From: an uncultured Eubacteriales bacterium
GTDB lineage: Bacteria; Bacillota; Clostridia; Christensenellales; Aristaeellaceae
Direction of reading: 5' to 3'
DNA length: 64,000 nt
Assembly (NCBI GenBank): GCA_902765395.1
Contig: CACWZP010000013.1
Location: forward strand, 16,877 to 80,876
Made by a program: the position numbers and the translations under genes
In this document: positions 1-64,000 of the stretch, one piece after another
How positions within the stretch are numbered: position 1 is the first letter of the stretch
Layout: each line of letters begins with the position of its first letter
The notes under the pieces: generated by a model
What the model saw: only the letters and a program-made list of their open reading frames with translations
Database searches by the model: none
What the model was told of the DNA's origin: nothing

Positions 1-66
1 CAGGATGCAGAGCACGCCCAGCGCCATCCAGGAGAGCGCAATGAGCGCGGTATAGTAGCTCAACAT
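1..66 (-). CDS. N-terminus of an unidentified membrane protein (partial)
   Basis: Only the first 22 codons are inside the window; the gene runs off the left edge. The start ATG (66 to 64) has a good GGGGAGGAG ribosome site. The visible peptide, MLSYYTALIALSWMALGVLC, is hydrophobic and reads as a first membrane segment or signal anchor. It is transcribed divergently from the regulator at 244. Too little is present to name a family. Confidence 0.5.
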   Translation of the reverse strand, partial: MLSYYTALIALSWMALGVLCIL

Positions 67-185
67 GACGGTCTCTCCTCCCCTCGCCGAATTGCGGTTC
101 TATCCTTCCGCCTATTATTCTAAACCAGCCGTGTGAGGCGCGCAAGGGAGTGTTCCATAACGTCACATTATTTTTTCACAATCCC

Positions 186-214
186 TTGCTTTTGGCACAA
201 CACTGGATTAATAT
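186..214 (+). promoter_or_regulatory. Putative promoter of the HTH-receiver/kinase operon
   Basis: TTGCTT (186-191) and TAATAT (209-214) are separated by 17 bp, and the ATG at 244 follows about 30 bp later. The -10 box lies in an AT-rich patch that stands out from the GC-rich surroundings. Confidence 0.45.
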
Positions 215-243
215 ATAAGAAAACCAAATTGGAGCAACAGCGC

Positions 244-843
244 ATGAATATGCTTTTCGCGGAAACGCTGCGCCGGCTGAGAATGGAAAGAAAGCTTTCG
301 CAGCAGGAGCTGGCCGACAAGATGTACGTCACCCGGTCCACCGTGGCACGCTGGGAAACCGGCAGCCGCCTGCCGGACGCGGCGATGATCTCCCGGCTGT
401 CCCGGTGCCTGGGCGTGGATGTGAACACGCTGCTCAACGCCGCCGCGGAGAGCGACGAAGCTCCGAACGTCATCATGGTGGACGACCGGCAGATCGTGCT
501 CTCCGGCGGCCTGCCCATACTGGAAGAGGTGCTGCCCGGCGCCGCGATCACCGGCTTCACCCGGCCCTCCGAGGCCGTGGAATACGCCAGGAGCCACCGC
601 GTCGCGCTGGCCTTCCTGGACATCGAGCTGGGCAAGACCAGCGGGCTGGACCTGTGCCGCACGCTGCTTGAGATCAACCCCCGCACGAACGTGGTGTTCC
701 TGACCGCCTATGTGGAATACTCCTTCGGCGCCTGGGGCACCGGGGCCAGCGGCTTCATGCTCAAGCCCATCACGGCCCAGGGCGTGCGGGAGCAGCTGAA
801 GAACCTGCGGTATCCGTTCTGGGCAGGAGGCGCCGGGGAATGA
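244..843 (+). CDS. Response regulator with N-terminal XRE helix-turn-helix and C-terminal receiver
   Basis: This is a 199-aa cytoplasmic regulator. Residues 1-65 form an XRE/Cro-type helix-turn-helix (SQQELADKMYVTRSTVARWE). Residues about 73-185 form a CheY-like receiver with acidic pocket D80/D81, phosphoacceptor D126 in FLDIELGKTSG, and the late lysine in FMLKPI. The start at 244 is preferred over an earlier in-frame ATG at 133 because GGAG lies 9 bases before it and the HTH begins there. The stop overlaps the next gene's start (ATGA), so it is co-transcribed with the kinase at 840, its probable partner. The domain order is reversed relative to most response regulators. Confidence 0.85.
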   Translation: MNMLFAETLRRLRMERKLSQQELADKMYVTRSTVARWETGSRLPDAAMISRLSRCLGVDVNTLLNAAAESDEAPNVIMVDDRQIVLSGGLPILEEVLPGAAITGFTRPSEAVEYARSHRVALAFLDIELGKTSGLDLCRTLLEINPRTNVVFLTAYVEYSFGAWGTGASGFMLKPITAQGVREQLKNLRYPFWAGGAGE

Positions 844-2099
844 ACATTTCGGCCGTTCAGATTGATTTCTTTATCATGGGCTTCATGTTGGCGCTGACGC
901 TGCTGGGGCTCGGCGTCGCGTCTGCCATCCCCGGCATGGACCGCTGGAGCAGGCGCTTTTTCGTCCTGCTCTTCGCCATACTCGCGGTGAGCGTCAGCGT
1001 GGCACTTGTGGATCTGATCATCTATGGGCTCCCCGGCACGATCATGGTGGAGCAGTTCATCTGGGCATTCGAATCCCTGCTCGCCACGCTGTCGATGCCC
1101 ATGTTCACGCTCTACCTGCTGCGCTGCTGCGGGGAAAGCACGGCAAGGAGCGCCCTGTTCCGCGCCGTGAGCGCCATGTGGGCCCTGTATTTCATCGAGG
1201 TGATCATTGCCCAGTTCACGCCCTGGTTCTACTACACCACGCCGGATTACCAGTTTGAGCGCGGCCCGGGATACTGGGTAGGGCTCCTGCCCCTGATATT
1301 CATCATGGTGCTGAACCTGGCGGGCGTCATCAGGCGGCGGGACAAGCTGTCCCGGAAGTACTACATCGTCTTCCTCATCCACCTGATCCCGCTGGGGATC
1401 GCCATAGTCATCCATTCGATCATCTATAACTTCCTGGTCCTGGATACCGGGCTGACCCTCTCCATGCTGGTGATGTTCGCCATCATCCTGCTGGACAACG
1501 TGGATCGGTACATGCGCCAGCAGCGGGAGATCGCCCATCAGCGCGCCAGCGTCATGGTGCTTCAAATGCGGCCCCACTTCATCCACAACACCATGACCAG
1601 CATCTACTACCTCTGCGGCCAGGACCCCAAAAAGGCCCAGCAGGTCACGCTGGACTTCAACACCTACCTGCGCCGGAACTTCACCGCCATTGCCAGCGAC
1701 CACACCATCCCCTTCTCCGAGGAGCTGGAGCACACCCGGGCCTACCTGGCCGTGGAGCAGGCCCAGTTTGAGGACCGCCTTTTCGTGGATTACGACACGC
1801 CCCACACCCTGTTCCGCCTGCCGCCGTTGACGCTGCAGCCCATCGTGGAAAACGCCGTCAAGCACGGCATGGACCCGGACGCCGAGCCGCTGCGCATCGC
1901 CATCCGCACCCGCAGTACGGACAACGGCAGCGAGATCACCGTCTCCGACAACGGCCCGGGCTTTGAGCCCGCGGACGACAAGGAGCCGCACATCGCCCTG
2001 GCCAACATACAGCAGCGGCTGGAGATGATGTGCGGCGGAAAGCTCGCGATACAGCCCCGCGCGGAGGGCGGGACCGTCGTTCGGGTGACGATTCCCTGA
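840..2099 (+). CDS. Membrane sensor histidine kinase (YesM/LytS-type)
   Basis: A 419-aa kinase. Six or seven hydrophobic segments fill residues about 8-220 and form an integral-membrane sensor. A His_kinase domain follows, with phosphoacceptor H246 in LQMRPHFIHNTMTS, and then an HATPase_c domain (N box PIVENAVKHGMDP; G box SDNGPGFEP). It starts inside the stop codon of the HTH-receiver gene, which argues for a cognate pair. No periplasmic ligand domain is visible, so the signal is probably sensed in or near the membrane. Its length and layout are normal for the family. Confidence 0.88.
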   Translation: MNISAVQIDFFIMGFMLALTLLGLGVASAIPGMDRWSRRFFVLLFAILAVSVSVALVDLIIYGLPGTIMVEQFIWAFESLLATLSMPMFTLYLLRCCGESTARSALFRAVSAMWALYFIEVIIAQFTPWFYYTTPDYQFERGPGYWVGLLPLIFIMVLNLAGVIRRRDKLSRKYYIVFLIHLIPLGIAIVIHSIIYNFLVLDTGLTLSMLVMFAIILLDNVDRYMRQQREIAHQRASVMVLQMRPHFIHNTMTSIYYLCGQDPKKAQQVTLDFNTYLRRNFTAIASDHTIPFSEELEHTRAYLAVEQAQFEDRLFVDYDTPHTLFRLPPLTLQPIVENAVKHGMDPDAEPLRIAIRTRSTDNGSEITVSDNGPGFEPADDKEPHIALANIQQRLEMMCGGKLAIQPRAEGGTVVRVTIP

Positions 2100-2119
2100 C
2101 GGTCGGCGCGCATAAAGCG

Positions 2120-2153
2120 ACCGTGCCCGGAGCGTCAATGCCCCGGGCACGGT
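2120..2153. terminator. Hairpin terminator between the kinase and the convergent ATPase
   Basis: A perfect 11-bp stem (ACCGTGCCCGG / CCGGGCACGGT) lies between two convergent genes. The flanks are only moderately AT-rich, so it may serve both strands. Confidence 0.65.
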
Positions 2154-2176
2154 ATTCATATTGATTCTCCCTGGCG

Positions 2177-4825
2177 TCACGCCTTTTCGGCGGGCGCCTT
2201 CTTTTTCGCGGCGGCGCGCTCGATCAGCTTGAGCAACTCCACCACCGGCACGATGCACAGCGCGATGCCCATGGAGACGGCGTACTCGCGCAGGGTGATC
2301 TTCGCGAAGGAGAAGGCGTCGCGCAGGAAGGGCACGAACACCACCGCGGTGGTCATCAGCAGCGAGAACACCAGCGTCAGCCACAGCCAGCGGTTCTGCG
2401 TCTTCTCCGAGGCCAGCGAGCCCCGGCGGGAGCGCATGTTGAAGGCGTGGAAGATCTCCGTCATGCTCAGCGTGAGGAAGGCCATGGTCATGCCCTCCGG
2501 CGACTGGGCGATGGCCCAGCTCCCGGCGGTCAAGCGGTGGGCGGTGAAGTAGCTCACCAGCGTCAGCAGCGCGATCACGATCCCCTGCAGGCACATGTCG
2601 AAGGCCAGGCCCCCGGCGAATATCCCCTCCTCCGGGCGGCGGGGCGGCCGGCGCATGGTGTCCGGCTCGGCCTCCTCCATACCCAGGGCGATGGCCGGGA
2701 AGGTGTCGGTGATCAGGTTGATCCACAGGATGTGCACGGGCTTGAAGATGGTGAAGCCCATCAGCGTGGCCGCGAACACCGCCAGCACCTCGGCCAGGTT
2801 CGCCGACAGCAGGTACTGGATGGCCTTGCGGATGTTGTCGTAGATGCGCCGGCCCTCGGCCACGGCGGAGACGATGGTGGCGAAGTTGTCGTCGGTCAGG
2901 ATCATGTCCGCCACGGACTTGGTCACGTCGGTACCGGTGATGCCCATGCCTACGCCGATGTCCGCCTGCTTGATGGAAGGCGCGTCGTTCACGCCGTCGC
3001 CGGTCATGGCGGTGACGCAGTCAAGCCCCTGCCAGGCCTTCACGATGCGCACCTTGTTCTCCGGCTGCACCCGTGCGTAGACGGAATAGCGCCGCACGTC
3101 CTGGGCGAAGGTCTCCTCGTCGATGGCGTCCAGCTCCGCGCCGGTGATGGCCTGCTGGCCGGGGTCCAGTATGCCCAGCTCCCTGGCGATGGCCACGGCG
3201 GTATCCCTGTGGTCGCCGGTGATCATGATGGGCCGAATGCCCGCCTGGCGGCAAAGGCCGATGGCGTCCTTCACCTCGGGACGGATGGGGTCGATCATGC
3301 CGGACATGCCGATCCAGGTCAGATCCTGCTCCAGCTCCTCAGGCGCGTTCCCCGCGGGCCGCGCGTCATACACGCGCTGGGCCGCTGCCAGCACGCGCAG
3401 CGCCTCGTCGGCCATGGCCTTGTTGGCCGCGTTGATCTCCCGGCGCATCTCCTCGGTCATGGGCACCGCCTGGCCGTTCACCCAGGCCTTCGTGCAGCGG
3501 CGCAGCACCTCGTCCGGCGCGCCCTTGGTGAACTGGATGAAGCCCTCGCCCGCCCTGGCGCGGTGGAGCGTGGTCATCATCTTGCGGATGGAATCAAAGG
3601 GTGCCTCGTCCACCCGGGGCAGGTCGGCCTCCATCTCGTCCTTGATGAGGCCCGCCTTCGCGGCATCGTTCACCAGGGCGCACTCGGTGGCCTCGCCCAC
3701 CGCCTCGCCGCCCTCCAGCTTCGCGTCGGAGGCCAGCGCCATGGCGGTCATCAGCAGCCGCTCGTCTTCGGTGACCCGGCGCATGACCGTCATTTTGTTC
3801 TGGGTCAGGGTGCCGGTCTTGTCGGAGCAGATGATCCGGGTACAGCCCAGGGTCTCCACCGCGGTCAGCTTGCGGATGATGGCATGGTTCTTCGACATCT
3901 TCGTCACGCCGATGGACAGCAGGATCGTCACCACCGCGCTCAATCCCTCGGGGATGGCCGCCACGGCCAGCGACACGGCGATCATGAAAGTGTCCAGCAC
4001 CGCCGCGCCGCCGTTTCGGATCAGGTTCACGACGAACACGAAGGCGCAGATGATCAGGATCATGACCGACAGCTTCCGGCTCAGCTCGGTGAGCCGCTTC
4101 TGCAGCGGCGTCTGCTCGTCCTCGGCGCTGTGCAGCGCGTCGGCAATGCTGCCCATCTGGGTCTGCATGCCGGTGTCGGCCACAACGGCGCGGCCGCGGC
4201 CATAGGTGACGGTGGAGCCCATGTAGACCATGTTGGTGCGGTCGCCCAAGGGCACGTCGCGGTTGTCCGCGGCGGTCAGCGCCTCCACCTGCTTGTCCAC
4301 GTCCACGGACTCGCCGGTGAGCGCCGCCTCCTCCACCTTCATGGAGGCGGCCTCGATCAGCCGCGCGTCGGCGGGCACCGCGTCGCCGGCCTCCAGCACG
4401 ATCACGTCGCCGGGCACCAGCTCCTCGGCCTTCACCGTCAGCTGGTGGCCGCCGCGCACCACCTTCGCCGTGGCAGCCGCGATCTGCTGCAGCGCCTCGA
4501 TGGCCGCCTCGGCCTTGTTCTCCTGGTACACGCCCAGGCAGGCGTTGATCAGCACCACCGCCAGGATGATGATGGTGTCCGCCAGGCTCTCCCCGGCATA
4601 GACGGCCGTCACCGCGCTGACGATGGCCGCGCCGATCAGCACCAGCGTCATCGGGTCCTTCAGCTGGCCCAGGAACCGCTTGAGCAGGCTGACCTTTTCG
4701 GCCTCCCGCAGCTTGTTGGGCCCGTATTTCGACAGCCGGCCCGCCGCCTCGTCGTTCGTCAGTCCCTCCGGGGATGACCCCAGCGCCTTCAGTGTCTCTT
4801 CCGTTGTTTCCAGATAGGGCTTCAC
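2177..4825 (-). CDS. P-type Ca2+-transporting ATPase (P2-type)
   Basis: An 882-aa cation pump. It has the N-terminal cation-ATPase region, actuator motif TGES (170-173), PEGL in TM4 (292-295), phosphorylated D335 in CSDKTGTLTQ, hinge motif MTGDGVNDAPS, and a TM6 motif LWINLITDTFPAIALG typical of SERCA/PMCA-like calcium pumps. It would export Ca2+ (possibly Mn2+) from the cytosol using ATP. The C-terminus ends in a short basic tail rich in Lys and Ala. It is monocistronic, with its own promoter and a hairpin at its 3' side. The substrate is inferred from family resemblance. Confidence 0.92.
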   Translation of the reverse strand: MKPYLETTEETLKALGSSPEGLTNDEAAGRLSKYGPNKLREAEKVSLLKRFLGQLKDPMTLVLIGAAIVSAVTAVYAGESLADTIIILAVVLINACLGVYQENKAEAAIEALQQIAAATAKVVRGGHQLTVKAEELVPGDVIVLEAGDAVPADARLIEAASMKVEEAALTGESVDVDKQVEALTAADNRDVPLGDRTNMVYMGSTVTYGRGRAVVADTGMQTQMGSIADALHSAEDEQTPLQKRLTELSRKLSVMILIICAFVFVVNLIRNGGAAVLDTFMIAVSLAVAAIPEGLSAVVTILLSIGVTKMSKNHAIIRKLTAVETLGCTRIICSDKTGTLTQNKMTVMRRVTEDERLLMTAMALASDAKLEGGEAVGEATECALVNDAAKAGLIKDEMEADLPRVDEAPFDSIRKMMTTLHRARAGEGFIQFTKGAPDEVLRRCTKAWVNGQAVPMTEEMRREINAANKAMADEALRVLAAAQRVYDARPAGNAPEELEQDLTWIGMSGMIDPIRPEVKDAIGLCRQAGIRPIMITGDHRDTAVAIARELGILDPGQQAITGAELDAIDEETFAQDVRRYSVYARVQPENKVRIVKAWQGLDCVTAMTGDGVNDAPSIKQADIGVGMGITGTDVTKSVADMILTDDNFATIVSAVAEGRRIYDNIRKAIQYLLSANLAEVLAVFAATLMGFTIFKPVHILWINLITDTFPAIALGMEEAEPDTMRRPPRRPEEGIFAGGLAFDMCLQGIVIALLTLVSYFTAHRLTAGSWAIAQSPEGMTMAFLTLSMTEIFHAFNMRSRRGSLASEKTQNRWLWLTLVFSLLMTTAVVFVPFLRDAFSFAKITLREYAVSMGIALCIVPVVELLKLIERAAAKKKAPAEKA

Positions 4826-4891
4826 CTTGTACTCACGCTCGCTTTCTGATCCATGCCCAGGCGCACAGCCGCGCCGCTTTTAACCATTCAC

Positions 4892-4920
4892 ATGATAGCA
4901 GATTGCCGCCATTTTTTCAA
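4892..4920 (-). promoter_or_regulatory. Putative promoter of the Ca2+ ATPase gene
   Basis: Read on the minus strand, TTGAAA (4920-4915) and TATCAT (4897-4892) have a 17-bp spacer, about 70 bp before the ATPase ATG. Confidence 0.5.
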
Positions 4921-5008
4921 CCCGTTTGACCGACTTGTCGATTCTTATTCCATGCTTTCAACAGCGCTGAGCCAGTCGGTCGGCTCTCGGGAAAACCGCC
5001 GCGTCCGG

Positions 5009-6403
5009 TCAGTCGGCCGGTTCGCTCTGCTCGCGGGTGATGGCCGCCTTCTTCCGCCAGGCGCCGCCGCGATAGCGCAAAAACCCTGCGGCGGCCACCA
5101 GCGTCCATGTGAAGGCCGTGCCCAGCCAGATGCCCCAGACGCCGATGGACGGGATCATCGTCAGCGGCTTGGGGAAGGCCACCCGGCCCACCATCTCGCA
5201 GGCGCCGGAGATCAGCGAAAACGCGCTGTCGCCTGAGCCGTTCAGCACGCCGCGGCACGCGTAGATCATGCCCAGCGGAGCCAGGAACCACGTGGTCAGC
5301 CGCAGGCCGTGGGCGCCGTAGCGAATGACCTCCGCGCCCTGCTCGGCGTCCACGAACAGGCCCATCACCCAGGGGCTGAACAGCTGGAAGGCCAGCGTCA
5401 TCGCCGCCGCGAACGCCAGGATCAGCAGCACCGCGTGGCGGAAGCCCTCCCCCACCCGTTCGCTCTTGTTCGCGCCGATGTTCTGCCCCGTGAAGGTGGA
5501 CAGCGCCGCGAACATGGACATGAAGGGCTGCTGCACCAGCGCCTCCACGCGGCTGGTGGCCGTGAAGGCCGCGCCCACCACCGAGCCGAAGCTGTTCACC
5601 ACCGATTGCAGGGCGATCAGCGACAGCGCCACCATGGAGGACTGGGCCGCCAGGGGCACGCCGATGCGGAAGCACTGGCGGATCAGCGTCGCGTTCGGCT
5701 TCCACATGGACCGATCCAGTATAAACATGGGGTTGTGGCGGGAGGCGTACATGAAGCAGCCCACGGCGGACAGCGCCTGGGCGATGATGGTTGCGCCCGC
5801 CGCGCCGCCCACGCCCCAGCCCAGGCTGCGGATGAAGAACAGGTCGAGGAACACGTTGAGGATGCTGGCGGCCACCAGGAAGAACAGCGGCGTGCGGGAA
5901 TCGCCCACGCCCCGCAGTATCGAGGAGACACAGTTGTACATGGACACGGCGATCACGCCCGCGCAGCGCACCTGCATATAGATCACGGCCTGGTCCATGA
6001 TGTTCTCCGGCGTGCCGATCAGCCCAAGCACCGTCCGCGCCAGGCCAAAGCCCAGTCCGCCCATCACCAGCGCGGCGGAGGCCATGATGTACACGGCGTT
6101 GGTGATCACCCGCTTGACCGTGTCGGGCCGCTCCGCGCCGAAGGCCTGGGCGATCAGTATGCCCACGCCGCTGGCCAGGCCGCTGCACAGCGAAAAGAAC
6201 AGGAAGCTCAGCGAGTTCGTCGCGCCCACCGCCGCCAGGGCGTCCGGGCCGATGTACCGGCCGACGATCATCATGTCCACCATGCTGTAGACCTGCTGGA
6301 AGATGTTGCCCACCAGCAGCGGCACCATGAACCGCAGCAGCAGCCCCGTGGGGTTGCCCTGGGTCATGTCCATCATGTGGTGCGTCCGTTTGCGCGTTTG
6401 CAT
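5009..6403 (-). CDS. MATE family multidrug/Na+ antiporter
   Basis: A 464-aa MATE transporter with about 12 membrane segments in two MatE repeats (LLLRFMVPLLVGNIFQQVYS at the start of repeat 1, IRQCFRIGVPLAAQSSMVAL at repeat 2). It would extrude drugs or metabolites by H+ or Na+ antiport. The start MQTRKRTHH at 6403 is chosen because GAGGGAAGAGAG lies just before it; an upstream in-frame ATG at 6628 would add a non-homologous 75-residue extension. It stands alone with its own promoter. Substrate unknown. Confidence 0.9.
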   Translation of the reverse strand: MQTRKRTHHMMDMTQGNPTGLLLRFMVPLLVGNIFQQVYSMVDMMIVGRYIGPDALAAVGATNSLSFLFFSLCSGLASGVGILIAQAFGAERPDTVKRVITNAVYIMASAALVMGGLGFGLARTVLGLIGTPENIMDQAVIYMQVRCAGVIAVSMYNCVSSILRGVGDSRTPLFFLVAASILNVFLDLFFIRSLGWGVGGAAGATIIAQALSAVGCFMYASRHNPMFILDRSMWKPNATLIRQCFRIGVPLAAQSSMVALSLIALQSVVNSFGSVVGAAFTATSRVEALVQQPFMSMFAALSTFTGQNIGANKSERVGEGFRHAVLLILAFAAAMTLAFQLFSPWVMGLFVDAEQGAEVIRYGAHGLRLTTWFLAPLGMIYACRGVLNGSGDSAFSLISGACEMVGRVAFPKPLTMIPSIGVWGIWLGTAFTWTLVAAAGFLRYRGGAWRKKAAITREQSEPAD

Positions 6404-6524
6404 GCTCTCTTCCCTCTTGAAGACATTTTGTCGCGTGCCGGCATAGGCGCAGATCCGCGCTCCGCAGGCGCCGGGGCCCTGCCGGGCCGGCCCGAAAGCC
6501 GGAGGAGGCACCCGTCCGCGCGTT

Positions 6525-6553
6525 ATTATACAATCGGAAACAGCCACGGTCAA
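6525..6553 (-). promoter_or_regulatory. Putative promoter of the MATE gene
   Basis: On the minus strand, TTGACC (6553-6548) and TATAAT (6530-6525) are 17 bp apart. The leader to the ATG is about 115 nt. Confidence 0.6.
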
Positions 6554-6621
6554 TAGCCTTGTATTGTAATATTCTGGTTCACTGTTGAAACGGCGGGACG
6601 CCTTTTTGCCGGGGCGCTGGC

Positions 6622-6656
6622 AAAACAAACCGGCCCCCGCCAGGCGGCGGGGGCCG
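6622..6656 (-). terminator. Rho-independent terminator of the permease/c-di-GMP fusion gene
   Basis: A perfect 11-bp GC stem (CGGCCCCCGCC / GGCGGGGGCCG) is followed on the minus strand by GGTTTGTTTTG, about 60 bp after the stop of the 6715 gene. Confidence 0.75.
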
Positions 6657-6714
6657 TTCCATACTCGGGCCGGGGTTCAGCGCGTTCTGCGGCCCCAATT
6701 CCGGGTCGGCGGCG

Positions 6715-9700
6715 TCAGCGCGCCTCCTGCCGGAGCATCTCCAGGATGAACCGGTCGAAGTCCTCCGGAGGCACCGGCTTGGAGAAGTAGTAGCCCTGCA
6801 CCAGGTCGCAGCCCATCTCCTTCAGCGCCAGGTATTGCTCCTCGGTCTCCACGCCCTCGGCCACCACGGGCACCTTCAGGTAGTCCGCGATCTCGATGAT
6901 CAGCTCGATCATGCGCAGATCCTGCTTCTCCTTGAAGGCATTGCGCACGAAGCTCATGTCCAGCTTCAGCACGTCGATGGGCAGGTGGGACAGCATGCCC
7001 AGCGAGGAGTAGCCCGTGCCGAAGTCGTCCATCTCGATCCTGAAGCCCATGCCCACGCCGCTGAGCTCCCTGGCCATCGCAATGACCTGCTCCGAATCCC
7101 CGGTATAGGCGGATTCGGTGATCTCCAGCATCATGTCGTCGAAGGTCAGGTCGTAGGTGCGCAGGATGTCGTTGAAGATGTCCTTCAGGTTCGTCGCCAG
7201 CATGTCGATCCTGGAAACGTTCACCGAGACCGGCACGGAATAGCCGAAGCGATCCTTCCAATCCCGGATGCGCGCGCCCGTCTCCCGCCAGACATACTCG
7301 TCCAGCTCCAGGATCAGGCCGTTGTCCTCCAGCAGCGGGATGAACACGCCGGGGCTGATCATGCCCAGCTCGGGATGGTTCCAGCGCACCAGCGCCTCGG
7401 CGCTGGCCAGCACGGGCTCATCGCCGCGCACGTCAAACTTCGGCTGGAGATACACCTTGAAATGCCTGTCCTTCAGCGATGCCCGGAAATCCTCCAGCAG
7501 CCGCTCCTTGAACAGCTCCTCCTGGTGCATCTGCGTGTCGTAAATGCCGATGGGCCTGGTGTGCCCGGTCTTGACCTTGTTCGACGCGATCCTGGCGTAT
7601 TCGAACCGGCGCTCGATTTCAAGCGACTTGTCCACCTGGGCATATACGCCCATGCGCAGCCGCACGCGGTTCGCCGAGCCCTCTTCGCTGGTCAGCCCAT
7701 CCGAAACCCACTCCAGCAGATGGTCGTAATCGTCCCTGTGGGGGCTGTAAATCAGGAAGGTGTCCGCGCCGCGGCGGCAGCCGACGCCGCCGATGTCGCG
7801 GGCCAGGTGGCGGATGCGTTCGCCGATGCGGCACAGGACCGCGTCGCCGTACTGCTTGCCATAGCGCTCGTTGAGCATGTGGAAGCGGTTCACGTCCATG
7901 ACGATGGCGTCCATCGGCATTTCCGTGTAATGCTGGTCGTACATCCTGACATAGCGCAGGAAGTAGTCCAGGTTGAACAGGTTGGTCAGGCCGTCGCGCT
8001 CCGTCGACTGGATGATGCTTCGCTTTTCAGAAAGCTCGATGCAGCGGTTGACGCGCGCCCGCACGATCTCCCAGGAGGGATAGGGCTTGGGGATGAAATC
8101 CATGGCGCCGAATTTCAGGCATTCCACCTCGGCGGACTGGTCCGCCGTGAGCACGATGACGGGGATGTCCTTGAACTCCGTGCCTTCCTTCATCACCTTC
8201 AGGACCTCCATGCCGCTCATACGGGGCATGTTCAGATCCAGCATCACCAGCGCCAGCTCGGACTTGTGGGCCTTGATCTGCTCCAGGGCCTCGATGCCGT
8301 CGGAGGCATACAGCAGATCGTAGCCGTCCTGCAGCATGTTCCCCAGCATCATCAGGTTGACCGCTTCGTCCTCCACGATCAGCACGTGCTTCTTGATGTG
8401 CAGGATCTTCGCGTCCTCCAGCATGGGCATCAGCATCTTGGCAGGGTTGTCGCTGTCGTCGCGGGTGACCGCGCCCAGGCCCTTCAGCAGCTGCTTTTCC
8501 TCGTACATCAGGCCGTCCGCGCGCTCAAACACGCTGTGGAAGCTCTTGTCCTCGCCGGGCACGAAGTCGGACAGGCCGCCGGAGACCACCACGCCGCTGG
8601 TGCTGATGTGCTCCACCGAGCGGTCGTGCAGCGCCAGCAGCAGCTCCTTGCGGATCACGTGGTCGCGGCCGGTCAGTATGACGACATACTCGTCGCCGCC
8701 GATGCGATAGACCGGGCTGTGCTGGAATATGTCGCAGATCATCTCAAACGCCTTGCGGATGTATTCGTCGCCGGCCTTGTGGCCCAGGGTATCGTTGATC
8801 TTCTTCAGGCCGTTCACGTCGCAGACCACTACGGCGAAATCCTTGGCCGTACCCGCCTCGATGGCCGCGTCGATCTCCTTTTCATGCATCAGGTAGGCGT
8901 GCTTGCTCTTGGCGCCGGTCAGGGGATCCTTGAACGCGGTTTCCCGCGCGGCGTCGCGCTCGGCCACCGCCTTGGTCTCCCACTTCTGCATGGACACGTG
9001 GTTGATGAGCATCGCGCCCAGTGCCATCACGAACAGGCCGGACACCAGCAGCGAATTCAGGGTGTCGGTTCGCTGGACATGGTCGATCTGCGCCTGGACG
9101 AACGCGTCCTCGTCCGCCGCGGCGCCCTCCCTGTAGTAGTCCTGGACGGCATGGATGGCGTCGTGGGTGGTCTTTTCATCCACACGCCCCGACCAGATCA
9201 TGGCCATGAAAACCACCAGCGCCAGCAGGGCGATCCAGACGATGATCGCCTTGCCGAAGCGGCGGGCGTGATCCTTCCTGATGATGTGGCGGAAGTAGAA
9301 CAGGCCGATCACCGTCCACACCATGAACAGGATATACGTCTCCGTCTCCAGCATCGCGTCGCCGAACAGTAGGGGAAAGAGCAGATAGATGCCGAACACC
9401 ACCATCACAATCGAGCCGATCAGGCCGGTGACGCCCACCCGCCTGTTCTTCAGCTTTCGGGCGGTCTTCAGCGCGGCCGCGGAGACGAACCCGTACAGCA
9501 TGGTGGCGCCCAGGGTGGTCACGTCCACGATCCAGCCGATGGCGGTCCTGCCGACGAACACAATGGGCACGCTGGCCGCCGCCACGAGGAGCATCGCGTT
9601 GGCGGGGATGCGCTTGTCGTTCAGCTCGGCAAAGCAGCTTGGGAGAATGTCGTCCCGGGCGGCCGCGAAGAACAGCCGACTCAGCGCCCGGAGGTTGCCG

Positions 9701-10662
9701 ATCAGGCTGGTGAGCACCAGGGCCAGCAGGGAGAGCATCAGAAGCGCCACGCCGAAGTCGCCCAGGTAGTGCCGGGCGGCATAGAAGGCCGGCAGGCCCT
9801 CGATGCCGGAATAGCTGCCCAGGTTGCGGATGTAGTCCAGCCAGCTCGCGCAGCCTTCGGGATAGGCCGTGATGCTCAGCAGCGTGACGAATATGTACAG
9901 CGCGGTGGAGGTCAGCACCGAGAGCACGAGCACCCGGTGAAGCCGATCCCGCTTGAACTTGAATTCCTCGGCCGAGTGGGTGATGCTCTCGAAGCCGATG
10001 AACGCCCACGGGGAGATGAGGGCGATGCGAAACGTCTGCGACAGGGCCGTGCCGTCCGGCACAAACGCCGGGGCAAGGCTGCCCCGGTTGCCGACGATCG
10101 ATACGCCGAAGCACAGCGTGATGCCGACGACGAACACCGCCACCAGGACCACCATGGCGTGGGCGGCGATGGCCTTGCTCCGGATGCACAAGCCCGTGAT
10201 GGCGGCGATGGTCGCCAGGGTCAGCAGGGCCTCACCCAGGTAGACGTCATATCCAAACAGGGTAAACAGATGCCCGAATTTGAACGTGTCACCTATGAAA
10301 TAGCGGCAGAACAGCGGCAGGCTGGTCGCGTTCGCCCAGAACATGGAGATATAGGTCAGGCTTAGGAACCAGAAGACCAGGAAGGCGCGGTCGTATCCGA
10401 ACACCTCCTTGGTGTAGGCATAGATGCCGCCGGCGCGCGGGTACCGGCTGGCCATATAGGAGAAGTTCCGGCAGATGACCAGCATGAGCACCATGCCGAT
10501 CAGCAGGCCGAGGACGCTTCCCGCCGGGCCGGCCTGGGCCAGGTAGGTGTTGCTCGTGACGACCAGCGATCCCCAGCCCACGCTGGTGCCGACGGCCAGC
10601 GCCCACGCTGCCGCCTGGGAAAGATAGGGCTGTAAGCCGGTCTGTGTCTTCTGTTCTGACAT
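6715..10662 (-). CDS. Amino-acid permease fused to GGDEF-REC-GGDEF(degenerate)-EAL
   Basis: One 1315-aa protein. Residues about 10-480 are an APC-superfamily amino-acid/polyamine permease with about 12 membrane segments. A further segment lies at about 538-555. Then come GGDEF 1 (575-725, intact GGDEY 655-659), a receiver (758-875; D765, phosphoacceptor D809, K859), a second GGDEF-like domain with RGADTF at 964-969 (degenerate), and an EAL domain (about 1060-1310). The EAL keeps E1089, N1148, E1180, D1212, D1213, K1233, E1269 and Q1289, so phosphodiesterase activity is plausible. I infer a transporter or transceptor that couples amino-acid binding or flux to cyclic-di-GMP turnover. The start has a GGAGGGG site. 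It is monocistronic, between a promoter and a terminator. Confidence 0.9.
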   Translation of the reverse strand: MSEQKTQTGLQPYLSQAAAWALAVGTSVGWGSLVVTSNTYLAQAGPAGSVLGLLIGMVLMLVICRNFSYMASRYPRAGGIYAYTKEVFGYDRAFLVFWFLSLTYISMFWANATSLPLFCRYFIGDTFKFGHLFTLFGYDVYLGEALLTLATIAAITGLCIRSKAIAAHAMVVLVAVFVVGITLCFGVSIVGNRGSLAPAFVPDGTALSQTFRIALISPWAFIGFESITHSAEEFKFKRDRLHRVLVLSVLTSTALYIFVTLLSITAYPEGCASWLDYIRNLGSYSGIEGLPAFYAARHYLGDFGVALLMLSLLALVLTSLIGNLRALSRLFFAAARDDILPSCFAELNDKRIPANAMLLVAAASVPIVFVGRTAIGWIVDVTTLGATMLYGFVSAAALKTARKLKNRRVGVTGLIGSIVMVVFGIYLLFPLLFGDAMLETETYILFMVWTVIGLFYFRHIIRKDHARRFGKAIIVWIALLALVVFMAMIWSGRVDEKTTHDAIHAVQDYYREGAAADEDAFVQAQIDHVQRTDTLNSLLVSGLFVMALGAMLINHVSMQKWETKAVAERDAARETAFKDPLTGAKSKHAYLMHEKEIDAAIEAGTAKDFAVVVCDVNGLKKINDTLGHKAGDEYIRKAFEMICDIFQHSPVYRIGGDEYVVILTGRDHVIRKELLLALHDRSVEHISTSGVVVSGGLSDFVPGEDKSFHSVFERADGLMYEEKQLLKGLGAVTRDDSDNPAKMLMPMLEDAKILHIKKHVLIVEDEAVNLMMLGNMLQDGYDLLYASDGIEALEQIKAHKSELALVMLDLNMPRMSGMEVLKVMKEGTEFKDIPVIVLTADQSAEVECLKFGAMDFIPKPYPSWEIVRARVNRCIELSEKRSIIQSTERDGLTNLFNLDYFLRYVRMYDQHYTEMPMDAIVMDVNRFHMLNERYGKQYGDAVLCRIGERIRHLARDIGGVGCRRGADTFLIYSPHRDDYDHLLEWVSDGLTSEEGSANRVRLRMGVYAQVDKSLEIERRFEYARIASNKVKTGHTRPIGIYDTQMHQEELFKERLLEDFRASLKDRHFKVYLQPKFDVRGDEPVLASAEALVRWNHPELGMISPGVFIPLLEDNGLILELDEYVWRETGARIRDWKDRFGYSVPVSVNVSRIDMLATNLKDIFNDILRTYDLTFDDMMLEITESAYTGDSEQVIAMARELSGVGMGFRIEMDDFGTGYSSLGMLSHLPIDVLKLDMSFVRNAFKEKQDLRMIELIIEIADYLKVPVVAEGVETEEQYLALKEMGCDLVQGYYFSKPVPPEDFDRFILEMLRQEAR

Positions 10663-10709
10663 AGATACCCCTCCGCATCAAGCCGACGCTTTATGGTCTA
10701 CTTATTTTA

Positions 10710-10739
10710 ATTATAACATAACTGCAGTACGTTTGTCCA
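10710..10739 (-). promoter_or_regulatory. Putative promoter of the permease/c-di-GMP fusion gene
   Basis: Minus strand TGGACA (10739-10734), 18-bp spacer, TATAAT (10715-10710), about 48 bp before the start codon. Confidence 0.45.
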
Positions 10740-11000
10740 TAATAACACGGCAATATGAAAGCCAACCACCGCGGGCGGGCCTCATGGCGGCCCCGGCAGC
10801 GATCGCAAGTCGGAGCGCCCGTCGTCCGACAGCGTTTGAATGGCCAGCGCCGCCTCGGGATCCATCTCGATTGGTGGGCCGTCCGGCGCCTTTCCCATAT
10901 CGTTGCCCGCGCAAAGCGGCAACAAAAAAACCGAAAACGCTCTTCGCCGTTTCACGCAGATTGCCGTTTGCAATGCCAGTCTCTCCCCCGCCAACGGGCA
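10740..11000. other. Intergenic stretch, nothing recognised
   Basis: Between the fusion gene's promoter and the terminator of the secreted GLUG protein gene I find no credible gene, repeat or RNA. Open frames here lack ribosome sites and resemble nothing I know. Confidence 0.4.
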
Positions 11001-11035
11001 AAAAAACGGGAGCCTGCGGCTTCACAGGCTCCCGT
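11001..11035 (-). terminator. Rho-independent terminator of the GLUG/ZinT-like gene
   Basis: A perfect 11-bp stem (ACGGGAGCCTG / CAGGCTCCCGT) is followed on the minus strand by a run of six T, 14 bp after the stop codon. Confidence 0.9.
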
Positions 11036-11048
11036 CCCGCTGAAACGA

Positions 11049-12779
11049 TCAGGCGGCGGGCTGTTCGGCAGCCATGTCCGCCAGGTTCTCGTCGCAGAAC
11101 AGGCCGATGACGTCCTCGGTCATTGCCTCGTCCGCGTCCACCGGGAAGCCCGCGGCCAGCCAGTAGGCGTAGGGGCCCTCGGCGTACTGGGTCAGGGCGT
11201 CCACGTCGCTGCCGTAGCGGAACTCCAGGTGATAGGTGGTCGCCGGGGTATCGGGCATCATGAAGAAGTACTTGAACTCGCCCGCGTCCTCGTCGGCGGT
11301 TTCGTACAGCCAGCCGTTCATCATGCCGCCCAGGGACAGGGGGCTGACGTAGGCGTATTCATGGCTGAACACTTCCTCGCCCGCCAGCGTACCGCTGATG
11401 GTCGCGCCGTCGAAGGTGATCTGGTCCACGCCACCCACAAACAGGCAGTCGAACTGCGGGTTGACGGAGCCGTCGCCGAAGGCGTCGATCGCCTCCTGTC
11501 CGTAGATGGTGCCGTTGCAGGCATCCTTCAGCAGCTGCGCCACGTCCGGGGCCATCTCGTCGCCCACCACGGCGGCGCAGTGGTCCAGCCAGATCTGGTC
11601 GTAAGCGGGATCGGTGATGATCGGGAACAGGGCCACATAGGTGCCCTTCACGTCCTCAAGCAGCTGCGCGGCCGCAGCAGCGTCGGCCTCGGCGGAAGCG
11701 TCTTCGGCGGGCGCATCAGCCTCAGCAGCAGCGTCGTCCGCCTCGGCGGCCTCCGCGCCGTCGTTCTCCGCCACGCAGTCCACCAGTTCAAACTGGGTCG
11801 GCTGGTCGAAGGGCGCGCCGTTGGCCTGGGCAACCGCTTCGTTGTAGAAGCCCGCGCCGACGATGTCGCCGATGCCCTCGGCATTCGCGCCGGCGTTGAC
11901 GGTCACGCCCTTCGCCGCGCAGTTGGTGAACACGGTCACGGGCATGCCGAACTGCTCATCCGCATAGCCGCCGGCGTAGCCGGTGACGCCGCCGATCCAG
12001 AAGCAGTCGTCGCCCGCGGTGATGGTCACGTTTTCAGCGGTGCAGTCTGTGAACTGCTCCGCCGCGAAGCCACAGCCGGACACGCCGCCCAGGCCGTAGC
12101 AGTTGTTGCCCGCGGTGACGGTGCCTGTGGCGGTGCAGCCCACCACGCTGGTCATCTCCAGGCCGCCGCCCACGATGCCCGCATTGGCGGTGCCGTCGGG
12201 CAGCACGATGTCCGCCTGGGCGGTGCAGTTCTCGATCATGGAGCCCATGCCCGCGCCGACGATGCCGCCGTACATGCCCTCGGCGCTCATCTCGCCCGCA
12301 TGGGCGGTGACCGTGCCGTTCACCAGCGTCACGCCGGAGACGGTGGAGCAGTAGGCGTAGCCTACCACGTCGGCGGACATCATCTGGGCGTCCACAGTGG
12401 CGTTTTCCAGGGTGAAGTTGCCCACCTGGGCGTTGGCGATGCAGCCAAACAGGCCCTGCGCCCAGCCCTCGGGCTGGTTGATGACCAGGTTGGAGATGGT
12501 GTGGCCCTGGCCGTCAAAGGTGCCTGTGAAGGCGGTCTGGGCGGCGGGGATCTCCTGCTCCTCGGTGCTCTCGCCGGAGGGAGCGTAGGCGCCGATGGGC
12601 GTCCACTCCGCACCGGCCAGGTCGATGTCGGCGGTCAGCACATAGCTGCCGGACAGGTTGTCGTTGATCGCGGCCAGCTCCTCCACGGTGCCGATCTCGA
12701 TGACGTCGCCGGACTCCGCCAGCGCCATCGCGCCCAACATCATCACCAGCATCAGCAGCAAACAGGACAGTTTCTTCAT
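11049..12779 (-). CDS. Secreted GLUG-repeat protein with C-terminal ZinT-like domain
   Basis: A 576-aa exported protein. A signal peptide occupies residues 1-21 (cleavage after MALA). Residues about 60-335 carry GLUG-type beta-helix repeats (for example GGIVGAGMGSMIENCTA and GLGGVSGCGFAAEQFTDCTA). A linker of almost only A, E and D follows (about 340-372). Residues about 375-576 resemble ZinT/YodA metal-binding lipocalins: KGTYVALFPIITD aligns with the start of ZinT, and YHLEFRYGSDVDALTQ with its late HFHIFMG region. No His-rich zinc loop is seen, so metal binding is unproven. The gene has an AGGAGG site and stands alone behind a promoter with a large palindromic operator. Confidence 0.7.
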   Translation of the reverse strand: MKKLSCLLLMLVMMLGAMALAESGDVIEIGTVEELAAINDNLSGSYVLTADIDLAGAEWTPIGAYAPSGESTEEQEIPAAQTAFTGTFDGQGHTISNLVINQPEGWAQGLFGCIANAQVGNFTLENATVDAQMMSADVVGYAYCSTVSGVTLVNGTVTAHAGEMSAEGMYGGIVGAGMGSMIENCTAQADIVLPDGTANAGIVGGGLEMTSVVGCTATGTVTAGNNCYGLGGVSGCGFAAEQFTDCTAENVTITAGDDCFWIGGVTGYAGGYADEQFGMPVTVFTNCAAKGVTVNAGANAEGIGDIVGAGFYNEAVAQANGAPFDQPTQFELVDCVAENDGAEAAEADDAAAEADAPAEDASAEADAAAAAQLLEDVKGTYVALFPIITDPAYDQIWLDHCAAVVGDEMAPDVAQLLKDACNGTIYGQEAIDAFGDGSVNPQFDCLFVGGVDQITFDGATISGTLAGEEVFSHEYAYVSPLSLGGMMNGWLYETADEDAGEFKYFFMMPDTPATTYHLEFRYGSDVDALTQYAEGPYAYWLAAGFPVDADEAMTEDVIGLFCDENLADMAAEQPAA

Positions 12780-12801
12780 GGTTTACATCCTCCTGAAACA
12801 G

Positions 12802-12866
12802 ATAACTACAAGATTAGTTTTTTCTAACCTTGTAGTTATATTACACTAACTTGTTCGCTCTGTCAA
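12802..12866 (-). promoter_or_regulatory. Promoter with TTAG-N6-CTAA operator (GLUG/ZinT-like gene)
   Basis: On the minus strand, TTGACA (12866-12861) and TATAAT-like TAATAT (12843-12838) are 17 bp apart. Directly downstream is a dyad at 12802-12839 whose outer arms ATAACTACAAG / CTTGTAGTTAT are perfect and whose core is TTAG (12814-12817), six T, CTAA (12824-12827). The core matches boxes in front of other genes in this window. Its position between the -10 box and the gene suggests repression. Confidence 0.75.
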
Positions 12867-12891
12867 TGCGTGCCGGGCAATCTGGCCAATA

Positions 12892-13614
12892 TCAGACAAT
12901 CTCCCGCTTCCTCGCCAGCTTCATGGTCAGCAGCAGGCCGGCCATCATCCACATATTGCCGATGCTCAGCCATGCGGCGGTCAGGGCATTGCGCAGGGCC
13001 GTCTCCGGCGCCAGCTTCAGCAGCATGGTCAGCCCCTGGCCCACGGGCATGCAGAACACCCAGCACCAGCGGGGATAGGGCGTCAGGCCCCTGGCAAACG
13101 CGGCGATCTGCGCGGCGGAGTGGATGCCCCAGAAGATGAAGAACAGGATCATCGCGGGCAGCAGGAAGTACAGTCCGAAGCGCCAGGACAGCTCCAGGGC
13201 GTTCTCCGGGCTCACCCGGGCCAGGTGCTTGTACACGTATACGCAGGCCAGGCATGGCACGTGCACGCCGCAGGCGGCGAAGATCAGATAGCCGAAGATG
13301 CCGCTGCGGTAGATGTGCGCCAGGCGCCTGGAGCCCTGGACGATCAGGCGGTAGACGGCGAAAAAGCACAGCCCCTCCAGCGCTATGCCGATCATCCCCA
13401 GCATCGCCGACCAGAAGATGCGGCTGTCGGACAGGTTCACATAGGCGGAGAGGAAGCCCTCCAGCCCCGACTTGGAGGCGTCGTGCACGCCCCAGCCCAG
13501 CAGCATGTCCCCCGCCATCACCATGGCGCCCGCCAGAAGGCCGATGATCATCAGCTTGCGGATACGCGGCCAGTCGAGGGCGCCGTCGATGCCGATGTCG
13601 TTGTAGCTGCTCAT
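12892..13614 (-). CDS. Polytopic membrane protein, DUF6796-like (second of two paralogues)
   Basis: A 240-aa protein with about seven hydrophobic segments (LMIIGLLAGAMVMAGDMLLG, MLGMIGIALEGLCFFAVYRL and others) and no catalytic motif. It starts MSSYNDIG at 13614 after GTGAGGAGGGATACC. Its C-terminal half (PYPRWCWVFCMP and SIGNMWMMAGLLL) resembles the C-terminus of the neighbouring 13626 product (PLPRWACVFNIL and GFGNWAGAAMFL). The pair therefore arose by duplication and lies in one operon with an 11-bp gap. Function unknown. Confidence 0.75.
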   Translation of the reverse strand: MSSYNDIGIDGALDWPRIRKLMIIGLLAGAMVMAGDMLLGWGVHDASKSGLEGFLSAYVNLSDSRIFWSAMLGMIGIALEGLCFFAVYRLIVQGSRRLAHIYRSGIFGYLIFAACGVHVPCLACVYVYKHLARVSPENALELSWRFGLYFLLPAMILFFIFWGIHSAAQIAAFARGLTPYPRWCWVFCMPVGQGLTMLLKLAPETALRNALTAAWLSIGNMWMMAGLLLTMKLARKREIV

Positions 13615-13625
13615 GGTATCCCTCC

Positions 13626-14246
13626 TCACAAGAGAAAAAACAGCCCCAGGAACATGGCCGCTCCCGCCCAGTTTCCAAAGCCGCCCACGCGAAGCGGCAG
13701 CATCGCCAGCATCAGGGGCAGTATGTTGAACACGCAGGCCCAGCGGGGCAGCGGTGTCGCACCCGAGACCACCGCCGCGAAAAGGGCCGCGCCGAAGACC
13801 AGGAAGCCCAGATAGCACGCGATCATGGTGACCGATGTCTTTTTGAAGAACTCGTTGATGATGTCCAGGGCCTCCTGGGTGCGGCCCAGCCGGACGTACA
13901 GCCATTCCGGCGCGCCGCAGAACACGTGGTGGGCCATGCCGAAGGTGAACACCAGGGCGCAGCCCGCCCGCATCAGCGCGGCGCAGGCGGTCGAATACGG
14001 CCGCATCCAGTCGCACAGCGCCATGTATCCGAAGAAGAACATGCACATGGCCAGGCAGCCCAGCAGCATGGCCATCAGCGGCCGGCGCAGCGACATGCCC
14101 TCAAAGGCCCCGGAGAGCTTTGAGTTGTCCTTCATGTCCTCAAAGCGGAAGCGGCCGTTGGGCAGGTAGGTCATCAGGCAGTCGGTGAACCCGCAGAGCA
14201 GGTGCCCGGCCACGGCGAGCAAAAGCAGCGCCTTCATTTCAGTCAT
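13626..14246 (-). CDS. Polytopic membrane protein, DUF6796-like (first of two paralogues)
   Basis: A 206-aa membrane protein with about six hydrophobic segments, starting MTEMKALLLLAVAGHLLCGF. It shares the pattern PRW(A/C)-V-F near the C-terminus and a final GN-W-M segment with the 12892 product, but is about 35 residues shorter. It sits 41 bp downstream of the methyltransferase at 14288, so the three may be one transcript. I know of no biochemical role for the family. Confidence 0.72.
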   Translation of the reverse strand: MTEMKALLLLAVAGHLLCGFTDCLMTYLPNGRFRFEDMKDNSKLSGAFEGMSLRRPLMAMLLGCLAMCMFFFGYMALCDWMRPYSTACAALMRAGCALVFTFGMAHHVFCGAPEWLYVRLGRTQEALDIINEFFKKTSVTMIACYLGFLVFGAALFAAVVSGATPLPRWACVFNILPLMLAMLPLRVGGFGNWAGAAMFLGLFFLL

Positions 14247-14287
14247 TCAACTCACGCCCCCTTCACAGTGTCGCGCATCATCTGTTT

Positions 14288-14911
14288 TCATTTCCGGGCA
14301 AGTACCGCAATCCAGGGTTTTGCCGGGTGATGTTCGACCGTCACTTCGGAGAAGCCCGCCGCCCTCAGCGCCGCTTCGATGCGGTCAGCGGTGTGGGTCT
14401 TCATGCCGTCGATGATCTTCTCGAATTTCAGGCCCGCGGCGTCCGTGCCGTCGGATTCGTTGCAGATCAGGAACCAGCCGCCGGGCTTGAGCACCTTCGC
14501 CACCTGTCCGAAGCACCTCTCCAGGCCCGGCCAGAAGTAGATGGTCTCAAAGGCCGTGGCCAGGTCGAAGGGCGCCTCGGGCAGGCGCAGGTCGGACACA
14601 TCCCCCTGCCGCACGTCGCAGCGCCCGTCGGCGATCCCGTCCCGGTTGTATTCCCGCGCCTTTTCAACGGAAAGGGCGGAATAGTCGATGGCGGTCACGT
14701 GCGCCTTCGGATACCTTTTCAGCAGCTCGCCCGCGTTCCGGCCGCCGCCGCAGCCCAGGTCAACCGCCCGCGCCGGTTCGATTTCCGGCAAATGCGCAAG
14801 CCCCCAGTCCGCCATCCTGGCGTGCCCTGAATTCATGCCGTTCAACATCAGCTTCCCCAGGAAGCCCTCCGGCTTTCGCGTCTGGCTCACATAGTCCCTG
14901 AACAGTCCCAT
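14288..14911 (-). CDS. Class I SAM-dependent methyltransferase
   Basis: A 207-aa soluble enzyme with a Rossmann fold. Motif I is AVDLGCGGGRN (about residues 48-58), the acidic loop VTAIDYSALSVEKA, motif II RQGDVSDLRLPEAPFDLATA and post-motif LKPGGWFLICNESDG. It resembles UbiE/type-11 methyltransferases acting on small molecules; the substrate is not evident. AAAGGAGG precedes the ATG. It heads a probable operon with the two DUF6796-like genes. The upstream region holds TTAG-N6-TTGA, only a weak match to the operator seen elsewhere. Confidence 0.85.
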   Translation of the reverse strand: MGLFRDYVSQTRKPEGFLGKLMLNGMNSGHARMADWGLAHLPEIEPARAVDLGCGGGRNAGELLKRYPKAHVTAIDYSALSVEKAREYNRDGIADGRCDVRQGDVSDLRLPEAPFDLATAFETIYFWPGLERCFGQVAKVLKPGGWFLICNESDGTDAAGLKFEKIIDGMKTHTADRIEAALRAAGFSEVTVEHHPAKPWIAVLARK

Positions 14912-15036
14912 AAAACCGCCTCCTTTGGATCAATGCGTTCTAATAATATGTTTTGAATAATCTACTTGTATTATCTCCGTCATCCGCGGGATCGCATGGC
15001 CCGTCTGTGAAGCCCGGTCATCCTGCGGCCATTTGC

Positions 15037-15963
15037 TCAGTTCGCCCGCCATTGCGCGAGCGCCTCTTTCAGCCGCCTGTCGATGTCGATCCGGGTCTGG
15101 CGGCATTCCTTCGGATGCTCCCTGCCGGACCGGAACATCATGGACACCAGCAGGCCGGAGCCCACCGGCAGCATCATCTTCAGCAGGGACTCCGGGAAGG
15201 CGAAGTGGGTGCCGCGCTCGTAGAGCCAGCTCTCGTGGGTGCACGCGTGGGGCAGGCTGTCCAGCCGCGCCTGCATCCTGCGGATGTAGCGGCAGGTGTC
15301 CCATAGCACGTCGTCCTCCGCGCCGATGAAGACCAGCTTCCCGCGGATGTTCTCCACCCGGATGCGTTCCTCCTCGCGGATGGGGTGCCTGCGCTCGGAT
15401 TCGTCGAACAGCTTTCGGGACGCGACCCGGTCGCCGCCCGCCCTGGCCTCCTCCTGGATCTTTTGCCAGTACTCCGGGTGGCGATAGGCATAGGGCAGGT
15501 ACGGCAGCGGCTTTCCCTGCCAGGTCACCGTGGATTCGCCGTCGCCGGGGCGCTCCGTCGCGCCGTCCTTGCCGTCGCGGTAGAAGGCCTCCATCACGAA
15601 GTCAGACGGCGATATGGCCACAGTCAGCGTAAACTCCGGATAGTGCGCGGCGGCCAGCAGCGCCAGCATGCCCGTGGTGGACGCGCCGACGACGCCGAAC
15701 GCACGGCAGCCCCGGGCCTTCATGAAGGCAATCGCCCTGCCGAAGCGCTCCAGCGGATAGCTGTGGTGCCCGTAGTCCTTCTTTTCCGGCGACATGGCCA
15801 TCACGTGGATGCCCTGGCGGTTCAGCCACTTCGCTCCGCAGGAGGCCATGCGGTCCTCCGAGCTGTCGCCCAGCATGAGGATCATGCCCCTGTCGCCGCC
15901 GGCAGCCGGGTACCACGCGCCGTTGAAGCCGTCGGAATCCACCCGAAACACCTGTCTTTTCAT
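15037..15963 (-). CDS. Alpha/beta hydrolase, BAAT/acyl-thioesterase C-terminal type
   Basis: A 308-aa hydrolase with nucleophile elbow GVVGASTTGMLALLAA. The likely Asp lies in LVFIGAEDDVLWDT and the His in YERGTHFAFP. It looks like the BAAT C-terminal catalytic domain, which cleaves or transfers acyl groups from thioesters. It ends EHPKECRQTRIDIDRRL, echoed in the 44667 product (RHPRECAGDREALRKAL), so the two are paralogues. The start MKRQVFRV at 15963 follows GGAGGGAAGAG. Its promoter carries a TTAG-type operator, as does that of its paralogue's operon. Confidence 0.8.
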   Translation of the reverse strand: MKRQVFRVDSDGFNGAWYPAAGGDRGMILMLGDSSEDRMASCGAKWLNRQGIHVMAMSPEKKDYGHHSYPLERFGRAIAFMKARGCRAFGVVGASTTGMLALLAAAHYPEFTLTVAISPSDFVMEAFYRDGKDGATERPGDGESTVTWQGKPLPYLPYAYRHPEYWQKIQEEARAGGDRVASRKLFDESERRHPIREEERIRVENIRGKLVFIGAEDDVLWDTCRYIRRMQARLDSLPHACTHESWLYERGTHFAFPESLLKMMLPVGSGLLVSMMFRSGREHPKECRQTRIDIDRRLKEALAQWRAN

Positions 15964-16031
15964 CGCTCTTCCCTCCATGTCACCCGTCGACGCCGTGTAT
16001 CCGCGGAATGCGCCGGACGCCTCAGCCTGTG

Positions 16032-16076
16032 TTAGTTTACACTTACTATCATACACTTCACCTTGTTTACTTTCAA
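16032..16076 (-). promoter_or_regulatory. Promoter with TTAG-N6-CTTA operator (BAAT hydrolase gene)
   Basis: Minus strand TTGAAA (16076-16071), 17-bp spacer, TATGAT (16053-16048). Immediately downstream is the box TTAG-TTTACA-CTTA at 16032-16045. The spacing matches that at 39944 and 53313. Confidence 0.7.
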
Positions 16077-16180
16077 CGTTATATATATTAAATTGGTGGG
16101 ACAAGGCGGGGCCCTCGGCCATGGGCCCATCGCGGAGTGCTCGGGATTTCCCCCGCGATTCAGGGAAAGCGCGGGGCGCA

Positions 16181-16212
16181 AAAAAACACGGCAGTCCATG
16201 CGACTGTCGTGT
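16181..16212 (-). terminator. Rho-independent terminator of the M20 amidohydrolase gene
   Basis: An 11-bp stem (ACACGGCAGTC / GACTGTCGTGT, one G-U) with a 5-nt loop, followed on the minus strand by TTTTTT. Confidence 0.88.
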
Positions 16213-16240
16213 TTTCGCACATCCGCGGCCCGGAGCCGGA

Positions 16241-17374
16241 TCACGTCCCGGCCAGGCGCTTCAATTCCCGCTCCGCCATGGCGGCGAAGAATCGGGCCGC
16301 AGGCATCAGCGCCGCGGGATCCGCCGTAAAGCGGGGATGGTGGTTGTCCCATCCGCCGCCGGTGCCCACGCGGAAGAACGCGCCGGGGGCGATCTTCAGG
16401 TACGCGCTGAAGTCCTCGGAGCCCATCGAGGGCTGACATTCCCGCACGGTCATGCCCAGCTCCCGGGCCACTTCGGCGGCGCGAAGGCAGATTTCGGCGT
16501 CGTTGATCACCGGATCCGGCTGGCGCTCATACTCAAACGCCGCCTCGCAGCCAAAGGCCCTGGCCGTGTCCGACACGATGGCCTCCAGCCGCCGCTGGAT
16601 GTCGTCCCGGGTCTTTGCGGTCATGGCGCGCACGGTGCCCTCCAGCTCCGCCGTCTGCGGCGTGACGTTCCAGGTGTTCCCCGCCGCCACGCGGGTGACG
16701 GATACCACCGCGCTGTCAAAGGGGTTCACCCGCCGGCTGACGACGGTCTGTGCCGCGGTGACGATGGCGGCCAGCGCGGGGATGGGGTCGACGCCCAGCT
16801 CCGGGTGCCCCGCGTGGCAGCCCACGCCGGTGATCCGGGCGAAAAAGCGATCGGCGGAGGCCATCACCGGCCCCGGCCGCACGCCCAGCGTGCCCGCCCC
16901 GTACCAGGGATAGGTGTGCCCGGCCAGGAACAGCTTCACGTCGTCCAGCAGCCCTGTGGCCACCATCATCCCGGCGCCACGGTTCACCTCTTCGGCAGGC
17001 TGGAAGATCACCTTCACCCGGCCGGGGATCTCCCCCTCCCGCGCCTTCAGCAGCAGCGCAGCGCCCAGCATGGCCGTCGCGTGGAAATCGTGGCCGCAGG
17101 CGTGCATGACGCCGGGATTCTCCGAGGCGTAATCCAGCCCCGTCTGCTCGCAGACAGGCAGCGCGTCGATGTCCGCGCGCAGGGCGACGACCGGCCCCTC
17201 GTCGGCGCCGATCTCGGCGATCAGCCCCGTCTCCAGCCCGGTGTCCAGCAGGCGAATTCCGCTTTCGACCAGTATGCTTCGAATATACGCCGTGGTCTTG
17301 TGCTCCGCGAGGGCCAGCTCCGGGTGTCGGTGGAGCCACCGGAATGTCTCGATCAGCCGCTCTTCCATGCTCAT
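16241..17374 (-). CDS. M20 family amidohydrolase (amino-acid N-deacylase-like)
   Basis: A 377-aa metal-dependent amidohydrolase. N-terminal RWLHRHPELALAEHKT, ALRADIDALPV, the metal-binding HACGHDFHATAMLG, the Glu-rich FQPAEEVNRGAGMM and the final SMGSEDFSAYL with a C-terminal HHPRF are all M20D/ArgE-HipO hallmarks. It probably hydrolyses N-acyl amino acids or related amides in the cytosol. It is a single gene with a clear promoter and terminator. The exact substrate cannot be read from sequence. Confidence 0.9.
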   Translation of the reverse strand: MSMEERLIETFRWLHRHPELALAEHKTTAYIRSILVESGIRLLDTGLETGLIAEIGADEGPVVALRADIDALPVCEQTGLDYASENPGVMHACGHDFHATAMLGAALLLKAREGEIPGRVKVIFQPAEEVNRGAGMMVATGLLDDVKLFLAGHTYPWYGAGTLGVRPGPVMASADRFFARITGVGCHAGHPELGVDPIPALAAIVTAAQTVVSRRVNPFDSAVVSVTRVAAGNTWNVTPQTAELEGTVRAMTAKTRDDIQRRLEAIVSDTARAFGCEAAFEYERQPDPVINDAEICLRAAEVARELGMTVRECQPSMGSEDFSAYLKIAPGAFFRVGTGGGWDNHHPRFTADPAALMPAARFFAAMAERELKRLAGT

Positions 17375-17482
17375 CTTCTCCTTCCAATGTGCCTTCGACA
17401 GGTCGTGATGGCCGGGTTGGCGGCCAGGGTTCGGCGCAGCGGGCCATCTTCACCCGCCGCCGCAGCGCAGTGTTCCGCTGAA

Positions 17483-17511
17483 ATTATAGCACAAAACCGC
17501 CGCCCTGTCAG
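17483..17511 (-). promoter_or_regulatory. Putative promoter of the M20 amidohydrolase gene
   Basis: Minus strand CTGACA (17511-17506), 17-bp spacer, TATAAT (17488-17483), about 110 bp from the start codon. Confidence 0.55.
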
Positions 17512-17544
17512 CCCGGTCCGGGCCGGTTGTCGCCATGGCGCTGC

Positions 17545-17587
17545 AAAGCCCCCGCCGCCGGATCGTGCGCCTGGCGACGGGGGCTTT
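17545..17587 (-). terminator. Probable terminator of the bilin-reductase-like gene
   Basis: A 10-bp perfect outer stem (AAAGCCCCCG / CGGGGGCTTT) with an inner CGCC/GGCG pair, 14 bp after the stop at 17601. The T-run is short (three), so efficiency is uncertain. Confidence 0.55.
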
Positions 17588-17600
17588 ATCGGGATGTGTG

Positions 17601-18233
17601 TTACGCTCCGAAGAGGGTCTGCCTGAACAGCGCGGCGGTGAATTCCTCGCCCATGGCGGCCTTCACCGGGTCGGTGGCGGGGCCGCCGTTCCTGAGCAGC
17701 CCTTTGCTGTAGGCTGCCGCCTTCTCCCGCTTGGCTTCCCTGTCGCAGGGCTCTGCTGCCTGCGCCGCGTCCAGATAGGCCGCGACAAAGTCGGCGGCGA
17801 GGCCGTCGAAGCGCTCCGCGTCGTCGGCGCTGCCCCTTTGGTTCAGCCACGGGTGAACGATCAGCGGCGCGAACCAGGCCTCCTGCCCCTTGTCGGGGAA
17901 AAGCGCCGCCCCGCCAAGCGCCTTCGCCATGCCGTCGGTGCGGAACGAATCGCCCAGCAGGGAATCGTACATCTCCACCATCAGGATCTCCTGCCCCATC
18001 CCGTGGATCCGGTCACAGGACAGGATGGGCGCGTCCAGCTCGAAGGGGTTGATGATTAGCGTCTCCATCCGCATCGGGCCGCCGGCGGTCATCACGCCCA
18101 CGTGCCCCAGTCCCTTCGCGGCATAGGCCTTCGCCTCAAAGGACATGCCCATGGACTGGAATTCGCGCGTCGTGCCTTCTTCTTCGGTCAGAGAGAACCG
18201 CGTCATGATGTCGTCCAACAGCTTCTCAAGCAT
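17601..18233 (-). CDS. Ferredoxin-dependent bilin reductase (FDBR) superfamily-like protein
   Basis: A 210-aa soluble protein. Two regions suggest the PcyA/RCCR fold. INPFELDAPILSCDRIHG aligns with the FDBR segment that carries the conserved Asp (LPLFGCDIV in PcyA). The C-terminus, AYSKGLLRNGG then AAMGEEFTAALFRQTLFG, matches the family ending with its glutamine/asparagine run and closing LFD/LFG. The His that pairs with the Asp in PcyA is not obvious. If correct, it would reduce an open-chain tetrapyrrole or related pigment. The name rests on eye alignment from memory. It lies just upstream of the remnant at 18246. Confidence 0.5.
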   Translation of the reverse strand: MLEKLLDDIMTRFSLTEEEGTTREFQSMGMSFEAKAYAAKGLGHVGVMTAGGPMRMETLIINPFELDAPILSCDRIHGMGQEILMVEMYDSLLGDSFRTDGMAKALGGAALFPDKGQEAWFAPLIVHPWLNQRGSADDAERFDGLAADFVAAYLDAAQAAEPCDREAKREKAAAYSKGLLRNGGPATDPVKAAMGEEFTAALFRQTLFGA

Positions 18234-18245
18234 GGCCTGCCCTCC

Positions 18246-18445
18246 TCACGCCACCAGGAACTTGTACTTCTTCACGCTGTACAGGGGGATGAACGGGATA
18301 ACGATCGGCACGGTGCGCACGTACTTCTGGTACTCCGGATCCGCGCCATAGTTCTTGTCCTGGCGCAGCTCCAGCCGTCGCGCAGCAGCCGGGCCTTGGC
18401 GGCCTCCAGGAACCGCTGCTTGAGTTCGGGTATCAGCTTGGGCAT
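18246..18445 (-). pseudogene. Remnant joining a TetR N-terminus to a DUF1295-type C-terminus
   Basis: The ATG at 18445 has a perfect AAAGGAGG site and encodes MPKLIPELKQRFLEAAKARL, which reads like the first helix of a TetR regulator, then goes out of frame. From about 18400 another frame gives LELRQDKNYGADPEYQKYVR followed by TVPIVIPFIPLYSVKKYKF, typical of the tail of DUF1295/steroid-reductase-like membrane enzymes. The simplest reading is a deletion that fused two neighbouring genes and left about 200 bp. It should have no function. Confidence 0.55.
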
Positions 18446-18560
18446 ACTTCCTCCTTTTGTGAACGCGTTCATTTATACATCGCCGGGCCCCGCTTGTCAT
18501 GCTTCCCGACCGGTCAAATCCGCCCGGAAGCGCCTGCGACCGTTGAAATACAAAAACGCC

Positions 18561-18587
18561 AAACCCTGCCGCAATGCGGCAGGGTTT
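18561..18587 (-). terminator. Terminator of the OmpR/kinase operon
   Basis: A tight perfect hairpin (AAACCCTGCCGC / GCGGCAGGGTTT, 3-nt loop), followed on the minus strand by GGCGTTTTTG. Confidence 0.8.
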
Positions 18588-18623
18588 CGTTGTGGCCCGC
18601 ATGCCGCCGAGCCGTTCCCCTCT

Positions 18624-19865
18624 TTAGCGGAGGGGATGGCCGCCCAGCGGCAGCACCGCTGTGAACCGCAGGCGGTCGTCCTTCGTCATCTTCGCCTGGA
18701 TGTCGCCGCCGTGCTTCTCGGCGATGGCCCGCGCCACGGACAGACCGATGCCATAGCCGCCGCTCTCCTTGCTGCGGGAGGCGTCGGCGCGGTAAAAGCG
18801 ATCGAACAGGTGCTTCAGCGTCTCCCCGTCCATGGGCGCGGTCACGCCGTTCTCCACCGTCAGCACGGCGCGCCTGCCCTCCTGGCGCAGCGTCAGGCGG
18901 ATGGCGTCGCCCTGCGGCGCGTATTTCACGGCGTTGTCGCACAGCACGGACACCAGCCGCCGGATGGCGCTGGCATCCCCCTGCATGCACACGCCGTCTT
19001 CCACGGACAGCTCCAGGGTCTTTCCATTGAACTCCGCCATGCCCTCGAAGGGCTCCGCCGTCTCCTGGACGGCCCCGGACAGGTCGAAGGCGGTCCACTG
19101 CAGCCGCGCGTCCTCCTCGTCCAGCCGGGACAGGTAGATCAGCTCGCCCACCAGTCCCCTCATATTGGCCACCTGCTTCTGGGTGCTCCTGACCCACTCG
19201 TTCTCCCCCGTCTCCAGGGACAGCACGTCCATATTGGCGGAGATCACCGTCAGCGGCGTCTTCAGCTCGTGGCCCGCGTCGGTGATGAAGCGCTTCTGGC
19301 GCTCGGCGTTCTCGATCAACGGCTGTATGGCCCGGTTGCTGAACAGCGCCACCAGCAGCCATGCCAGCAGGATCGCGGCCACGCAGGCGGCGCACGAGAT
19401 CAGCGCCAGCCGGCGCACGCCTTCCAGCCGGGTCTCACAGTTCAGAAACACGGCCACCCGCGCGCCGCTGGACTGTTCGCTGACGGTGTACAGGTAATCC
19501 CCGGCAAAGCCGCCGGAGCGCCCGCTGGCCAGCGCCGCCCGCGCGACGGCGGCGAGCTCCTCCTCGTTGAAGCCCGTGATGCGCGAGGTATCCAGCAGGG
19601 TGTAATCCCCGTTCGACCGGGCGACGACGATGAAGTACCGCGATTCATCCAGCCGGTTTTGCAGGCCCCTGGAGCGCTTGCCGCGCGCGCCAAAGCCCCG
19701 GCTGAACGCGCCGCCGTTCTCCGCCAGGGTGGTCAGCGTCTCGGTCAGCTCGCCGCGCACGTTGATCCAGTTGGCGCCGTTGATGACCGCCGCCACCAGC
19801 ACCATCGCCAGCGCCAGCACCGCCAGCGCGATGAGGATAAACCGCCTCCTGATCCTGCGAATCAT
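18624..19865 (-). CDS. Two-component sensor histidine kinase (EnvZ/VanS-like)
   Basis: A 413-aa kinase. TM1 is at residues about 10-30, an extracellular region at about 31-165, and TM2 at about 168-190. Then comes HisKA with the H box AGHELKTPLTVISANM and HATPase_c (N box LCDNAVKYAP, G1 TVENGVT, F box HLFDRFYRADASRSKES, G2 GGYGIGLSVARA). Its ATG overlaps the stop of the regulator at 19862 by 4 bp, so they are a cognate pair. No HAMP domain is obvious. The signal is unknown; the upstream gene encodes an exported CPNC-containing protein. Confidence 0.9.
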   Translation of the reverse strand: MIRRIRRRFILIALAVLALAMVLVAAVINGANWINVRGELTETLTTLAENGGAFSRGFGARGKRSRGLQNRLDESRYFIVVARSNGDYTLLDTSRITGFNEEELAAVARAALASGRSGGFAGDYLYTVSEQSSGARVAVFLNCETRLEGVRRLALISCAACVAAILLAWLLVALFSNRAIQPLIENAERQKRFITDAGHELKTPLTVISANMDVLSLETGENEWVRSTQKQVANMRGLVGELIYLSRLDEEDARLQWTAFDLSGAVQETAEPFEGMAEFNGKTLELSVEDGVCMQGDASAIRRLVSVLCDNAVKYAPQGDAIRLTLRQEGRRAVLTVENGVTAPMDGETLKHLFDRFYRADASRSKESGGYGIGLSVARAIAEKHGGDIQAKMTKDDRLRFTAVLPLGGHPLR

Positions 19866-20554
19866 GCCCCTGCGCCTCCCGAACGGCCCGCTTCCAGCGA
19901 ATAGCCCACGCCCCGCGCCGCCTTGATCTCCACCGTGGAGCCCAGCTCATTCAGCCGCTTGCGCAGCTGGGAGATGTGCACCCAGACCACGCTGCTCTCG
20001 GATTCGCTGTCCCAGCCCCAGATGCGCTCCATGATCTGGTCCACGCTGTGGACGGTCCCGGGGCGCTCCATCAGCAGCTCCATCAGCTGGAACGCCTTGT
20101 TCGCCAGCTTGACGGACTTTCCGCCCCGGCGCAGCTCCATGTCCGAGCGATCCAGCTCGATGTCCCCGCAGCGCAGGATGTCCGGCGCGAACGCCTCCCG
20201 GCGCCGCAGCATGGCGCGCACCCGGGCCAGCAGCTCGCTGGTGGCGAAGGGCTTGGGCAGGTAGTCGTCCGCCCCGGCGTCCAGGCCAGTCACGCGATCC
20301 TCCACCGCGTCCCGGGCCGTCAGCATCAGGCAGGGCGTGCCCACGCCCCGCTCGCGCAGCTTCTTCAACACCTGCACACCGTCCAGGCCCGGCATCATCC
20401 AATCCAGTATGATCCCGTCGTAATCGCCTCCGGCCGCGTATTCCAGCGCGTCGGTGCCGCTGCCCACCGCGTCCACGGTGTAGCCCGCGTGCTTCAAAAG
20501 CGCCTCCACCGCCCGGCAGAGGTCCCGATCGTCCTCGGCAAAGAGTATCTTCAC
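19862..20554 (-). CDS. OmpR/PhoB family response regulator
   Basis: A 230-aa regulator. The receiver (1-115) has MKILFAEDDRDLC, phosphoacceptor in GIILDWMMPGLDGV and lysine in DYLPKPF. A winged-helix DNA-binding domain (about 128-222) follows, with LANKAFQLMELLMERPG, the recognition region WVHISQLRKRLNE and the closing wing TVEIKAARGVGYSLE. It is first in the operon with the kinase at 18624. The direct target cannot be told from sequence. Confidence 0.92.
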   Translation of the reverse strand: MKILFAEDDRDLCRAVEALLKHAGYTVDAVGSGTDALEYAAGGDYDGIILDWMMPGLDGVQVLKKLRERGVGTPCLMLTARDAVEDRVTGLDAGADDYLPKPFATSELLARVRAMLRRREAFAPDILRCGDIELDRSDMELRRGGKSVKLANKAFQLMELLMERPGTVHSVDQIMERIWGWDSESESSVVWVHISQLRKRLNELGSTVEIKAARGVGYSLEAGRSGGAGA

Positions 20555-20593
20555 AGCACATCACCCATTCCATTTTATCACAACACGCGCCAA

Positions 20594-20625
20594 AGCGCCA
20601 CCCATGCGGGTGACGCCGTGGCGCT
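20594..20625 (-). terminator. Terminator of the CPNC/Gly-Arg-rich protein gene
   Basis: An 8-bp stem AGCGCCAC / GTGGCGCT encloses a second short stem (CACCC / GGGTG), 6 bp after the stop at 20632. The tail CTTTGG is weak in T. Confidence 0.5.
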
Positions 20626-20631
20626 GGTTCA

Positions 20632-21201
20632 TCAGATCCCCTCGACCTGGGATGCGTCGGGCATGACCTGCCAGGCGTCGTCGAAGGTGAAGGCGTTGGT
20701 CTCGGCGCCGTCCTGCGCGTCGCCGGGCAGCTGGTTCATGCCGGACATGCCGCGCATGCCGCCCCGGCCGCCCCGGCCGCCCCTGCCGCCGTGACCGCCC
20801 CGGCCGAAGCCGCCGTTGGTCTGGAACTGGTAGCCGCAGTTGGGGCAGGTGCCGTTGCGCAGGGATTCCTGCTCCCTGTAGTAGTTCAGGATCAGGTCCG
20901 CCTGATCCTGGGTCAGCTTGCCGCTGTCCACATAGCCCTTCAGCTCGGCCTCCAGGCTCTCCACCTGGCTGGACTGGCGCGCGGCGTCATAGGCCTTCAG
21001 CGCGTCCTGCAGCGCGGTGGAATCGGTGGCGGCGTCAGCTGCGGGCGCTTCTGCCGCAGGGGCGTCGGCAGCCGGGGCCTCCTCGGCCGCCGGGGGCAGG
21101 GACACCTCGGGCTCGGCGCTCTCGGCCAGGGCGACCACGCCCATCACGACGGCCAGCATCAACGCCAGCATCACCAGCATTCCGGAATAAAAGTGCTTCA
21201 T
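20632..21201 (-). CDS. Exported Gly/Arg-rich protein with a CPNC motif
   Basis: A 189-aa protein. A signal peptide covers residues 1-26 (cleavage near VALAES). A disordered Ala/Pro/Glu linker (about 30-60) is followed by a charged helical region (SGKLTQDQADLILNYYREQE) like short envelope-stress or DUF2680-type repeats. A TCPNCGYQF half zinc knuckle comes next, then a GRGGHGGRGGRGGRGGM run. It precedes the OmpR/kinase pair on the same strand, so it could be a sensor accessory or target, though a hairpin separates them. The upstream region holds the dyad ATTGTCC-N6-GGACAAT (21226-21245). Confidence 0.7.
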   Translation of the reverse strand: MKHFYSGMLVMLALMLAVVMGVVALAESAEPEVSLPPAAEEAPAADAPAAEAPAADAATDSTALQDALKAYDAARQSSQVESLEAELKGYVDSGKLTQDQADLILNYYREQESLRNGTCPNCGYQFQTNGGFGRGGHGGRGGRGGRGGMRGMSGMNQLPGDAQDGAETNAFTFDDAWQVMPDASQVEGI

Positions 21202-21348
21202 GTTTCACATCTCCTTTTTGATGGTATTGTCCTCTCTTGGACAATCGCATTATCCCACGCCAACCTAAAACTGGGCTAAAGCAAATGAGAACGGTTTGTG
21301 AACGAATGCCGCCCGGGCATCATTCCTCCCGCTGGGCGTGGCATCGTG

Positions 21349-21377
21349 TTGCGGGGCCGTCGCTTTCATGCTATAAT
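21349..21377 (+). promoter_or_regulatory. Putative promoter of sbcDC
   Basis: TTGCGG (21349-21354), 17-bp spacer, TATAAT (21372-21377), about 100 bp before sbcD. Confidence 0.6.
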
Positions 21378-21483
21378 ATTGCCATAACATATTGAATCTC
21401 AACTCAACGGGGGGCGGGGGTTCCCGGCGCCGCGCCAATCAACGCGGACGCGGCGTCGGAACCCGCGCCGGGGAGGGCTGTCC

Positions 21484-22605
21484 ATGCGTTTTCTTCACAT
21501 CGCGGATCTTCACCTGGGCAAGCAGATGAACGACCTGTCCCTGCTGCCGGATCAGGAGTATATCCTCGAACAGATCGTCTCCATCGCCCAAGGCGAGCAG
21601 GCGGACGCCGTGCTGATCGCCGGGGACGTGTACCAGCGCTCCTCCCCCCAGGCGGAGGCCATGGCGCTGTTCGATTCCTTCGTGTCGCGGCTGGCCGGGC
21701 TGGGAAAAAAGGTGTTCATCATCAGCGGCAACCACGATTCCGCGCTGCGCATATCCTATTTCTCATCGCTGGTCAAGTCCTCCGGCGTGTACATATCAGA
21801 GGCCTTTGACGGCGCCCTGCAGAGCGTGACGCTGTCGGACGGGGACGGGGAGATCGTGGTGTGGATGCTGCCGTTCCTCCGGCCCTTCCAGGTCAAGCGC
21901 AAGCTGCCGGAAGAGAGAATCGTCACCTATCAGGACGCCGTCGGGGCCGTGCTGCGCCAGGCGCCCATCGATACAAAGAAGCGCAACATCCTCATGTGCC
22001 ACCAGTTCATCACCGGCTGCGAGACCAGCGAATCCGAGGAGCGGATGGTGGGCGGTCTGGACAACGTGGACGCCGCCCTTTTCGACGCCTTCGACTACGT
22101 CGCCCTGGGCCACATCCACAAGCCCCAGAGGGTGCTTCGCGACACGCTGCGCTATGCGGGTTCGCCGCTGAAGTATTCCTTCTCCGAGGCCAACCACAAA
22201 AAGAGCGTCGCCATCGTGGACGTGTTTGATAAGGGGGACGTCCGGGTGCGGACGGCGCCCCTGTATCCGCTGCACGACGTGCGGCTGGTGGAGGGAACCA
22301 TGGACGGGCTGATGGCCATGCCCTATTCGGAGGACTATCTCTGGGTGACGGTGCACGACGAGCTGCCCCCGCCGGACGCGCGGGTGACGCTGGGCGTCAA
22401 CTTCCCCAACATGATGAAGTTCTCCATCGTCAATTCCAGGACGAAGGAGGACATCGACGTGCTCGCGACCCAGAGCATGGAAAACAAGACCATATCCGAG
22501 CTGTTCAGCGATTTCTACCGGCTGCAGAACAACGACCAGGCCCCTGGCGAGGCGCACCGGAAGGTGCTTGAGAAAGTGCTGAAGGAATTGGAGGAGAGAG
22601 CATGA
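21484..22605 (+). CDS. sbcD: Exonuclease SbcCD, nuclease subunit D
   Basis: A 373-aa Mre11-type metallophosphoesterase. The metal-binding motifs appear in order: FLHIADLHLGKQ, IAGDVYQRSSP, ISGNHDSALR, NILMCHQF and ALGHIHKPQ. With SbcC it would open and trim hairpins, palindromes and protein-blocked DNA ends. GGGGAGGG precedes the ATG. The stop overlaps the sbcC start by 4 bp, showing translational coupling. Confidence 0.96.
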   Translation: MRFLHIADLHLGKQMNDLSLLPDQEYILEQIVSIAQGEQADAVLIAGDVYQRSSPQAEAMALFDSFVSRLAGLGKKVFIISGNHDSALRISYFSSLVKSSGVYISEAFDGALQSVTLSDGDGEIVVWMLPFLRPFQVKRKLPEERIVTYQDAVGAVLRQAPIDTKKRNILMCHQFITGCETSESEERMVGGLDNVDAALFDAFDYVALGHIHKPQRVLRDTLRYAGSPLKYSFSEANHKKSVAIVDVFDKGDVRVRTAPLYPLHDVRLVEGTMDGLMAMPYSEDYLWVTVHDELPPPDARVTLGVNFPNMMKFSIVNSRTKEDIDVLATQSMENKTISELFSDFYRLQNNDQAPGEAHRKVLEKVLKELEERA

Positions 22606-25232
22606 AACCGCTGCATCTGGTTCTCAGCGCATTTGGCCCGTACGCCGAGGAGACCCCTGTGGATTTCACCCGGTTCGGCGAGGATGGCATTTTCCTGATC
22701 TCCGGCGACACCGGCGCGGGCAAGACCACGATCTTTGACGCCATCAGCTTCGCCCTCTACGGCGAAGCCTCCGGCGGCAAGGAGCGCCGCAGGAGCAAGT
22801 CCTTTCGATCCGACTACGCCTCCCTCCGCACGGAGACCTTCGTGGAGCTGACCTTCCGGCACAGGGGCGAGACCTGGCGCGTCCGCCGCAATCCGGAATA
22901 CGACCGTCCCATGAAAAACCGCACAGGCACCACCACCGAAAAGGCCAACGCGCACCTCACCAACCTGGACACCGGGGCGGAGTTCGACGGCCTGACGGAC
23001 GTGAACGCCAAGGTGCTGGAGCTGCTGGGGCTGACCCAGGACCAGTTCACCCAGACGGTGATGATCGCCCAGGGGGATTTCCTCAAGATCCTCAACGCCT
23101 CCTCCGACGATCGCAGGGCGCTGTTCCAGAAGCTGTTCAACACGTCCGTCTACGAAGGCCTGCAGCGCCGGCTGCAGGACATGAACCGCGACTGCAGCCA
23201 GGAAAAGCAGGCGCTGGACCACCGCATCACCATCGCGGCGGGTAAGATCGACCCGGAGGGCGATTTCCCGGAGCGGGAGAGCATCGATCTCTACCGCACG
23301 GAGCCGCGGTATGCCGATCTCCTGGGGGACTGCCTGGATCATCTGATCGCCAGCGAGCGGGACAGGCGCGACCGGGCCGCCGCGGATAAAAGTGCCGCCG
23401 CCGGGAAGGCGGACGCCCTCATCGCCGCCATCGTGCAGGCGAAGGATGTCAACGCGGACTTTGACGCGCTGGAGAAGGCGAAGGCCGACCTGGCTTCGCT
23501 GACGGACCGCCAGGGCGAAATGGACGACCTGGCCGTCGCGCTGGGCATGGCCCGCAAGGCGCAGGCCCTGGCCGCGGACGAGGCGCTGGTGCGCAGCAAG
23601 GCCGAAGAGATCCTCAACCAGCAGAGGGAGCTGGACGGGGCGGCGGAATCGCTGGCGTCCGCCGAAAAGGCGCTGCCGGAGGCTGAAGCGCGGCTGAAGG
23701 GCGCGGAAGGCCACGCCAATGAAGCCGACGCGCTGCTGGCAACCGCCCAGCAGCTGTCAAAGTGCCTGCCGGTGCTGAAGGATCTGGAGCGGCAAAAAAA
23801 GGATCTGGAGCGGCAGAGCGATAAGATGGTGGGCCTGCTGGAGGAAAGCCGGCGGGCGGACCTGGCCTACGTGTCCGCTAAGGAGGGCTATTACCGCAGC
23901 CAGGCCGGCCTGCTGGCGGCGGAGCTGGAGGAGGGCGTGCCCTGCCCGGTGTGCGGCGCGCTGGAGCATCCGCGGCCCGCGCGGCTGACCGATGAAGCCG
24001 TGACCCGCGCGGAGCTGGAGGCGGCGGATCAGCGCCACCGCCGGGCCGACAGGGCGCTGCACGACGCCGACATGGAGCTGACTTCGCTCAGGAAGGAAGT
24101 GGAAGTGAGCACGGCGCGCCTGCGGGAAATGAACCTGGCCGGGGACGAGACGGAGCACGGCCTGAAGCAGCGGATCAGCGACATGGAGGCCCGGGCCAAG
24201 CAGTACCGGGACGCGATCGAAGAGAGCCGCAAGGCGCGGGAGGCGCTGTTGATCCGCATGGAGAAGAGCCGTGCCGCCGTCCAGTCCGGCCAGGAGCGCC
24301 TTGCCTCCCTGAAGGAGGCCGCCGAACGGCTGAATGCCCAATTCCGCGAACGGCTCAGCGCCGCGGGCTTTGAGGACGAGCGGGCGTACCAGCTGGCCAG
24401 GCGGCCGGAGAGGGACATCGACGAGATCGACGCGCGGCTGAAGGCGTACGGCGAGAGGAAGAAGTCCCTGCTGGACCAGACCGCCGGCCTGCGGGATAAG
24501 CTGGCCGGGAAGGAGCGGGTCGACCTGGCCGGCCTGGAGCTGGAGCAGCAGGCGTGGAATGAAAAGAAGGACGCGGCGGAGGCTTCGGAAGCCGCACTGG
24601 TAAAGAAGCTGGCGCTGCACGAGGACGCCCTGCAGGAGATCCGCCAGGCGCGCAGGCAGCAGAAGCGCAGGGAAGAGCACTGGGCGGTGGTCCGGGATCT
24701 GTACAACTGCTGCGCGGGCATCGCCGGCGGCAACCGGCGGGCCAAGCTGACCTTCGAGGCCTATGTGCAGCAATACTACTTCAAGCAGGTGGTCGCCGCC
24801 GCCAACAAGCGGCTGACGGTGCTGACCGACGGGCTGTTCGTGCTGCGCTGCAAGGAGGAAGCCCGGGACCGGGTGCGCCAGAGCGGCCTGGATCTGGACG
24901 TGCTGGACAGGGGCACGGGCCAGTGGAGGGACGTGAGCACGCTGTCCGGCGGCGAATCCTTCCTGGCCAGCCTGGCACTGGCGCTGGGGCTGTCGGACGT
25001 GGTGCAGGCCCAGAGCGGCGCCATCCGCATGGAGGCCATGTTCATCGACGAGGGCTTCGGCACACTGGACGACAACGCCCTGCGCAACTCCCTGCAGGTG
25101 CTGGCGGAGCTGGCCGACGGCAAGCGCCTCATCGGCATCATATCCCATGTGCGCGATCTCGAGGAGCGCATCGAAAAGCAGATCGTCGTCACCAAGACGA
25201 TCAAGGGGTCGACCGTCGACATCCTCGCGTGA
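22602..25232 (+). CDS. sbcC: Exonuclease SbcCD, SMC-like ATPase subunit C
   Basis: An 876-aa SMC/Rad50-type ATPase. Walker A is GDTGAGKTTIFDA (about residues 36-48). Two long coiled-coil arms flank the zinc hook VPCPVCGALEHP (about 447-458). The signature motif LSGGESFLASLALALGLSD and Walker B MFIDEGFGTLD close the head. It is somewhat shorter than the E. coli protein (about 1050 aa), as usual in Firmicutes. It is the second gene of sbcDC, with a terminator just after the stop. Confidence 0.96.
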   Translation: MKPLHLVLSAFGPYAEETPVDFTRFGEDGIFLISGDTGAGKTTIFDAISFALYGEASGGKERRRSKSFRSDYASLRTETFVELTFRHRGETWRVRRNPEYDRPMKNRTGTTTEKANAHLTNLDTGAEFDGLTDVNAKVLELLGLTQDQFTQTVMIAQGDFLKILNASSDDRRALFQKLFNTSVYEGLQRRLQDMNRDCSQEKQALDHRITIAAGKIDPEGDFPERESIDLYRTEPRYADLLGDCLDHLIASERDRRDRAAADKSAAAGKADALIAAIVQAKDVNADFDALEKAKADLASLTDRQGEMDDLAVALGMARKAQALAADEALVRSKAEEILNQQRELDGAAESLASAEKALPEAEARLKGAEGHANEADALLATAQQLSKCLPVLKDLERQKKDLERQSDKMVGLLEESRRADLAYVSAKEGYYRSQAGLLAAELEEGVPCPVCGALEHPRPARLTDEAVTRAELEAADQRHRRADRALHDADMELTSLRKEVEVSTARLREMNLAGDETEHGLKQRISDMEARAKQYRDAIEESRKAREALLIRMEKSRAAVQSGQERLASLKEAAERLNAQFRERLSAAGFEDERAYQLARRPERDIDEIDARLKAYGERKKSLLDQTAGLRDKLAGKERVDLAGLELEQQAWNEKKDAAEASEAALVKKLALHEDALQEIRQARRQQKRREEHWAVVRDLYNCCAGIAGGNRRAKLTFEAYVQQYYFKQVVAAANKRLTVLTDGLFVLRCKEEARDRVRQSGLDLDVLDRGTGQWRDVSTLSGGESFLASLALALGLSDVVQAQSGAIRMEAMFIDEGFGTLDDNALRNSLQVLAELADGKRLIGIISHVRDLEERIEKQIVVTKTIKGSTVDILA

Positions 25233-25250
25233 AGGCCGATCCCACAGTGA

Positions 25251-25307
25251 AAGACGCCCTTTCTCCCCCGGCGCTTGGCCGGAAGAAAGAGGGCGTCTTG
25301 TTTTTTT
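25251..25307 (+). terminator. Terminator of sbcDC
   Basis: AAGACGCCCT / AGGGCGTCTT (10-bp outer stem, with a GC-rich inner stem CCGGCG...GCCGG) is followed by GTTTTTTT. It may also act from the minus strand on the operon ending at 25410. Confidence 0.88.
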
Positions 25308-25409
25308 CGTGACGCGCATGCGTCATGGATGTCAGGCGTGATCCACAGTCCCCGCCGGAGTGCCTGTCGGGCTTCATGGGCGGGCTTGCCGTCGAAACGG
25401 GATTATCGT

Positions 25410-27023
25410 CTATGCCTCCGGCCCGAGGCGATTGGCCTGAAGCCACTCGGCCACGTCCTCGGACAGCGTGGAGCCGCCGGAGTAGTGGACGGACAGTCCC
25501 TCGCCCATGTTGGCCTCCGGGGCCAGCTTGGCAATTGCCGTCAGGCTCTGGCCGAAGCGCCCGCCGCCGTGGGAGCAGAAGGGCACGATGCGCTTGCCCG
25601 CGAAGTCGTACTGCTCCAGGAAGGACGCGATGGGCATGGGGATGGACGCCCACCAGTTGGGATAGCCCAGCAGCACGGTGTCATAGGCCGCCATGTCGTC
25701 CACATGGCCCGCGATCTCCGGCCGGGCCTCCAGCACGGAATCGTCGAAGTAGTTCTCCTCGATCTCGTAGAGATAGTAGCCGTAGAAGTTGGCGTCGTCC
25801 GCGTCCAGCGAGCGCTCCAGGTTGAAGGGCGTGGCCGTGCCCGCGCGGCAGGCGTACTCCCACTCCGCCTCCGTGGGCAGGCGGTAGCCGTCTGCGGCGC
25901 GATCCCATGTGACGGATTCGCCGTCGATGGCATACACCGGCGTCAGGCCCGCCGCCTCGCTCCGCGCGTTGGCGTATCGGACCGCATCCAGCCAGGAGAT
26001 GTTCTCCACGGGCAGGTTTTCACCGGTGAAGGTGCTGGGGTTTGAGCCCATCACAGCCTCCCATTCGGCCTGGGTGGTCTCGTAAGGGGCAATGTAGAAG
26101 GAGGCCAGCGTCACCTCGTGCGGCGTCTCGTCGTCGATGCGCCAGTTCTCGTCCTCCGGGCTGCCTATCCGGAAGGCGCCGCCCTCGACGAGGACGAAGC
26201 CGTCGTCCAAAGGCGCAGCTTCCGGGTTCGCCTCCGGCCCGGCGGCCTGCCACGGGGGTTCCGCCGCGCTGCCCCAGCCGGAATCAAAGCCGGAATCGTT
26301 CCGGTTCGGCCATATCATGTTCAGGATCCCTCCCATCGCAACCGCCGCCAGCACCAGCGCCACCGGCGCGAGCGGATTGCCGCCCTTTCTGCCGCGCAAT
26401 GCCAGCGCGATCTGCCAGCCCGCATAGGCCCAGAACAGCAGCATGGCCACGTTCTTCAGCAGCACCAGCACCCCGGCCTTTTCATAGTCCAGGAAGGCGA
26501 AGGGCACCCGGAAGAACAGGTAGTTCGGCATGCCGTTTTTGAGGAACAGCCACAGGCCCACGCCCGCCACCGCCGCCCCGGCGACGGACAGCGCGCGCCG
26601 CGCCCGATCCTTCAGCCCTGCCAGCATCATCGGCACGTGCAGGCCCAGGTGCAATCCCATCAGCACGAACGACCAGTGGGACATGGAAAGGTGCGTCACC
26701 CGCACGAAGGACACCCGCGCAATGCCGTACAGGAAGGGCACGGCGTAGTTGCTCATGGCCATGCCGCAGAAGGCCGTCAGCGCGAAGGAGACGAGCAGCA
26801 GCGCGTTCACGCAAGTGGAGACGGCGCGCCAAGCGCTGTACTTTCCCTTGAACGCCGCGCCGTACCAGCGCCGGTTGAGGATCTGGTGGACGATGACCAG
26901 CGCGGTCATGCCCATGCCCAGCCATTCGTGGGCGGCCTCGCCCATCACCTGATAGGCCATCTGCAAAAGCAGGAGGATGGTCATGCCAATGTCGATCGCC
27001 CTCCGCCGGTCTTTCTGTTTCAT
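25410..27023 (-). CDS. Chimera: DUF4405 membrane domain, half SUMF1 domain, half flavodoxin
   Basis: A 537-aa protein. Residues about 10-135 are a four-helix DUF4405 membrane domain (WLGMGMTALVIVHQILNRRW, HLSMSHWSFVLMGLHLGLH). More TM segments follow to about 250. Residues about 275-425 are the first half of a formylglycine-generating-enzyme (SUMF1) fold: VLVEGGAFRIGSPEDE, YETTQAEWEAVMGSNPS, YRLPTEAEWEYACRAGTATP. At EENYFDDSVLEARPEIAG it switches into the second half of a flavodoxin (YDTVLLGYPNWWASIPMPI, FCSHGGGRFGQSL). The SUMF1 C-terminus with the catalytic Cys and the flavodoxin FMN-phosphate loop are both missing. Neither half should work normally. It is last in the eight-gene operon and overlaps the flavodoxin gene by 4 bp. 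Confidence 0.85.
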   Translation of the reverse strand: MKQKDRRRAIDIGMTILLLLQMAYQVMGEAAHEWLGMGMTALVIVHQILNRRWYGAAFKGKYSAWRAVSTCVNALLLVSFALTAFCGMAMSNYAVPFLYGIARVSFVRVTHLSMSHWSFVLMGLHLGLHVPMMLAGLKDRARRALSVAGAAVAGVGLWLFLKNGMPNYLFFRVPFAFLDYEKAGVLVLLKNVAMLLFWAYAGWQIALALRGRKGGNPLAPVALVLAAVAMGGILNMIWPNRNDSGFDSGWGSAAEPPWQAAGPEANPEAAPLDDGFVLVEGGAFRIGSPEDENWRIDDETPHEVTLASFYIAPYETTQAEWEAVMGSNPSTFTGENLPVENISWLDAVRYANARSEAAGLTPVYAIDGESVTWDRAADGYRLPTEAEWEYACRAGTATPFNLERSLDADDANFYGYYLYEIEENYFDDSVLEARPEIAGHVDDMAAYDTVLLGYPNWWASIPMPIASFLEQYDFAGKRIVPFCSHGGGRFGQSLTAIAKLAPEANMGEGLSVHYSGGSTLSEDVAEWLQANRLGPEA

Positions 27024-27574
27024 TGCTTCAGCCCGTTCACCCAGTCGGTCAGCTCATCCTCGGAGGCGCCGCTGTTGAGCCGCGCGCCGTCCAGCCATGT
27101 GCCCGTGCCGGCCAGCTCGGCAAGGTCCCTGCCGCTGCGACCGATGCCGCTGCCGCCGGAGGTGCAGAAGGGGATCATGGTCATGTCGGTAAAGTCGTGG
27201 CTCTCCACGAAGGTGCACATGATGCGCGGCTCCTCGCCCCACCAGATGGGATAGCCGATGTAGACGGTGGTGTAGCCGGTCAGGTCGACGTTCTCGCCGG
27301 CGATTTCCGGCCGGGTCTCGGGATTGTCCTGCTCCCAGGTGGCGCGGGTGGAGCGGTCGTTGTAGTTCAGGTCCTCTTCGGTATAGGGCTCCGCGGGGAC
27401 GATCTCGTAGAGGTCCGCGCCAGTGACGCTGGCCAGCGTCTCTGCCACGCCCTTCGTGGTGCCCGTCGCGGAGAAATAGATCACCAGTGTGTCGCTGCGG
27501 GCCGCTTCCTCGGCCAGCGCGCCCACGCCCAGCAGCATGCAAAAAATCATCAGCATTGCGATCAGCTTTTTCAT
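27020..27574 (-). CDS. Exported flavodoxin
   Basis: A 184-aa protein. A signal peptide covers residues 1-21 (MLLGVGALA-EE), then a complete flavodoxin-like fold: phosphate loop VIYFSATGTTKGVAE, middle loop IGYPIWWGEEPR and FCTSGGSGIGRSG. The P-loop and W-containing loop would hold FMN. An exported flavodoxin suggests redox chemistry at the membrane's outer face, consistent with the membrane-anchored chimera that follows and shares this fold. It lies within the aldo/keto-reductase operon, 15 bp after the CMD-cupin gene. Confidence 0.88.
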   Translation of the reverse strand: MKKLIAMLMIFCMLLGVGALAEEAARSDTLVIYFSATGTTKGVAETLASVTGADLYEIVPAEPYTEEDLNYNDRSTRATWEQDNPETRPEIAGENVDLTGYTTVYIGYPIWWGEEPRIMCTFVESHDFTDMTMIPFCTSGGSGIGRSGRDLAELAGTGTWLDGARLNSGASEDELTDWVNGLKQ

Positions 27575-27589
27575 ATTGCAGCCCTCCTG

Positions 27590-28345
27590 TTATTGCAGTT
27601 TTCCATAGTCCTCATCCGACACGGCTTCCAGCCACTCGTTGCTCGTCTCATCGCCGGCCACCTCGATGGCCAGGTGGGAGAACCAGGAATCGGGCGCCGC
27701 GCCGTGCCAGTGCTTCACTTCAGCCGGGATGTTGACCACCTTGCCCGGCGTCATCTCCACGGCTTCCCTGCCCCATTCCTGATAATAGCCCCGGCCCCCG
27801 ACGCAGATCAGCATCTGGCCGCCGCCCTGCTTCGCGTGATGGACATGCCAGTTGTTGCGGCAGCCGGGCTCAAAGGTCACGTTGAACACCGGCACCTGCT
27901 CGGTGGACACCGGCGCGAGATAGCTCTGCCCGACAAAGAACTGCCCGTAGGGGTTCGACTCGCCGATGGGGAAGAAGATTTCGTTCTGATACCTGTCCTT
28001 TTCCGTCTGCGCGGGGACCTCCTCGCTCCAAACCTCCTTCGCCAGCCGGAACACCGCCCAGCCCTTGGGCCAGCCCACGTACATGGTGGCGTGGGTGATG
28101 ATGGCGGCGATCTCCTCCTTCGTCACGCCGTGGGCCTTGGCGTTCTGCAGATGATAGCTCAGGGAGCTGTCCGTGATGCCCGAGGCCATCAGGGAAACCA
28201 CCGTGACGATGCACTTGGTCTTTGTATCGATGGCCTCCTCGTTCCACACCTCGCCGAACAGCACGTCGTCGTTCAGGTGCGCGAACATCGGCGCGAACGC
28301 GCCGAGCTGCTGCCGGCCGGCGGTCTGTGTGATCTTTCCCTTCAT
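27590..28345 (-). CDS. Carboxymuconolactone decarboxylase-cupin fusion
   Basis: A 251-aa protein. Residues about 10-110 form a CMD/AhpD-like helical domain (KCIVTVVSLMASGITDSSL, EIAAIITHATMYVGWPKGW) without a visible CxxC redox pair. Residues about 135-240 form a cupin barrel with metal-type histidines (NNWHVHHAKQGGGQMLICV and EVKHWHGAAPDSW). The fusion is common in Firmicutes redox operons but its reaction is not established. Start at 28345 follows AAGGAGGAGAG. It is the sixth gene of the operon. Confidence 0.9.
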   Translation of the reverse strand: MKGKITQTAGRQQLGAFAPMFAHLNDDVLFGEVWNEEAIDTKTKCIVTVVSLMASGITDSSLSYHLQNAKAHGVTKEEIAAIITHATMYVGWPKGWAVFRLAKEVWSEEVPAQTEKDRYQNEIFFPIGESNPYGQFFVGQSYLAPVSTEQVPVFNVTFEPGCRNNWHVHHAKQGGGQMLICVGGRGYYQEWGREAVEMTPGKVVNIPAEVKHWHGAAPDSWFSHLAIEVAGDETSNEWLEAVSDEDYGKLQ

Positions 28346-28359
28346 ATCGCTCTCCTCCT

Positions 28360-29268
28360 TCATGTGAACAGGTTGACGATCATGCCCGTTCCCCAGGCAA
28401 AGGCCAGGGTGAACAGGATATAGATGATGAATCGCCGCCATCCCAGCACGATCTTCATCGCGCCGAGGTTGGTGATTTTGGTCGCGGGCCCGGTGACCAT
28501 GAACGCCGCGGCGCTGCCCATGCTCATGCCGTCTGCCAGCCATTGCTGCAACAGCGGTATCGTCCCGCCGCCGCACATGTACAGCGGCACGCCGATGGTG
28601 GCCGCCATCAGTACGCCGAAACCCTCGTTCTTTCCGAACAGGCCGCTGACAAAAGCGCTCGGGATGTGAATCTGATACAGCGCCGTCAGCAGTATGCCCA
28701 ATGCAAACATGGGGCCGGTGGCCTTGATGTTGCGCCACACGTTCTTGAGAAAGCGTATCAGCAGATTGGGGTCGGTGTCCTGGCTCGCACCCTCGTGAAA
28801 GCCGGTGAAGTCGAAGAAGAACTTGCCCCTGCCGCTGTAGAACAGGCGGATCAGCCACCCGGCCACGCAGCCGCAGAGGGTGCAGCTGGCGCAGCGGATG
28901 GCCACCGCCGTCCGCCCCAGCGCGCCGCTGTAGAAGACCAACTGGGGGTTCAAGAGGATGCTGGACATCATGAACGCCGCCAGGTAATCGTCCTTCACGC
29001 CCTGCTCGGAAAACGACGCCGCAATGGGGATCGTGCCGTACATGCACAGCGGCGAGGCCACGCCCAGCAGGCTCGCGGGAATGACGCCCAGCCATCCCAT
29101 TTTGCGCCGGCCCATTTTGGCGAACGCGCCGTGGATATACCGCTTGCCGAACACGGAGACCGCCGAGCCCAACAGGATGCCCAGCGCCCAGTACGGCGCG
29201 ATCTGGCGCACCTGGATGTCCAGATAGTACCAGAGGTAAATCGCCTCCCGGCGAATCCAATCAATCAT
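28360..29268 (-). CDS. Permease of the DUF318/ArsP family
   Basis: A 302-aa membrane protein with eight or nine hydrophobic segments in two halves. Each half has a Gly-rich signature (GVASPLCMYGTIPIAASF and GVPLYMCGGGTIPLLQQW). ArsP-type permeases export organoarsenicals or use paired cysteines; here one Cys lies in each signature (PLCMYGT, LYMCGGG). The cargo in this redox operon is unknown. The start overlaps the end of the DUF362 gene by 8 bp. Confidence 0.85.
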   Translation of the reverse strand: MIDWIRREAIYLWYYLDIQVRQIAPYWALGILLGSAVSVFGKRYIHGAFAKMGRRKMGWLGVIPASLLGVASPLCMYGTIPIAASFSEQGVKDDYLAAFMMSSILLNPQLVFYSGALGRTAVAIRCASCTLCGCVAGWLIRLFYSGRGKFFFDFTGFHEGASQDTDPNLLIRFLKNVWRNIKATGPMFALGILLTALYQIHIPSAFVSGLFGKNEGFGVLMAATIGVPLYMCGGGTIPLLQQWLADGMSMGSAAAFMVTGPATKITNLGAMKIVLGWRRFIIYILFTLAFAWGTGMIVNLFT

Positions 29269-30253
29269 CCAGGTTCACCAGACTATAGGCGCGGCTTCCA
29301 AGGCCAATCGCCTCGGCGGCGTCCAGCGTGTGCAGGCCGTTGCGGCTCTCGATGCGGGCCACGAGGCTTTCGCTGTCCGGCATGGCGTACACCAGGTCAA
29401 TGGCCGCCTGGTCGATGGCCAGCGGGTCGGTGGAGGCCAGTATGCCGATGTCGTGCATATCCGGCTCGTCGGGGTTGCCGTCGCAGTCGCAGTCCACAGA
29501 CAGGCGGTTCAGCACGCTGATGTAGACGATGTTGTCGCCCATCGCGGTGTCCACCGCCTTCGCGGCGTCGGCCATGGACTCCAGGAACGGGTCCTGGTCG
29601 CCCCAGATGCTGCCGCTGGTGCGGGTGCCGCCGGAGTGGATCCAAACCTTGCCCATGGACGAACCGAAGCCGATGGAGATGTTCTTGATGGCCCCGCCAA
29701 AGCCCGCCATGGCGTGCCCCTTGAAGTGGGAAAGCACCAGGAAGGAATCGTAATTGGCAAAATGGCTGCCCACATAGTCCACCGAGAGGACGTTGCCGCC
29801 CTCCACGGGCAGCTCCATGCTGTCCTCGGCGTCCAGGATGTCCACCTCAGCGATGTCGGTGAAGCCGTGGTCCTTCGCCAGTTGCATGTGCATGGCGGTG
29901 GAGGCGCGGCTGCCGCCATAAGCGGTGTTGCACTCCACGATGGTGCCGTCCAGCATCTTGACCAGGTCGCCGATCAGCGCCGGGCGCAGGTAGTTGCTGT
30001 TCTCGGATTCGCCGGTGGACAGCTTCACGCCCACCTTGCCGGGCAATTCAACGTTCAGCGCCTGATAGGCTTTGACCAGGCTTTTCGGGGTGATGTCACT
30101 GATAAAGTACACCGCAGCCGGGGCGGCCTCGTCCTGATGGGGCAGCGCAGACAGGTCGATTGCCACGCCGCCATTGGTGGTCAGGTCCGCCGCCAGCGCA
30201 TAACTGCAGCAGAGGCAGAGCGCCAGAAATGCGGTCAACAGCTTTTTGATCAT
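29261..30253 (-). CDS. Exported DUF362 protein
   Basis: A 330-aa protein. A signal peptide covers residues 1-21 (CCSYALAAD), followed by one DUF362 domain (AVYFISDITPKSLVKAYQAL, VKLSTGESENSNYL, LSHFKGHAMAGFGGAIKNIS). The 4Fe-4S ferredoxin domain often fused to DUF362 is absent. DUF362 has no firmly assigned chemistry but often sits among redox enzymes. It overlaps its neighbours on both sides by 4 and 8 bp. A cysteine/aspartate cluster (VDCDCDGNPDEPD) could bind a divalent cation. Confidence 0.85.
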   Translation of the reverse strand: MIKKLLTAFLALCLCCSYALAADLTTNGGVAIDLSALPHQDEAAPAAVYFISDITPKSLVKAYQALNVELPGKVGVKLSTGESENSNYLRPALIGDLVKMLDGTIVECNTAYGGSRASTAMHMQLAKDHGFTDIAEVDILDAEDSMELPVEGGNVLSVDYVGSHFANYDSFLVLSHFKGHAMAGFGGAIKNISIGFGSSMGKVWIHSGGTRTSGSIWGDQDPFLESMADAAKAVDTAMGDNIVYISVLNRLSVDCDCDGNPDEPDMHDIGILASTDPLAIDQAAIDLVYAMPDSESLVARIESRNGLHTLDAAEAIGLGSRAYSLVNLDD

Positions 30254-30792
30254 GCGTTCATCCTCCCGCAGTCGCCCACCTTTTCGCCAGTCACGAAATA
30301 CTCGTAGGTCGGGAACTCGAACAGCACCGGCTTGAAGGTGTGATGGTCGATCTTGCCCTTTTCGTTCAGCACGCTCTCGTCGGCGTAGGTCGCCAGAATC
30401 CTGCAGATGAAGTGGTCAAAGTGCTCCAGCTCGTAGTTTCCGTCCACCTCGCACTCGATGGACACCTTCGCATCGTCGATCAGCGGCGCGCCGTTCTCGC
30501 CCATCGTCCAGGCGAACGCTTCCGACTTGTCCGCCTTGTTCCCGCTGATCGTGCCCATGCGGTCAGCCGCCTTCAGCCAGGAGGCGTCCACTACGTTCAC
30601 GGACAGCTTGCCCGTCTCCCGGATGCCCTTGTTGATGTAGTGCGCCTGCACCAGCGACACCATCAAGTGGCTGTGGGCCATGGTGCCCGCGTGGGCCACC
30701 AGCGTCCAGGTGGGCTTGCCGTCCACCATCGCGCCCACCACGATCAGCGGGCTGGGATACAGTGCCAGCGTCGCGCCAATGTTCTTCTTCAT
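30250..30792 (-). CDS. Flavin reductase-like (flavoredoxin) protein
   Basis: A 180-aa cytoplasmic split-barrel flavoprotein. It begins IGATLALYPSPLIVVGAMVD, the usual start of flavoredoxins. SLVQAHYINKGIRETGKLSV and the C-terminal ATYADESVLNEKGKIDHH also match the family. It probably binds FMN and passes electrons within the operon's redox system. It is spaced 1 bp from the upstream aldo/keto reductase and overlaps DUF362 by 4 bp. Confidence 0.88.
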   Translation of the reverse strand: MKKNIGATLALYPSPLIVVGAMVDGKPTWTLVAHAGTMAHSHLMVSLVQAHYINKGIRETGKLSVNVVDASWLKAADRMGTISGNKADKSEAFAWTMGENGAPLIDDAKVSIECEVDGNYELEHFDHFICRILATYADESVLNEKGKIDHHTFKPVLFEFPTYEYFVTGEKVGDCGRMNA

Positions 30793-30793
30793 G

Positions 30794-31726
30794 TCACTTC
30801 ATCTCCTTTTCCCAGAAGCGGACGACGTTGAGGTTCAGGCTGTCGGCCAGCGCTTCAAGGCCCTTTGTCTCCTCGTCGGTCAGGGTGACGCCGGCCGCCT
30901 TCACCGCGTCCTCCACGTGGCTGACCTTCGTCACGCCGATGATCGGCAGCGTGCCCTTGGCGATGGCCCAGGCCACTGGGATCTGGGCAGCGCCCACACC
31001 GTACTTGTCCGCCAGGCGCTTCAGCTCCCCGTTCAGCACCTCCAGCTTGTCCAGCACCGGGTTGTAAGTCTCGGCGCGGGCGGAGCCCTCGGGCATGGGG
31101 TGCCGGGTGTCATACTTGCCGGACAGCGCGCCCTGCTCCAGCACCATGTAGGCGAAGAAGGTTATGCCGTTCTCCCGGCAGTAATCCAGTATGCCGGATT
31201 CCTCGGAGGAGCGGTTGATGAGGCTCAGGTGGTTCTGCACCGCGGACAGCTTCAGGCCGTGGGCCTTCAGGATGTCGTTGGCCTGCTTGATTTCGGCCAG
31301 GTTGTGGTTCGACACGCCCAGCAGCGGCACGTCGTCCCGGCCCTCGTAGTACCTCGCCAGCTCCTCCGTCCAGTGGGGCGCGTCCCAGACGTTGTGGATC
31401 CAGTAGATGTCGAAGCGATCGAGGTTCATCAGCTTCAGCTGCATGCCGATCATGTCCGCCATCGCGGTGGGTTTGCCATTGGCGCACTGGGGCGTGAACT
31501 TGTCGGAGATCAGGCAGGATTCCCGAGGCAGGTCCTTAATGAACCCCGCCAGCACCTTCTCGGAGGTGCCCATGCCGTAGGCGTAGGCAGTGTCCCACAG
31601 GTTCAGGCCGCTGGCCATCGCCGCGTCGAAGATGGGTCTCAGCGCCTCGGCAGTGAAGTCGTTTCCAAAGGTTCCATCATTGCCCCAGGCCCACGCGCCG
31701 AGGGCGATTTTCGGCAGCTTGCTCAT
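30794..31726 (-). CDS. Aldo/keto reductase (second of two)
   Basis: A 310-aa NAD(P)H-dependent oxidoreductase. The catalytic Asp and Tyr are in LWDTAYAYGMGTSE and the NADP-binding end in AKGTLPIIGVTKVSHVEDA. Catalytic Lys is in CLISDKFTP, and His is replaced by Asn in YWIHNVWDAP or lies one residue earlier. It would reduce aldehydes, ketones or quinones. Start MSKLPKIALG at 31726 follows GGAGGAAAG. It lies 13 bp after the first aldo/keto reductase. Confidence 0.92.
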   Translation of the reverse strand: MSKLPKIALGAWAWGNDGTFGNDFTAEALRPIFDAAMASGLNLWDTAYAYGMGTSEKVLAGFIKDLPRESCLISDKFTPQCANGKPTAMADMIGMQLKLMNLDRFDIYWIHNVWDAPHWTEELARYYEGRDDVPLLGVSNHNLAEIKQANDILKAHGLKLSAVQNHLSLINRSSEESGILDYCRENGITFFAYMVLEQGALSGKYDTRHPMPEGSARAETYNPVLDKLEVLNGELKRLADKYGVGAAQIPVAWAIAKGTLPIIGVTKVSHVEDAVKAAGVTLTDEETKGLEALADSLNLNVVRFWEKEMK

Positions 31727-31739
31727 GGTTCTTTCCTCC

Positions 31740-32777
31740 TCATATCTTCTGGTTTCCGGTCGTCCACACATGCTTTTCCTTTGCGTTCGCGGGTTTGTTT
31801 TGCGCCATGACGCCCGCCAGCGGATGCGGCACATAGGGCGCTTCGAGATACGATATTTCCTCGTCCGTCAATTCAAGCTCCACGGCCTTCGCCGCGCCCT
31901 CGATGTGATGCAGCTTCGTCGCGCCGACTACGGGTGATGTTACCTTGGTCAGCAGCCACGCCAGGGACACCTCCGTCATGCTCACGCCGCGCCTGTCGGC
32001 GATCTCCGAAACGCGGCGGATGATGACTTCATCCTGCGCCTTCATGGCGTCGTACTTGAACTTCGCGTAGGCGTCCTTTTCCAACCGGTTAGAGGTCTCG
32101 CCGGGCTTGCGGGCCAGCCTGCCCGAGGCCAGGGCGCTGTAGGGCGTGAGGGCGATGTTTTCCGAATCGCAGCAGGGCGCCATCTCCCGCTCCTCCTCCC
32201 GGAAGATCAGGTTGTAGTGCCCCTGCACGGACACGAACTTCGCCCAACCCTCCCGCTCGGCGATGGCGTTGGCCTTGGCCAGCTGCCAGGCGAAGCAGTT
32301 GGAGATGCCGATATACCGCGCCTTGCCCGCCACCACCTGGCGGTTCAGGCCGTCCAGGATGTCCTCGATGGGCGTCTGCCAGTCCCACATGTGGTAGATA
32401 TACAGGTCCACGTAGTCCATGCCCAGGTTCTCAAGGCTCTTGTTGAGCATCATCTCGATGTGCTGCTGGCCGGTGACGCCCGCCTCGATCTCATCCTGCG
32501 TCCTCGGCAGGAACTTGGTGGCCACCACCACGTCGTCGCGGCGTGCGAAATCCCGCAGCGCGCGGCCCACGTACTGCTCGCTGGTGCCGGACTGGTAGGC
32601 GATGGCGGTGTCGTAGAAGTTGACGCCCAGCTCCAAGCCCCGCTTGATGATCTGGCGGGAGTGTTCCTCGTCCAGCGTCCAGGCGTGCTGGCCCTGGCCG
32701 GGATCGCCAAAGCCCATGCAGCCCATGCAGATGCGGGAGACGTTCAAGTCGCTGCCGCCAAGTTTCGCGTATTTCAT
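31740..32777 (-). CDS. Aldo/keto reductase (first of two, operon leader)
   Basis: A 345-aa enzyme of the YajO/Tas-like group. FYDTAIAYQSGTSEQYVG holds catalytic Asp and Tyr, VVVATKFLPR the Lys, and DLYIYHMWDW the His. The cofactor end is VTSPVVGATKLHHIEGA. It starts MKYAKLGGSDLNVSRICMGC at 32777. It heads the eight-gene operon behind a promoter overlapped by two TetR boxes, so it is probably induced together with the MATE exporter at 33645. Confidence 0.93.
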   Translation of the reverse strand: MKYAKLGGSDLNVSRICMGCMGFGDPGQGQHAWTLDEEHSRQIIKRGLELGVNFYDTAIAYQSGTSEQYVGRALRDFARRDDVVVATKFLPRTQDEIEAGVTGQQHIEMMLNKSLENLGMDYVDLYIYHMWDWQTPIEDILDGLNRQVVAGKARYIGISNCFAWQLAKANAIAEREGWAKFVSVQGHYNLIFREEEREMAPCCDSENIALTPYSALASGRLARKPGETSNRLEKDAYAKFKYDAMKAQDEVIIRRVSEIADRRGVSMTEVSLAWLLTKVTSPVVGATKLHHIEGAAKAVELELTDEEISYLEAPYVPHPLAGVMAQNKPANAKEKHVWTTGNQKI

Positions 32778-32814
32778 ATTCCGTTCGCCCCCCTGTTCCT
32801 TGCACGAAATAAAC

Positions 32815-32862
32815 TGACATCGTGTCATTTCATAGTATACACTATCTCTGACGCGATGTCAA
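32815..32862 (-). promoter_or_regulatory. TetR-controlled promoter of the redox operon
   Basis: Minus strand TTGACA (32862-32857), 17-bp spacer, TATACT (32839-32834). Two 13-bp palindromes flank the -10 box: TGACGCGATGTCA (32849-32861, covering the -35) and TGACATCGTGTCA (32815-32827). They match the pair in the TetR/MATE intergenic region, so the TetR at 32885 is the likely repressor. Confidence 0.8.
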
Positions 32863-32884
32863 TACTTTATTTACCGTTTTACTG

Positions 32885-33505
32885 CTATTTCAGCAGCGCT
32901 CGGATGCAGTTGAAGGCGATGTCGTAGACGCTCATGTACACGAAATCCAGCCCCGCCTCCGCCATGGCCTTGCGCTGTTTCCCGGAGACCGTGGTGTAGG
33001 GATAGATGCCATACAGGAACGGCAGGAAGGCATACAGGAAATCCTGCCGGGCCTTCGCGTCCATGTCGGGAAAGAATTTGGTGAGGCAGCGATGCAGCGC
33101 CTCGATGGACGCGCCGTAAGCCTGCTTGAAATCCACCAGGCACTCCGCCCGGCTGTTTTCCTCCATATCGAAGTGGTTCATGCTCAACAGCTTCAACAGC
33201 ATGCCTCGCTTTTCCAGGGAGTGGGCCAGGGTGCTTGAAAACGCCTCGGCGCTCATGGTCGTATAGTCGTCCGCCACGGCGTTCAGCTCCTCCACCCAGC
33301 GCTCATACTCCTTCTGCATCAGCGCAAGGAAGATCTCCTCCTTGGTCTGGAAATAATTGTAGATGGAGGTGCGCGTGAAGCTGGTGGCCCCGGCGATGTC
33401 CTTTAAGGTGATCTCCTTGAAGCTTTTTGTCTGATAGAGCTTTTCGCAGGCGGAGATGATCTCCTCCCGGCGCGCGTTCGTCAATTCCACGGAACCCTTG
33501 GGCAT
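32885..33505 (-). CDS. TetR/AcrR family repressor
   Basis: A 206-aa regulator. An N-terminal HTH (residues about 10-60: IISACEKLYQTKSFKEITLK, IAGATSFTRTSIYNYFQTKEE) is followed by an all-helical ligand/dimer domain. It lies just upstream of the redox operon on the same strand and divergent from the MATE gene at 33645. Palindromes of the form TGACRYNRYGTCA overlap its own promoter, the MATE promoter and the operon promoter. It is therefore probably autoregulated and controls all three. Inducer unknown; aldehydes or quinones would fit the target enzymes. Confidence 0.92.
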   Translation of the reverse strand: MPKGSVELTNARREEIISACEKLYQTKSFKEITLKDIAGATSFTRTSIYNYFQTKEEIFLALMQKEYERWVEELNAVADDYTTMSAEAFSSTLAHSLEKRGMLLKLLSMNHFDMEENSRAECLVDFKQAYGASIEALHRCLTKFFPDMDAKARQDFLYAFLPFLYGIYPYTTVSGKQRKAMAEAGLDFVYMSVYDIAFNCIRALLK

Positions 33506-33535
33506 GATGACACTTCCTTTCTCAAATCCCCCTCG

Positions 33536-33610
33536 ATTATACCATCATTATGACGCTGTGTCAATATGTGATTCCATCATATTGACGCAGCGTCATAATT
33601 GTGGTACACT
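33536..33610. promoter_or_regulatory. Divergent TetR/MATE promoters with paired operators
   Basis: Minus promoter (TetR): TTGACA (33564-33559), 17 bp, TATAAT (33541-33536). Plus promoter (MATE): TTGACG (33582-33587), 17 bp, TACACT (33605-33610). Palindrome TGACGCTGTGTCA (33551-33563) covers the minus -35 region and TGACGCAGCGTCA (33583-33595) the plus -35 region. The whole block from 33548 is itself a long inverted repeat. Confidence 0.82.
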
Positions 33611-33644
33611 GTATGCATCTGATGGAAGACAGAGGGATCGAAGC

Positions 33645-35018
33645 ATGGATCGCATTCTCAACCCAAGGCCCGCCCTGCCCGAAGCCCGCCGGCTCTTTTC
33701 CGACAGGGCGCTGATGGCCATGATCGTGCCGCTGCTGATCGAACAGCTGCTGCAGCTGGTGGTGGGCATCGCGGACACCATGATGGTCAGCTACGCGGGC
33801 GAGGCGACGGTATCCGGCGTGTCGCTGGACGCGATGATCTACACCATATTCATCTACCTGTTCACAGCCATCGGCACCGGCTCGGCGGTCATCGTGTCCC
33901 AATACATCGGCCGGGGCGACAGGGGCAGCGCCAACCTGGCGGCATCCCAGGGCTTTTTCATCGCCGGGACGGCATCGCTGATCTGCCTGGCGCTGACGCT
34001 GGCATTCGGCAACGCCATGCTGGCCATGCTCTACGCCAAGGTGGACGGCGCGGTGATGTCCGCCTGTCAAATCTACCTGCGCATCGTGGTCCTGTCCTTC
34101 CCCGCCAACGCCATCTACAACGCCGGCGCGGCGCTCTACCGCTCCATGGGCAGGACGCGCACCACCATGTATGTGTCCGCCGCCATGAACCTGCTGAACG
34201 TCGTCGGCAACGCCATCGGCGTGTTCGTGCTGAAGGCGGGCGCGGCGGGCGTGGCCTGGCCGACGACGATCTCCTGGTATTTCGCCGCCATCGTGATGAC
34301 CGCCCTGTGCTTCAACCGGAAAAACGACGTGTTCGTGCGGTTCAGGGATATGCTCGCGCTGAAACGGGATATGTCCGGGCGCATCCTGCGCGTCGCCGTG
34401 CCCAACGCCGCCGAGCAGACGCTGTTCCAGCTGGCCAAGGTGGTGCTGGGCAGCCTGGTGTCCACCTTCGGCACGTCCCAGATCGCCGCCAACGGCATCG
34501 GGCAGACGCTGTGGTCGCTGGCCGCCTGCATGTGCACGTCCATGAGCCCGGTGTTCATCACCGTGGTGGGCCAGTGTGTGGGTGCGGGCGACGCCGACGC
34601 CGCGGCCTGGTACATGCGCAAGCTGACGCGGCTGTCGCTGATACTGTCCACGCTGTGGAACGCGCTGGTTCTGCTGCTGGTTCCGGCGGTGCTGCCGCTG
34701 TATGCCGTGACGGAGGAGACCCGGCATTACATCTGGGTGATCGTCATCATCCACAACATCTTCGCCGCCCTGGTGCAGCCCCTCACCATGCCCATGTCCT
34801 CCGGGCTGCGGGCCGCGGGTGACGTGCGGTACAGCCTGTGGTCGTCGATCCTGTGCACGATGGTGTTCCGCACCGCGCTGTCCTTCGCCCTGGGCCTGTG
34901 GCTGAACATGGGCATCGTGGGCATCACCTGGGCCATGGTGCTGTCCTGGTGCCTGAAGGCCCTGCTGGACATGAGGCGATTCCGGAGCGATCGCTGGCGG
35001 AACCGGCAGGTGATTTAG
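33645..35018 (+). CDS. MATE family exporter in the TetR circuit
   Basis: A 457-aa transporter with about 12 membrane segments and two MatE repeats (ALMAMIVPLLIEQLLQLVVG; GRILRVAVPNAAEQTLFQLA). The start at 33645 is chosen because AGAGGGATCG precedes it and the protein then begins like other MATE exporters; the frame is open much further upstream but that would cross the promoter. It is divergent from TetR and shares its operators, so it should export the compound, or a product of it, that relieves repression. Confidence 0.92.
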   Translation: MDRILNPRPALPEARRLFSDRALMAMIVPLLIEQLLQLVVGIADTMMVSYAGEATVSGVSLDAMIYTIFIYLFTAIGTGSAVIVSQYIGRGDRGSANLAASQGFFIAGTASLICLALTLAFGNAMLAMLYAKVDGAVMSACQIYLRIVVLSFPANAIYNAGAALYRSMGRTRTTMYVSAAMNLLNVVGNAIGVFVLKAGAAGVAWPTTISWYFAAIVMTALCFNRKNDVFVRFRDMLALKRDMSGRILRVAVPNAAEQTLFQLAKVVLGSLVSTFGTSQIAANGIGQTLWSLAACMCTSMSPVFITVVGQCVGAGDADAAAWYMRKLTRLSLILSTLWNALVLLLVPAVLPLYAVTEETRHYIWVIVIIHNIFAALVQPLTMPMSSGLRAAGDVRYSLWSSILCTMVFRTALSFALGLWLNMGIVGITWAMVLSWCLKALLDMRRFRSDRWRNRQVI

Positions 35019-35076
35019 CCGGCAATCTCTGCCCTGTTCCGGCTGGGGATACATTGATTTTCATTATCGCATTTGC

Positions 35077-35259
35077 ATGACCGACCGGAACGTGATCGGC
35101 TGCTTAAACATCATCAACCAGCCCATTTTGAAGTATTCAAACGAGATCCGCAGCGCCATGTTGGTGCTGCACGGCGCTGCGGCCCATGCCTGCTGCTTCG
35201 GCAAGGGCGCCATCCCCTTTGACAGGCTCCAGGCGTTCTTTGAAAAGCGCTTTGCCTGA
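35077..35259 (+). pseudogene. Remnant of an alpha/beta hydrolase with internal deletion
   Basis: The frame reads INQPILKYSNEIRSAMLVLH followed by GAAAHA, like the Asp-loop region of COG1073-type hydrolases (usually SNEIRS-VL-IHGEKAHS). It then jumps to GAIPFDRLQAFFEKRF, the normal final helix. The 25 or so residues between them, with the catalytic His, are missing, as is the whole N-terminus. It sits between the MATE gene and a terminator. Confidence 0.55.
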
Positions 35260-35270
35260 CCGATAAACAG

Positions 35271-35318
35271 GGCGGCACCCCTTCCCCTCTACAGAGGTTG
35301 AAGGGGTGTCGCCTTTTT
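35271..35318 (+). terminator. Rho-independent terminator downstream of MATE/remnant
   Basis: A 14-bp stem GGCGGCACCCCTTC / GAAGGGGTGTCGCC (one G-U) with an inner CCTCT/AGAGG stem, then TTTTT. A similar GCACCCCTTC stem recurs at 56058-56110. Confidence 0.9.
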
Positions 35319-35356
35319 ATGCGCACGTTGAGCGCTCCGCCCTGTCGTTTGATTCC

Positions 35357-35848
35357 TCAAAGAAGCGTGAATATCCACGCGGTGACGGCGCTGCCGAGGA
35401 CGATCATCGCGCACTGCCGTGCCTGCTGCCTGCTGTTGTAGCCAAAGTCCTGCCAGCCCGCGCAGCCCTCGGTCTCTGGGAAGTAGTGCTGGAAGAAGCG
35501 GGTCTTCGTCAGCAAAAACCAGTCCAGGGCGATGATGTCAAAGGCCTTGATGACCGCGCCGATGGTAAAAAATCGCAGGAAGAACTGCCAGAAGGTGAAG
35601 CCGCGCTTCGCGCCGTCGACCCCTCCGACGATGAACAGCGCAAGATACCCGGCGACAAACAGTGCGAGTATGACCCAGCCCAGCGCCCGCTTCGGCGACA
35701 TGGGCAGGCTCTCGAGCCTCGGCTTCAGCTTTTCCTGCACGTCCTCCGGGAAGTTTTTCGCCAGCCGCGCGGTGGGCAGCGTGACGGTCACGCCCCAGAT
35801 GCCCAGGAACAGCAGGGCGCAGCCCGCAAGGGACAGTATCGCGGTCAT
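35357..35848 (-). CDS. Small membrane protein with FFQHYFPETE motif (family copy 1)
   Basis: A 163-aa protein with four hydrophobic segments. The central loop reads KAFDIIALDWFLLTKTRFFQ then HYFPETEG. It is a clear paralogue of the 51968 product (FFDWFLL...FFQHYFPETES). More distantly, the 38650 and 52571 products share the pattern D-(W/R)-x-x-...-P-(G/E)-TE. Start at 35848 follows CAGGGAGGGG. It is transcribed divergently from the hydrolase at 36015, and a TTAG-like box lies between the two promoters. Function unknown. Confidence 0.78.
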   Translation of the reverse strand: MTAILSLAGCALLFLGIWGVTVTLPTARLAKNFPEDVQEKLKPRLESLPMSPKRALGWVILALFVAGYLALFIVGGVDGAKRGFTFWQFFLRFFTIGAVIKAFDIIALDWFLLTKTRFFQHYFPETEGCAGWQDFGYNSRQQARQCAMIVLGSAVTAWIFTLL

Positions 35849-35898
35849 AATGGTTCCCCTCCCTGCATCAGGCCGCAAGGCCAGTTGTCTTTAATTCA

Positions 35899-35994
35899 AT
35901 TATAGCCCCCTGCCGCAGGGAATCAAGCTATGTTTGTTAAAACTAACGCAGATGTATTGAAGTGAGTCGGCCAAAGCAGTAAAATATAACTAAC
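35899..35994. promoter_or_regulatory. Divergent promoters with TTAG-like boxes (35848 and 36015 genes)
   Basis: Minus: TTGATT (35926-35921), 16 bp, TATAAT (35904-35899). Plus: TTGAAG (35957-35962), 17 bp, TAAAAT (35980-35985). A box TTTG-TTAAAA-CTAA (35933-35946) lies between them, one base off the TTAG-N6-CTAA core. GTAAA-ATATAA-CTAAC (35979-35994), a looser match, overlaps the plus -10 box. Confidence 0.6.
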
Positions 35995-36014
35995 CAAGGA
36001 AAGGTCGATGAAAG

Positions 36015-36932
36015 ATGAGTCTGAAATATGAGGTTTTGAAAGGGCTGGTGAAGGCGATCGGCCTCAAGAACATGTGGGTGGGCCGGAGCACCGAAGACCT
36101 TCTGGAGAACCGGCGCAGGCAGAACGCCCGGAACAAGATCCCGGTTTTACACGACGACGACTTTGAGATCAGCCAGATCGAGGTCATGGGCTGCCCGGTG
36201 CTGCGGCTGATCCACCGGCGGCCCGCCAAGCGCGCCAACCTGTTCATCATCGGCGGCGGCATGATCAGCGCGCCGCGGCCTGGCGCGGTCAAAAAGGCGC
36301 TGCGCTTTGCCCGGGAGACCGGGCTGGACGTGTTCGTCCCCTACTATCCCCTCTGCACGGACTACCCGCTGACCAGGGCCTACGCAATGATCCACGCCAC
36401 CTATCGCCAGATGCTGAAGGACTATCCCCCGGAGCGCATATCCGTGCTGGGCACGTCCTCCGGCGGCAACCTGGCGCTGGGCATGGTGCCCTACATCAAC
36501 GACGGCCACGGCGACACCCCGATGCCCGGCCACATCATGGCCATCTCCCCCGGCACCTGCGTGGACACGGAGGAGGAGTGGCAGCGGATGCTGGCGCTGG
36601 ACAGGCTGGACGTGGCCATCCCGGCGCAGTACATGAAGACCGCCGAGGACATCATGCGCCACGGCGACGACAGCGTGCCGGATTACATGATCTGGCTGCA
36701 AAAGGGCAACTTCACGAACTGTCCGAAGGTGACCTTCATCTACGGCAGCCACGAGACGCTCTACGCCTGCGCGCCGTCCTTCGAGGCGGCCATGAAGCGC
36801 TGCGGCGTGGATTACGAGATGATCGTCGGCGAGGGCATGTTCCACTGCTACCCGGTTTTCCCGGTATGCAGGGAGGCCAAAGAGGGCTGGGACATGATGG
36901 TGCGCAAGATGAAAGAATGGCAGGGTGAATGA
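36015..36932 (+). CDS. Alpha/beta hydrolase, hormone-sensitive-lipase/steryl-acetylhydrolase-like
   Basis: A 305-aa hydrolase. The oxyanion region is LFIIGGGMISAPRPG (in place of HGG), the nucleophile elbow VLGTSSGGNLALG, the acid residue near TFIYGSHETLYACA and the His near GEGMFHCYPVF. It probably hydrolyses esters of small lipophilic molecules. AAGGAAAGG precedes the ATG. The stop is 1 bp from the PanE-like start, so the two genes form an operon. Its promoter carries TTAG-type boxes. Confidence 0.87.
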   Translation: MSLKYEVLKGLVKAIGLKNMWVGRSTEDLLENRRRQNARNKIPVLHDDDFEISQIEVMGCPVLRLIHRRPAKRANLFIIGGGMISAPRPGAVKKALRFARETGLDVFVPYYPLCTDYPLTRAYAMIHATYRQMLKDYPPERISVLGTSSGGNLALGMVPYINDGHGDTPMPGHIMAISPGTCVDTEEEWQRMLALDRLDVAIPAQYMKTAEDIMRHGDDSVPDYMIWLQKGNFTNCPKVTFIYGSHETLYACAPSFEAAMKRCGVDYEMIVGEGMFHCYPVFPVCREAKEGWDMMVRKMKEWQGE

Positions 36933-36933
36933 T

Positions 36934-37932
36934 ATGAAGGTATTGGTTTACGGCTCGGGCGTCATCGGAAGCTATCTCGCCCACGTGCTCATGAGTGCCG
37001 GAAACGACGTGACCGTGCTGGCCCGGGGCCGGTGGAAGGAACAGCTCGAGGCCCACGGATTGAAGATCCGCCACCACTTGCAGCACAGGGAGACGCTGGA
37101 CCGTCCGAAGGTCATCGGGGACATCTCCGAGGGCGACAGCTATGACGCGGTGTTCGCCGTGATGCCCTACAACAAAATCGGCGCGATTCTGGAGCCGCTG
37201 GCCGCGGTGCGCGCACCTCTGGTGGTGCTGGTGGGCAACAACATGAATCCCGCCGCGATGGAGAAGGCCATCCTCGGCGGGACTGTCTGCGAAAAGCAGG
37301 TGTTGTTCGGCTTCCAGGTGACTGCGGGAAAGCGCGACACGGAGAAGGGGCTGCTGGTCTGTGAACGCCTTGGCGCGGGCAACATGGACCTCGGCGGCCT
37401 GCACCGACTGCCGGACGAGGCGACCCGCGCAAAGCTGAACACAGCCTTCGCCGGCACCGGCTACAGGCTCAACTGGCAGCCGGACATGGAGGCCTACCTG
37501 ATCTGCCACCTGGCGGCAATCCTGCCCATCGGCTACCTTGCCTATGCCTGCAATGGGGACATGCGCGCCTCCACCGGCGCCCAGCGCAGGCTGATGCGGC
37601 TGGCCTCCCGCGAGGCCTACGCCATGCTCAAGGCCCAGGGCGTTCCCATACTGCCCGCGGGCGACGACCGCTACTACGCCCCCGGCCCGCGCGGAAGGCT
37701 GATGCAGTTCCTCTATTTCGTCATGGCGAAGAACAAGACCATCAGCGACCTGGTGGCCTGTGAGCACTGCCGCAACGCCTACGAGGAGATGAAGATGCTG
37801 GACGCGGCCTTCATGGAGGTCGCCGCCCGGGCGCCCGGCGCGCCCATGCCCCACTGGCACGAACTGCGGGCGCAGATGCCCGGCTGGGACGAGGTGCGCC
37901 GGCGCTACGGGCGCGTCACTTCTTCACGCTGA
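36934..37932 (+). CDS. Ketopantoate reductase (PanE/ApbA) family protein
   Basis: A 332-aa NADP-dependent reductase. The N-terminal Rossmann motif VLVYGSGVIGSYLAHVL is followed by TVLARGRWKEQLEAHGL, with Arg contacts expected for NADP, and a C-terminal helical domain. Divergent members of this family occur outside pantothenate synthesis, and here the gene is coupled to a hydrolase, so the true substrate may be another 2-keto or hydroxy compound. ATG at 36934 has AGGG upstream; a GTG at 36925 is an alternative. The 3' end overlaps the convergent gene at 37916 by 17 bp. Confidence 0.82.
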   Translation: MKVLVYGSGVIGSYLAHVLMSAGNDVTVLARGRWKEQLEAHGLKIRHHLQHRETLDRPKVIGDISEGDSYDAVFAVMPYNKIGAILEPLAAVRAPLVVLVGNNMNPAAMEKAILGGTVCEKQVLFGFQVTAGKRDTEKGLLVCERLGAGNMDLGGLHRLPDEATRAKLNTAFAGTGYRLNWQPDMEAYLICHLAAILPIGYLAYACNGDMRASTGAQRRLMRLASREAYAMLKAQGVPILPAGDDRYYAPGPRGRLMQFLYFVMAKNKTISDLVACEHCRNAYEEMKMLDAAFMEVAARAPGAPMPHWHELRAQMPGWDEVRRRYGRVTSSR

Positions 37933-38629
37933 CCCACAGGCCGTTGTCCAGCGTGGCGAGCTCGTATTGTGCGGCAATGGGGTTCCGGTCGCCCACGATG
38001 CAGTAGTCGCAGCGCTCCGAGGTGCAGCAGGTGCCCTCCCGGATCAGCGTCGCGTGCAGCTTTTGCATGGCCATGTGGTCGCAGTTGCACATCACGGGCA
38101 GCACGTCCTCCATGTGGTGGCGCTTGGCGAACTCCGCGTTCGGGCACTGGGTGAAGCAGTAGCGGACGGCGCAGTTTGCCCTGTCATAGGTGTATCCCTG
38201 CATCCGAAAGGACGCCGGGAACGGCCCGATCTCCTTCACGCGCTGGTCGGCGGCCTTCTTGAACGCCAGGTTCGCGATGCGGTTGTCCAGGCCGCGGTTC
38301 AGGTTGAACAGCTTTCCCAGCGCCTCAAACCCGCCCATGAAGCAGTTGAATACATCCTGCTGCACGTCCGCAAGCGGCGGCTTGTCCGGGATCACGGCGT
38401 ACCAGGCGAAGATCAGTATGGGGTCATAGATGCTGGCCGTCATCTTCACGCCGCCCAGGGCCGGCTCGCCCTCCAGAAACGCGCAGTATTGCAGCTGTAT
38501 CTTCTCCCACAACTTCTGAGCCGTGGGCTCGTCGTAATACCGGCGCAGCAGCGTTTGCACACACTTCTTCGCCTTCTTCGTGTAGATCGCGTGCTTGGAG
38601 CGATCGAAGGGCAGATCCTTTTCTCTCAT
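37916..38629 (-). CDS. L-2-amino-thiazoline-4-carboxylic acid (ATC) hydrolase-like protein
   Basis: A 237-aa protein of the ATC-hydrolase family. It carries several Cys pairs near the C-terminus (YCFTQCPNAEFAKRHHMEDV, MCNCDHMAMQKLHATL, EGTCCTSERCDYCIVGD). The family's characterised member opens a thiazoline ring to make cysteine, but many gut homologues are of unknown substrate. It is last in an operon methyltransferase, small membrane protein, ATC hydrolase, behind a double-operator promoter. A second family member at 46301 is also paired with a methyltransferase. Confidence 0.8.
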   Translation of the reverse strand: MREKDLPFDRSKHAIYTKKAKKCVQTLLRRYYDEPTAQKLWEKIQLQYCAFLEGEPALGGVKMTASIYDPILIFAWYAVIPDKPPLADVQQDVFNCFMGGFEALGKLFNLNRGLDNRIANLAFKKAADQRVKEIGPFPASFRMQGYTYDRANCAVRYCFTQCPNAEFAKRHHMEDVLPVMCNCDHMAMQKLHATLIREGTCCTSERCDYCIVGDRNPIAAQYELATLDNGLWVSVKK

Positions 38630-38649
38630 TTCAGTTCCAACTTCCCCTT

Positions 38650-39108
38650 TCAGATGAGCGTCACGATCCCGGCCACCACGGTGGCGCCGACGATCCAGAC
38701 GGCCGTGAGGATCCCCCGCTTTTTCAGCATCTGCGGCCAGGTCTGCACGAAGGGAATGTCCTCCGTGCCCGGGATGACCCAGAAGGCGCTGTGGCCCACC
38801 CACAGCCGGTCGATCACGATGCCGTCGTACCAGTTCATCAGTTCCAGGAACAGCAGAGCCTGCCAGTACGCAGGCAGGAAGGCGCGGATGATCGCCACGA
38901 GCGCCGCCGCCATCACCGCGAAGAAGGCGGTCATGAAGCGCTTGCGCCGGCGGCTGACGGCCTGGCGATCCTTCAATCCCAGCGCGTATACCCTCTCCTG
39001 CACGGGCTTTGGATAGAAGAGCAGGCCGTTCAGCGCGCTGCCGCCCACGCCCAGCTTCACCATCAGCGTGAACAGGGCGCAGTACAATATCAGTTGGACG
39101 AAGATCAT
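38650..39108 (-). CDS. Small membrane protein with WVGH...PGTE motif (family copy 2)
   Basis: A 152-aa protein with four hydrophobic segments. The diagnostic loop is VIDRLWVGHSAFWVIPGTED, matched in the 52571 product by VDRLLIEEYWVGHTKAWIIP then GTE. It starts at 39108 with an ATGA overlap with the methyltransferase stop. Its place between a methyltransferase and an ATC hydrolase suggests a shared pathway at the membrane. Function unknown. Confidence 0.78.
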   Translation of the reverse strand: MIFVQLILYCALFTLMVKLGVGGSALNGLLFYPKPVQERVYALGLKDRQAVSRRRKRFMTAFFAVMAAALVAIIRAFLPAYWQALLFLELMNWYDGIVIDRLWVGHSAFWVIPGTEDIPFVQTWPQMLKKRGILTAVWIVGATVVAGIVTLI

Positions 39109-39797
39109 AGCGCCGCCTTCCTGCATCGGAAGCAGGCGATGCCTTCATATCGGGTCACTTCCGCTTCGTCATACATCTTCTCAAGCCGCGCCTTCAGGCT
39201 CGCCTCGGTCTCGTAGGGCGGCGTGAAGTAGCCCTTGGGCTGGTAGAGGTGCTTGATGAACCAATCCGTGCGGGCGCAGCCGCCTTTGATATAAAAGCAG
39301 CCGCAGAAGGTGCCGCCGGGCCTGAGCACCCGGAAGGTCTCGCGCCATGCCGCCTCCTTGTCCGGGAAGGCGTGAAAGCCGTTCAGGGACAGCACCGCGT
39401 CGAAACTGGCGTCGTCGAAGGGCAGCGCGCCCACGTCCCCCTGCACAAAACGCACGTTTTTAATCCCCATGCGCTCCGCCCGCGCCCTGGCCGCCGACAT
39501 CATGTCCGGCGAATAGTCCAGGCAGGTGATGTCCGCGCCGGGCAGATTCCGATACACCGGCATGGTCAGCACCCCCGTGCCCACTGGCACCTCCAGCAGC
39601 TTTCCCGCGAAGCCCTCCGGCACGCCGGACAGGGCCTGCTCCAGATAGTTATAATTCATCTCGCCATCCATGTTCCACACGATCCGGCAAATCGCCTTCC
39701 CGAGGAACGTGGAATAGGTCATCATGCCGTCGTAAAAGCTGGCATGGCCCCCGGTCTGCCTGTAGGCGCTTCTGATCTCTTCGCGTCTGTCGGCCAT
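39105..39797 (-). CDS. Class I SAM-dependent methyltransferase (UbiE-like)
   Basis: A 230-aa enzyme. Motif I is KLLEVPVGTGVLTMPVYRNL, followed by DITCLDYSPDMMSAARARAE, FVQGDVGALPFDDASFDAVL (motifs II and III) and VLRPGGTFCGCFYI. The substrate is probably a small molecule or lipid. GCAGGAGGGG precedes the ATG. It leads the operon with the small membrane protein and ATC hydrolase. The leader of about 150 nt contains the duplicated regulatory module. Confidence 0.87.
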   Translation of the reverse strand: MADRREEIRSAYRQTGGHASFYDGMMTYSTFLGKAICRIVWNMDGEMNYNYLEQALSGVPEGFAGKLLEVPVGTGVLTMPVYRNLPGADITCLDYSPDMMSAARARAERMGIKNVRFVQGDVGALPFDDASFDAVLSLNGFHAFPDKEAAWRETFRVLRPGGTFCGCFYIKGGCARTDWFIKHLYQPKGYFTPPYETEASLKARLEKMYDEAEVTRYEGIACFRCRKAAL

Positions 39798-39857
39798 GGT
39801 CTCTCCCCTCCTGCAGCGTCATCCTGTCAAATCGAGGCACAGTGCCCCGATCCGTCG

Positions 39858-40009
39858 TTAGAATATGCTAACCCATTCCCATGACAAAGCCCATCCAGCA
39901 GCCGTCCTTCGCCGGTTTCGGTGCAGGATGGGCGATAAGCATGTTAGCCTTCGCTTACTATTATAGCTCATGAGAGCCAGGTTGGCAAGATGTAGTTAGC
40001 AATTGTTAA
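39858..40009 (-). promoter_or_regulatory. Triple-box promoter and leader of the methyltransferase operon
   Basis: Minus strand TTGCCA (39988-39983), 17 bp, TATAAT (39965-39960). Boxes: TTAG-CAATTG-TTAA (39996-40009, upstream of -35), TTAG-CCTTCG-CTTA (39944-39957, just after -10) and a perfect TTAG-AATATG-CTAA (39858-39871, in the leader). Between the last two is a GCCCATCC / GGATGGGC stem. The 39858-39957 part is duplicated at 53224-53326. Confidence 0.78.
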
Positions 40010-40071
40010 CACACGAACCCAATGGTGATCCCCGATTGAATCTCCCCTGAATCTAAGGCAGCCCGGATCCC

Positions 40072-41040
40072 TCACCTTCTCAGGAAAGTTACGATCCCTT
40101 CCAGGATCTCGGGGCTGTTGAAACCCTCAAATCCCTCGTCCAGGTGCGTGATGGCATAGGCAAAGTTCGTCGCCATCAGCTCCTCCGGATCCTCCACGTA
40201 ATTCGTGTTCCGGCCGACGGCCTCCCAGAAGTCGTCCACCTCGTCCACCCGATAGATGCGCGAGCCGTCCAGCGGAACGACGCCGGAATACATGCCGTCG
40301 AAGAAGCTGTCCCCGGCCTTCTCGAACACGCTGTCCGTCAGGAACACGAGATAGCAGTCCCTCTTTTCTCCATCGATGGTGAAAGTCGCATAGCTGTTGT
40401 GGTGCTCCACGTCCGGGTTGGCGATGATCTGCTCCCTAATCTCCTCCGGCACGTCGATGTCCTGTTCCAGCACCGTGAAGTGGATCAGGTCATACAGCGC
40501 CGCGCGATACTCGGGAAACAGCCGGGACAGGCAGTGGGAAACCTCGTGCATGACGAATTCCCGGAACCCGTCCTCCGGATAGGTTTGGGCCGAGTAGACG
40601 AACTCTGGCAGAAATATGATCCCCTCGCTGGTGTAGCCCGCGCCGAGGGCATCCTGGCCGGTGGTCTTCACGAAGGTGATCGGCCCCGGGTCGGGCAGAC
40701 GCAGTCCGTGCCTTTCCAGCAGATCCTTCAGCCACGCCATCGCGTCGTTCACCCGCTGCTCTTCCTCGGGGGTTAAGGCCAGCACCTGTTCCGCGGAATA
40801 GTCGATGTATTCCTCCAGGGTGCCACCCTTCTTCTGCAGGAAGAATTCCAGCGCTTTTTCATTGATCTGGTCGTGGAACAGGGTGCGATCGCGCATCAGC
40901 TGCCGTCCCTCTTCCACCGAGGCGAACCGCGCGGTCAGGCCCGTGGTCCAGGCGGTCTCCGTGCGGACCTCCTCCCCGTGGGCGGCGGCAAGGGCAAGCA
41001 GCAGCGTGAGTGCCGCTATCAGGGCCAACATACGTTTCAT
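40072..41040 (-). CDS. Exported zincin-like metallopeptidase (HEVSH)
   Basis: A 322-aa exported protein. A signal peptide covers residues 1-20 (LALAAAHGEE). The zinc site HEVSH is at 165-169 in REFVMHEVSHCLSRLFPEYR; a later EELMATNFAYAI (285-296) could supply the third Glu ligand of a gluzincin. No known peptidase family is obvious by eye. It may act on cell-wall or dietary peptides. No operator box immediately precedes it, and it is separated by 62 bp from the gene at 41103. Confidence 0.72.
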   Translation of the reverse strand: MKRMLALIAALTLLLALAAAHGEEVRTETAWTTGLTARFASVEEGRQLMRDRTLFHDQINEKALEFFLQKKGGTLEEYIDYSAEQVLALTPEEEQRVNDAMAWLKDLLERHGLRLPDPGPITFVKTTGQDALGAGYTSEGIIFLPEFVYSAQTYPEDGFREFVMHEVSHCLSRLFPEYRAALYDLIHFTVLEQDIDVPEEIREQIIANPDVEHHNSYATFTIDGEKRDCYLVFLTDSVFEKAGDSFFDGMYSGVVPLDGSRIYRVDEVDDFWEAVGRNTNYVEDPEELMATNFAYAITHLDEGFEGFNSPEILEGIVTFLRR

Positions 41041-41102
41041 GTTTCTTCCTCCTTTGTCTCTGTGCATCCCGGGGGCTTGTCGTCACCGCGGTCATGGCAT
41101 CT

Positions 41103-41690
41103 TCACGCGATCCACAGCAGCACGCACACGATCAGCGTCCCGCCGAGCATGGCCGCAAGGGCCAGCGGCCACTTGCCGCCCTTGTTGAAGCCATAGAAGT
41201 CCTCCCAGCGCCTGTCCTCAGGCGCATACACGACCCTGTAGAGGTACATGCCCCCGTAGAGCGCCACCGGTATGAGCCCCGTCAGCGCCGTCGGGAAGGC
41301 CATCTCCCGCTTCTCCAGGAAGGCATAGGACAGGATCGCCAGCACCGGCCCGATCAGGTGCATATAGAGGTTGTCGCCCTTGAGCAAATCCCTGTATCCG
41401 CCCATGGTGGGGCCGAGGAACAGGAACACCGTCGCAAGCGTCACCGTGACGGACACCGTCGCCAGGTATTTCATCAGCAGGACGGGCCGGGGCACGGCGC
41501 CGCCGATCTGGCTGACCGCCATTGCCAGCGCCGCGATGGCGCAGAATGCGTTGGAGAGCACCGTAAAGAAGCGAAACGCCTTCCGCCCCTTGTCGACCTG
41601 CCAGCGCCCATCCTGGCGAAAATACAGTATCAGGATGGTGAGCGTGGTCAGGAATATCGCGATATTGATGATTATGGATGCCGTTTTCAT
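41103..41690 (-). CDS. Six-helix membrane protein, Pr6Pr/FAR-17a-like
   Basis: A 195-aa protein with six hydrophobic segments. FRFFTVLSNAFCAIAALAM, NLYMHLIGPVLAILSYAF and TGLIPVALYGGMYLYRVVYA, then DFYGFNKGG, follow the pattern of Pr6Pr/FAR-17a/AIG1-type proteins (FT-x-SN, H-x-x-x-P, YPxxY, late YGF-G). It is the last gene after the MATE-ATPase fusion, 12 bp downstream, so probably co-transcribed with it. Some eukaryotic relatives are lipid hydrolases; no activity is proven for the bacterial ones. Confidence 0.65.
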   Translation of the reverse strand: MKTASIIINIAIFLTTLTILILYFRQDGRWQVDKGRKAFRFFTVLSNAFCAIAALAMAVSQIGGAVPRPVLLMKYLATVSVTVTLATVFLFLGPTMGGYRDLLKGDNLYMHLIGPVLAILSYAFLEKREMAFPTALTGLIPVALYGGMYLYRVVYAPEDRRWEDFYGFNKGGKWPLALAAMLGGTLIVCVLLWIA

Positions 41691-41702
41691 TCCACCGCTT
41701 CC

Positions 41703-43487
41703 TCAGATTCGAATGATCAGGTTGTTGGTGCTCATCGTGCTCAGATATTGGATGCTGCTGCTCATGCCAAACACCACGCGAATCCCCAGGTTCCGGCTGA
41801 TGTCCTCCTCATCGTGAAGCACCCTGTACTGCTCCACCAGGTTGAACGGCCTGCAATCGTCCCGGATCCGCAGGATCAGGTCCCCGTCCCGGACGAGGAT
41901 TCGCATGTCGATGGCGTGCGGCGCGCCGTCTGTAAAGCCGTGCTCGACCACATTGACGCCCAGCTCCTCGATGCAGAGCGCGAGATGGTTGGCCTTGCGC
42001 CGGTCGATCCCGTTTTCGAGGCAGAACTCCCCGGCCCGGCGCGACATATCCATGACCTCCGCCAGCGTCGTTGCGGTGATGTTCAGCTCTTTCCCCGGCG
42101 CCGCGCTGAATTCAGGGCCCAGCAGCAGCCGCTTTTCGGAGAACGTGTCGCCCCGCTTCCAGTTGTGAATATACGCCAGCGCCCCGACGAGCATGGCCGA
42201 GAGCATCACCGGCGAAGCCAGCCACACGCCCCGCCCGCCGAACAGCGCGACCATCAGCCACACCCCCGGAACCACCGCGCCGAGCTCCAGCAGGAAATTG
42301 AACAGATTGGCGGCCCGGAGCTTGCCGGTGCCCATCAGGTAGTAGACGAAGATATAGATCATCAGGCAGAGCGGCACGGTCAGGCCCAGCACCCGCGTGG
42401 CCTCCGCCGCGAGGGCCAGGGTTTCGGAATCGCCCGTCCCAAAGAATATGCCGGCGATGAAGCGGGGAAAGGCCGTCAGCAGGATCGTCGGGATGGCCGC
42501 CGTCGCGGCCCCCACGCGCACGGCCGTCTTCTGCAGCGTGTCCAGCGCCTTGCGATCCTCCTCGCCGTAGTAGATGCTGGACAGCGTCCAAACGGTATCC
42601 GCCGCGCCGAGATAGAATACCCATACCAGGGAGCTTATGGAGCGCCGCACGCCAAAGGCGGCGATATAGGCGCTGGCCACGGTCGCGGAGAGGATGTGGT
42701 TGATGGCGATTCCCGCGATGACGCTCGACAGCAGGTCGACCCCGTAGGGCGCGCCGTTGACGAGGATCGCCCCGGCCCTGCTCAACGCCCCGGCCCGCCC
42801 GCGCAGGCTGAAGCGGAGCATCCTGTTTGGGCGGAGGAAATGGGTCGAGAGCACGGCAAAATACACGGTCTGTCCCAGTGCCGTCGCCGCGCCGAGAGCA
42901 AACATACTGCCGGGGAAGAACGTGATCGCCGCCAGGTCGCCGAGGATATCCGCCGCGGTCATGGCCGCCGTCGCGACAAGGGTGCGCCGGTGATCCGAGT
43001 CAATTCCCATGTACTCGGAGAACACCTTCGCGGTGTTTTCAAACGGCAGGCCGAGGGTCATTCCCGCCAGATACTGACAGACCAGCGGGCGCAGGTGTTC
43101 GTTCGCGCCCCGCGCGCCGAGGACGACGGCAATCGGCGAAAGGCCCAGGAGCATCGCGATCCCCACCGCGACGGACAGCTCTGCGGACAGCAGCACCGCG
43201 AGGGTGAACACCTGGTTCGCCCCGTCGATATCGCCCTGGCCCGCCATCCGGGTGTACAGATTGCGGGAGCCGCCCGCGATCACGCCGCCGATCAGATAGC
43301 TCGAGACCGCCAGGGGCCAGACCAGGCTGAAAGCCGCCAGCGCGTCCACGCCGAGCGCCTTTCCGATGACGACGCCGTCCACCAGCGCGCCCACCGCCTG
43401 TGTGAAGTTCTTGCCCATATAGGCAGCCTGCGATCGCACAAACACCTTTTCTATGATCGAACGCTTCTGCCGCCTGAATGTGAACAT
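41703..43487 (-). CDS. MATE transporter fused to an RsbW-like histidine-kinase-type ATPase
   Basis: A 594-aa protein. Residues about 1-440 are a MATE-fold transporter (ALVDGVVIGKALGVDALAAF, INHILSATVASAYIAAFGVR). Residues about 465-594 are an HATPase_c_2 domain like anti-sigma kinases RsbW/SpoIIAB: N box LALCIEELGVNVVEHGF, G1 LILRIRDDCRPFN, G2 NLGIRVVFGMSSSI. There is no His phosphoacceptor. The ATPase part could phosphorylate a separate STAS-type antagonist or gate transport. The start at 43487 lacks a strong ribosome site; ATG a few codons upstream is possible. Confidence 0.85.
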   Translation of the reverse strand: MFTFRRQKRSIIEKVFVRSQAAYMGKNFTQAVGALVDGVVIGKALGVDALAAFSLVWPLAVSSYLIGGVIAGGSRNLYTRMAGQGDIDGANQVFTLAVLLSAELSVAVGIAMLLGLSPIAVVLGARGANEHLRPLVCQYLAGMTLGLPFENTAKVFSEYMGIDSDHRRTLVATAAMTAADILGDLAAITFFPGSMFALGAATALGQTVYFAVLSTHFLRPNRMLRFSLRGRAGALSRAGAILVNGAPYGVDLLSSVIAGIAINHILSATVASAYIAAFGVRRSISSLVWVFYLGAADTVWTLSSIYYGEEDRKALDTLQKTAVRVGAATAAIPTILLTAFPRFIAGIFFGTGDSETLALAAEATRVLGLTVPLCLMIYIFVYYLMGTGKLRAANLFNFLLELGAVVPGVWLMVALFGGRGVWLASPVMLSAMLVGALAYIHNWKRGDTFSEKRLLLGPEFSAAPGKELNITATTLAEVMDMSRRAGEFCLENGIDRRKANHLALCIEELGVNVVEHGFTDGAPHAIDMRILVRDGDLILRIRDDCRPFNLVEQYRVLHDEEDISRNLGIRVVFGMSSSIQYLSTMSTNNLIIRI

Positions 43488-43530
43488 AATGACGCTGAAC
43501 CACCTTGTCAGTTGTGATTGGATGCTTTCA

Positions 43531-43559
43531 TTATAATGGATTTTCGGAAGAAACACAAC
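43531..43559 (-). promoter_or_regulatory. Putative promoter of the MATE-ATPase gene
   Basis: Minus strand TTGTGT (43559-43554), 17 bp, TATAAT (43536-43531), about 45 bp before the start. The left end of the MITE-like element lies 14 bp upstream of the -35. Confidence 0.6.
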
Positions 43560-43572
43560 GGGAATCCCATAG

Positions 43573-43730
43573 AGTGTGTTTCTAAAGTCGAGGATATGCA
43601 GTTTCGAGGGTGTCAGGCTGCATTTCAAGGCGATTTTTCGAAGGCTTACTGGTTGCAAGCCGAGGAAAAGCAACACAGAAATGCAGCCTGAGACACCGAA
43701 AATGCGCGTTCGGGGTTTTAGAAACACACT
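43573..43730. mobile_element. MITE-like element (158 bp)
   Basis: Perfect 14-bp terminal inverted repeats AGTGTGTTTCTAAA (43573-43586) and TTTAGAAACACACT (43717-43730) are flanked by direct repeats ATAG (43569-43572, 43731-43734), a likely 4-bp target duplication. The arms stay complementary, imperfectly, for about 55 bp (both contain the AGGCTGCATTT / AAATGCAGCCT pair). The element encodes no transposase and must have been moved in trans. Confidence 0.75.
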
Positions 43731-43836
43731 ATAGTTTTCACGCGTCGCGACGCCCCGTCAAAAGCGGTGCGGAACCGCGCCGCGCCCGCCGGTTGGCCCC
43801 GGCCTGCGCCCGTAGGGTGGCGCGGGCATAGAAGAA

Positions 43837-43860
43837 GAGCACCCCGCCTTAGAGGTGCTC
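43837..43860 (-). terminator. Short hairpin after the hydrolase operon
   Basis: A 7-bp stem GAGCACC / GGTGCTC, followed on the minus strand by TTCTTCT, 9 bp after the stop at 43870. Weak but well placed. Confidence 0.5.
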
Positions 43861-43869
43861 ATAACCATC

Positions 43870-44655
43870 TCATCCGCGCGCTTCTGCGTTCAAAAACGCA
43901 AGCGCCCTCTCCGCAAACGCCGCCGGGTGCATCATCACGAATTCGCCGTGCATCATGTGCGGGATCCTGACGATCTCCATCTGCGGAAGGTAGCGCGCCG
44001 CCCACTTCAGGTCCCGGAACCGGGAGCCCCATTCATCCGTGCCGACCCAGAACTGGATGCGCGTGTCCAGCTTCGGGGCCGGGTCGGGCACGGCGTAGTT
44101 GTTGGCCGACCAGAAGATGTTCCAGATCGTCCTGTCGCTGAAGCCCTTCAGGTACCGGCGAATCTGCTCGTACTCCTGGCGGGCGTTTTCCGGGTCCCGG
44201 GCAAAGCGATCCGGCGGGAACGCCATCTCCATGAGCCGCACCGAGGAGCGCGCGATCTTCAGCATCAGGAAGTCCCGCACGCCGATCAGCCTGCAGACCC
44301 ACTTCGGATAGGTGTACGGGGCCGTGCCCGCGTCGATGATCGCCCGGCCCACCGGGATATCCTGCGTAACCAGGAAGCGCACCGCCATTCCGCCGCCGAA
44401 GCTCAGGCCGTACAGGGCGTCCAGGCGGCGGATGCCGCGGTCTTTCAACCACTTCGCCGCGTCGTCCACCGTCTTTTCCACGGATATAAAGTCGTTGTGC
44501 TCCTCCGGGTCGTGTCCGTCCGGCGTCACGAGCATGACGTGAAACGCGACGGCCAGCGCCTCCGCCGCCGGGCGGAATTCCTGCCAGGGCTCGCAGCTTC
44601 CCTGGAAAAACACGAGTTTGCGCGGGTGCTCCGTCCCGAATTCCCGTATGACCAT
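43870..44655 (-). CDS. Alpha/beta hydrolase
   Basis: A 261-aa hydrolase. Nucleophile elbow is ALYGLSFGGGMAVRFL; the acid is likely in FWVGTDEWGSR and the His in IPHMMHGEFVMMHP. It resembles small esterases or thioesterases. It starts MVIREFG at 44655 after GTGAGGAGG. It is the third gene of the SRPBCC-BAAT-hydrolase operon, 11 bp after the BAAT gene. Substrate unknown. Confidence 0.86.
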   Translation of the reverse strand: MVIREFGTEHPRKLVFFQGSCEPWQEFRPAAEALAVAFHVMLVTPDGHDPEEHNDFISVEKTVDDAAKWLKDRGIRRLDALYGLSFGGGMAVRFLVTQDIPVGRAIIDAGTAPYTYPKWVCRLIGVRDFLMLKIARSSVRLMEMAFPPDRFARDPENARQEYEQIRRYLKGFSDRTIWNIFWSANNYAVPDPAPKLDTRIQFWVGTDEWGSRFRDLKWAARYLPQMEIVRIPHMMHGEFVMMHPAAFAERALAFLNAEARG

Positions 44656-44666
44656 TCCGATCCTCC

Positions 44667-45533
44667 TCACCAGGTGTGGTTCACCCAGTCCAGCAGCGCC
44701 TTCCGCAGCGCCTCCCTGTCCCCCGCGCATTCCCGAGGGTGGCGGCGTTCGGACTTGAACGCCATCCTGTAGATCCACGGCAGCTTCGTCAGCGCGGCGT
44801 GGCTCATGTGCTCGAAGGCCACGTGCCTGTGCGGCCAGGCGAAGCCGATGTCCGTCAGCTTCCCGTCCATCAGCGTCGCGCTCTCAAAGGACGGCCAGAC
44901 CTCGTCGTGCTTTGAGGACAGCATCAGTATCGGCGCCTGGATGCGCTCGATGGGGATGACCGTCTCCGGCGTCACGTCCTTGTTCCGGTTGAAGGTGATG
45001 ATATGCATCTCCTTTTCCCGCATGAACATCTTGACGATATCGAACGTCCGGCTGCGATAGGACGCGAAGGGCAGCTCCACGCCGCGCCAGCTCCAGCAGG
45101 ACGTGCCCGACGGCGACTTGTTCTTCCCGCCGCCGGACAGCCCTTCGCTGACGAAATGGGAGGGCACCCGGGCGATCACGCAGGACAGCTCCAGGAACAT
45201 GGACGCGGCCAGCAGCGCCATCTCGCTGCCCTTGGAGGTGCCGTCGATGCCGATCCGCCCATAGCCCTGCCGCTTCAGCCAGCCGATGGCCCTCTCCACA
45301 TACTCTACCGGCACCCGGGACAGTGCCTTCGGCGTCTGCTTTGTCCTGAACAGCGCCAGCGCCAGGGCAGGGATGCCGTTCTGATGGTAGAATTCCGCCT
45401 CCTGCCTCGTGAGCGCCATGCCGCCGTTGGACCCGGACATGACGATCAGCACCTTGTCCCTGCGACCATCCCCGGGATACAGTATCGCCTCAAAGCCCTC
45501 CGCCTGCACGGAAGTGGTCACAATCCTGTTCAT
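44667..45533 (-). CDS. Alpha/beta hydrolase, BAAT/acyl-thioesterase C-terminal type
   Basis: A 288-aa hydrolase with nucleophile elbow IGIDGTSKGSEMALLAA (the Ser-for-Cys form seen in bacterial BAAT-domain proteins), Asp near LMLSSKHDEVWPS and His in FEHMSHAAL. It ends RHPRECAGDREALRKALLDW, close to the tail of the 15037 product. Family members act on acyl-CoA or N-acyl amide bonds. The ATG overlaps the SRPBCC stop by 4 bp. Confidence 0.85.
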   Translation of the reverse strand: MNRIVTTSVQAEGFEAILYPGDGRRDKVLIVMSGSNGGMALTRQEAEFYHQNGIPALALALFRTKQTPKALSRVPVEYVERAIGWLKRQGYGRIGIDGTSKGSEMALLAASMFLELSCVIARVPSHFVSEGLSGGGKNKSPSGTSCWSWRGVELPFASYRSRTFDIVKMFMREKEMHIITFNRNKDVTPETVIPIERIQAPILMLSSKHDEVWPSFESATLMDGKLTDIGFAWPHRHVAFEHMSHAALTKLPWIYRMAFKSERRHPRECAGDREALRKALLDWVNHTW

Positions 45534-45991
45534 TCAGCGCGTCCCCCTGCGTTACCATGGTTTTTCCCCAACAGCCTTATCCACTTTCTCTGGCGATGGG
45601 CATAGAACGCCTCGGCCCACAGCCAGACAAAGGCCGTCTTCCACCCGGCGTGGATCTCCACCCGATCGGTGTACTCCGTGCGACCGTCATCCAGCGGCCT
45701 CAGCCGGATGTCGTGGTTCCACGCGGGGACGTGCTCGTTCCCCTCCCGGCTGCTGACGCCGTCCGGGTCGAACCGGACGATGTGGATCGTGTGCGTGCCG
45801 AACGGTATGCAGCCAAACAGCCGCAAGCGAAAGGCGGACGTGCCGCCGACCTCCCACGTGCATGCACCATCCCCCACCGGCTCGAAGCTGGCGAAAGGTG
45901 CGGCGATGGCTTGAAGCGTGCTCAGCTGCCTGAGCTTCTGGAAGACCGCGTCCCTGTCCGCCGGGAAAACGGAGGTCCTTTGAACGATCAT
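45530..45991 (-). CDS. SRPBCC family ligand-binding protein
   Basis: A 153-aa protein with the START/Bet v 1-like pattern: N-terminal RTSVFPADRDAVFQKL, a beta-rich middle (FRLRLFGCIPFGTHTIHIV) and the late IRLRPLDDGRTEYTDRVEIH followed by a helix FVWLWAEAFYAHRQRKW. Such proteins hold hydrophobic molecules in a deep pocket, and some are cyclases or carriers. It leads the operon with two hydrolases, so it may present a lipophilic substrate to them. The leader of about 150 nt carries a short ORF. Confidence 0.82.
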   Translation of the reverse strand: MIVQRTSVFPADRDAVFQKLRQLSTLQAIAAPFASFEPVGDGACTWEVGGTSAFRLRLFGCIPFGTHTIHIVRFDPDGVSSREGNEHVPAWNHDIRLRPLDDGRTEYTDRVEIHAGWKTAFVWLWAEAFYAHRQRKWIRLLGKNHGNAGGRAE

Positions 45992-46000
45992 ATCACAGCT

Positions 46001-46060
46001 TCACCTTCCGGCCGCCACCCATGCGATGGGCGACGGGGTCCTCTTCTTCGATGCTTCCAT
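46001..46060 (-). CDS. 19-codon leader ORF before the SRPBCC operon
   Basis: MEASKKRTPSPIAWVAAGR followed by a stop; AAGGAGG lies 7 bases before the ATG. It ends 9 bp before the SRPBCC start. The strong ribosome site is the only evidence that it is translated; it may couple translation into the operon or be a truncated gene start. Confidence 0.3.
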   Translation of the reverse strand: MEASKKRTPSPIAWVAAGR

Positions 46061-46143
46061 ATGCAATCCTCCTTCAGGCGCGTCGACCGTCGACGCCTCC
46101 GGGCTCAGTGAATCCCCGAAAGGCCGTCTCTGCGCGGCAAAGG

Positions 46144-46187
46144 TTAGATAACATTAATAATCTAATCCCCTCCGTGCGATCTGTCAA
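46144..46187 (-). promoter_or_regulatory. Promoter with TTAG-type operator (SRPBCC-hydrolase operon)
   Basis: Minus strand TTGACA (46187-46182), 17 bp, TAGATT (46164-46159), then the box TTAG-ATAACA-TTAA at 46144-46157 directly after the -10. It forms part of a larger AT-rich dyad GGTTAGAT...ATCTAATCC. Confidence 0.7.
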
Positions 46188-46231
46188 GTTAATTTAATAT
46201 AACTCGCATGCTTCTGTTTACATATCCCTCC

Positions 46232-46277
46232 TTGTAGTCCCGGCAGCATGAGGTATAATTGAATTAGTTATAGCTAA
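46232..46277 (+). promoter_or_regulatory. Promoter with perfect TTAG-N6-CTAA operator (46301 operon)
   Basis: TTGTAG (46232-46237), 16 bp, TATAAT (46254-46259), then TTAG-TTATAG-CTAA (46264-46277) starting 4 bp after the -10 box. It is divergent from the SRPBCC operon promoter. Confidence 0.78.
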
Positions 46278-46300
46278 GCGTCATTTGTGGGAGGTTCGCC

Positions 46301-47017
46301 ATGCACGGATATTACGCGTCGAACAGGGAAAAGTTCAAAAAGGGAATGCGCAAGCTCCTCGATCCGGTGGTGCCTGAACTGGAGGCGGCCAGCGGGAAGA
46401 AGTACGCCGAGGTATCGGAGGAGATATGGGATTACTACGATAAAAACCTTCTGGAGCGCTTTCCCTATATCGGCGGCGACAGCGTCAGCGGCACAAAGAA
46501 CTTGACCGGCGCCTATGTCTTCGTGGCCATGGGCGAGATACTGAAGCGATACGGCGCGAAGATGGAGGAGATCGGCCGCATCATGATCCTGTCCTACGAG
46601 CGCACGACGCTGAAGATGCCCGGCATCGCCCGCGCGTTGATGGGCAAGGTCTACAGGAGCCCGAAGCTGTTGAACAAAATGCTTGTGAAAAAGGACGCGA
46701 AAAACGCCGCAAACGCGGCGGCAAATCCCGGCAGCTTTGAGACGCAGACGCAGATCCCGCCCGAGGCGGGCTACGATTTCAGCTATCACAACCTGGTCTG
46801 CCCGCTTTCAGACTTCGCCAGGAAATACGGCTACGAAGCATACATGCCCTGGCTGTGCAACCTGGATTACGTGATGTTCGGCACGCTCGGCGCGCCGCTC
46901 TTTCGCGAGCACACCTGCTTCGAGGACGGCGACTACTGCGATTTCAAGCTGAAGCTGGACGCCCAGCCGCTTGCGTACTGGCCGCCCGTGTTCAGGCAGG
47001 ACAACCCCTATAAATGA
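46301..47017 (+). CDS. ATC hydrolase-like protein (second copy)
   Basis: A 238-aa protein of the L-2-amino-thiazoline-4-carboxylic acid hydrolase family. The C-terminal signature CFEDGDYCDFKLKLD and GYDFSYHNLVCPLSDFARKY with MPWLCNLDYVMFGT match the family pattern. The N-terminal half is helical (FKKGMRKLLDPVVPELEAAS). GTGGGAGG precedes the ATG. It is followed 67 bp later by a methyltransferase, the same pairing as in the 37916-39797 operon, and is behind an operator of the same type. Confidence 0.82.
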   Translation: MHGYYASNREKFKKGMRKLLDPVVPELEAASGKKYAEVSEEIWDYYDKNLLERFPYIGGDSVSGTKNLTGAYVFVAMGEILKRYGAKMEEIGRIMILSYERTTLKMPGIARALMGKVYRSPKLLNKMLVKKDAKNAANAAANPGSFETQTQIPPEAGYDFSYHNLVCPLSDFARKYGYEAYMPWLCNLDYVMFGTLGAPLFREHTCFEDGDYCDFKLKLDAQPLAYWPPVFRQDNPYK

Positions 47018-47084
47018 GGCGTGCCCGGATCGAGACCATCGCCTGCGTCTTCGTCGCGCGATGATTTGAGAGGATGTGTGAGAA

Positions 47085-47723
47085 ATGACTGACAGCGCGA
47101 AGCAGAAATCGAAATCGTATTTTGACAGCCACCGAAAGTCCCGCCTCGCCCGGGGAGGGTACTGGCGGCACGACTATCGCTACCAGCTGGAGGAGATCGG
47201 CAGGATCCGGCCGGACCGGCTGATCGACATCGGCTGCGGCCCGGGGGCCTTTCTCTGCCTGGTGGAGGAGGCGTTCCCGGATATCCAGCTGAACGCGCTG
47301 GACATTTCGCCCGAAATGGTCAGCGAGACCCGGGAGCGCCTTTCCGACACAGCCATCGCCACCGTCGGGGATTCCGAGCGCATGCCCCTTGACAGCGCCC
47401 AGTATCAGGTCGTCACCTGCAACATGAGCATCCACCACTATCCCCACCCGCAGGACGCCCTGGACGAGATGTACCGCATCCTGAAACCGGGCGGGACGCT
47501 GCTTTTGAACGACATGGACTGCGTCGCGCCGATCCGGGCCGTCGCCAACTGGCTGTTCCCCCGCCTGCCCGGCGGCGACGTGAAGATGTACAATCGGGAG
47601 GAAATCGAGGGCATGGTGCGCAAAGCCGGATTCCGGAACATCCAATACCGAAAGATTTCGCCATTCTCATTCCAGTGCGTGGCGGAAAAACAGCCTGCAA
47701 ACGAGACGCTTACGCGAGCGTAA
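47085..47723 (+). CDS. Class I SAM-dependent methyltransferase
   Basis: A 212-aa enzyme. Motif I RLIDIGCGPGAFLCLVEEAF, NALDISPEMVSETRERL, STATVGDSERMPLD-type motif II and a post-motif MYRILKPGGTLLLNDMDC are all present. The HHYPHPQDALDEMYRI segment is UbiE/type-11-like. It is second in the operon with the ATC hydrolase. Its 3' end overlaps a nested dyad (GCTTACG / CGTAAGC inside CAGCCTGC / GCAGGCTG, about 47690-47745) that might stop transcription, though no T-run follows. Confidence 0.87.
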   Translation: MTDSAKQKSKSYFDSHRKSRLARGGYWRHDYRYQLEEIGRIRPDRLIDIGCGPGAFLCLVEEAFPDIQLNALDISPEMVSETRERLSDTAIATVGDSERMPLDSAQYQVVTCNMSIHHYPHPQDALDEMYRILKPGGTLLLNDMDCVAPIRAVANWLFPRLPGGDVKMYNREEIEGMVRKAGFRNIQYRKISPFSFQCVAEKQPANETLTRA

Positions 47724-47857
47724 GCAACCGGATTCGCAGGCTGTCCTGGGCCGGGAAACGAAAATCCCTTTCGCGCACGGGGGGCTGGAGAACTCCTCGA
47801 TGGCGGGCAATGCCAGCCGCATGAGCCGTCGGTCAGATCGACCGGCGGCTGTTTTCG

Positions 47858-48229
47858 TCAATCCAGATACCCTTCCCGGCCCTTGACGCCGAAGCGCTGC
47901 TCCAGCAGGTGCATCTGTTCGTCGGTGATGGTGTTGAGCCTCGGCAAGTGGGCGATCTTCATGTAGATCTCGGCGGCCTTCTCGGCGGTCTCAATCAGGC
48001 CGAAGGTCTCGTCCAGATCGCGCCCCGCGCCGTAGATGCCGTGCTGGCTCCACACCACCAGCCGCGCGGTCTTCATCTTTTCGGCGGTGGCCTCTCCGAT
48101 CTCGTTCGTGCCGCAGAGCATCCAGGGCAGCACGTTCACGCCGTCCGGGAACACCACGATGCACTCGGTGCACATCTGCCAGAGGGTGCGGGTGAACTCG
48201 CGCTCGTCCAGCGTGTGCACATAGGTCAT
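47858..48229 (-). pseudogene. rhaD: 3' fragment of rhamnulose-1-phosphate aldolase
   Basis: About 123 codons match the C-terminal half of RhaD: LDEREFTRTLWQMCTECIVV, then FPDGVNVLP, CGTNEIGEATAEKMKTARLV, SQHGIYGAGRDLDETFGLIE and FGVKGREGYLD. The normal N-terminal half, with the catalytic Glu and the first two zinc histidines, is gone. The upstream sequence is the M13 peptidase remnant, joined within CATGACCTATGTGCAC. The ATG at the join may allow translation but the product could not be a functional aldolase. Confidence 0.8.
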
Positions 48230-50164
48230 GGATGTCCGCCATGTTCTGGAGGGCGACTTCCGGCGTCATGACCGTCAGGTAGTTGTCGGCGTAAGCGCGG
48301 AAGAAGGCGTCGTAGTCGAACCCTTCCTTCCCGGCGGCGATGCGCAGGATCACCTTCATGCCGGCCAGATCCGCGCAGGCTTCGTCCGTCACGATCTCGC
48401 CCTGATAGCCCATGCCTTCCCAGGGCTGGATCGCGCTGTAGAACGCGGCCATCCGGGCGGTCTTCCCGGCAAAGGCCATGGCGTCTTCCTCGGTCCACCA
48501 GAGGTTCATGTTGCCGTCCTTGTCGAACTGGGCGCCGGTGGGATCAAAGGCGTGGGAGAACTCATGGCCGATGGCGGTGCCCAGCCTCGCGTAGAGCTCC
48601 TCGTCGCTCATCGCGCTGATGTCGCCCAGCCCGCGCACATACGCGCCGAGAATATAGATGCTGTTGAAATTCGGCACGTAGAAGCAGTTGTAGGTGTTCG
48701 GCGTGGCGTTGTCCGGCCACTGGGTGCGGTCCAGCGGCTGGTCGAAGAGGTCCACCATCTGCTGCTGCTTGTACCGGTCGATCTCCATCCAGGCATCCCA
48801 GAGGCTGCCGCCGTCCTGGGGCCCGGCAAAGTTCAGGTTTTCACAGCTGTAGGCGTCCCAGCTGTCCGGATACAGCACGTTCTTCTGGATGGCTTCCAGC
48901 TTCTCCACGGTCTTCGCGCGGGTGTCCTCGGAAAGCCAGTCCGCCTCGTCCAGGATGCCGTGATAGGCTTGACGGATCTCCTCCACCATCCCGGCGATGC
49001 GATCCTTGTCCTCCTGCTTCAGGAATTTCTCCGAATACAGCTGCGCAACGGGCCAGGGCAGCTGGGAGCTGACCATGTTGGTGAACATGATCTCGTCGGG
49101 CTGCGAGGCGCCGGCCGTGCCGGTCATCATGCCCTGGTATTCCTGGATCCAGTCGTAGCACTCGCGGTCCAGCTTCACGGCAAAGCTCCGGCTGCCGTGC
49201 ACGATGAAGCAGTCCTTTATCAGCTGCAGGTTGTCGTCGGTCCACAGCTCGTTCAGCTTCTTGACGTATTCGGGCTCGGCGACCATGTACTGCTCCTGGT
49301 CGGCATAGCCCATGGCGCTGAGCGACTCCAGGATGGGCACGTTGCCCTGCAGCTCCTTCATCTCCTCGAGGGAGAAGAAGTTGTTGACCATGGCGAAGTA
49401 TTCCGGGGTCTTCTTCACGCTGTCGGGATACATGGCCGTGGCGAGCATGCCCTCAAAGTCCAGGCAGTTCTGATATTTCGCCGCCGCTTCCTCCTCGGTA
49501 TAGCCCAGCTTGACCAGCATCCTCTGCGCCAGCGTGCCTTCGGCCATGGACATCAGCGCGCCCATCTGGGTCTGCTCCAGGTATTCCCCCGCGTCCTCCA
49601 GCATCGGCGTCATAGGCATGACCGCAAGCAGCACGGAAGACGAATCGTTGGGGTTGATCGTTCCGCCGGACTTCCAGGCGCAGCCGAGCTGCTGTTCGTA
49701 GGGCGTATCGACCACGTATTGGGAGAGCTCCTCAATGGAGGAAAGAGCCTCGAAATCATCGACCAGCTTCTTCGCCGGTTCCACGCCCACGGCATTGCGG
49801 CTGTCCCAGTCCATCATCATCCAGTACAGGTTGTAGGCCAGCTGCGCGTCGTGTCCTTCAGGTGCATCCTGCATATACATGCTGACCATGTCGTAGGCCA
49901 GCTGCATCTGGGCGTCGACGGCCGGTCCGGCCATGGGCATGCCCGCCGGCATCTCTGCCGTCAGAATCTTGTCCTTGTTGGCGTACAGGGCAAAGTGTCC
50001 TTGAGCTCCGCGGGGGTATCCTCCGTCACGCTGCCAAGGATCTCTGGATCCAGCCAGGGCGTGCCGGCGGTATAGTCCGCTGCCGGAGCGGCCTCTTCCG
50101 CCATGCCGGCCATACCGGCCACCATCAGCAGGCTGAGAACCAGAGCCAGAATGCGCTTCATCAT
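48230..50164 (-). pseudogene. M13 (neprilysin-type) metallopeptidase, frameshifted and 3'-truncated
   Basis: A signal peptide (MMKRILALVLSLLMVAGMAG) and TPWLDPEILGSVTEDTPAEL are in one frame. At about 49990 (after LKD) the frame shifts by one, and FALYANKDKILTAEMPAGM continues in another. The rest is a good M13 peptidase with catalytic TAIGHEFSHAFDPTGAQFDK and third ligand in GEIVTDEACADLAG. It then stops at ALQNMADIH, where the family's last 30 or so residues (with the conserved final W) should follow and where rhaD sequence begins. Two independent lesions argue for a dead gene rather than a sequencing slip. Confidence 0.8.
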
Positions 50165-50296
50165 AGGGTAATCCTTCTCGACTAAAGCGTTTGAGTAACT
50201 ATACACACCATATAAGATATATTATCAGGCCATGTCCGTCAAATGTCCATCAGACATGGCCTGTTCTACGATCAGCGCGAGCCGGTTAATACATAT

Positions 50297-51608
50297 TTAA
50301 TCTTTTCCGTCGTGCAGGGCGAGGGATTCCGTGTTGAAGATCGCCCAGGAATAGTCCTGCATGTATTCTCCCCGATAGGCGTTGACGGCCTCCGCTTCCC
50401 CCTCCAGAAAGCGGTACAGGTCGCAATCCAGCTGCTCCGGCCGTATGCGCAGGTTGCCGCTCTTGACTTCCGGGATCTCCTCGATTCCCGCGTCGCGGAG
50501 GGTCTCCCGCAGGGAGCGGACGACGACATCCAGGTATTTCTGCATGGTTCGGTCATAGGGCGCGTCCCCCAAAGGGCCGCGAAGATGCCGGGCCGGGTGA
50601 CGCCCTTCCCGTTGCGATCGATCAGATACGCCAGCAGCTCCTTGCTCTTGGCGCGGCGAAACGCCAGCGTCTCCCCGTCCACGAGGATTTCAAAGTTGCC
50701 AAAGGTCTGGGCGACGATGTGCCCCGCAGAATGCCGCGGCTTCCTGGCACAGGCGTAGGCCACCTCCTCATCCAGCTCCAGCGGGCTGACCGGCTTGAGC
50801 AGATAGATGGTCTGCGCCGCCGTCTCCGGGGAGCGCAGGCACAGGCTGCGGATGGTGGCGAGGGTGTTGTACAGGAAGTGGGGCTGGATCTGGGTCATCA
50901 TGATCTGGATGCGCTGCTCCGCCGCCAGCGCGTTTTCGTGCGCCCGGACAAACTGGAAGTGCAGCCAGATATGGTAGAGCACGCTGCTGATCACGATGGA
51001 TATGGTCAGGAAGCTGACGGCTGCGGCGTTTCGGCCACGGAGCCGTCCAGCACCAGCGCCAGCAGGAGTATGAACACCGAGAATATGGGGATCCAGCTCT
51101 CCTTGCGCTTGGAGGGGTGGTAGTCCCGAAACGTCGAAAAGACGAGCAGCCCCAGCAGGATCAGGCAACTGTTCTTCAACACCGGCCATCCGCCCTGGAA
51201 CTTGTTATCCCCGTTGATCGTGAAGCAGATGTCCGTAAACAGCGCCGTCAGGTGGATCGCCGCGTTGACGACGATCAGTATCCAGAGCGCCCTGCCGGGC
51301 TTCTTCGGGCTGACGATATGCAGGAAGAGCAGCAGGATGAGCGGCCGGATGGAATAGCCGTAGATGTCGACCGCCCTCCTCAGCATGATCGCGGGCTTCC
51401 CGACCGTCAGCAGGTGATCCACCAGATTCTGCATATTCAGGCTGAACACCAGCACGCAGATCATCAGCATGATCTGCTTCTTCCGCTTCTGGAGATAGGC
51501 ATCGATCCCCACCGCGATCAGCAGGCCAACCAGCAGGAGCGCCATGGGCAAAACCGCGAGCATTTCCGTATAATGCCCATGGATAAATTGATATAAGGCT
51601 TCCTTCAT
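50297..51608 (-). pseudogene. Chimera of a LytS-like kinase and a SARP/BTAD response regulator
   Basis: From the start at 51608 (AAGGGGGTG site) come six or seven TM segments (VLPMALLLVGLLIAVGIDAY, YSIRPLILLLFLHIVSPKKP). A frameshift near 51020 follows, then the kinase box IQIMMTQIQPHFLYNTLATI. At about 50805 it switches into the end of a receiver (YLLKPVSPLELDEEVAYACA) and a BTAD-type winged helix (QTFGNFEILVDGETLAFRRA). A second frameshift at about 50570 leads to YDRTMQKYLDVVVRSLRETL and the end. The kinase ATPase and most of the receiver are missing. It appears to be a deletion between adjacent kinase and regulator genes followed by decay. Confidence 0.72.
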
Positions 51609-51805
51609 CTGGCGTTCACCCCCTTCCACATCCTGTTTACTTTCGATAAACGCCCCCCCCCCGGATTCCTGCATGGCTGCCGTTTTTGTAATCAGTCCGT
51701 GCACACTTCAGGCTTCCCGTCTCTGTACGCAGGTCGACGTTCACGCCGCGGCTTATGGCCGGCATCCATCGGGGCTCTCCGGGCATCCAAAGCCTCCTGA
51801 AATCA
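51609..51805. other. Intergenic stretch with a C10 run
   Basis: No gene is recognised. A run of ten C (51653-51662) lies 45 bp upstream of the chimera's start codon; such a tract could vary in length by slippage. The remainder up to the terminator at 51806 shows no feature. Confidence 0.4.
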
Positions 51806-51844
51806 AAAAGGCGCCTGAACCCATGCGGCGTTCAAGGCGTCTTA
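51806..51844 (-). terminator. Terminator of the small-membrane-protein operon
   Basis: Arms GCGCCTGAAC and GTTCAAGGCGTC pair with one bulge, and on the minus strand the hairpin is followed by CTTTTTG. It lies about 125 bp after the stop at 51968. Confidence 0.7.
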
Positions 51845-51967
51845 TTGGCGGCTCATTCGGCCGATCGCGACCCGGCGGGCGCTCGCTAAAGAGCGCATCC
51901 GCGGCGCGTATTCGGGGATTTGGCTTCGCGGCGTCTCGCCCCGTCCAGCGGAAGCCGCGCCATCGTG

Positions 51968-52465
51968 TCAGAACAACGTGCAGATCCAGGCCGCGAGCGC
52001 GGATGCCGCGGGGAATATGACCAGCAGCTTCAGCAGCTGGCTTTTGATGTTGTAGCCATACTTCCTGCCCTTGAGCGCCGACTCCGTCTCCGGGAAGTAA
52101 TGCTGGAAGAAGTGGAATCTGCAGAGGAGGAACCAGTCGAAGAAGACCATGTCATAGGCCTTGTAGATCGTGAAGATGGTCACGAACCGCACAAAGAAGC
52201 CCATGAAGGTATAGCCGCTCCGGAAGCCGTCCCAGATGGATACGACGCCCACGCCCAGGATCATCGCGATGCTCATGACCATCATCACCCATCCCATGGC
52301 CCGGGCGCCGCGGAACAATTCCGCTTCTCTCGGCTTCAAAACCTCCCGGGCCTCCTTCGGGGCCGACGAGAAGAACCTCGTTTCCTGGACGAAGGCCACC
52401 GCCGAAACCAGCAGCATCGTGATCGCCCCGCAGAATATGATCGCCAGAAATACCGTCAAAAGCAT
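51968..52465 (-). CDS. Small membrane protein with FFQHYFPETE motif (family copy 3)
   Basis: A 165-aa protein with four hydrophobic segments. MVFFDWFLLCRFHFFQHYFP followed by ETES is almost identical to the loop of the 35357 product. The N-terminus (MLLTVFLAIIFCGAITMLLV) is a signal-anchor-like helix. GGGAGGG precedes the ATG. It is downstream of the 52571 gene with a gap of 105 bp on the same strand, so the two related families are encoded together here. Confidence 0.78.
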   Translation of the reverse strand: MLLTVFLAIIFCGAITMLLVSAVAFVQETRFFSSAPKEAREVLKPREAELFRGARAMGWVMMVMSIAMILGVGVVSIWDGFRSGYTFMGFFVRFVTIFTIYKAYDMVFFDWFLLCRFHFFQHYFPETESALKGRKYGYNIKSQLLKLLVIFPAASALAAWICTLF

Positions 52466-52570
52466 GGTTTTCCCTCCCGATGTTCAATCAGTATACAAGA
52501 CCTTCCGGGGCGCGCCCCGCCCGCGTACCGCTCCAGCCGAGCGTCGTGTCCGGCCGGTTGTTCCCCATTC

Positions 52571-53065
52571 CTATCCCGGCATCAGGCACACGATCCCGGA
52601 GAGCGCGGCGGCGAATACCGCCATGCCGACCGTTCCCATCACCCATTTCTGCCGTTTGTCCTTTGCGGAAATATACGGCCTCAGATACTCGGTGCCGGGA
52701 ATGATCCAGGCCTTGGTATGCCCCACCCAATATTCTTCGATCAGAAGTCGGTCGACCAGGTTCATGATGGACAGGATCGCAAGCGACTGCCAGAAGCCGG
52801 GCACGAAGCTCCGCGTGCCGTTGATCGCGTATACGCAAGCGAGCACATAGGCCATATACCCGGGAAGGCACAGGCACCTGATGCGCACACTCCGCTTCCG
52901 GATGGCTTCCGCCGTCGTCATGACGAGCCCTATGACGCGCTCCTGCACCTTCTTGTCGTACAGATGCACCATTCCGATCGCGCCGTTCCTGATGCCGACG
53001 GCACAGACGAGCACCAGCAGAGCGCCGAGCCCGAGGCCTTCCACGATGAGTTTGATCGCAAGCAT
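52571..53065 (-). CDS. Small membrane protein with WVGH...PGTE motif (family copy 4)
   Basis: A 164-aa protein with four hydrophobic segments. LLIEEYWVGHTKAWIIPGTE is shared with the 38650 product (DRLWVGHSAFWVIPGTED). The start MLAIKLIVEG at 53065 is preferred because GGAG lies 9 bases before it; the alternative ATG at 53080 has no spaced ribosome site. It is first after a promoter that carries the duplicated TTAG module also found before the 38650 gene's operon. Function unknown. Confidence 0.75.
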   Translation of the reverse strand: MLAIKLIVEGLGLGALLVLVCAVGIRNGAIGMVHLYDKKVQERVIGLVMTTAEAIRKRSVRIRCLCLPGYMAYVLACVYAINGTRSFVPGFWQSLAILSIMNLVDRLLIEEYWVGHTKAWIIPGTEYLRPYISAKDKRQKWVMGTVGMAVFAAALSGIVCLMPG

Positions 53066-53102
53066 GATCCGGTTCTCCATTCCTGATTATATCTTGTCGG
53101 CT

Positions 53103-53204
53103 GGCGTAATCCGGGCAGCGGCTGACATCGATAATGTGGAAATCGCAGCATGGCGCGCCGCGTCCGATGGTGCTGTTGCGCCCATCCCAGTTGTCGCGAT
53201 TCAT
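53103..53204 (-). pseudogene. Possible C-terminal scrap of an ATC hydrolase
   Basis: After GGGAG and an ATG, the frame reads NSTIGRGAPCCDFHIIDV, resembling the C-terminal signature of ATC hydrolases (compare FEDGDYCDFKLKL in the 46301 product). No other part of the family is present. It lies between the operator region and the 52571 gene. The match is short and could be chance. Confidence 0.28.
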
Positions 53205-53223
53205 GGGGCGCTCCCGGTCAATA

Positions 53224-53357
53224 TTAGGCAAAACTAACCCCCATCCGTTAAGAACGCCCACCGCGCAGGTGTCTGTCTTTGACGCCGCTGCGGGATGGGC
53301 GATAGCGCCTCGTTAGTCACCGCTTACCATTATATATCGCCAGGCGCGTTTTTTCAA
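53224..53357 (-). promoter_or_regulatory. Double-box promoter and leader of the 52571-51968 operon
   Basis: Minus strand TTGAAA (53357-53352), 17 bp, TATAAT (53334-53329). Box 1 TTAG-TCACCG-CTTA (53313-53326) lies just after -10. Box 2 TTAG-GCAAAA-CTAA (53224-53237) lies in the leader. The region between, including GGATGGGCGATA, is homologous to the leader at 39858-39957. Confidence 0.78.
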
Positions 53358-53461
53358 GATGGATATTTGGGAAATATGGAATAATCCTCGGTAAACCCAA
53401 ACCCGTTCAGAACAGGCGCGCGGCCCCGCTTCCATGTCTCTCGCCGGGCCCGTTCCACGTG

Positions 53462-54679
53462 TCATCCCTTCGCCCGCTTGCGCTGCATCCGGGACACCAC
53501 GATGGCGCAGGAAGCGTCGCCGGTGATGTTCACCACGGTGCGGCCCATGTCGAATATGCGGTCGATGCCGGCCACCAGGGCGATGCCCTCCACGGGCAGG
53601 CCCACGGACTGCAGCACCATGGCCAGCATGACCATGCCCGCGCCGGGCACGCCCGCCGTGCCGATGGAGGCCAGCGTGGCGGTCAGCACGATGGTCAGCA
53701 TCTGGGGAAAGGTGAGGGTGATGCCATAGCACGAGGCGATGAACACGGCGCACACGCCCTGGTAGATGGCGGTGCCGTCCATGTTGATGGTGGCGCCCAG
53801 GGGCAGCACGAAGGAGGCGACCTCCCGGTCAGCGCCCAGCTTCTCCGTGCACTCCATGTTCAGCGGCAGCGTGCCCACCGACGAGGCCGACGAGAAGGCC
53901 ATCATGATGGCGGGCAGCATGCCCTTGAAGAACTTCAGCGGGCTCAGGCCGCCCAGCGCCTTCACCGACGCGGAATAGACCACCACCGCGTGCACGACAT
54001 AGCCCAGGTAGGCCACCAGCAGCACCTTCGCCAGCGAGCCCAGCACCGCGGGGCCGTTCTCGGCCACCACCGGGCACAGCAGGCAGAACACGCCGATGGG
54101 GCTCAGCTTCAGGATCATCTCCATGGCCTTCATGCAGATGTCGTTGGCGATGTTCACCACAGAGAAGTCGGCCTCCTTGCCGTCGTGCATCAGGATCAGC
54201 GCGAAGCCGATGAACAGCGAAGCCACGATGATCTGCAGCATGTTGGCGTCCACGAAGGGCTTGATGAAGTTGGACGGGAAGATGCCCACCAGGGTGTCCA
54301 TGAAGTTGACGCCCGTGGCCGAGGGCTCGTAGGCCAGGTCCGTGGTGGACAGCACCGGGAAGATGCCCTTGAGCAGGTTGGCAAACAACAGGCCGATGGC
54401 CACCGCGAAGGCGGTGGTGCACAGGTAGTAGACCACGGTGCTGCCGCCGATGACGCCCACCTTCTTGATGTCGCGCATGGACACCACGCCCGCCATGATC
54501 GAGAAGAACACCAGCGGGCACACGATCCACTTGATCAGGTTCAGGAAGATGGTGCCGAAGGGCTTGATGTAGCTCGTGGCAATCTCCGGGCGGCTCGTCA
54601 GCGCCACGCCGGCGATGATCGCGATCACAAGCGCGATGAAGATCTGGGTGGACAGGGCCAGCTTTTTCTTTTGTTGCAT
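53462..54679 (-). CDS. Dicarboxylate/amino acid:cation symporter (DAACS/GltP family)
   Basis: A 405-aa Na+ or H+ coupled importer. Hallmarks are the serine-rich hairpin AFSSASSVGTLPLNMECTEK, VLPLGATINMDGTAIYQGVC (TM7 cation site) and GTAGVPGAGMVMLAMVLQSV, followed by IDRIFDMGRTVVNITGDAS. It probably imports glutamate, aspartate, C4-dicarboxylates or serine. It is monocistronic, with the promoter at 54802. I see no clear terminator. Confidence 0.93.
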   Translation of the reverse strand: MQQKKKLALSTQIFIALVIAIIAGVALTSRPEIATSYIKPFGTIFLNLIKWIVCPLVFFSIMAGVVSMRDIKKVGVIGGSTVVYYLCTTAFAVAIGLLFANLLKGIFPVLSTTDLAYEPSATGVNFMDTLVGIFPSNFIKPFVDANMLQIIVASLFIGFALILMHDGKEADFSVVNIANDICMKAMEMILKLSPIGVFCLLCPVVAENGPAVLGSLAKVLLVAYLGYVVHAVVVYSASVKALGGLSPLKFFKGMLPAIMMAFSSASSVGTLPLNMECTEKLGADREVASFVLPLGATINMDGTAIYQGVCAVFIASCYGITLTFPQMLTIVLTATLASIGTAGVPGAGMVMLAMVLQSVGLPVEGIALVAGIDRIFDMGRTVVNITGDASCAIVVSRMQRKRAKG

Positions 54680-54801
54680 GGTTTCAACCTCCTCATGGTG
54701 TCACAGGTCTCCGATTATGCCATGATTTTCACCGTAATCCCTTCGGGCTTCCGGCGAACCGCGCAACCGCCGCACTTCATGCGACCGGTTCACTGATCCT
54801 T

Positions 54802-54831
54802 ATTATACCATATCAAGGGTTCCCCTGTCCA
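54802..54831 (-). promoter_or_regulatory. Putative promoter of the symporter gene
   Basis: Minus strand TGGACA (54831-54826), 18 bp, TATAAT (54807-54802). The leader to the ATG at 54679 is about 115 nt. The next stretch, 54832-55074, holds nothing I recognise. Confidence 0.55.
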
Positions 54832-55074
54832 CACGGCCCTGCGCAGTCGTTGTCATCCGTCCGCGCTGACGGTGCTTCCCATCCGGCCAGCGGCGCCGGT
54901 GCGTCATCAGGGCCCGGCAAAAAGCCATGAGCCGCCCACCCCCGGTACAGTGATTTCGTTCAGGCTCCCGAACCGGCTTTACGTCCAAATCCCTCGCAAC
55001 GTTCATCGGGAAAGAAAAAGAGGCCATTGTCTTGCAGGTTGGTCGCCATTTTCAACCACTTGGTGTGAATCCCA

Positions 55075-55103
55075 TTGATTTGTCAGTGGGATTTTTCTAT
55101 AAT
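55075..55103 (+). promoter_or_regulatory. Putative promoter of the LytTR-DUF3021 operon
   Basis: TTGATT (55075-55080), 17 bp, TATAAT (55098-55103), about 28 bp before the ATG. AATCCCA / TGGGATT arms straddle the -35 (55068-55093) and could be an operator, as LytTR/DUF3021 pairs are usually autoregulated. Confidence 0.65.
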
Positions 55104-55131
55104 GTTCCCGTGAGCGAGAGGAGGAACGCGA

Positions 55132-55581
55132 ATGAGAGTTGAAATCGAGCAGGACGCCCGATTGAAGTCGCCTGAGATCACGATCCGCTGCCCGGCCATC
55201 GACGAGGACATCCTGCGCATCGTGGCCATGCTGCGGGTGCAGGAGCAGAAGATCACCGGCATCCTGGACGGCGACTACCACCTGCTGGACGCCAAGGCCA
55301 TCCTCTACTTCGAGAGCGTGGACAAGCGCACATTCTGCTATACGAAAGAGGCGGTGTACGAGTGCCCGCTGCGGCTGTACGAGATCGAGGAAAAGCTGGG
55401 CGGCGCGGACTTCGTGCGCATCTCCAAGGCGATGGTGGTCAACTTTCGGGCGATCCGGTCCATCCACCCTGATTTTGGCGGGCGGCTGACCGTGACGCTG
55501 GAGAACGGCGAGAGACAGTGCGTGTCGAGGCAGTATGCACCGGCCATCAAGCAAAAACTGATGCCGACGAGGAGGTCGTGA
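55132..55581 (+). CDS. LytTR family DNA-binding regulator
   Basis: A 149-aa protein that is nearly all LytTR domain (about residues 45-147): YHLLDAKAILYFESVDKRTF, GADFVRISKAMVVNFRAIRS and GRLTVTLENGERQCVSRQYA. No receiver is present, as in the LtrA/FhuR-like standalone LytTR regulators. It is followed 2 bp later by a DUF3021 membrane protein, which in such pairs typically antagonises the LytTR protein. GAGAGGAGG precedes the ATG. Confidence 0.92.
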   Translation: MRVEIEQDARLKSPEITIRCPAIDEDILRIVAMLRVQEQKITGILDGDYHLLDAKAILYFESVDKRTFCYTKEAVYECPLRLYEIEEKLGGADFVRISKAMVVNFRAIRSIHPDFGGRLTVTLENGERQCVSRQYAPAIKQKLMPTRRS

Positions 55582-55583
55582 AC

Positions 55584-56027
55584 ATGAAGAATTTTATGAA
55601 GGGCGTTCTGGAGTGGAAGACCGGGGCCAGCCTGGCCTTCACGGGAAGCGTGCTGGTCTACCTGGTGATTGCCCTGCTGATGGGAGAGAGGCAGATTGAG
55701 GCGACGGCGATCATCGCCATGCTGCTGCTTTCCACTGTGGGCACGTTTGTGCAATACCTGTGTTTCACCGACAACATCATCAAAAATATGCGCTACACGA
55801 GGCGGCTGATGCTGTTCGGCGCGCTGTTCATGCCGCTTTTGACGGGCATCGCCGTGGCCTTCGGCTGGTTTCCGACGGCCAAGCCCGGCGCGTGGGCGCT
55901 GTTCCTGGGCATCGCGCTGGTCGTATTCGCGGCGATGACGCTGGGCTTTGAGATGTACTTCCGCGTGGCCGGCAGGAAGTACGACGGATTGCTTGGACAG
56001 TATAGAAAGGAACACGAAGGCGAATAG
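55584..56027 (+). CDS. DUF3021 membrane protein (LytTR partner)
   Basis: A 147-aa protein with four membrane segments (ASLAFTGSVLVYLVIALLMG, AIIAMLLLSTVGTFVQYLCF, LFGALFMPLLTGIAVAFGWF, LFLGIALVVFAAMTLGFEMY). This is the standard layout of DUF3021 partners of LytTR regulators, thought to hold the regulator inactive at the membrane. ATG at 55584 has GAGGAGG upstream. A perfect hairpin follows at 56058. Confidence 0.9.
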   Translation: MKNFMKGVLEWKTGASLAFTGSVLVYLVIALLMGERQIEATAIIAMLLLSTVGTFVQYLCFTDNIIKNMRYTRRLMLFGALFMPLLTGIAVAFGWFPTAKPGAWALFLGIALVVFAAMTLGFEMYFRVAGRKYDGLLGQYRKEHEGE

Positions 56028-56057
56028 CAAACCGGCGGCGGCACACTGTGCCATTAA

Positions 56058-56110
56058 CAGGAGGCACCCCTTCCCCCGGCACCCGCCAGGGCCTGAAGGG
56101 GTGCCTCCTG
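56058..56110 (+). terminator. Terminator of the LytTR-DUF3021 operon
   Basis: A perfect 16-bp stem CAGGAGGCACCCCTTC / GAAGGGGTGCCTCCTG, 30 bp after the stop. The tail is not a T-run. The stem core is the same as at 35271-35313. Confidence 0.7.
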
Positions 56111-56112
56111 TA

Positions 56113-56424
56113 TATGCAGGGATCAGTTGTCTGGAAACGGCAGGCCGAAACAGGAGCGAACAGGGTTTGCGGCGCTGCCTGGCCCGACCAGGGAGCAGCA
56201 CGCACGGGTTTTCAAACGCGTCTTCAAACGCATATATGAACCGACTGCAAAAGCCCTTGTCCACATCCCGTGTTTCATGACAACTCGGAGTCCGTGCTCA
56301 CCGCCCGCCGGTTCGCGGCCTCGAAACAGGTGCAGGTGCCCCTTTCACACTTCCGCGCCATGCGGTTGGGCGACAGGGGTATTCCCCGCCTGTTGGGCGC
56401 TTGGTCTGTTCCATCAGGAACCCC
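56113..56424. other. Intergenic stretch, nothing recognised
   Basis: Between the LytTR operon terminator and the Amt-PII remnant I find no plausible gene or RNA. Short frames here have no ribosome site and no familiar motif. Confidence 0.4.
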
Positions 56425-57117
56425 CTATTCAGACTGCAACGCGTCGTAGCCTTTTTCTCCGGTGCGGACGCGCACGACGTTTTCGACATCGGTGACAAAG
56501 ATCTTGCCGTCGCCGATGTGGCCGGTGTGCAGCACGCGCTTGGCGGTTTCGACGACCATGCGGACCGGGACCTTGCTGACCACGATGTCCACCTGTATCT
56601 TGGGCAGCAGCGTGATTTCAACCGGCGTGCCGCGGTAGTACTCCGGCTTGCCCTTCTGCGCGCCGTAGCCCATGACGTTGGTGACCGTCATGCCGGTGAC
56701 GCCGATCTTATTCAGATTCTTCTTGAGGGGTTCCAGGCTGGCCGGGCGGCAGATGATGCGCACATTGGTGTAGACCGACGCATCGGGAGCCTTCTCCTTG
56801 ACTGCCCTCACAGGCGCTTCATATTCCTCGGCGGGAACAGCCACGAGCTCGGCATCCTCCAGGCTGCTGTCCGCCATGATGGTGAAGCCGGAATAGGCGG
56901 TGTGCAGGCCGTGCTCCGAGCGATCCAGGCCCATGACCTCGTCCTCGGCGCTGGCCCGCAGGCCGATGGTGACCTTGATGATGGAGAATACGATGGTGAT
57001 GATGACCACCGTCCAGGCGATCACCGAGGCGACGCCCAGCAGCTGCACGCCCAGGAATTTGAAGCCGCCGCCGTAGAAAACGCCCTTCATCGTGGAGACA
57101 CCTGTGGCAAATCCTCT
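56425..57117 (-). pseudogene. 5'-truncated ammonium transporter fused to a PII protein
   Basis: Homology begins at about 57117 with FATGVSTMKGVFYGGGFKFL and GVQLLGVASVIAWTVV, the last membrane helices of an Amt transporter, then AEDEVMGLDRSEHGLHTAYS. A complete PII domain follows (about residues 110-221 from the ATG at 57090), including the T-loop Tyr in KPEYYRGTPVEI and HTGHIGDGKIFVTDVENVVR. About 380 residues of Amt are missing. Upstream DNA shows no Amt. Translation from 57090 could give a membrane-anchored PII of 221 aa, but the ribosome site is poor. Confidence 0.78.
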
Positions 57118-57206
57118 TGCCGAAACATGTTCCCTGTGGTAAACTATTCATGAAGCTATCCTATAACGTTTATACATGAAATGCTTTTTATAAGGCAGGT
57201 ATCGTT

Positions 57207-60200
57207 ATGACCAGCAGACAAAAGGGAATCACTCTGGCCTCCGCCATAGGAAGCGTCATACTTGTATTCATATTGGTTTTCGGAACGATGTGGATGGGCG
57301 GCAACGCCAGGAATGACACGGAATCGGCGGTCCGCTCCGTCAGCCTTCTCTACCTGGATGAGCTGGCCGGCCGCCGGGAGCAGGTCGTTTCGGCGAACAT
57401 GCAGGAGAAGATCAACGTCATCCATACCGCGCTGGATTTGATGACCGAGGAGGATCTGAGCGACGGCGCGCACCTTCAGGCCTATCAGACACGAATCAAA
57501 CAGCTCTTCAAACTGGAGCGCTTTGCCTTTGTCAGCGATAGCGGTCTGATTTACACCTCCACCGGGCCGCGGGATTAAAGCAATCTGTATCATCTTGATT
57601 TCAACGCCCTCAGCGGGCCTGAAATCCTGGCGGAGAATCTGGGCGGCGTGGACAAGAAGGTCATCATCGCCGTGCCCACGCGGATACGGTTCAACGATGA
57701 GGAACTGTCAGCCTGCTTCATGCAGATCGATATGAAGGAAATGCTCGCGGGCGTCTCCATGGATGCGCAGGAGGACGGCGCGACCTTCTGCAATATCTAT
57801 ACCAGCGACGGCATCGCCCTGAGCAACACCGTTCTGGGCGGCCTTGCAATGGAGGACAACCTGCTCGATGCCATGCGGAACGCGGAGTTTGAGCCAGGCT
57901 ATTCCTACGATGGCCTGGTCAGCGATTTTACCATGGGCAATCGCGGCGTGGTCAGCTTCACCTTCAATGGCATCCGGGAAACGCTGAGCTATGTGCCGAT
58001 CGAGGGTACGGACTGGCGCCTGACTTACCTGATCCGAGAGAGCGTCATCAGCAACAACATCAGCGCCATTTCCGACGGCATCATTCGCAGGAGCGTCATT
58101 CAGTCGCTATTGACGGTCGCCGTTCTGCTGGCGCTCTTCGCGTTCATCATCCGTCAGACCCGAAGAAACGCGAGGCTCGTTCTGGAAAAGGAGACCGCCG
58201 ACGCCGAAAACCGGGTGAAACAGGCGGAAATGGAGCAGCGGCTACAACTCCAGGAGGAGCTGCTCGCCCAGAAGCAGCAGAAGGAGGAGCAAACCCGCCT
58301 GATCACCGCGCTGGCTTCCGACTATTGGAGCGTCTACTACCTGGATCTTGACAACGATGCGGGTGTGTGCTATCAGGCACACAGCGACGTCGACAATGGC
58401 TTTCACGTGGGAGACCATTTCCGTTATATCGCCGCCGTGACCGCTTACGCGAACGCGAACATCAAGGAGGAATACCGAGAGGAGTTCCTGCGCTTTGTCC
58501 AGATAGAAAATGTCAAAGCGCAGCTGTTGGAACGGCGGGTCATCGCCTATCGGTATATGGTGCACAGGCATGACAGGGATACGTGGGAGGAAGTGCGCTT
58601 TGCCGGCGTGCGCCATCCCGGGGAACGCCCGGATAATCAGGTGCACCTCGTCGGCGCGTGCTTTGTGGACGTGGATATGGAAACCCGAAAGACCGTGGCG
58701 CAAAAACAGGCCCTGCAAGACGCGCTGACGGCGGCGGAGGCGGCCAACAAGGCGAAGACCGCCTTCCTCTCCAACATGAGCCACGAGATCCGCACCCCCA
58801 TGAACGCCATCATTGGGTTGAACAGCATCGCGCTGAACGATCCGGATATCTCGGACAAGACACGGGATCGCCTGGAAAGGATCGGCACCTCCGCCCACCA
58901 TCTGTTGGGGATCATCAACGATATTCTGGACATGTCCCGCATTGAATCGGGACGCATGGTCATCAAGCAGGAGGAGTTCTCCTTCTCCAAGGCGCTGGAG
59001 CAGGTCAACACCATCATCAGCGGACAGTGCCGGGACAAGGGGCTGCGTTACGACTGCCGGACAAAGGGTCAGATCGACGAATCCTACATCGGCGATGATA
59101 CGAAGCTCCGACAGGTGCTGATCAACATCCTCGGCAACGCTGTGAAGTTCACGCCCGAGGGCGGCACCGTCAGCTTCATCATCGAAGATGTGGCTCGGAT
59201 GGACGGCAAGGCGACGCTGCGCTTCACCATCAGCGATACCGGCATCGGCATGAGCAAGGATTTCCTGCCCAGGCTGTTCGACGCGTTCTCGCAGGAGGAT
59301 TCCTCCACCACAAATAAATATGGCAGCACCGGCCTGGGCATGCCCATCACCAAGAGCATCGTGGAGCTGATGAACGGGCACATTGAGGTAGAGAGCGAAA
59401 AGGGCGTCGGCAGCACTTTCACGGTGACCGTCACGCTGGGGCAAGCCCGCCATATTGCGTCGGACAGCGGGGAAGCCGAGCTTCGCGCAAATGAGATGAA
59501 TGTGCTGGTGATCGATGACGACCGCATCGCCTGCGAACACGCGCAGGTCGTGCTCGGCCAGCTCGGTATCAGCTGCGATATGGCGTTGTCCGGCAAGGAC
59601 GCCATCGGGATGGTGAAGATGCGCCACGCCCGCCGGGAGGACTACAACCTGATCCTGGTGGACTGGAAGATGCCGGAGATGGACGGACTGGAGACGACCC
59701 GACAGATCCGCGCCATCGTCGGCTACAACACGCCGATCATCATACTGACCGCCTACAGCTGGGACGACATCGAGGACGAGGCCCGTGACGCGGGCGTGGA
59801 TACCTTCGCCGCCAAGCCGCTCTTCGCCGGCTCGGTGATGGATGAGTTTCACAAGGTCTTTAAAAAGAAGAATGCAAATCTGTTCCGGAAGACGGTCGAT
59901 CTGACCGGTCGCCGCGTGCTTCTGGCGGAGGATGTCGCCGTGAACGCGGAAATCATGATGATGGTGCTCAGCATGCGGGATATGCAGGTCGATCACGCGG
60001 AGAACGGCAGAGTCGCCGTCGAAATGTTTGCCGGCCACGAGCCCGGATACTATGACGCTATCCTCATGGATATGCGCATGCCGGAGATGGACGGTCTGGA
60101 AGCCTCACGGCTGATCAGGGCCATGGATCGAAAGGACGCGCAGGGAATCCCGATCATCGCACTGACGGCCAACGCCTTCGACGAGGATGTGCAGCGCAGC

Positions 60201-60287
60201 ATGCAGGCCGGATTGAACGCGCACCTCTCAAAGCCCGTGGAACCGGAGATCCTCTTTGAGACGCTGGAAAACCTGATCAAGGCGTAA
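57207..60287 (+). pseudogene. Hybrid histidine kinase with one in-frame stop codon
   Basis: The reading frame is otherwise open for 1027 codons. Codon 124 (57576-57578) is TAA in GGGATTAAAGCAATC, and homology resumes at once (NLYHLDFNALSGPEILAENL). Domains: TM1 (about 10-30), extracytoplasmic Cache-like region, TM2 (about 298-312), coiled coil, PAS-like region, HisKA (H526 in MSHEIRTPMNAIIG), HATPase_c, receiver 1 (ILVDWKMPEMDGLE) and receiver 2 (AILMDMRMPEMDGLEASRLI). A GTG at 57648 lacks a ribosome site. It is either a recent nonsense mutation, a base error, or a suppressed stop. The catalytic parts look fully conserved, so decay is recent. Confidence 0.82.
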
Positions 60288-60327
60288 TAAATCGAGGTGT
60301 TTTTCCGCAAACCAATGACAGCGCAGA

Positions 60328-60361
60328 GCCGCCCCTCCAAACGGAAGGGCGGCCCTGTTTT
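60328..60361 (+). terminator. Terminator of the hybrid kinase gene
   Basis: GCCGCCCC-TCC pairs with GGA-AGGGCGGC, followed by CCTGTTTTG, about 40 bp after the kinase stop. Confidence 0.65.
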
Positions 60362-60406
60362 GTGGCTATGAATTCCTGCAGGCATCTGAATCATCTGTTT
60401 TAGCCA

Positions 60407-60634
60407 TTAAACAGAATACTTCATCAGCGTATCAATCAAGTTCCCAGCCTGGCTTGTATAGGCTTCAACGATAATGGGGGCCCTCAGATCCAGGCTGTAG
60501 ATCCCCAGAAGCGATTTGGCATCCACAGCATATCTGTCCTGCCTGAGAATAATCGTAAACGGATAATGATTGGCCAGATTGACAAACGATCGAATTTCTT
60601 CTGCCGCGCCCAGCCGGATGTTGAGCGTGACCAC
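60407..60634 (-). CDS. HPr-like protein without the phospho-histidine (copy 1)
   Basis: A 75-aa protein starting at GTG 60634 (GGGAGGTG six bases before), giving MVTLNIRLGAAEEIRSFVN. RYAVDAKSLLGIYSLDLRAP and EAYTSQAGNLIDTLMKYSV follow the second half of the PTS HPr fold (DAKSIMG-x-LSL). The GLHTRPA active-site His region of true HPr is absent, so it cannot carry phosphate as HPr does. The neighbouring 60863 gene encodes a paralogue of the same length. Confidence 0.75.
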   Translation of the reverse strand: MVTLNIRLGAAEEIRSFVNLANHYPFTIILRQDRYAVDAKSLLGIYSLDLRAPIIVEAYTSQAGNLIDTLMKYSV

Positions 60635-60795
60635 AATAAACACCTCCCTTCTCTGACATGGTCGTGTCGGCACATCGTGTCTGAAATCGAGAGATGTCAT
60701 GCTGTTAATTTATTTTAACACACATGTGTATCAAAAAGCAAGCATGTAAAGAATATGCATTTAAACTTAACACAGAAAACGGTTTGCAAGTATAC

Positions 60796-60834
60796 AAAAC
60801 GGGACAGCAGGGATTCTGTTTCCCTGCTGTCCCG
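60796..60834 (-). terminator. Rho-independent terminator of the second HPr-like gene
   Basis: A perfect 14-bp stem CGGGACAGCAGGGA / TCCCTGCTGTCCCG, followed on the minus strand by TTTTG, 28 bp after the stop at 60863. Confidence 0.88.
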
Positions 60835-60862
60835 TATGCCAGGATTGGATCATCCCAGTCAA

Positions 60863-61090
60863 TCATAGCGTGTAGGGCTGTAATTCATGCAACAGGTCGT
60901 CGCAATCGTCGGCGTGTACCTCTACCGTTAACGGGCTTGACAGCTTCAGGCTCAATACGCCGGGCGTCGATTTTGCGTCTACCACATGCCTTTCGTCGCG
61001 CAGATCGACATCATAGGCATGTTTGCTGAAAATCTTCGCCACAGCTTTCGCATTCTCCGCCAAGCTCAGTCGAATTCGCAATGTAGTCAT
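60863..61090 (-). CDS. HPr-like protein without the phospho-histidine (copy 2)
   Basis: A 75-aa protein, MTTLRIRLSLAENAKAVAKI. HVVDAKSTPGVLSLKLSSPL and VEVHADDCDDLLHELQPYTL match HPr-like proteins. It lacks the His-15 motif, like the paralogue at 60407. It has its own terminator and a GGAG site about 14 bases before the ATG. Such HPr-like proteins are common in Clostridia; their partners are not known to me. Confidence 0.75.
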   Translation of the reverse strand: MTTLRIRLSLAENAKAVAKIFSKHAYDVDLRDERHVVDAKSTPGVLSLKLSSPLTVEVHADDCDDLLHELQPYTL

Positions 61091-61186
61091 TTCAAGTCAT
61101 CTCCGTCACCATGTCCCATATTCAAAGAAAACAGAAAACAGCAAACAGAATTAATGAAATGTCTTGACATCGCTTCCTTTCCCAGC

Positions 61187-61969
61187 CTATACGTTCAATT
61201 TCATTATAACACGAAGTGGTGGTTTGTCAACAATTATGGTGTTGTACAGGAAGTGCGGCTGGATCTGGGTCATCATGATCTGAATGCGCTGCTCCGCCTC
61301 CAGGGCGCGCTCATGCTCGCGGACGAATTGCATATGCAGCCAAATATAGAAAAACACGCAGCAGCTGACGATGCCAATGGTCAGGAATTCCTCGATCTGC
61401 TCCGCTCCCCGAATCTGCGCGTCCAGCACATACGAAACGACAATCACCGCGACCACGAAGATGGGCATGACCATCTCCTGCCTGCGCACGCGGCGGTATT
61501 CCTTCAGGGTGAGGTACAGCAGATCGGCGAGCAGGATGGCGCTGAAAACCCCGCAGGCATAGCGCAAAGGCCCTCCGTGATAGCGATTGTCCGCGCTGAT
61601 CGTAAAGCAAATGTCAGAAAACAGCGCCGTGGCGTGGATCGCCGCGTTCAGCCCCACCATTGCCCACGCCCGCCAATGGTTGCGGCGCGGGCTGACGATG
61701 TGGCAGAACAGCGCCAGGATCGCCGGGCGCATGGCGTAGCCGACGATGGCGGCGATCAGCCTGGGATACCAAAGCGACGCGCGCATGCACATCAGGTATT
61801 CCAGGTAGTTCTCCACCACCAGCGCGAACGCCAGCGCGGCGACGCTCAGCAGCACCCGCTTCTGCTGCCCGTTCATATAGGAGTCCACCAGCACGGCGAA
61901 GATCAGCCCCACGATTTGAATCAGCAGAGGCAGCAGCACCACGAGTTCGTTGACGGATCGTTGAGTCAT
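61187..61969 (-). pseudogene. LytS-like kinase truncated at the phospho-His box
   Basis: A 260-codon frame. Seven TM segments (VVLLPLLIQIVGLIFAVLVD, YAMRPAILALFCHIVSPRRN, HATALFSDICFTISADNRYH) closely resemble the 50297-51608 remnant. They are followed by IQIMMTQIQPHFLYNT and then an unrelated tail IIVDKPPLRVIMKLNV and stop. The His-kinase remainder and the ATPase domain are absent. It is a broken kinase, although the sensor part could still be made. Confidence 0.75.
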
Positions 61970-62135
61970 TTCAGCCTCTTTCTGTTGCCGGTTTTGATGA
62001 AGGACTTCAAGTCGGACAATGCTTAATCAAGGGAAGATTCAAGCATTGCACCAAGAAGACAATATCGCAATTGAGATCAAAAGTCAAGACAGGGGAAGCG
62101 CCGCCGCCCCTGTCCGGTATGTATATCATTTCTTT

Positions 62136-62409
62136 TCATGTTTTCCTGAGGTCGGCTTCGGTGGTATCCTCGCCGATGATGATCGGCTTGGCGCCGGTCA
62201 GCAGCGCGCACATGGCGATGTCCTTCCCGGGTCAACGAAGTGGCCGCAACGCCGCGGTGCGCGACGGCAGCGCATATCCCCCACGCAGATGCGGTAGGTT
62301 TTCGCCTTGGGCAGCGGCTCGAAGGCGACTGTGTCTCCCGGCTTCTCATTGAAGAGCGCCGCCATCCTCGCACAGTCCTCCGCCACCTGCCGCAAGCACT
62401 CTGCGCCAT
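62136..62409 (-). pseudogene. Unidentified gene fragment in two frames
   Basis: One frame (from about 62395) reads VAEDCARMAALFNEKPGDTV and EPLPKAKTYRICVGDM. After about 62250 another frame reads KDIAMCALLTGAKPIIIGED then TTEADLRKT and stop. Both look protein-like in codon use but I recognise no family. The stretch lies between the truncated kinase and the GH43 gene, where no intact gene fits. Confidence 0.35.
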
Positions 62410-62464
62410 TGAGATCCGGGAAACCGGGGATAAAGCAGAGCTATTTCAAATCCATTGTATTCCG

Positions 62465-63439
62465 TCATTGCTGAAACATCTGGTTGTCGCTTGAGAACAC
62501 CGGCAGGCCGTTCTCAAAGGGCACTTTCATAATGTAGCAATGGCGGTTGGGATCGTAGAGGGGATCGCCGACGATCTCGTCGTATTGCCGGGCGTGGTAG
62601 GCGGTATAGACCTGCTCGGCCTCGTCCGTGAAAAAGGTGTTGTGGCCCGGGCCAAACAAGCCGCGCTCCACATTCGTGGCGTAGACGGGCTTATTCAGCT
62701 TGTGCCAGGATGAAATGTCCATCAGGTCGGCGTCGACATCGGCCCAGAGCAGACCCATGCAGTAGGCGGGGCTGGTATCGCTGGCGGAGAAGGTGAGATA
62801 CACCCTGTCCCCATGGACGATAAACGCCGGGCCCTCGTTCACCCAGAACCCGTGGCGTTCCCAAGCGTAGGAGGGCGAGGAGAGCAGCATCTGCGGAGTC
62901 TTGAGCGTCAGGGGGTCGGCCATTTCGGCAATGTACAGGTTGGAGATCTTGCGGCCCACGCTCACCTTCTCGGCCCAGACGGCATAGCGACGGCCCTTTA
63001 CCTCGAAAACCGTCATGTCCAGGGAGAAATCCGTGAAGCTGAAATCATCGCCGTCGGCACGGCGAAGCATGCCGCACTCCGTCCAGGGATCGGCCAAAGG
63101 GTCTTCGCCCTCGCACTTGAGCACCCAGGGCCGCAGCGCCCAGATGTCGTCCTTGCGGCTGGCGGCAAAGTAGATATACCACCTTCCATCCAGCCTGTGC
63201 AGCTCCGGCGCCCAGATGTGCTGGCTCATTTCGCCGGATTCATGGGTGCGCCAGACGACGGTCTCCCCCGCCGTTTGAAGCCCCTCCAGGGAATCCGCGC
63301 GGCGCAGGGCGATGCGGTCGTACTCCGGCACGGAGGCGGTGAAATACCATTGCCCTCCCTCCCGGAGCACATAGGGATCGGCCCGCTGAGCGATGAAGGG
63401 GCCGTTGTATGGCGACCGAGTGTAATTCGATGCATTCAT
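62465..63439 (-). CDS. Glycoside hydrolase family 43 (arabinosidase/xylosidase-like)
   Basis: A 324-aa five-bladed beta-propeller enzyme. The catalytic triad is visible: base Asp in AQRADPYVLREGGQWYF, pKa-modulating Asp in FSLDMTVFEVKG and acid Glu in HGFWVNEGPAFIV. No signal peptide, so it probably cleaves imported arabino- or xylo-oligosaccharides in the cytosol. It sits 66 bp downstream of the GH51 gene, fitting an arabinan/arabinoxylan locus. ATG at 63439 is chosen; a GTG at 63448 is an alternative. Confidence 0.88.
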   Translation of the reverse strand: MNASNYTRSPYNGPFIAQRADPYVLREGGQWYFTASVPEYDRIALRRADSLEGLQTAGETVVWRTHESGEMSQHIWAPELHRLDGRWYIYFAASRKDDIWALRPWVLKCEGEDPLADPWTECGMLRRADGDDFSFTDFSLDMTVFEVKGRRYAVWAEKVSVGRKISNLYIAEMADPLTLKTPQMLLSSPSYAWERHGFWVNEGPAFIVHGDRVYLTFSASDTSPAYCMGLLWADVDADLMDISSWHKLNKPVYATNVERGLFGPGHNTFFTDEAEQVYTAYHARQYDEIVGDPLYDPNRHCYIMKVPFENGLPVFSSDNQMFQQ

Positions 63440-63505
63440 GGGCGACACCAGCCTATCTCAATTTGGAATCGGCCCGCCGGTGGGGGCGGGCCGTATTGCG
63501 TTCGA

Positions 63506-64000
63506 TCACGCCTTTTCGAACCGGATCACGTTCCAGCTGAGGGCGGGCAGCTTTACCTGCGCCTGGCCGCCGTCCACTGCGCCGCCGGGGCCGGCCGTGG
63601 GGGCCACGTTCTCCGGGGCTTCCTCGGTATTCACGGCCTTCACGTCGTCGTGGTGCAGGAGGATGTGCTCGGAAATCTTCATGTCGCCGAAGGCTCGCAG
63701 GTCGATATCGAGGCAGAAGTCCTCGGCCATGTCCCGGTTCACTGCGAACACGGTCACGCCGCCGTCGTCCGCCACCGTCGCCGTGGCGTCGATCACCGGC
63801 ACGCCCTCGTAGTCGCTGCAATCGTACACCGGCGTGTCCACCAGCGCCCTCAGCGCCGTGCCCCGGCCGTACTTCGAGGCGTGCAGGAAGGGCCAGTAGA
63901 TCGTCTGCGCCCAGCAGCCCCCGCCGTTTCGCGTCATGATCGGCGCGATCACGTTCACCAGCTGCGCCAGGCACGCCACCTTCACCCGGTCCGCGTTGCG
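63506..64000 (-). CDS. GH51 alpha-L-arabinofuranosidase, C-terminal part (partial)
   Basis: The C-terminal 164 residues of a GH51 enzyme, running off the right edge. CLAQLVNVIAPIMTRNGGGC, WAQTIYWPFLHASKYGRGTA and the beta-rich ending (VFAVNRDMAEDFCLDIDLRA, LPALSWNVIRFEKA) are typical. The catalytic residues lie outside the window. It would release arabinose from arabino-oligosaccharides and is upstream of GH43 on the same strand, so probably in one operon. Confidence 0.9.
   Translation of the reverse strand, partial: RNADRVKVACLAQLVNVIAPIMTRNGGGCWAQTIYWPFLHASKYGRGTALRALVDTPVYDCSDYEGVPVIDATATVADDGGVTVFAVNRDMAEDFCLDIDLRAFGDMKISEHILLHHDDVKAVNTEEAPENVAPTAGPGGAVDGGQAQVKLPALSWNVIRFEKA

Follow-up and report, generated by a model that had tools for sequence, protein, structure and literature searches.

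A shared palindromic box before hydrolase, methyltransferase and iron-transport genes of an uncultured Clostridia bacterium, a predicted operator of a short DtxR-family metalloregulator

Introduction

Among the closest described counterparts of the system reported here is EqbA, from the equibactin locus of Streptococcus equi. As published, EqbA is a DtxR-like protein without an SH3 domain and with a cysteine in the primary metal site, which binds the eqbB promoter in an Fe-, Zn- and Mn-responsive manner; the proposed operator palindrome contains GTTAGATGTATCTAAC (PMC3672683). The IdeR/DtxR proteins of Actinobacteria use a 19-bp TTAGGTTAGSCTAACCTAA box (PMC8464063, PMC10317159), whose half sites TTAGGNNNNCCTAA are bound by a single IdeR dimer (PMC8464063). 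In MntR, the first metal ligand is Asp, the Mn type (PMC10317159). Among the matches listed from titles and abstract openings of the open-access PMC literature, there was nothing on the operator described below in Clostridia, and nothing on DtxR proteins that have lost their metal ligands. A Faecalibacterium co-expression paper names an ATC-hydrolase enrichment term, in passages that make no link to iron (PMC9674144).

We analyzed 64,000 nucleotides of the genome of an uncultured Eubacteriales bacterium (contig CACWZP010000013.1), referred to in the following as the window. A sequence-only reading had proposed that a shared TTAG-N6-CT(A/T)A operator marks a dispersed hydrolase/methyltransferase regulon. 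The idea of a regulon held up, but the name covers only its local part, because the motif goes with genes of the DtxR family and of iron transport.

Results

Boxes in the window and the genes behind them

All ten boxes of the sequence-only reading were found where it had placed them, and two more, at 12835–12850 (one mismatch) and 35979–35994 (two mismatches), were added (Table 1). With the outer bases included, the consensus is GTTAG-N6-CTAAC. A sigma-70-like promoter, in some cases weak, adjoins 10 of the 12 boxes, in line with the proposal that several distinct promoters share one operator placed where a repressor would act, and the boxes starting at 16031, 39943, 46143, 46263 and 53312 begin 0 to 3 nt past the −10 element.

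Table 1. Boxes and associated genes, in window positions; mismatches are relative to GTTAG-N6-CTAAC.
Feature	Position	Strand	Remarks
GLUG-repeat protein	11049–12779	-	signal-like N-terminus (by eye)
Box ATTAGTTTTTTCTAAC (plus strand)	12813–12828	-	9 nt after −10 of 11049–12779 promoter
Second box GTTAGTGTAATATAAC (minus strand)	12835–12850	-	overlaps −10 TAATAT
Class I methyltransferase	14288–14911	-	probably one operon with BAAT_C gene 15037–15963
BAAT_C hydrolase	15037–15963	-	start 15963 chosen by eye from sequence
Box GTAAGTGTAAACTAAC	16031–16046	-	1 nt after −10 TATGAT
Box GTTTGTTAAAACTAAC	35932–35947	+	no promoter of its own found
Weaker box GTAAAATATAACTAAC	35979–35994	+	overlaps −10
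Alpha/beta hydrolase (Abhydrolase_3)	36015–36932	+	
ApbA/PanE-type reductase	36925–37932	+	probably one operon with 36015–36932 hydrolase
410-aa frame, weak ATC_hydrolase C-terminus	37916–39148	-	putative operon member
Class I methyltransferase	39105–39797	-	
Perfect box GTTAGCATATTCTAAC (minus strand)	39857–39872	-	
Box GTAAGCGAAGGCTAAC	39943–39958	-	1 nt after −10 TATAAT
Box GTTAACAATTGCTAAC	39995–40010	-	no adjoining promoter; upstream of 39943 promoter
BAAT_C hydrolase	44667–45533	-	second gene, after 45530–45991
153-aa protein	45530–45991	-	no Pfam match
Box ATTAATGTTATCTAAC (minus strand)	46143–46158	-	abuts −10 TAGATT; 2 mismatches
Box ATTAGTTATAGCTAAG	46263–46278	+	3 nt after −10 TATAAT; 2 mismatches
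ATC_hydrolase (PF14196)	46301–47017	+	
Class I methyltransferase	47085–47723	+	probably one operon with ATC_hydrolase 46301–47017
169-aa probable small membrane protein	52571–53080	-	hydrophobic stretches by eye; no Pfam match
Box GTTAGTTTTGCCTAAT (minus strand)	53223–53238	-	
Box GTAAGCGGTGACTAAC	53312–53327	-	1 nt after −10 TATAAT

Of the gene types said to recur behind the boxes, ATC and other hydrolases, methyltransferases, one probable small membrane protein and, weakly, a ZinT-like protein that is probably secreted were recognized. The last of these is the GLUG-repeat protein, whose C-terminus matched the AdcA ZinT domain at E 0.0037; the suggestion of a ZinT-like domain comes from this match, since the predicted fold of residues 366–576 was uninformative (pLDDT 39). 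The SRPBCC label given to the 153-aa protein was neither supported nor contradicted, with no Pfam match at E ≤ 1. The 410-aa frame scored 25.8 bits against ATC_hydrolase (cut-off 28.1) and 29.3 bits in the genome search. Given the BAAT_C start chosen at 15963, the box at 16031–16046 lies upstream of that gene; its 16-mer recurs identically in another genome of the genus (L133), again near a BAAT gene, and that of the box at 35932–35947 is found again, reversed, at C24:4569 of the window's own genome. No Rfam family that might indicate an RNA element between paired boxes reached its gathering score within the window.

The boxes are distinguished by position, not number

TTAGN6CTWA with ≤1 mismatch gave 27 strand-matches in the window, compared to a mean of 12.97 (sd 4.64, maximum 25) in 100 dinucleotide shuffles. 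In the whole 3.38 Mb genome, exact TTAG-N6-CTAA occurs in 8 places, 4 of them in the window, and GTTAGN6CTAAC with ≤1 mismatch in 26, 9 of them in the window. However, the same patterns read backwards occur 65 and 33 times, respectively, and the control pattern GATTGN6CAATC 49 times. The argument that the palindrome should be rare by chance is therefore invalid, bare counts in the genome never being above those of control patterns. Exact boxes showed no excess in the organism's own genus (34 versus 35 for the backwards control, 28 genomes), but exceeded the control in the rest of the family (75 versus 33, 20 genomes) and of the order (76 versus 44, 32 genomes).

The signal of the box is its position. 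Instead of being equally frequent inside genes, 23 of the 26 genomic sites with ≤1 mismatch are intergenic, and the other three lie 46–83 nt within an ORF whose start was probably called too early. For GATTGN6CAATC, 12 sites are intragenic (one by its first base only) among the 15, out of 49, for which the locus is known. Promoters were scored at 26 sites, using for each the strand that carries the gene it presumably controls. Twelve of these are the window boxes, and 14 lie elsewhere in the genome: one two-mismatch site on contig C4 and 13 of the 17 sites with ≤1 mismatch outside the window (leaving out C2, C12, C4:400083 and C14:67509). A sigma-70-like promoter, sometimes weak, adjoins 19 of the 26, compared to 257 of 2000 intergenic positions drawn at random from the window and taken on a random strand; such an overlap of operator and promoter is expected of a DtxR/IdeR-type metal regulon.

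Palindromes of 14–16 bp over a −10 element also suit TetR/MarR/GntR-type repressors, and the sequence-only reading had expected a regulator of this kind. Such a repressor might respond to a compound that the hydrolases and methyltransferases produce or break down. The window does encode a TetR protein (32885–33505), beside a MATE exporter. However, no box with ≤2 mismatches is present at 32800–33700, so this protein was rejected as the regulator, and in other genomes the boxes go with DtxR and Feo/FTR1 genes. Judging from this one TetR gene and from the linkage to DtxR, we consider a reader of the TetR/MarR/GntR type highly unlikely.

The boxes accompany DtxR and iron-transport genes

Elsewhere in the same genome, boxes front an FTR1/EfeU iron permease locus with a p19-like Iron_transport gene downstream (contig C7), a ZIP transporter gene (C1), a DUF3793 gene (C24), a ferredoxin gene (C4), ATC hydrolase genes (C7 and C24) and a DtxR gene (C5), as well as genes for SAM synthetase, enolase, an aldolase/isomerase and a glycosyltransferase, which have no obvious metal role. 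Across the wider family, 8 of 30 loci with an ATC_hydrolase gene and 4 of 9 with a BAAT_C gene held a box at any place, some of these loci being from the own genome or sharing one site that was counted twice. In orthologous FTR1 promoters the arms look constant while the spacers vary, but since the arms themselves guided the choice of sites, the comparison cannot serve as a test of conservation.

The motif does recur near DtxR genes of relatives. A de novo search for inverted repeats, in which the motif was not supplied, covered the surroundings of DtxR genes from other Firmicutes on 60 of 80 named contigs and ranked GTTAG-N6-CTAAC first, with 26 of 60 loci (0.2 in shuffles; next-best repeat, 12). 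Retrieval with P0004, a DtxR-like protein of the same genome, gave 30 loci, 21 of which held 49 boxes where shuffles predict 0.45 to 1.0; 30 MutS control loci held none. Thirty loci retrieved with P0005, the product of the DtxR gene on C5, held 7 boxes with ≤1 mismatch, in only 7 loci; every one of these boxes sits upstream of the DtxR match in that locus, at a distance of no more than about 50 nt. Boxes also front FeoA and/or FeoB in the three loci examined, from Pseudoflavonifractor gallinarum (L241), a Lachnospiraceae MAG (L270) and a Bacilli MAG (L258). Operators are thus found before uptake genes (FTR1, ZIP, FeoA/FeoB) as well as regulator genes. One genome (G047, 80% complete) has 8 exact boxes, yet no DtxR match with either query. 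Alignments omitted L050, L056 (partial), L067 and L068 (stops).

Iron genes in the regulon would also be compatible with Fur, and one Fur-family gene over the cut-off is present in the genome (C40). However, its 3.3-kb locus has no box with ≤2 mismatches, the de novo motif arose from DtxR loci, and the Fur 7-1-7 box is different from GTTAG-N6-CTAAC. That Fur reads the boxes is thus very improbable indeed.

P0005 is the best candidate regulator

P0005 (G000:C5:158756–159208) is a 151-aa protein encoded outside the window, in which PF01325 and PF02742 both match over cut-off and the primary metal ligand set is D-E-H-C-E-H. Unlike IdeR/DtxR, it matches the DNA-binding and dimerization domains only, with no domain match beyond these over its 151 residues. 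Three further PF01325 matches in the genome are all below cut-off; a match on C6 (L028/L039) was rejected as a DtxR, its best Pfam matches being MarR.

The closest solved structures by sequence are those of MntR from Bacillus and E. coli (best E 2.4e-19). P0005 shares with MntR its two-domain size and Asp as the first ligand, but has a cysteine in place of Glu99 in the alignment, and the MntR operator is presumably different from GTTAG-N6-CTAAC. Like EqbA, P0005 is an SH3-less DtxR-family protein with a cysteine in the primary site and a predicted GTTAG-N6-CTAAC operator, so it falls into the same subclass when set against the published features of EqbA rather than its sequence. The EqbA paper covers a single siderophore locus (PMC3672683), whereas here 26 sites with ≤1 mismatch are spread over many promoters, often several boxes to a promoter, and a ligand-less paralog is present in the same genome.

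A ligand-less DtxR clade

By their metal ligands, the DtxR proteins of the 80 named loci comprise 46 canonical ones, 30 that have lost them (≤2 of 6 kept) and 4 in between. One or more boxes and a neighbor resembling AraC are present in all 30 ligand-less loci, three of which bear Christensenella names, and 25 have an FTR1 gene; the variants inspected retain the recognition-helix motif or a close form of it. P0004 is of this type, its operon begins beside three boxes, and an HTH-only AraC protein is encoded before it. P0004, alone or with that protein, might therefore be the main reader, responding to a signal other than bound metal. However, boxes are also present in 22 of the 46 canonical loci, some with five exact ones, and lie upstream of canonical DtxR genes, which makes this explanation unlikely. 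The other 24 canonical loci had no box in the stretch scanned; many of these come from Faecalicoccus, Holdemanella, Allobaculum and similar organisms. The AraC protein as the main reader was ruled out by the 50 named loci without a ligand-less DtxR, in which boxes occur in 23 and an AraC match in only two, both box-less.

It is conceivable, though doubtful, that one operator serves two DtxR paralogs, a metal-sensing repressor and a metal-blind one, forming a competitive switch. Equally tentatively, the metal-blind form may have arisen once in a set of Clostridia by losing most or all six primary ligands, and, with the same reserve, it may characteristically follow an HTH-only AraC gene, usually beside an FTR1 locus. 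If so, a metal signal competing against a second signal would set iron uptake and the hydrolase/methyltransferase program.

Discussion

The boxes occupy characteristic positions, recur in relatives and are linked to DtxR and iron genes. From this we infer, with a probability of roughly 0.8, that a short DtxR-family metalloregulator without an SH3 domain, for which P0005 is the best candidate, binds GTTAG-N6-CTAAC as its single-dimer operator. Our confidence is tempered slightly by the absence of an excess of exact boxes within the genus and by a first ligand of the MntR kind. The box shares with IdeR/DtxR its TTAG/CTAA words, corresponding to repeats 1 and 3 of the 19-bp box, and its place over the −10 or start site (PMC8464063, PMC10317159), and TTAG-N6-CTAA has the half-site geometry of a single IdeR dimer (PMC8464063). 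The window boxes are not classical IdeR boxes of 19 bp and two dimers, because the four-repeat TTAGGTTAGSCTAACCTAA is nearly absent: in the window and ten further stretches it was found at one place with 3 mismatches and two with 5.

When intracellular Fe(II), or possibly Mn or Zn, is plentiful, the metal-loaded dimer would occupy boxes over the −10/start region and block RNA polymerase. When metal is scarce, the dimer would leave, derepressing the FTR1 locus, ZIP, the ferredoxin gene, DUF3793 and the hydrolase/methyltransferase operons of the window, whose enzymes would then presumably be needed under metal starvation. Iron is a candidate effector rather than an established one, because P0005 shares its first ligand, Asp, with MntR. 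The hydrolase/methyltransferase set is most likely the section, present at this locus, of a wider regulon that appears to respond to metal, and the repressor is most likely encoded outside the window.

In Clostridia that encode DtxR-type proteins, the finding makes a metal regulon readable from its operators, and candidate genes of metal starvation can be catalogued without data other than sequence. A further outcome is a DtxR clade in which a DNA-binding helix is retained but metal ligands are few or absent. The PF14196 "ATC hydrolase", DUF3793 and BAAT-type hydrolases with methyltransferases, all poorly understood, are placed in a testable context of metal limitation, and the regulon would tie such hydrolase/methyltransferase genes of an uncultured Clostridia bacterium to its genes for iron import.

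Distribution of the Box

All ten TTAG-N6-CT(A/T)A boxes of the sequence-only reading, which took them for the operator of a dispersed hydrolase/methyltransferase regulon, were present in the window where it had placed them. The arms are longer than first listed, with flanking sequence extending the boxes to GTTAG-N6-CTAAC, and two extra sites (12835–12850 and 35979–35994) were each paired with a box already listed. The window, C13:16877–80876 of an assembly of 3.38 Mb in 53 contigs, held 27 strand-matches to TTAGN6CTWA (≤1 mismatch), compared with 12.97 in shuffles (largest shuffle 25), a count higher than chance. Genome-wide, the bare count at ≤1 mismatch (26) was no higher than those of the control patterns, the box read backwards (33) and GATTGN6CAATC (49). 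The boxes are set apart from control sites by their place: with a simple ORF caller, 23 of the 26 were intergenic, and for the remaining three, found 46–83 nt into an ORF, the start of that ORF was probably called too early. By contrast, of the 15 control sites located (out of the 49), 12 were inside genes. Nine of the 26 fell in the window, 1.9% of the genome (P ≈ 7e-10 if sites are independent, a descriptive value, since boxes sharing a promoter do not count as independent and the window was selected post hoc).

Exact GTTAGN6CTAAC was present in 59 of 80 genomes (own counted), with a maximum of 14 per genome. Summed exact boxes numbered 34 versus 35 backwards controls in the own genus, 75 versus 33 in the rest of the family and 76 versus 44 in the rest of the order. 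The excess thus sits in the wider family and not in the own genus, where boxes in the stretches examined were mostly one-mismatch forms.

DtxR-Family Proteins as Candidate Readers of the Box

P0005, the canonical DtxR-family protein of this genome (151 aa), matched PF01325 and PF02742, otherwise only general HTH models, and its nearest solved relatives were MntR structures. The 30 loci retrieved with P0005 contained seven boxes, each lying upstream of the DtxR match at a distance of about 50 nt or less. The 30 loci retrieved with P0004, the paralogue without metal ligands, had 49 boxes in 21 loci (0.45 to 1.0 by shuffles), and 30 MutS control loci had none. The closest named match to one regulator, at 92% identity, was from the uncultured Clostridiales MAG RUG14601, and the record titles of several other relatives point to a rumen origin.

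When all inverted repeats with 5-base arms and gaps of 0–12 were searched in 60 of 80 named DtxR loci (L221–L280, the 20 best-ranked omitted), GTTAG-N6-CTAAC ranked top, occurring in 26 of the 60, some of them closely related to one another (shuffles 0.2, runner-up 12). The 80 are the best 80 of 226 matches to the P0004-orthologue alignment and not a fair DtxR sample. FeoA and/or FeoB were box-fronted in Pseudoflavonifractor gallinarum (L241), where a methyltransferase was as well, a Lachnospiraceae MAG (L270) and a Bacilli MAG (L258).

The metal ligands of P0005 read D-E-H-C-E-H. According to two papers, cysteine is the iron-type choice and aspartate the MntR-type one (PMC10317159, PMC3672683); P0005 has both, and the metal is therefore not settled by sequence. 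EqbA is described as DtxR-like without an SH3 domain, with eqbB promoter binding responsive to Fe/Zn/Mn and a proposed operator palindrome including GTTAGATGTATCTAAC (PMC3672683). IdeR is described as binding half sites as a single dimer, with proposed consensus TTAGGNNNNCCTAA (PMC8464063). The box here has the same single-dimer geometry, but a freer spacer, and the full 19-bp box of classical IdeR is nearly absent from the stretches scanned. The nearest stretch to the full four-repeat IdeR box (L033:4617–4635, G000:C24; 3 mismatches) precedes an ATC hydrolase gene.

A Ligand-Less DtxR Clade

P0004 carries other residues at each of the six ligand positions (R-G-C-D-T-R) and retains a match to MntR (2h09, E 1.4e-7). 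Among the 80 named loci, 46 encode canonical proteins, 30 retain two or fewer of the six ligands (most none) and 4 fall in between. Within the set of 30, L216 and L218 retain one Glu, L212 and L219 have Glu at the Cys position, and the L215 sequence ends before the last three positions. These 30 and P0004 group in a single clade (31 sequences, support 0.997), in which the eight commonest recognition-helix words, such as SKASVSVA and SKACVSMA, cover 24 sequences. All 30 loci have one or more boxes (≤1 mismatch), lying <1 kb upstream in 28; in L209 and L225, both with truncated upstream DNA, boxes are downstream. An AraC-like HTH match is immediately 5' of the DtxR gene in 30/30, and FTR1 occurs in 25 of the stretches examined; of the five without it, L214 and L224 have >3 kb upstream.

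Box-Fronted Genes and Promoters

Box sites in the genome, box placement and the P0004-type gene
Site	Box	Context
C7	four boxes	FTR1/EfeU, p19-like Iron_transport gene, FtrD-like gene, HTH-only AraC gene, DtxR-like gene, ATC hydrolase
L009:10110-10535 (G000:C7:51109-51531)		P0004-type DtxR-family gene, after HTH-only AraC gene
C1	box	ZIP/ZupT-like transporter
C24	box	DUF3793
C24, separate site	box	row of ATC hydrolase, metallo-beta-lactamase, methyltransferase; resembles window gene types
C4	box	ferredoxin
C5	box	canonical DtxR gene itself
C14	two boxes	C_GCAxxG_C_C protein; second box before enolase
C2, C12, C26, C4:400083	boxes	isomerase/aldolase (C2), glycosyltransferase (C12), SAM synthetase (C26); no clear metal link
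16031, 39943, 53312	start 1 nt after -10	window
46143	abuts -10	window
46263, C24:4621, C7:52248	start 3 nt after -10	window (46263), C24, C7

Four of the five ATC_hydrolase copies in the genome are in box-bearing units, counting 2-mismatch boxes at 46.1–46.3 kb and an operon assigned on the basis of gene overlap. Near the remaining copy (C1:11639), no box occurs at ≤1 mismatch. Both BAAT_C copies are in box-fronted units, one via a 2-mismatch box. In relatives, 15 boxes occurred in 8 of 30 ATC_hydrolase loci (own genome included as L107 and L121; L109 and L120 have sites in common), and 4 of 9 BAAT_C loci had one. At the strictness of that scan, no box was found at the window copies (ATC_hydrolase, 46.3 kb, L128; BAAT_C, 44.7 kb, L130). 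A BAAT locus of the same genus (L133) carries a 16-mer identical to the window's 16031 box.

Promoters were scored as TTGACA-16/18-TATAAT with ≤4 mismatches in total, on the presumed target's strand, for 12 window and 14 other boxes, which are not the same set as the 26 genome-wide sites. A predicted promoter adjoins 10 of the 12 window boxes and 19 of the 26 scored, versus 257 of 2000 random intergenic positions. In several cases a single promoter carries two or three boxes. Placement right behind the predicted -10 is a repressor position. IdeR boxes that mediate repression are described as overlapping the start and/or -10 (PMC10317159).

Upstream regions 39797–40060 and 53080–53400 are alike (blastn E 4e-7), and by eye both have a CCCATCC...GGATGGG inverted repeat between paired boxes; they are perhaps duplicated promoter-leader cassettes. 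Elsewhere in the window, a TetR repressor gene is divergent from a MATE exporter gene (32885–35018, box absent), and further MatE-domain genes lie at 5009–6628 and 41703–43727, the latter fused to HATPase_c_2. An unusual fusion in one 537-aa frame (25410–27023) joins DUF4405, an FGE-sulfatase-like domain and a partial Flavodoxin_4, with a separate Flavodoxin_4 gene adjoining. A 221-aa frame (56425–57090) has an ammonium transporter end followed by a P-II domain.

The regulon idea holds in outline, and the boxes are most likely read by a DtxR/EqbA-like protein rather than by one of the expected TetR/MarR type. We infer that iron would be the effector, that the regulator would repress, and that the window's enzymes may have a role in this regulon.
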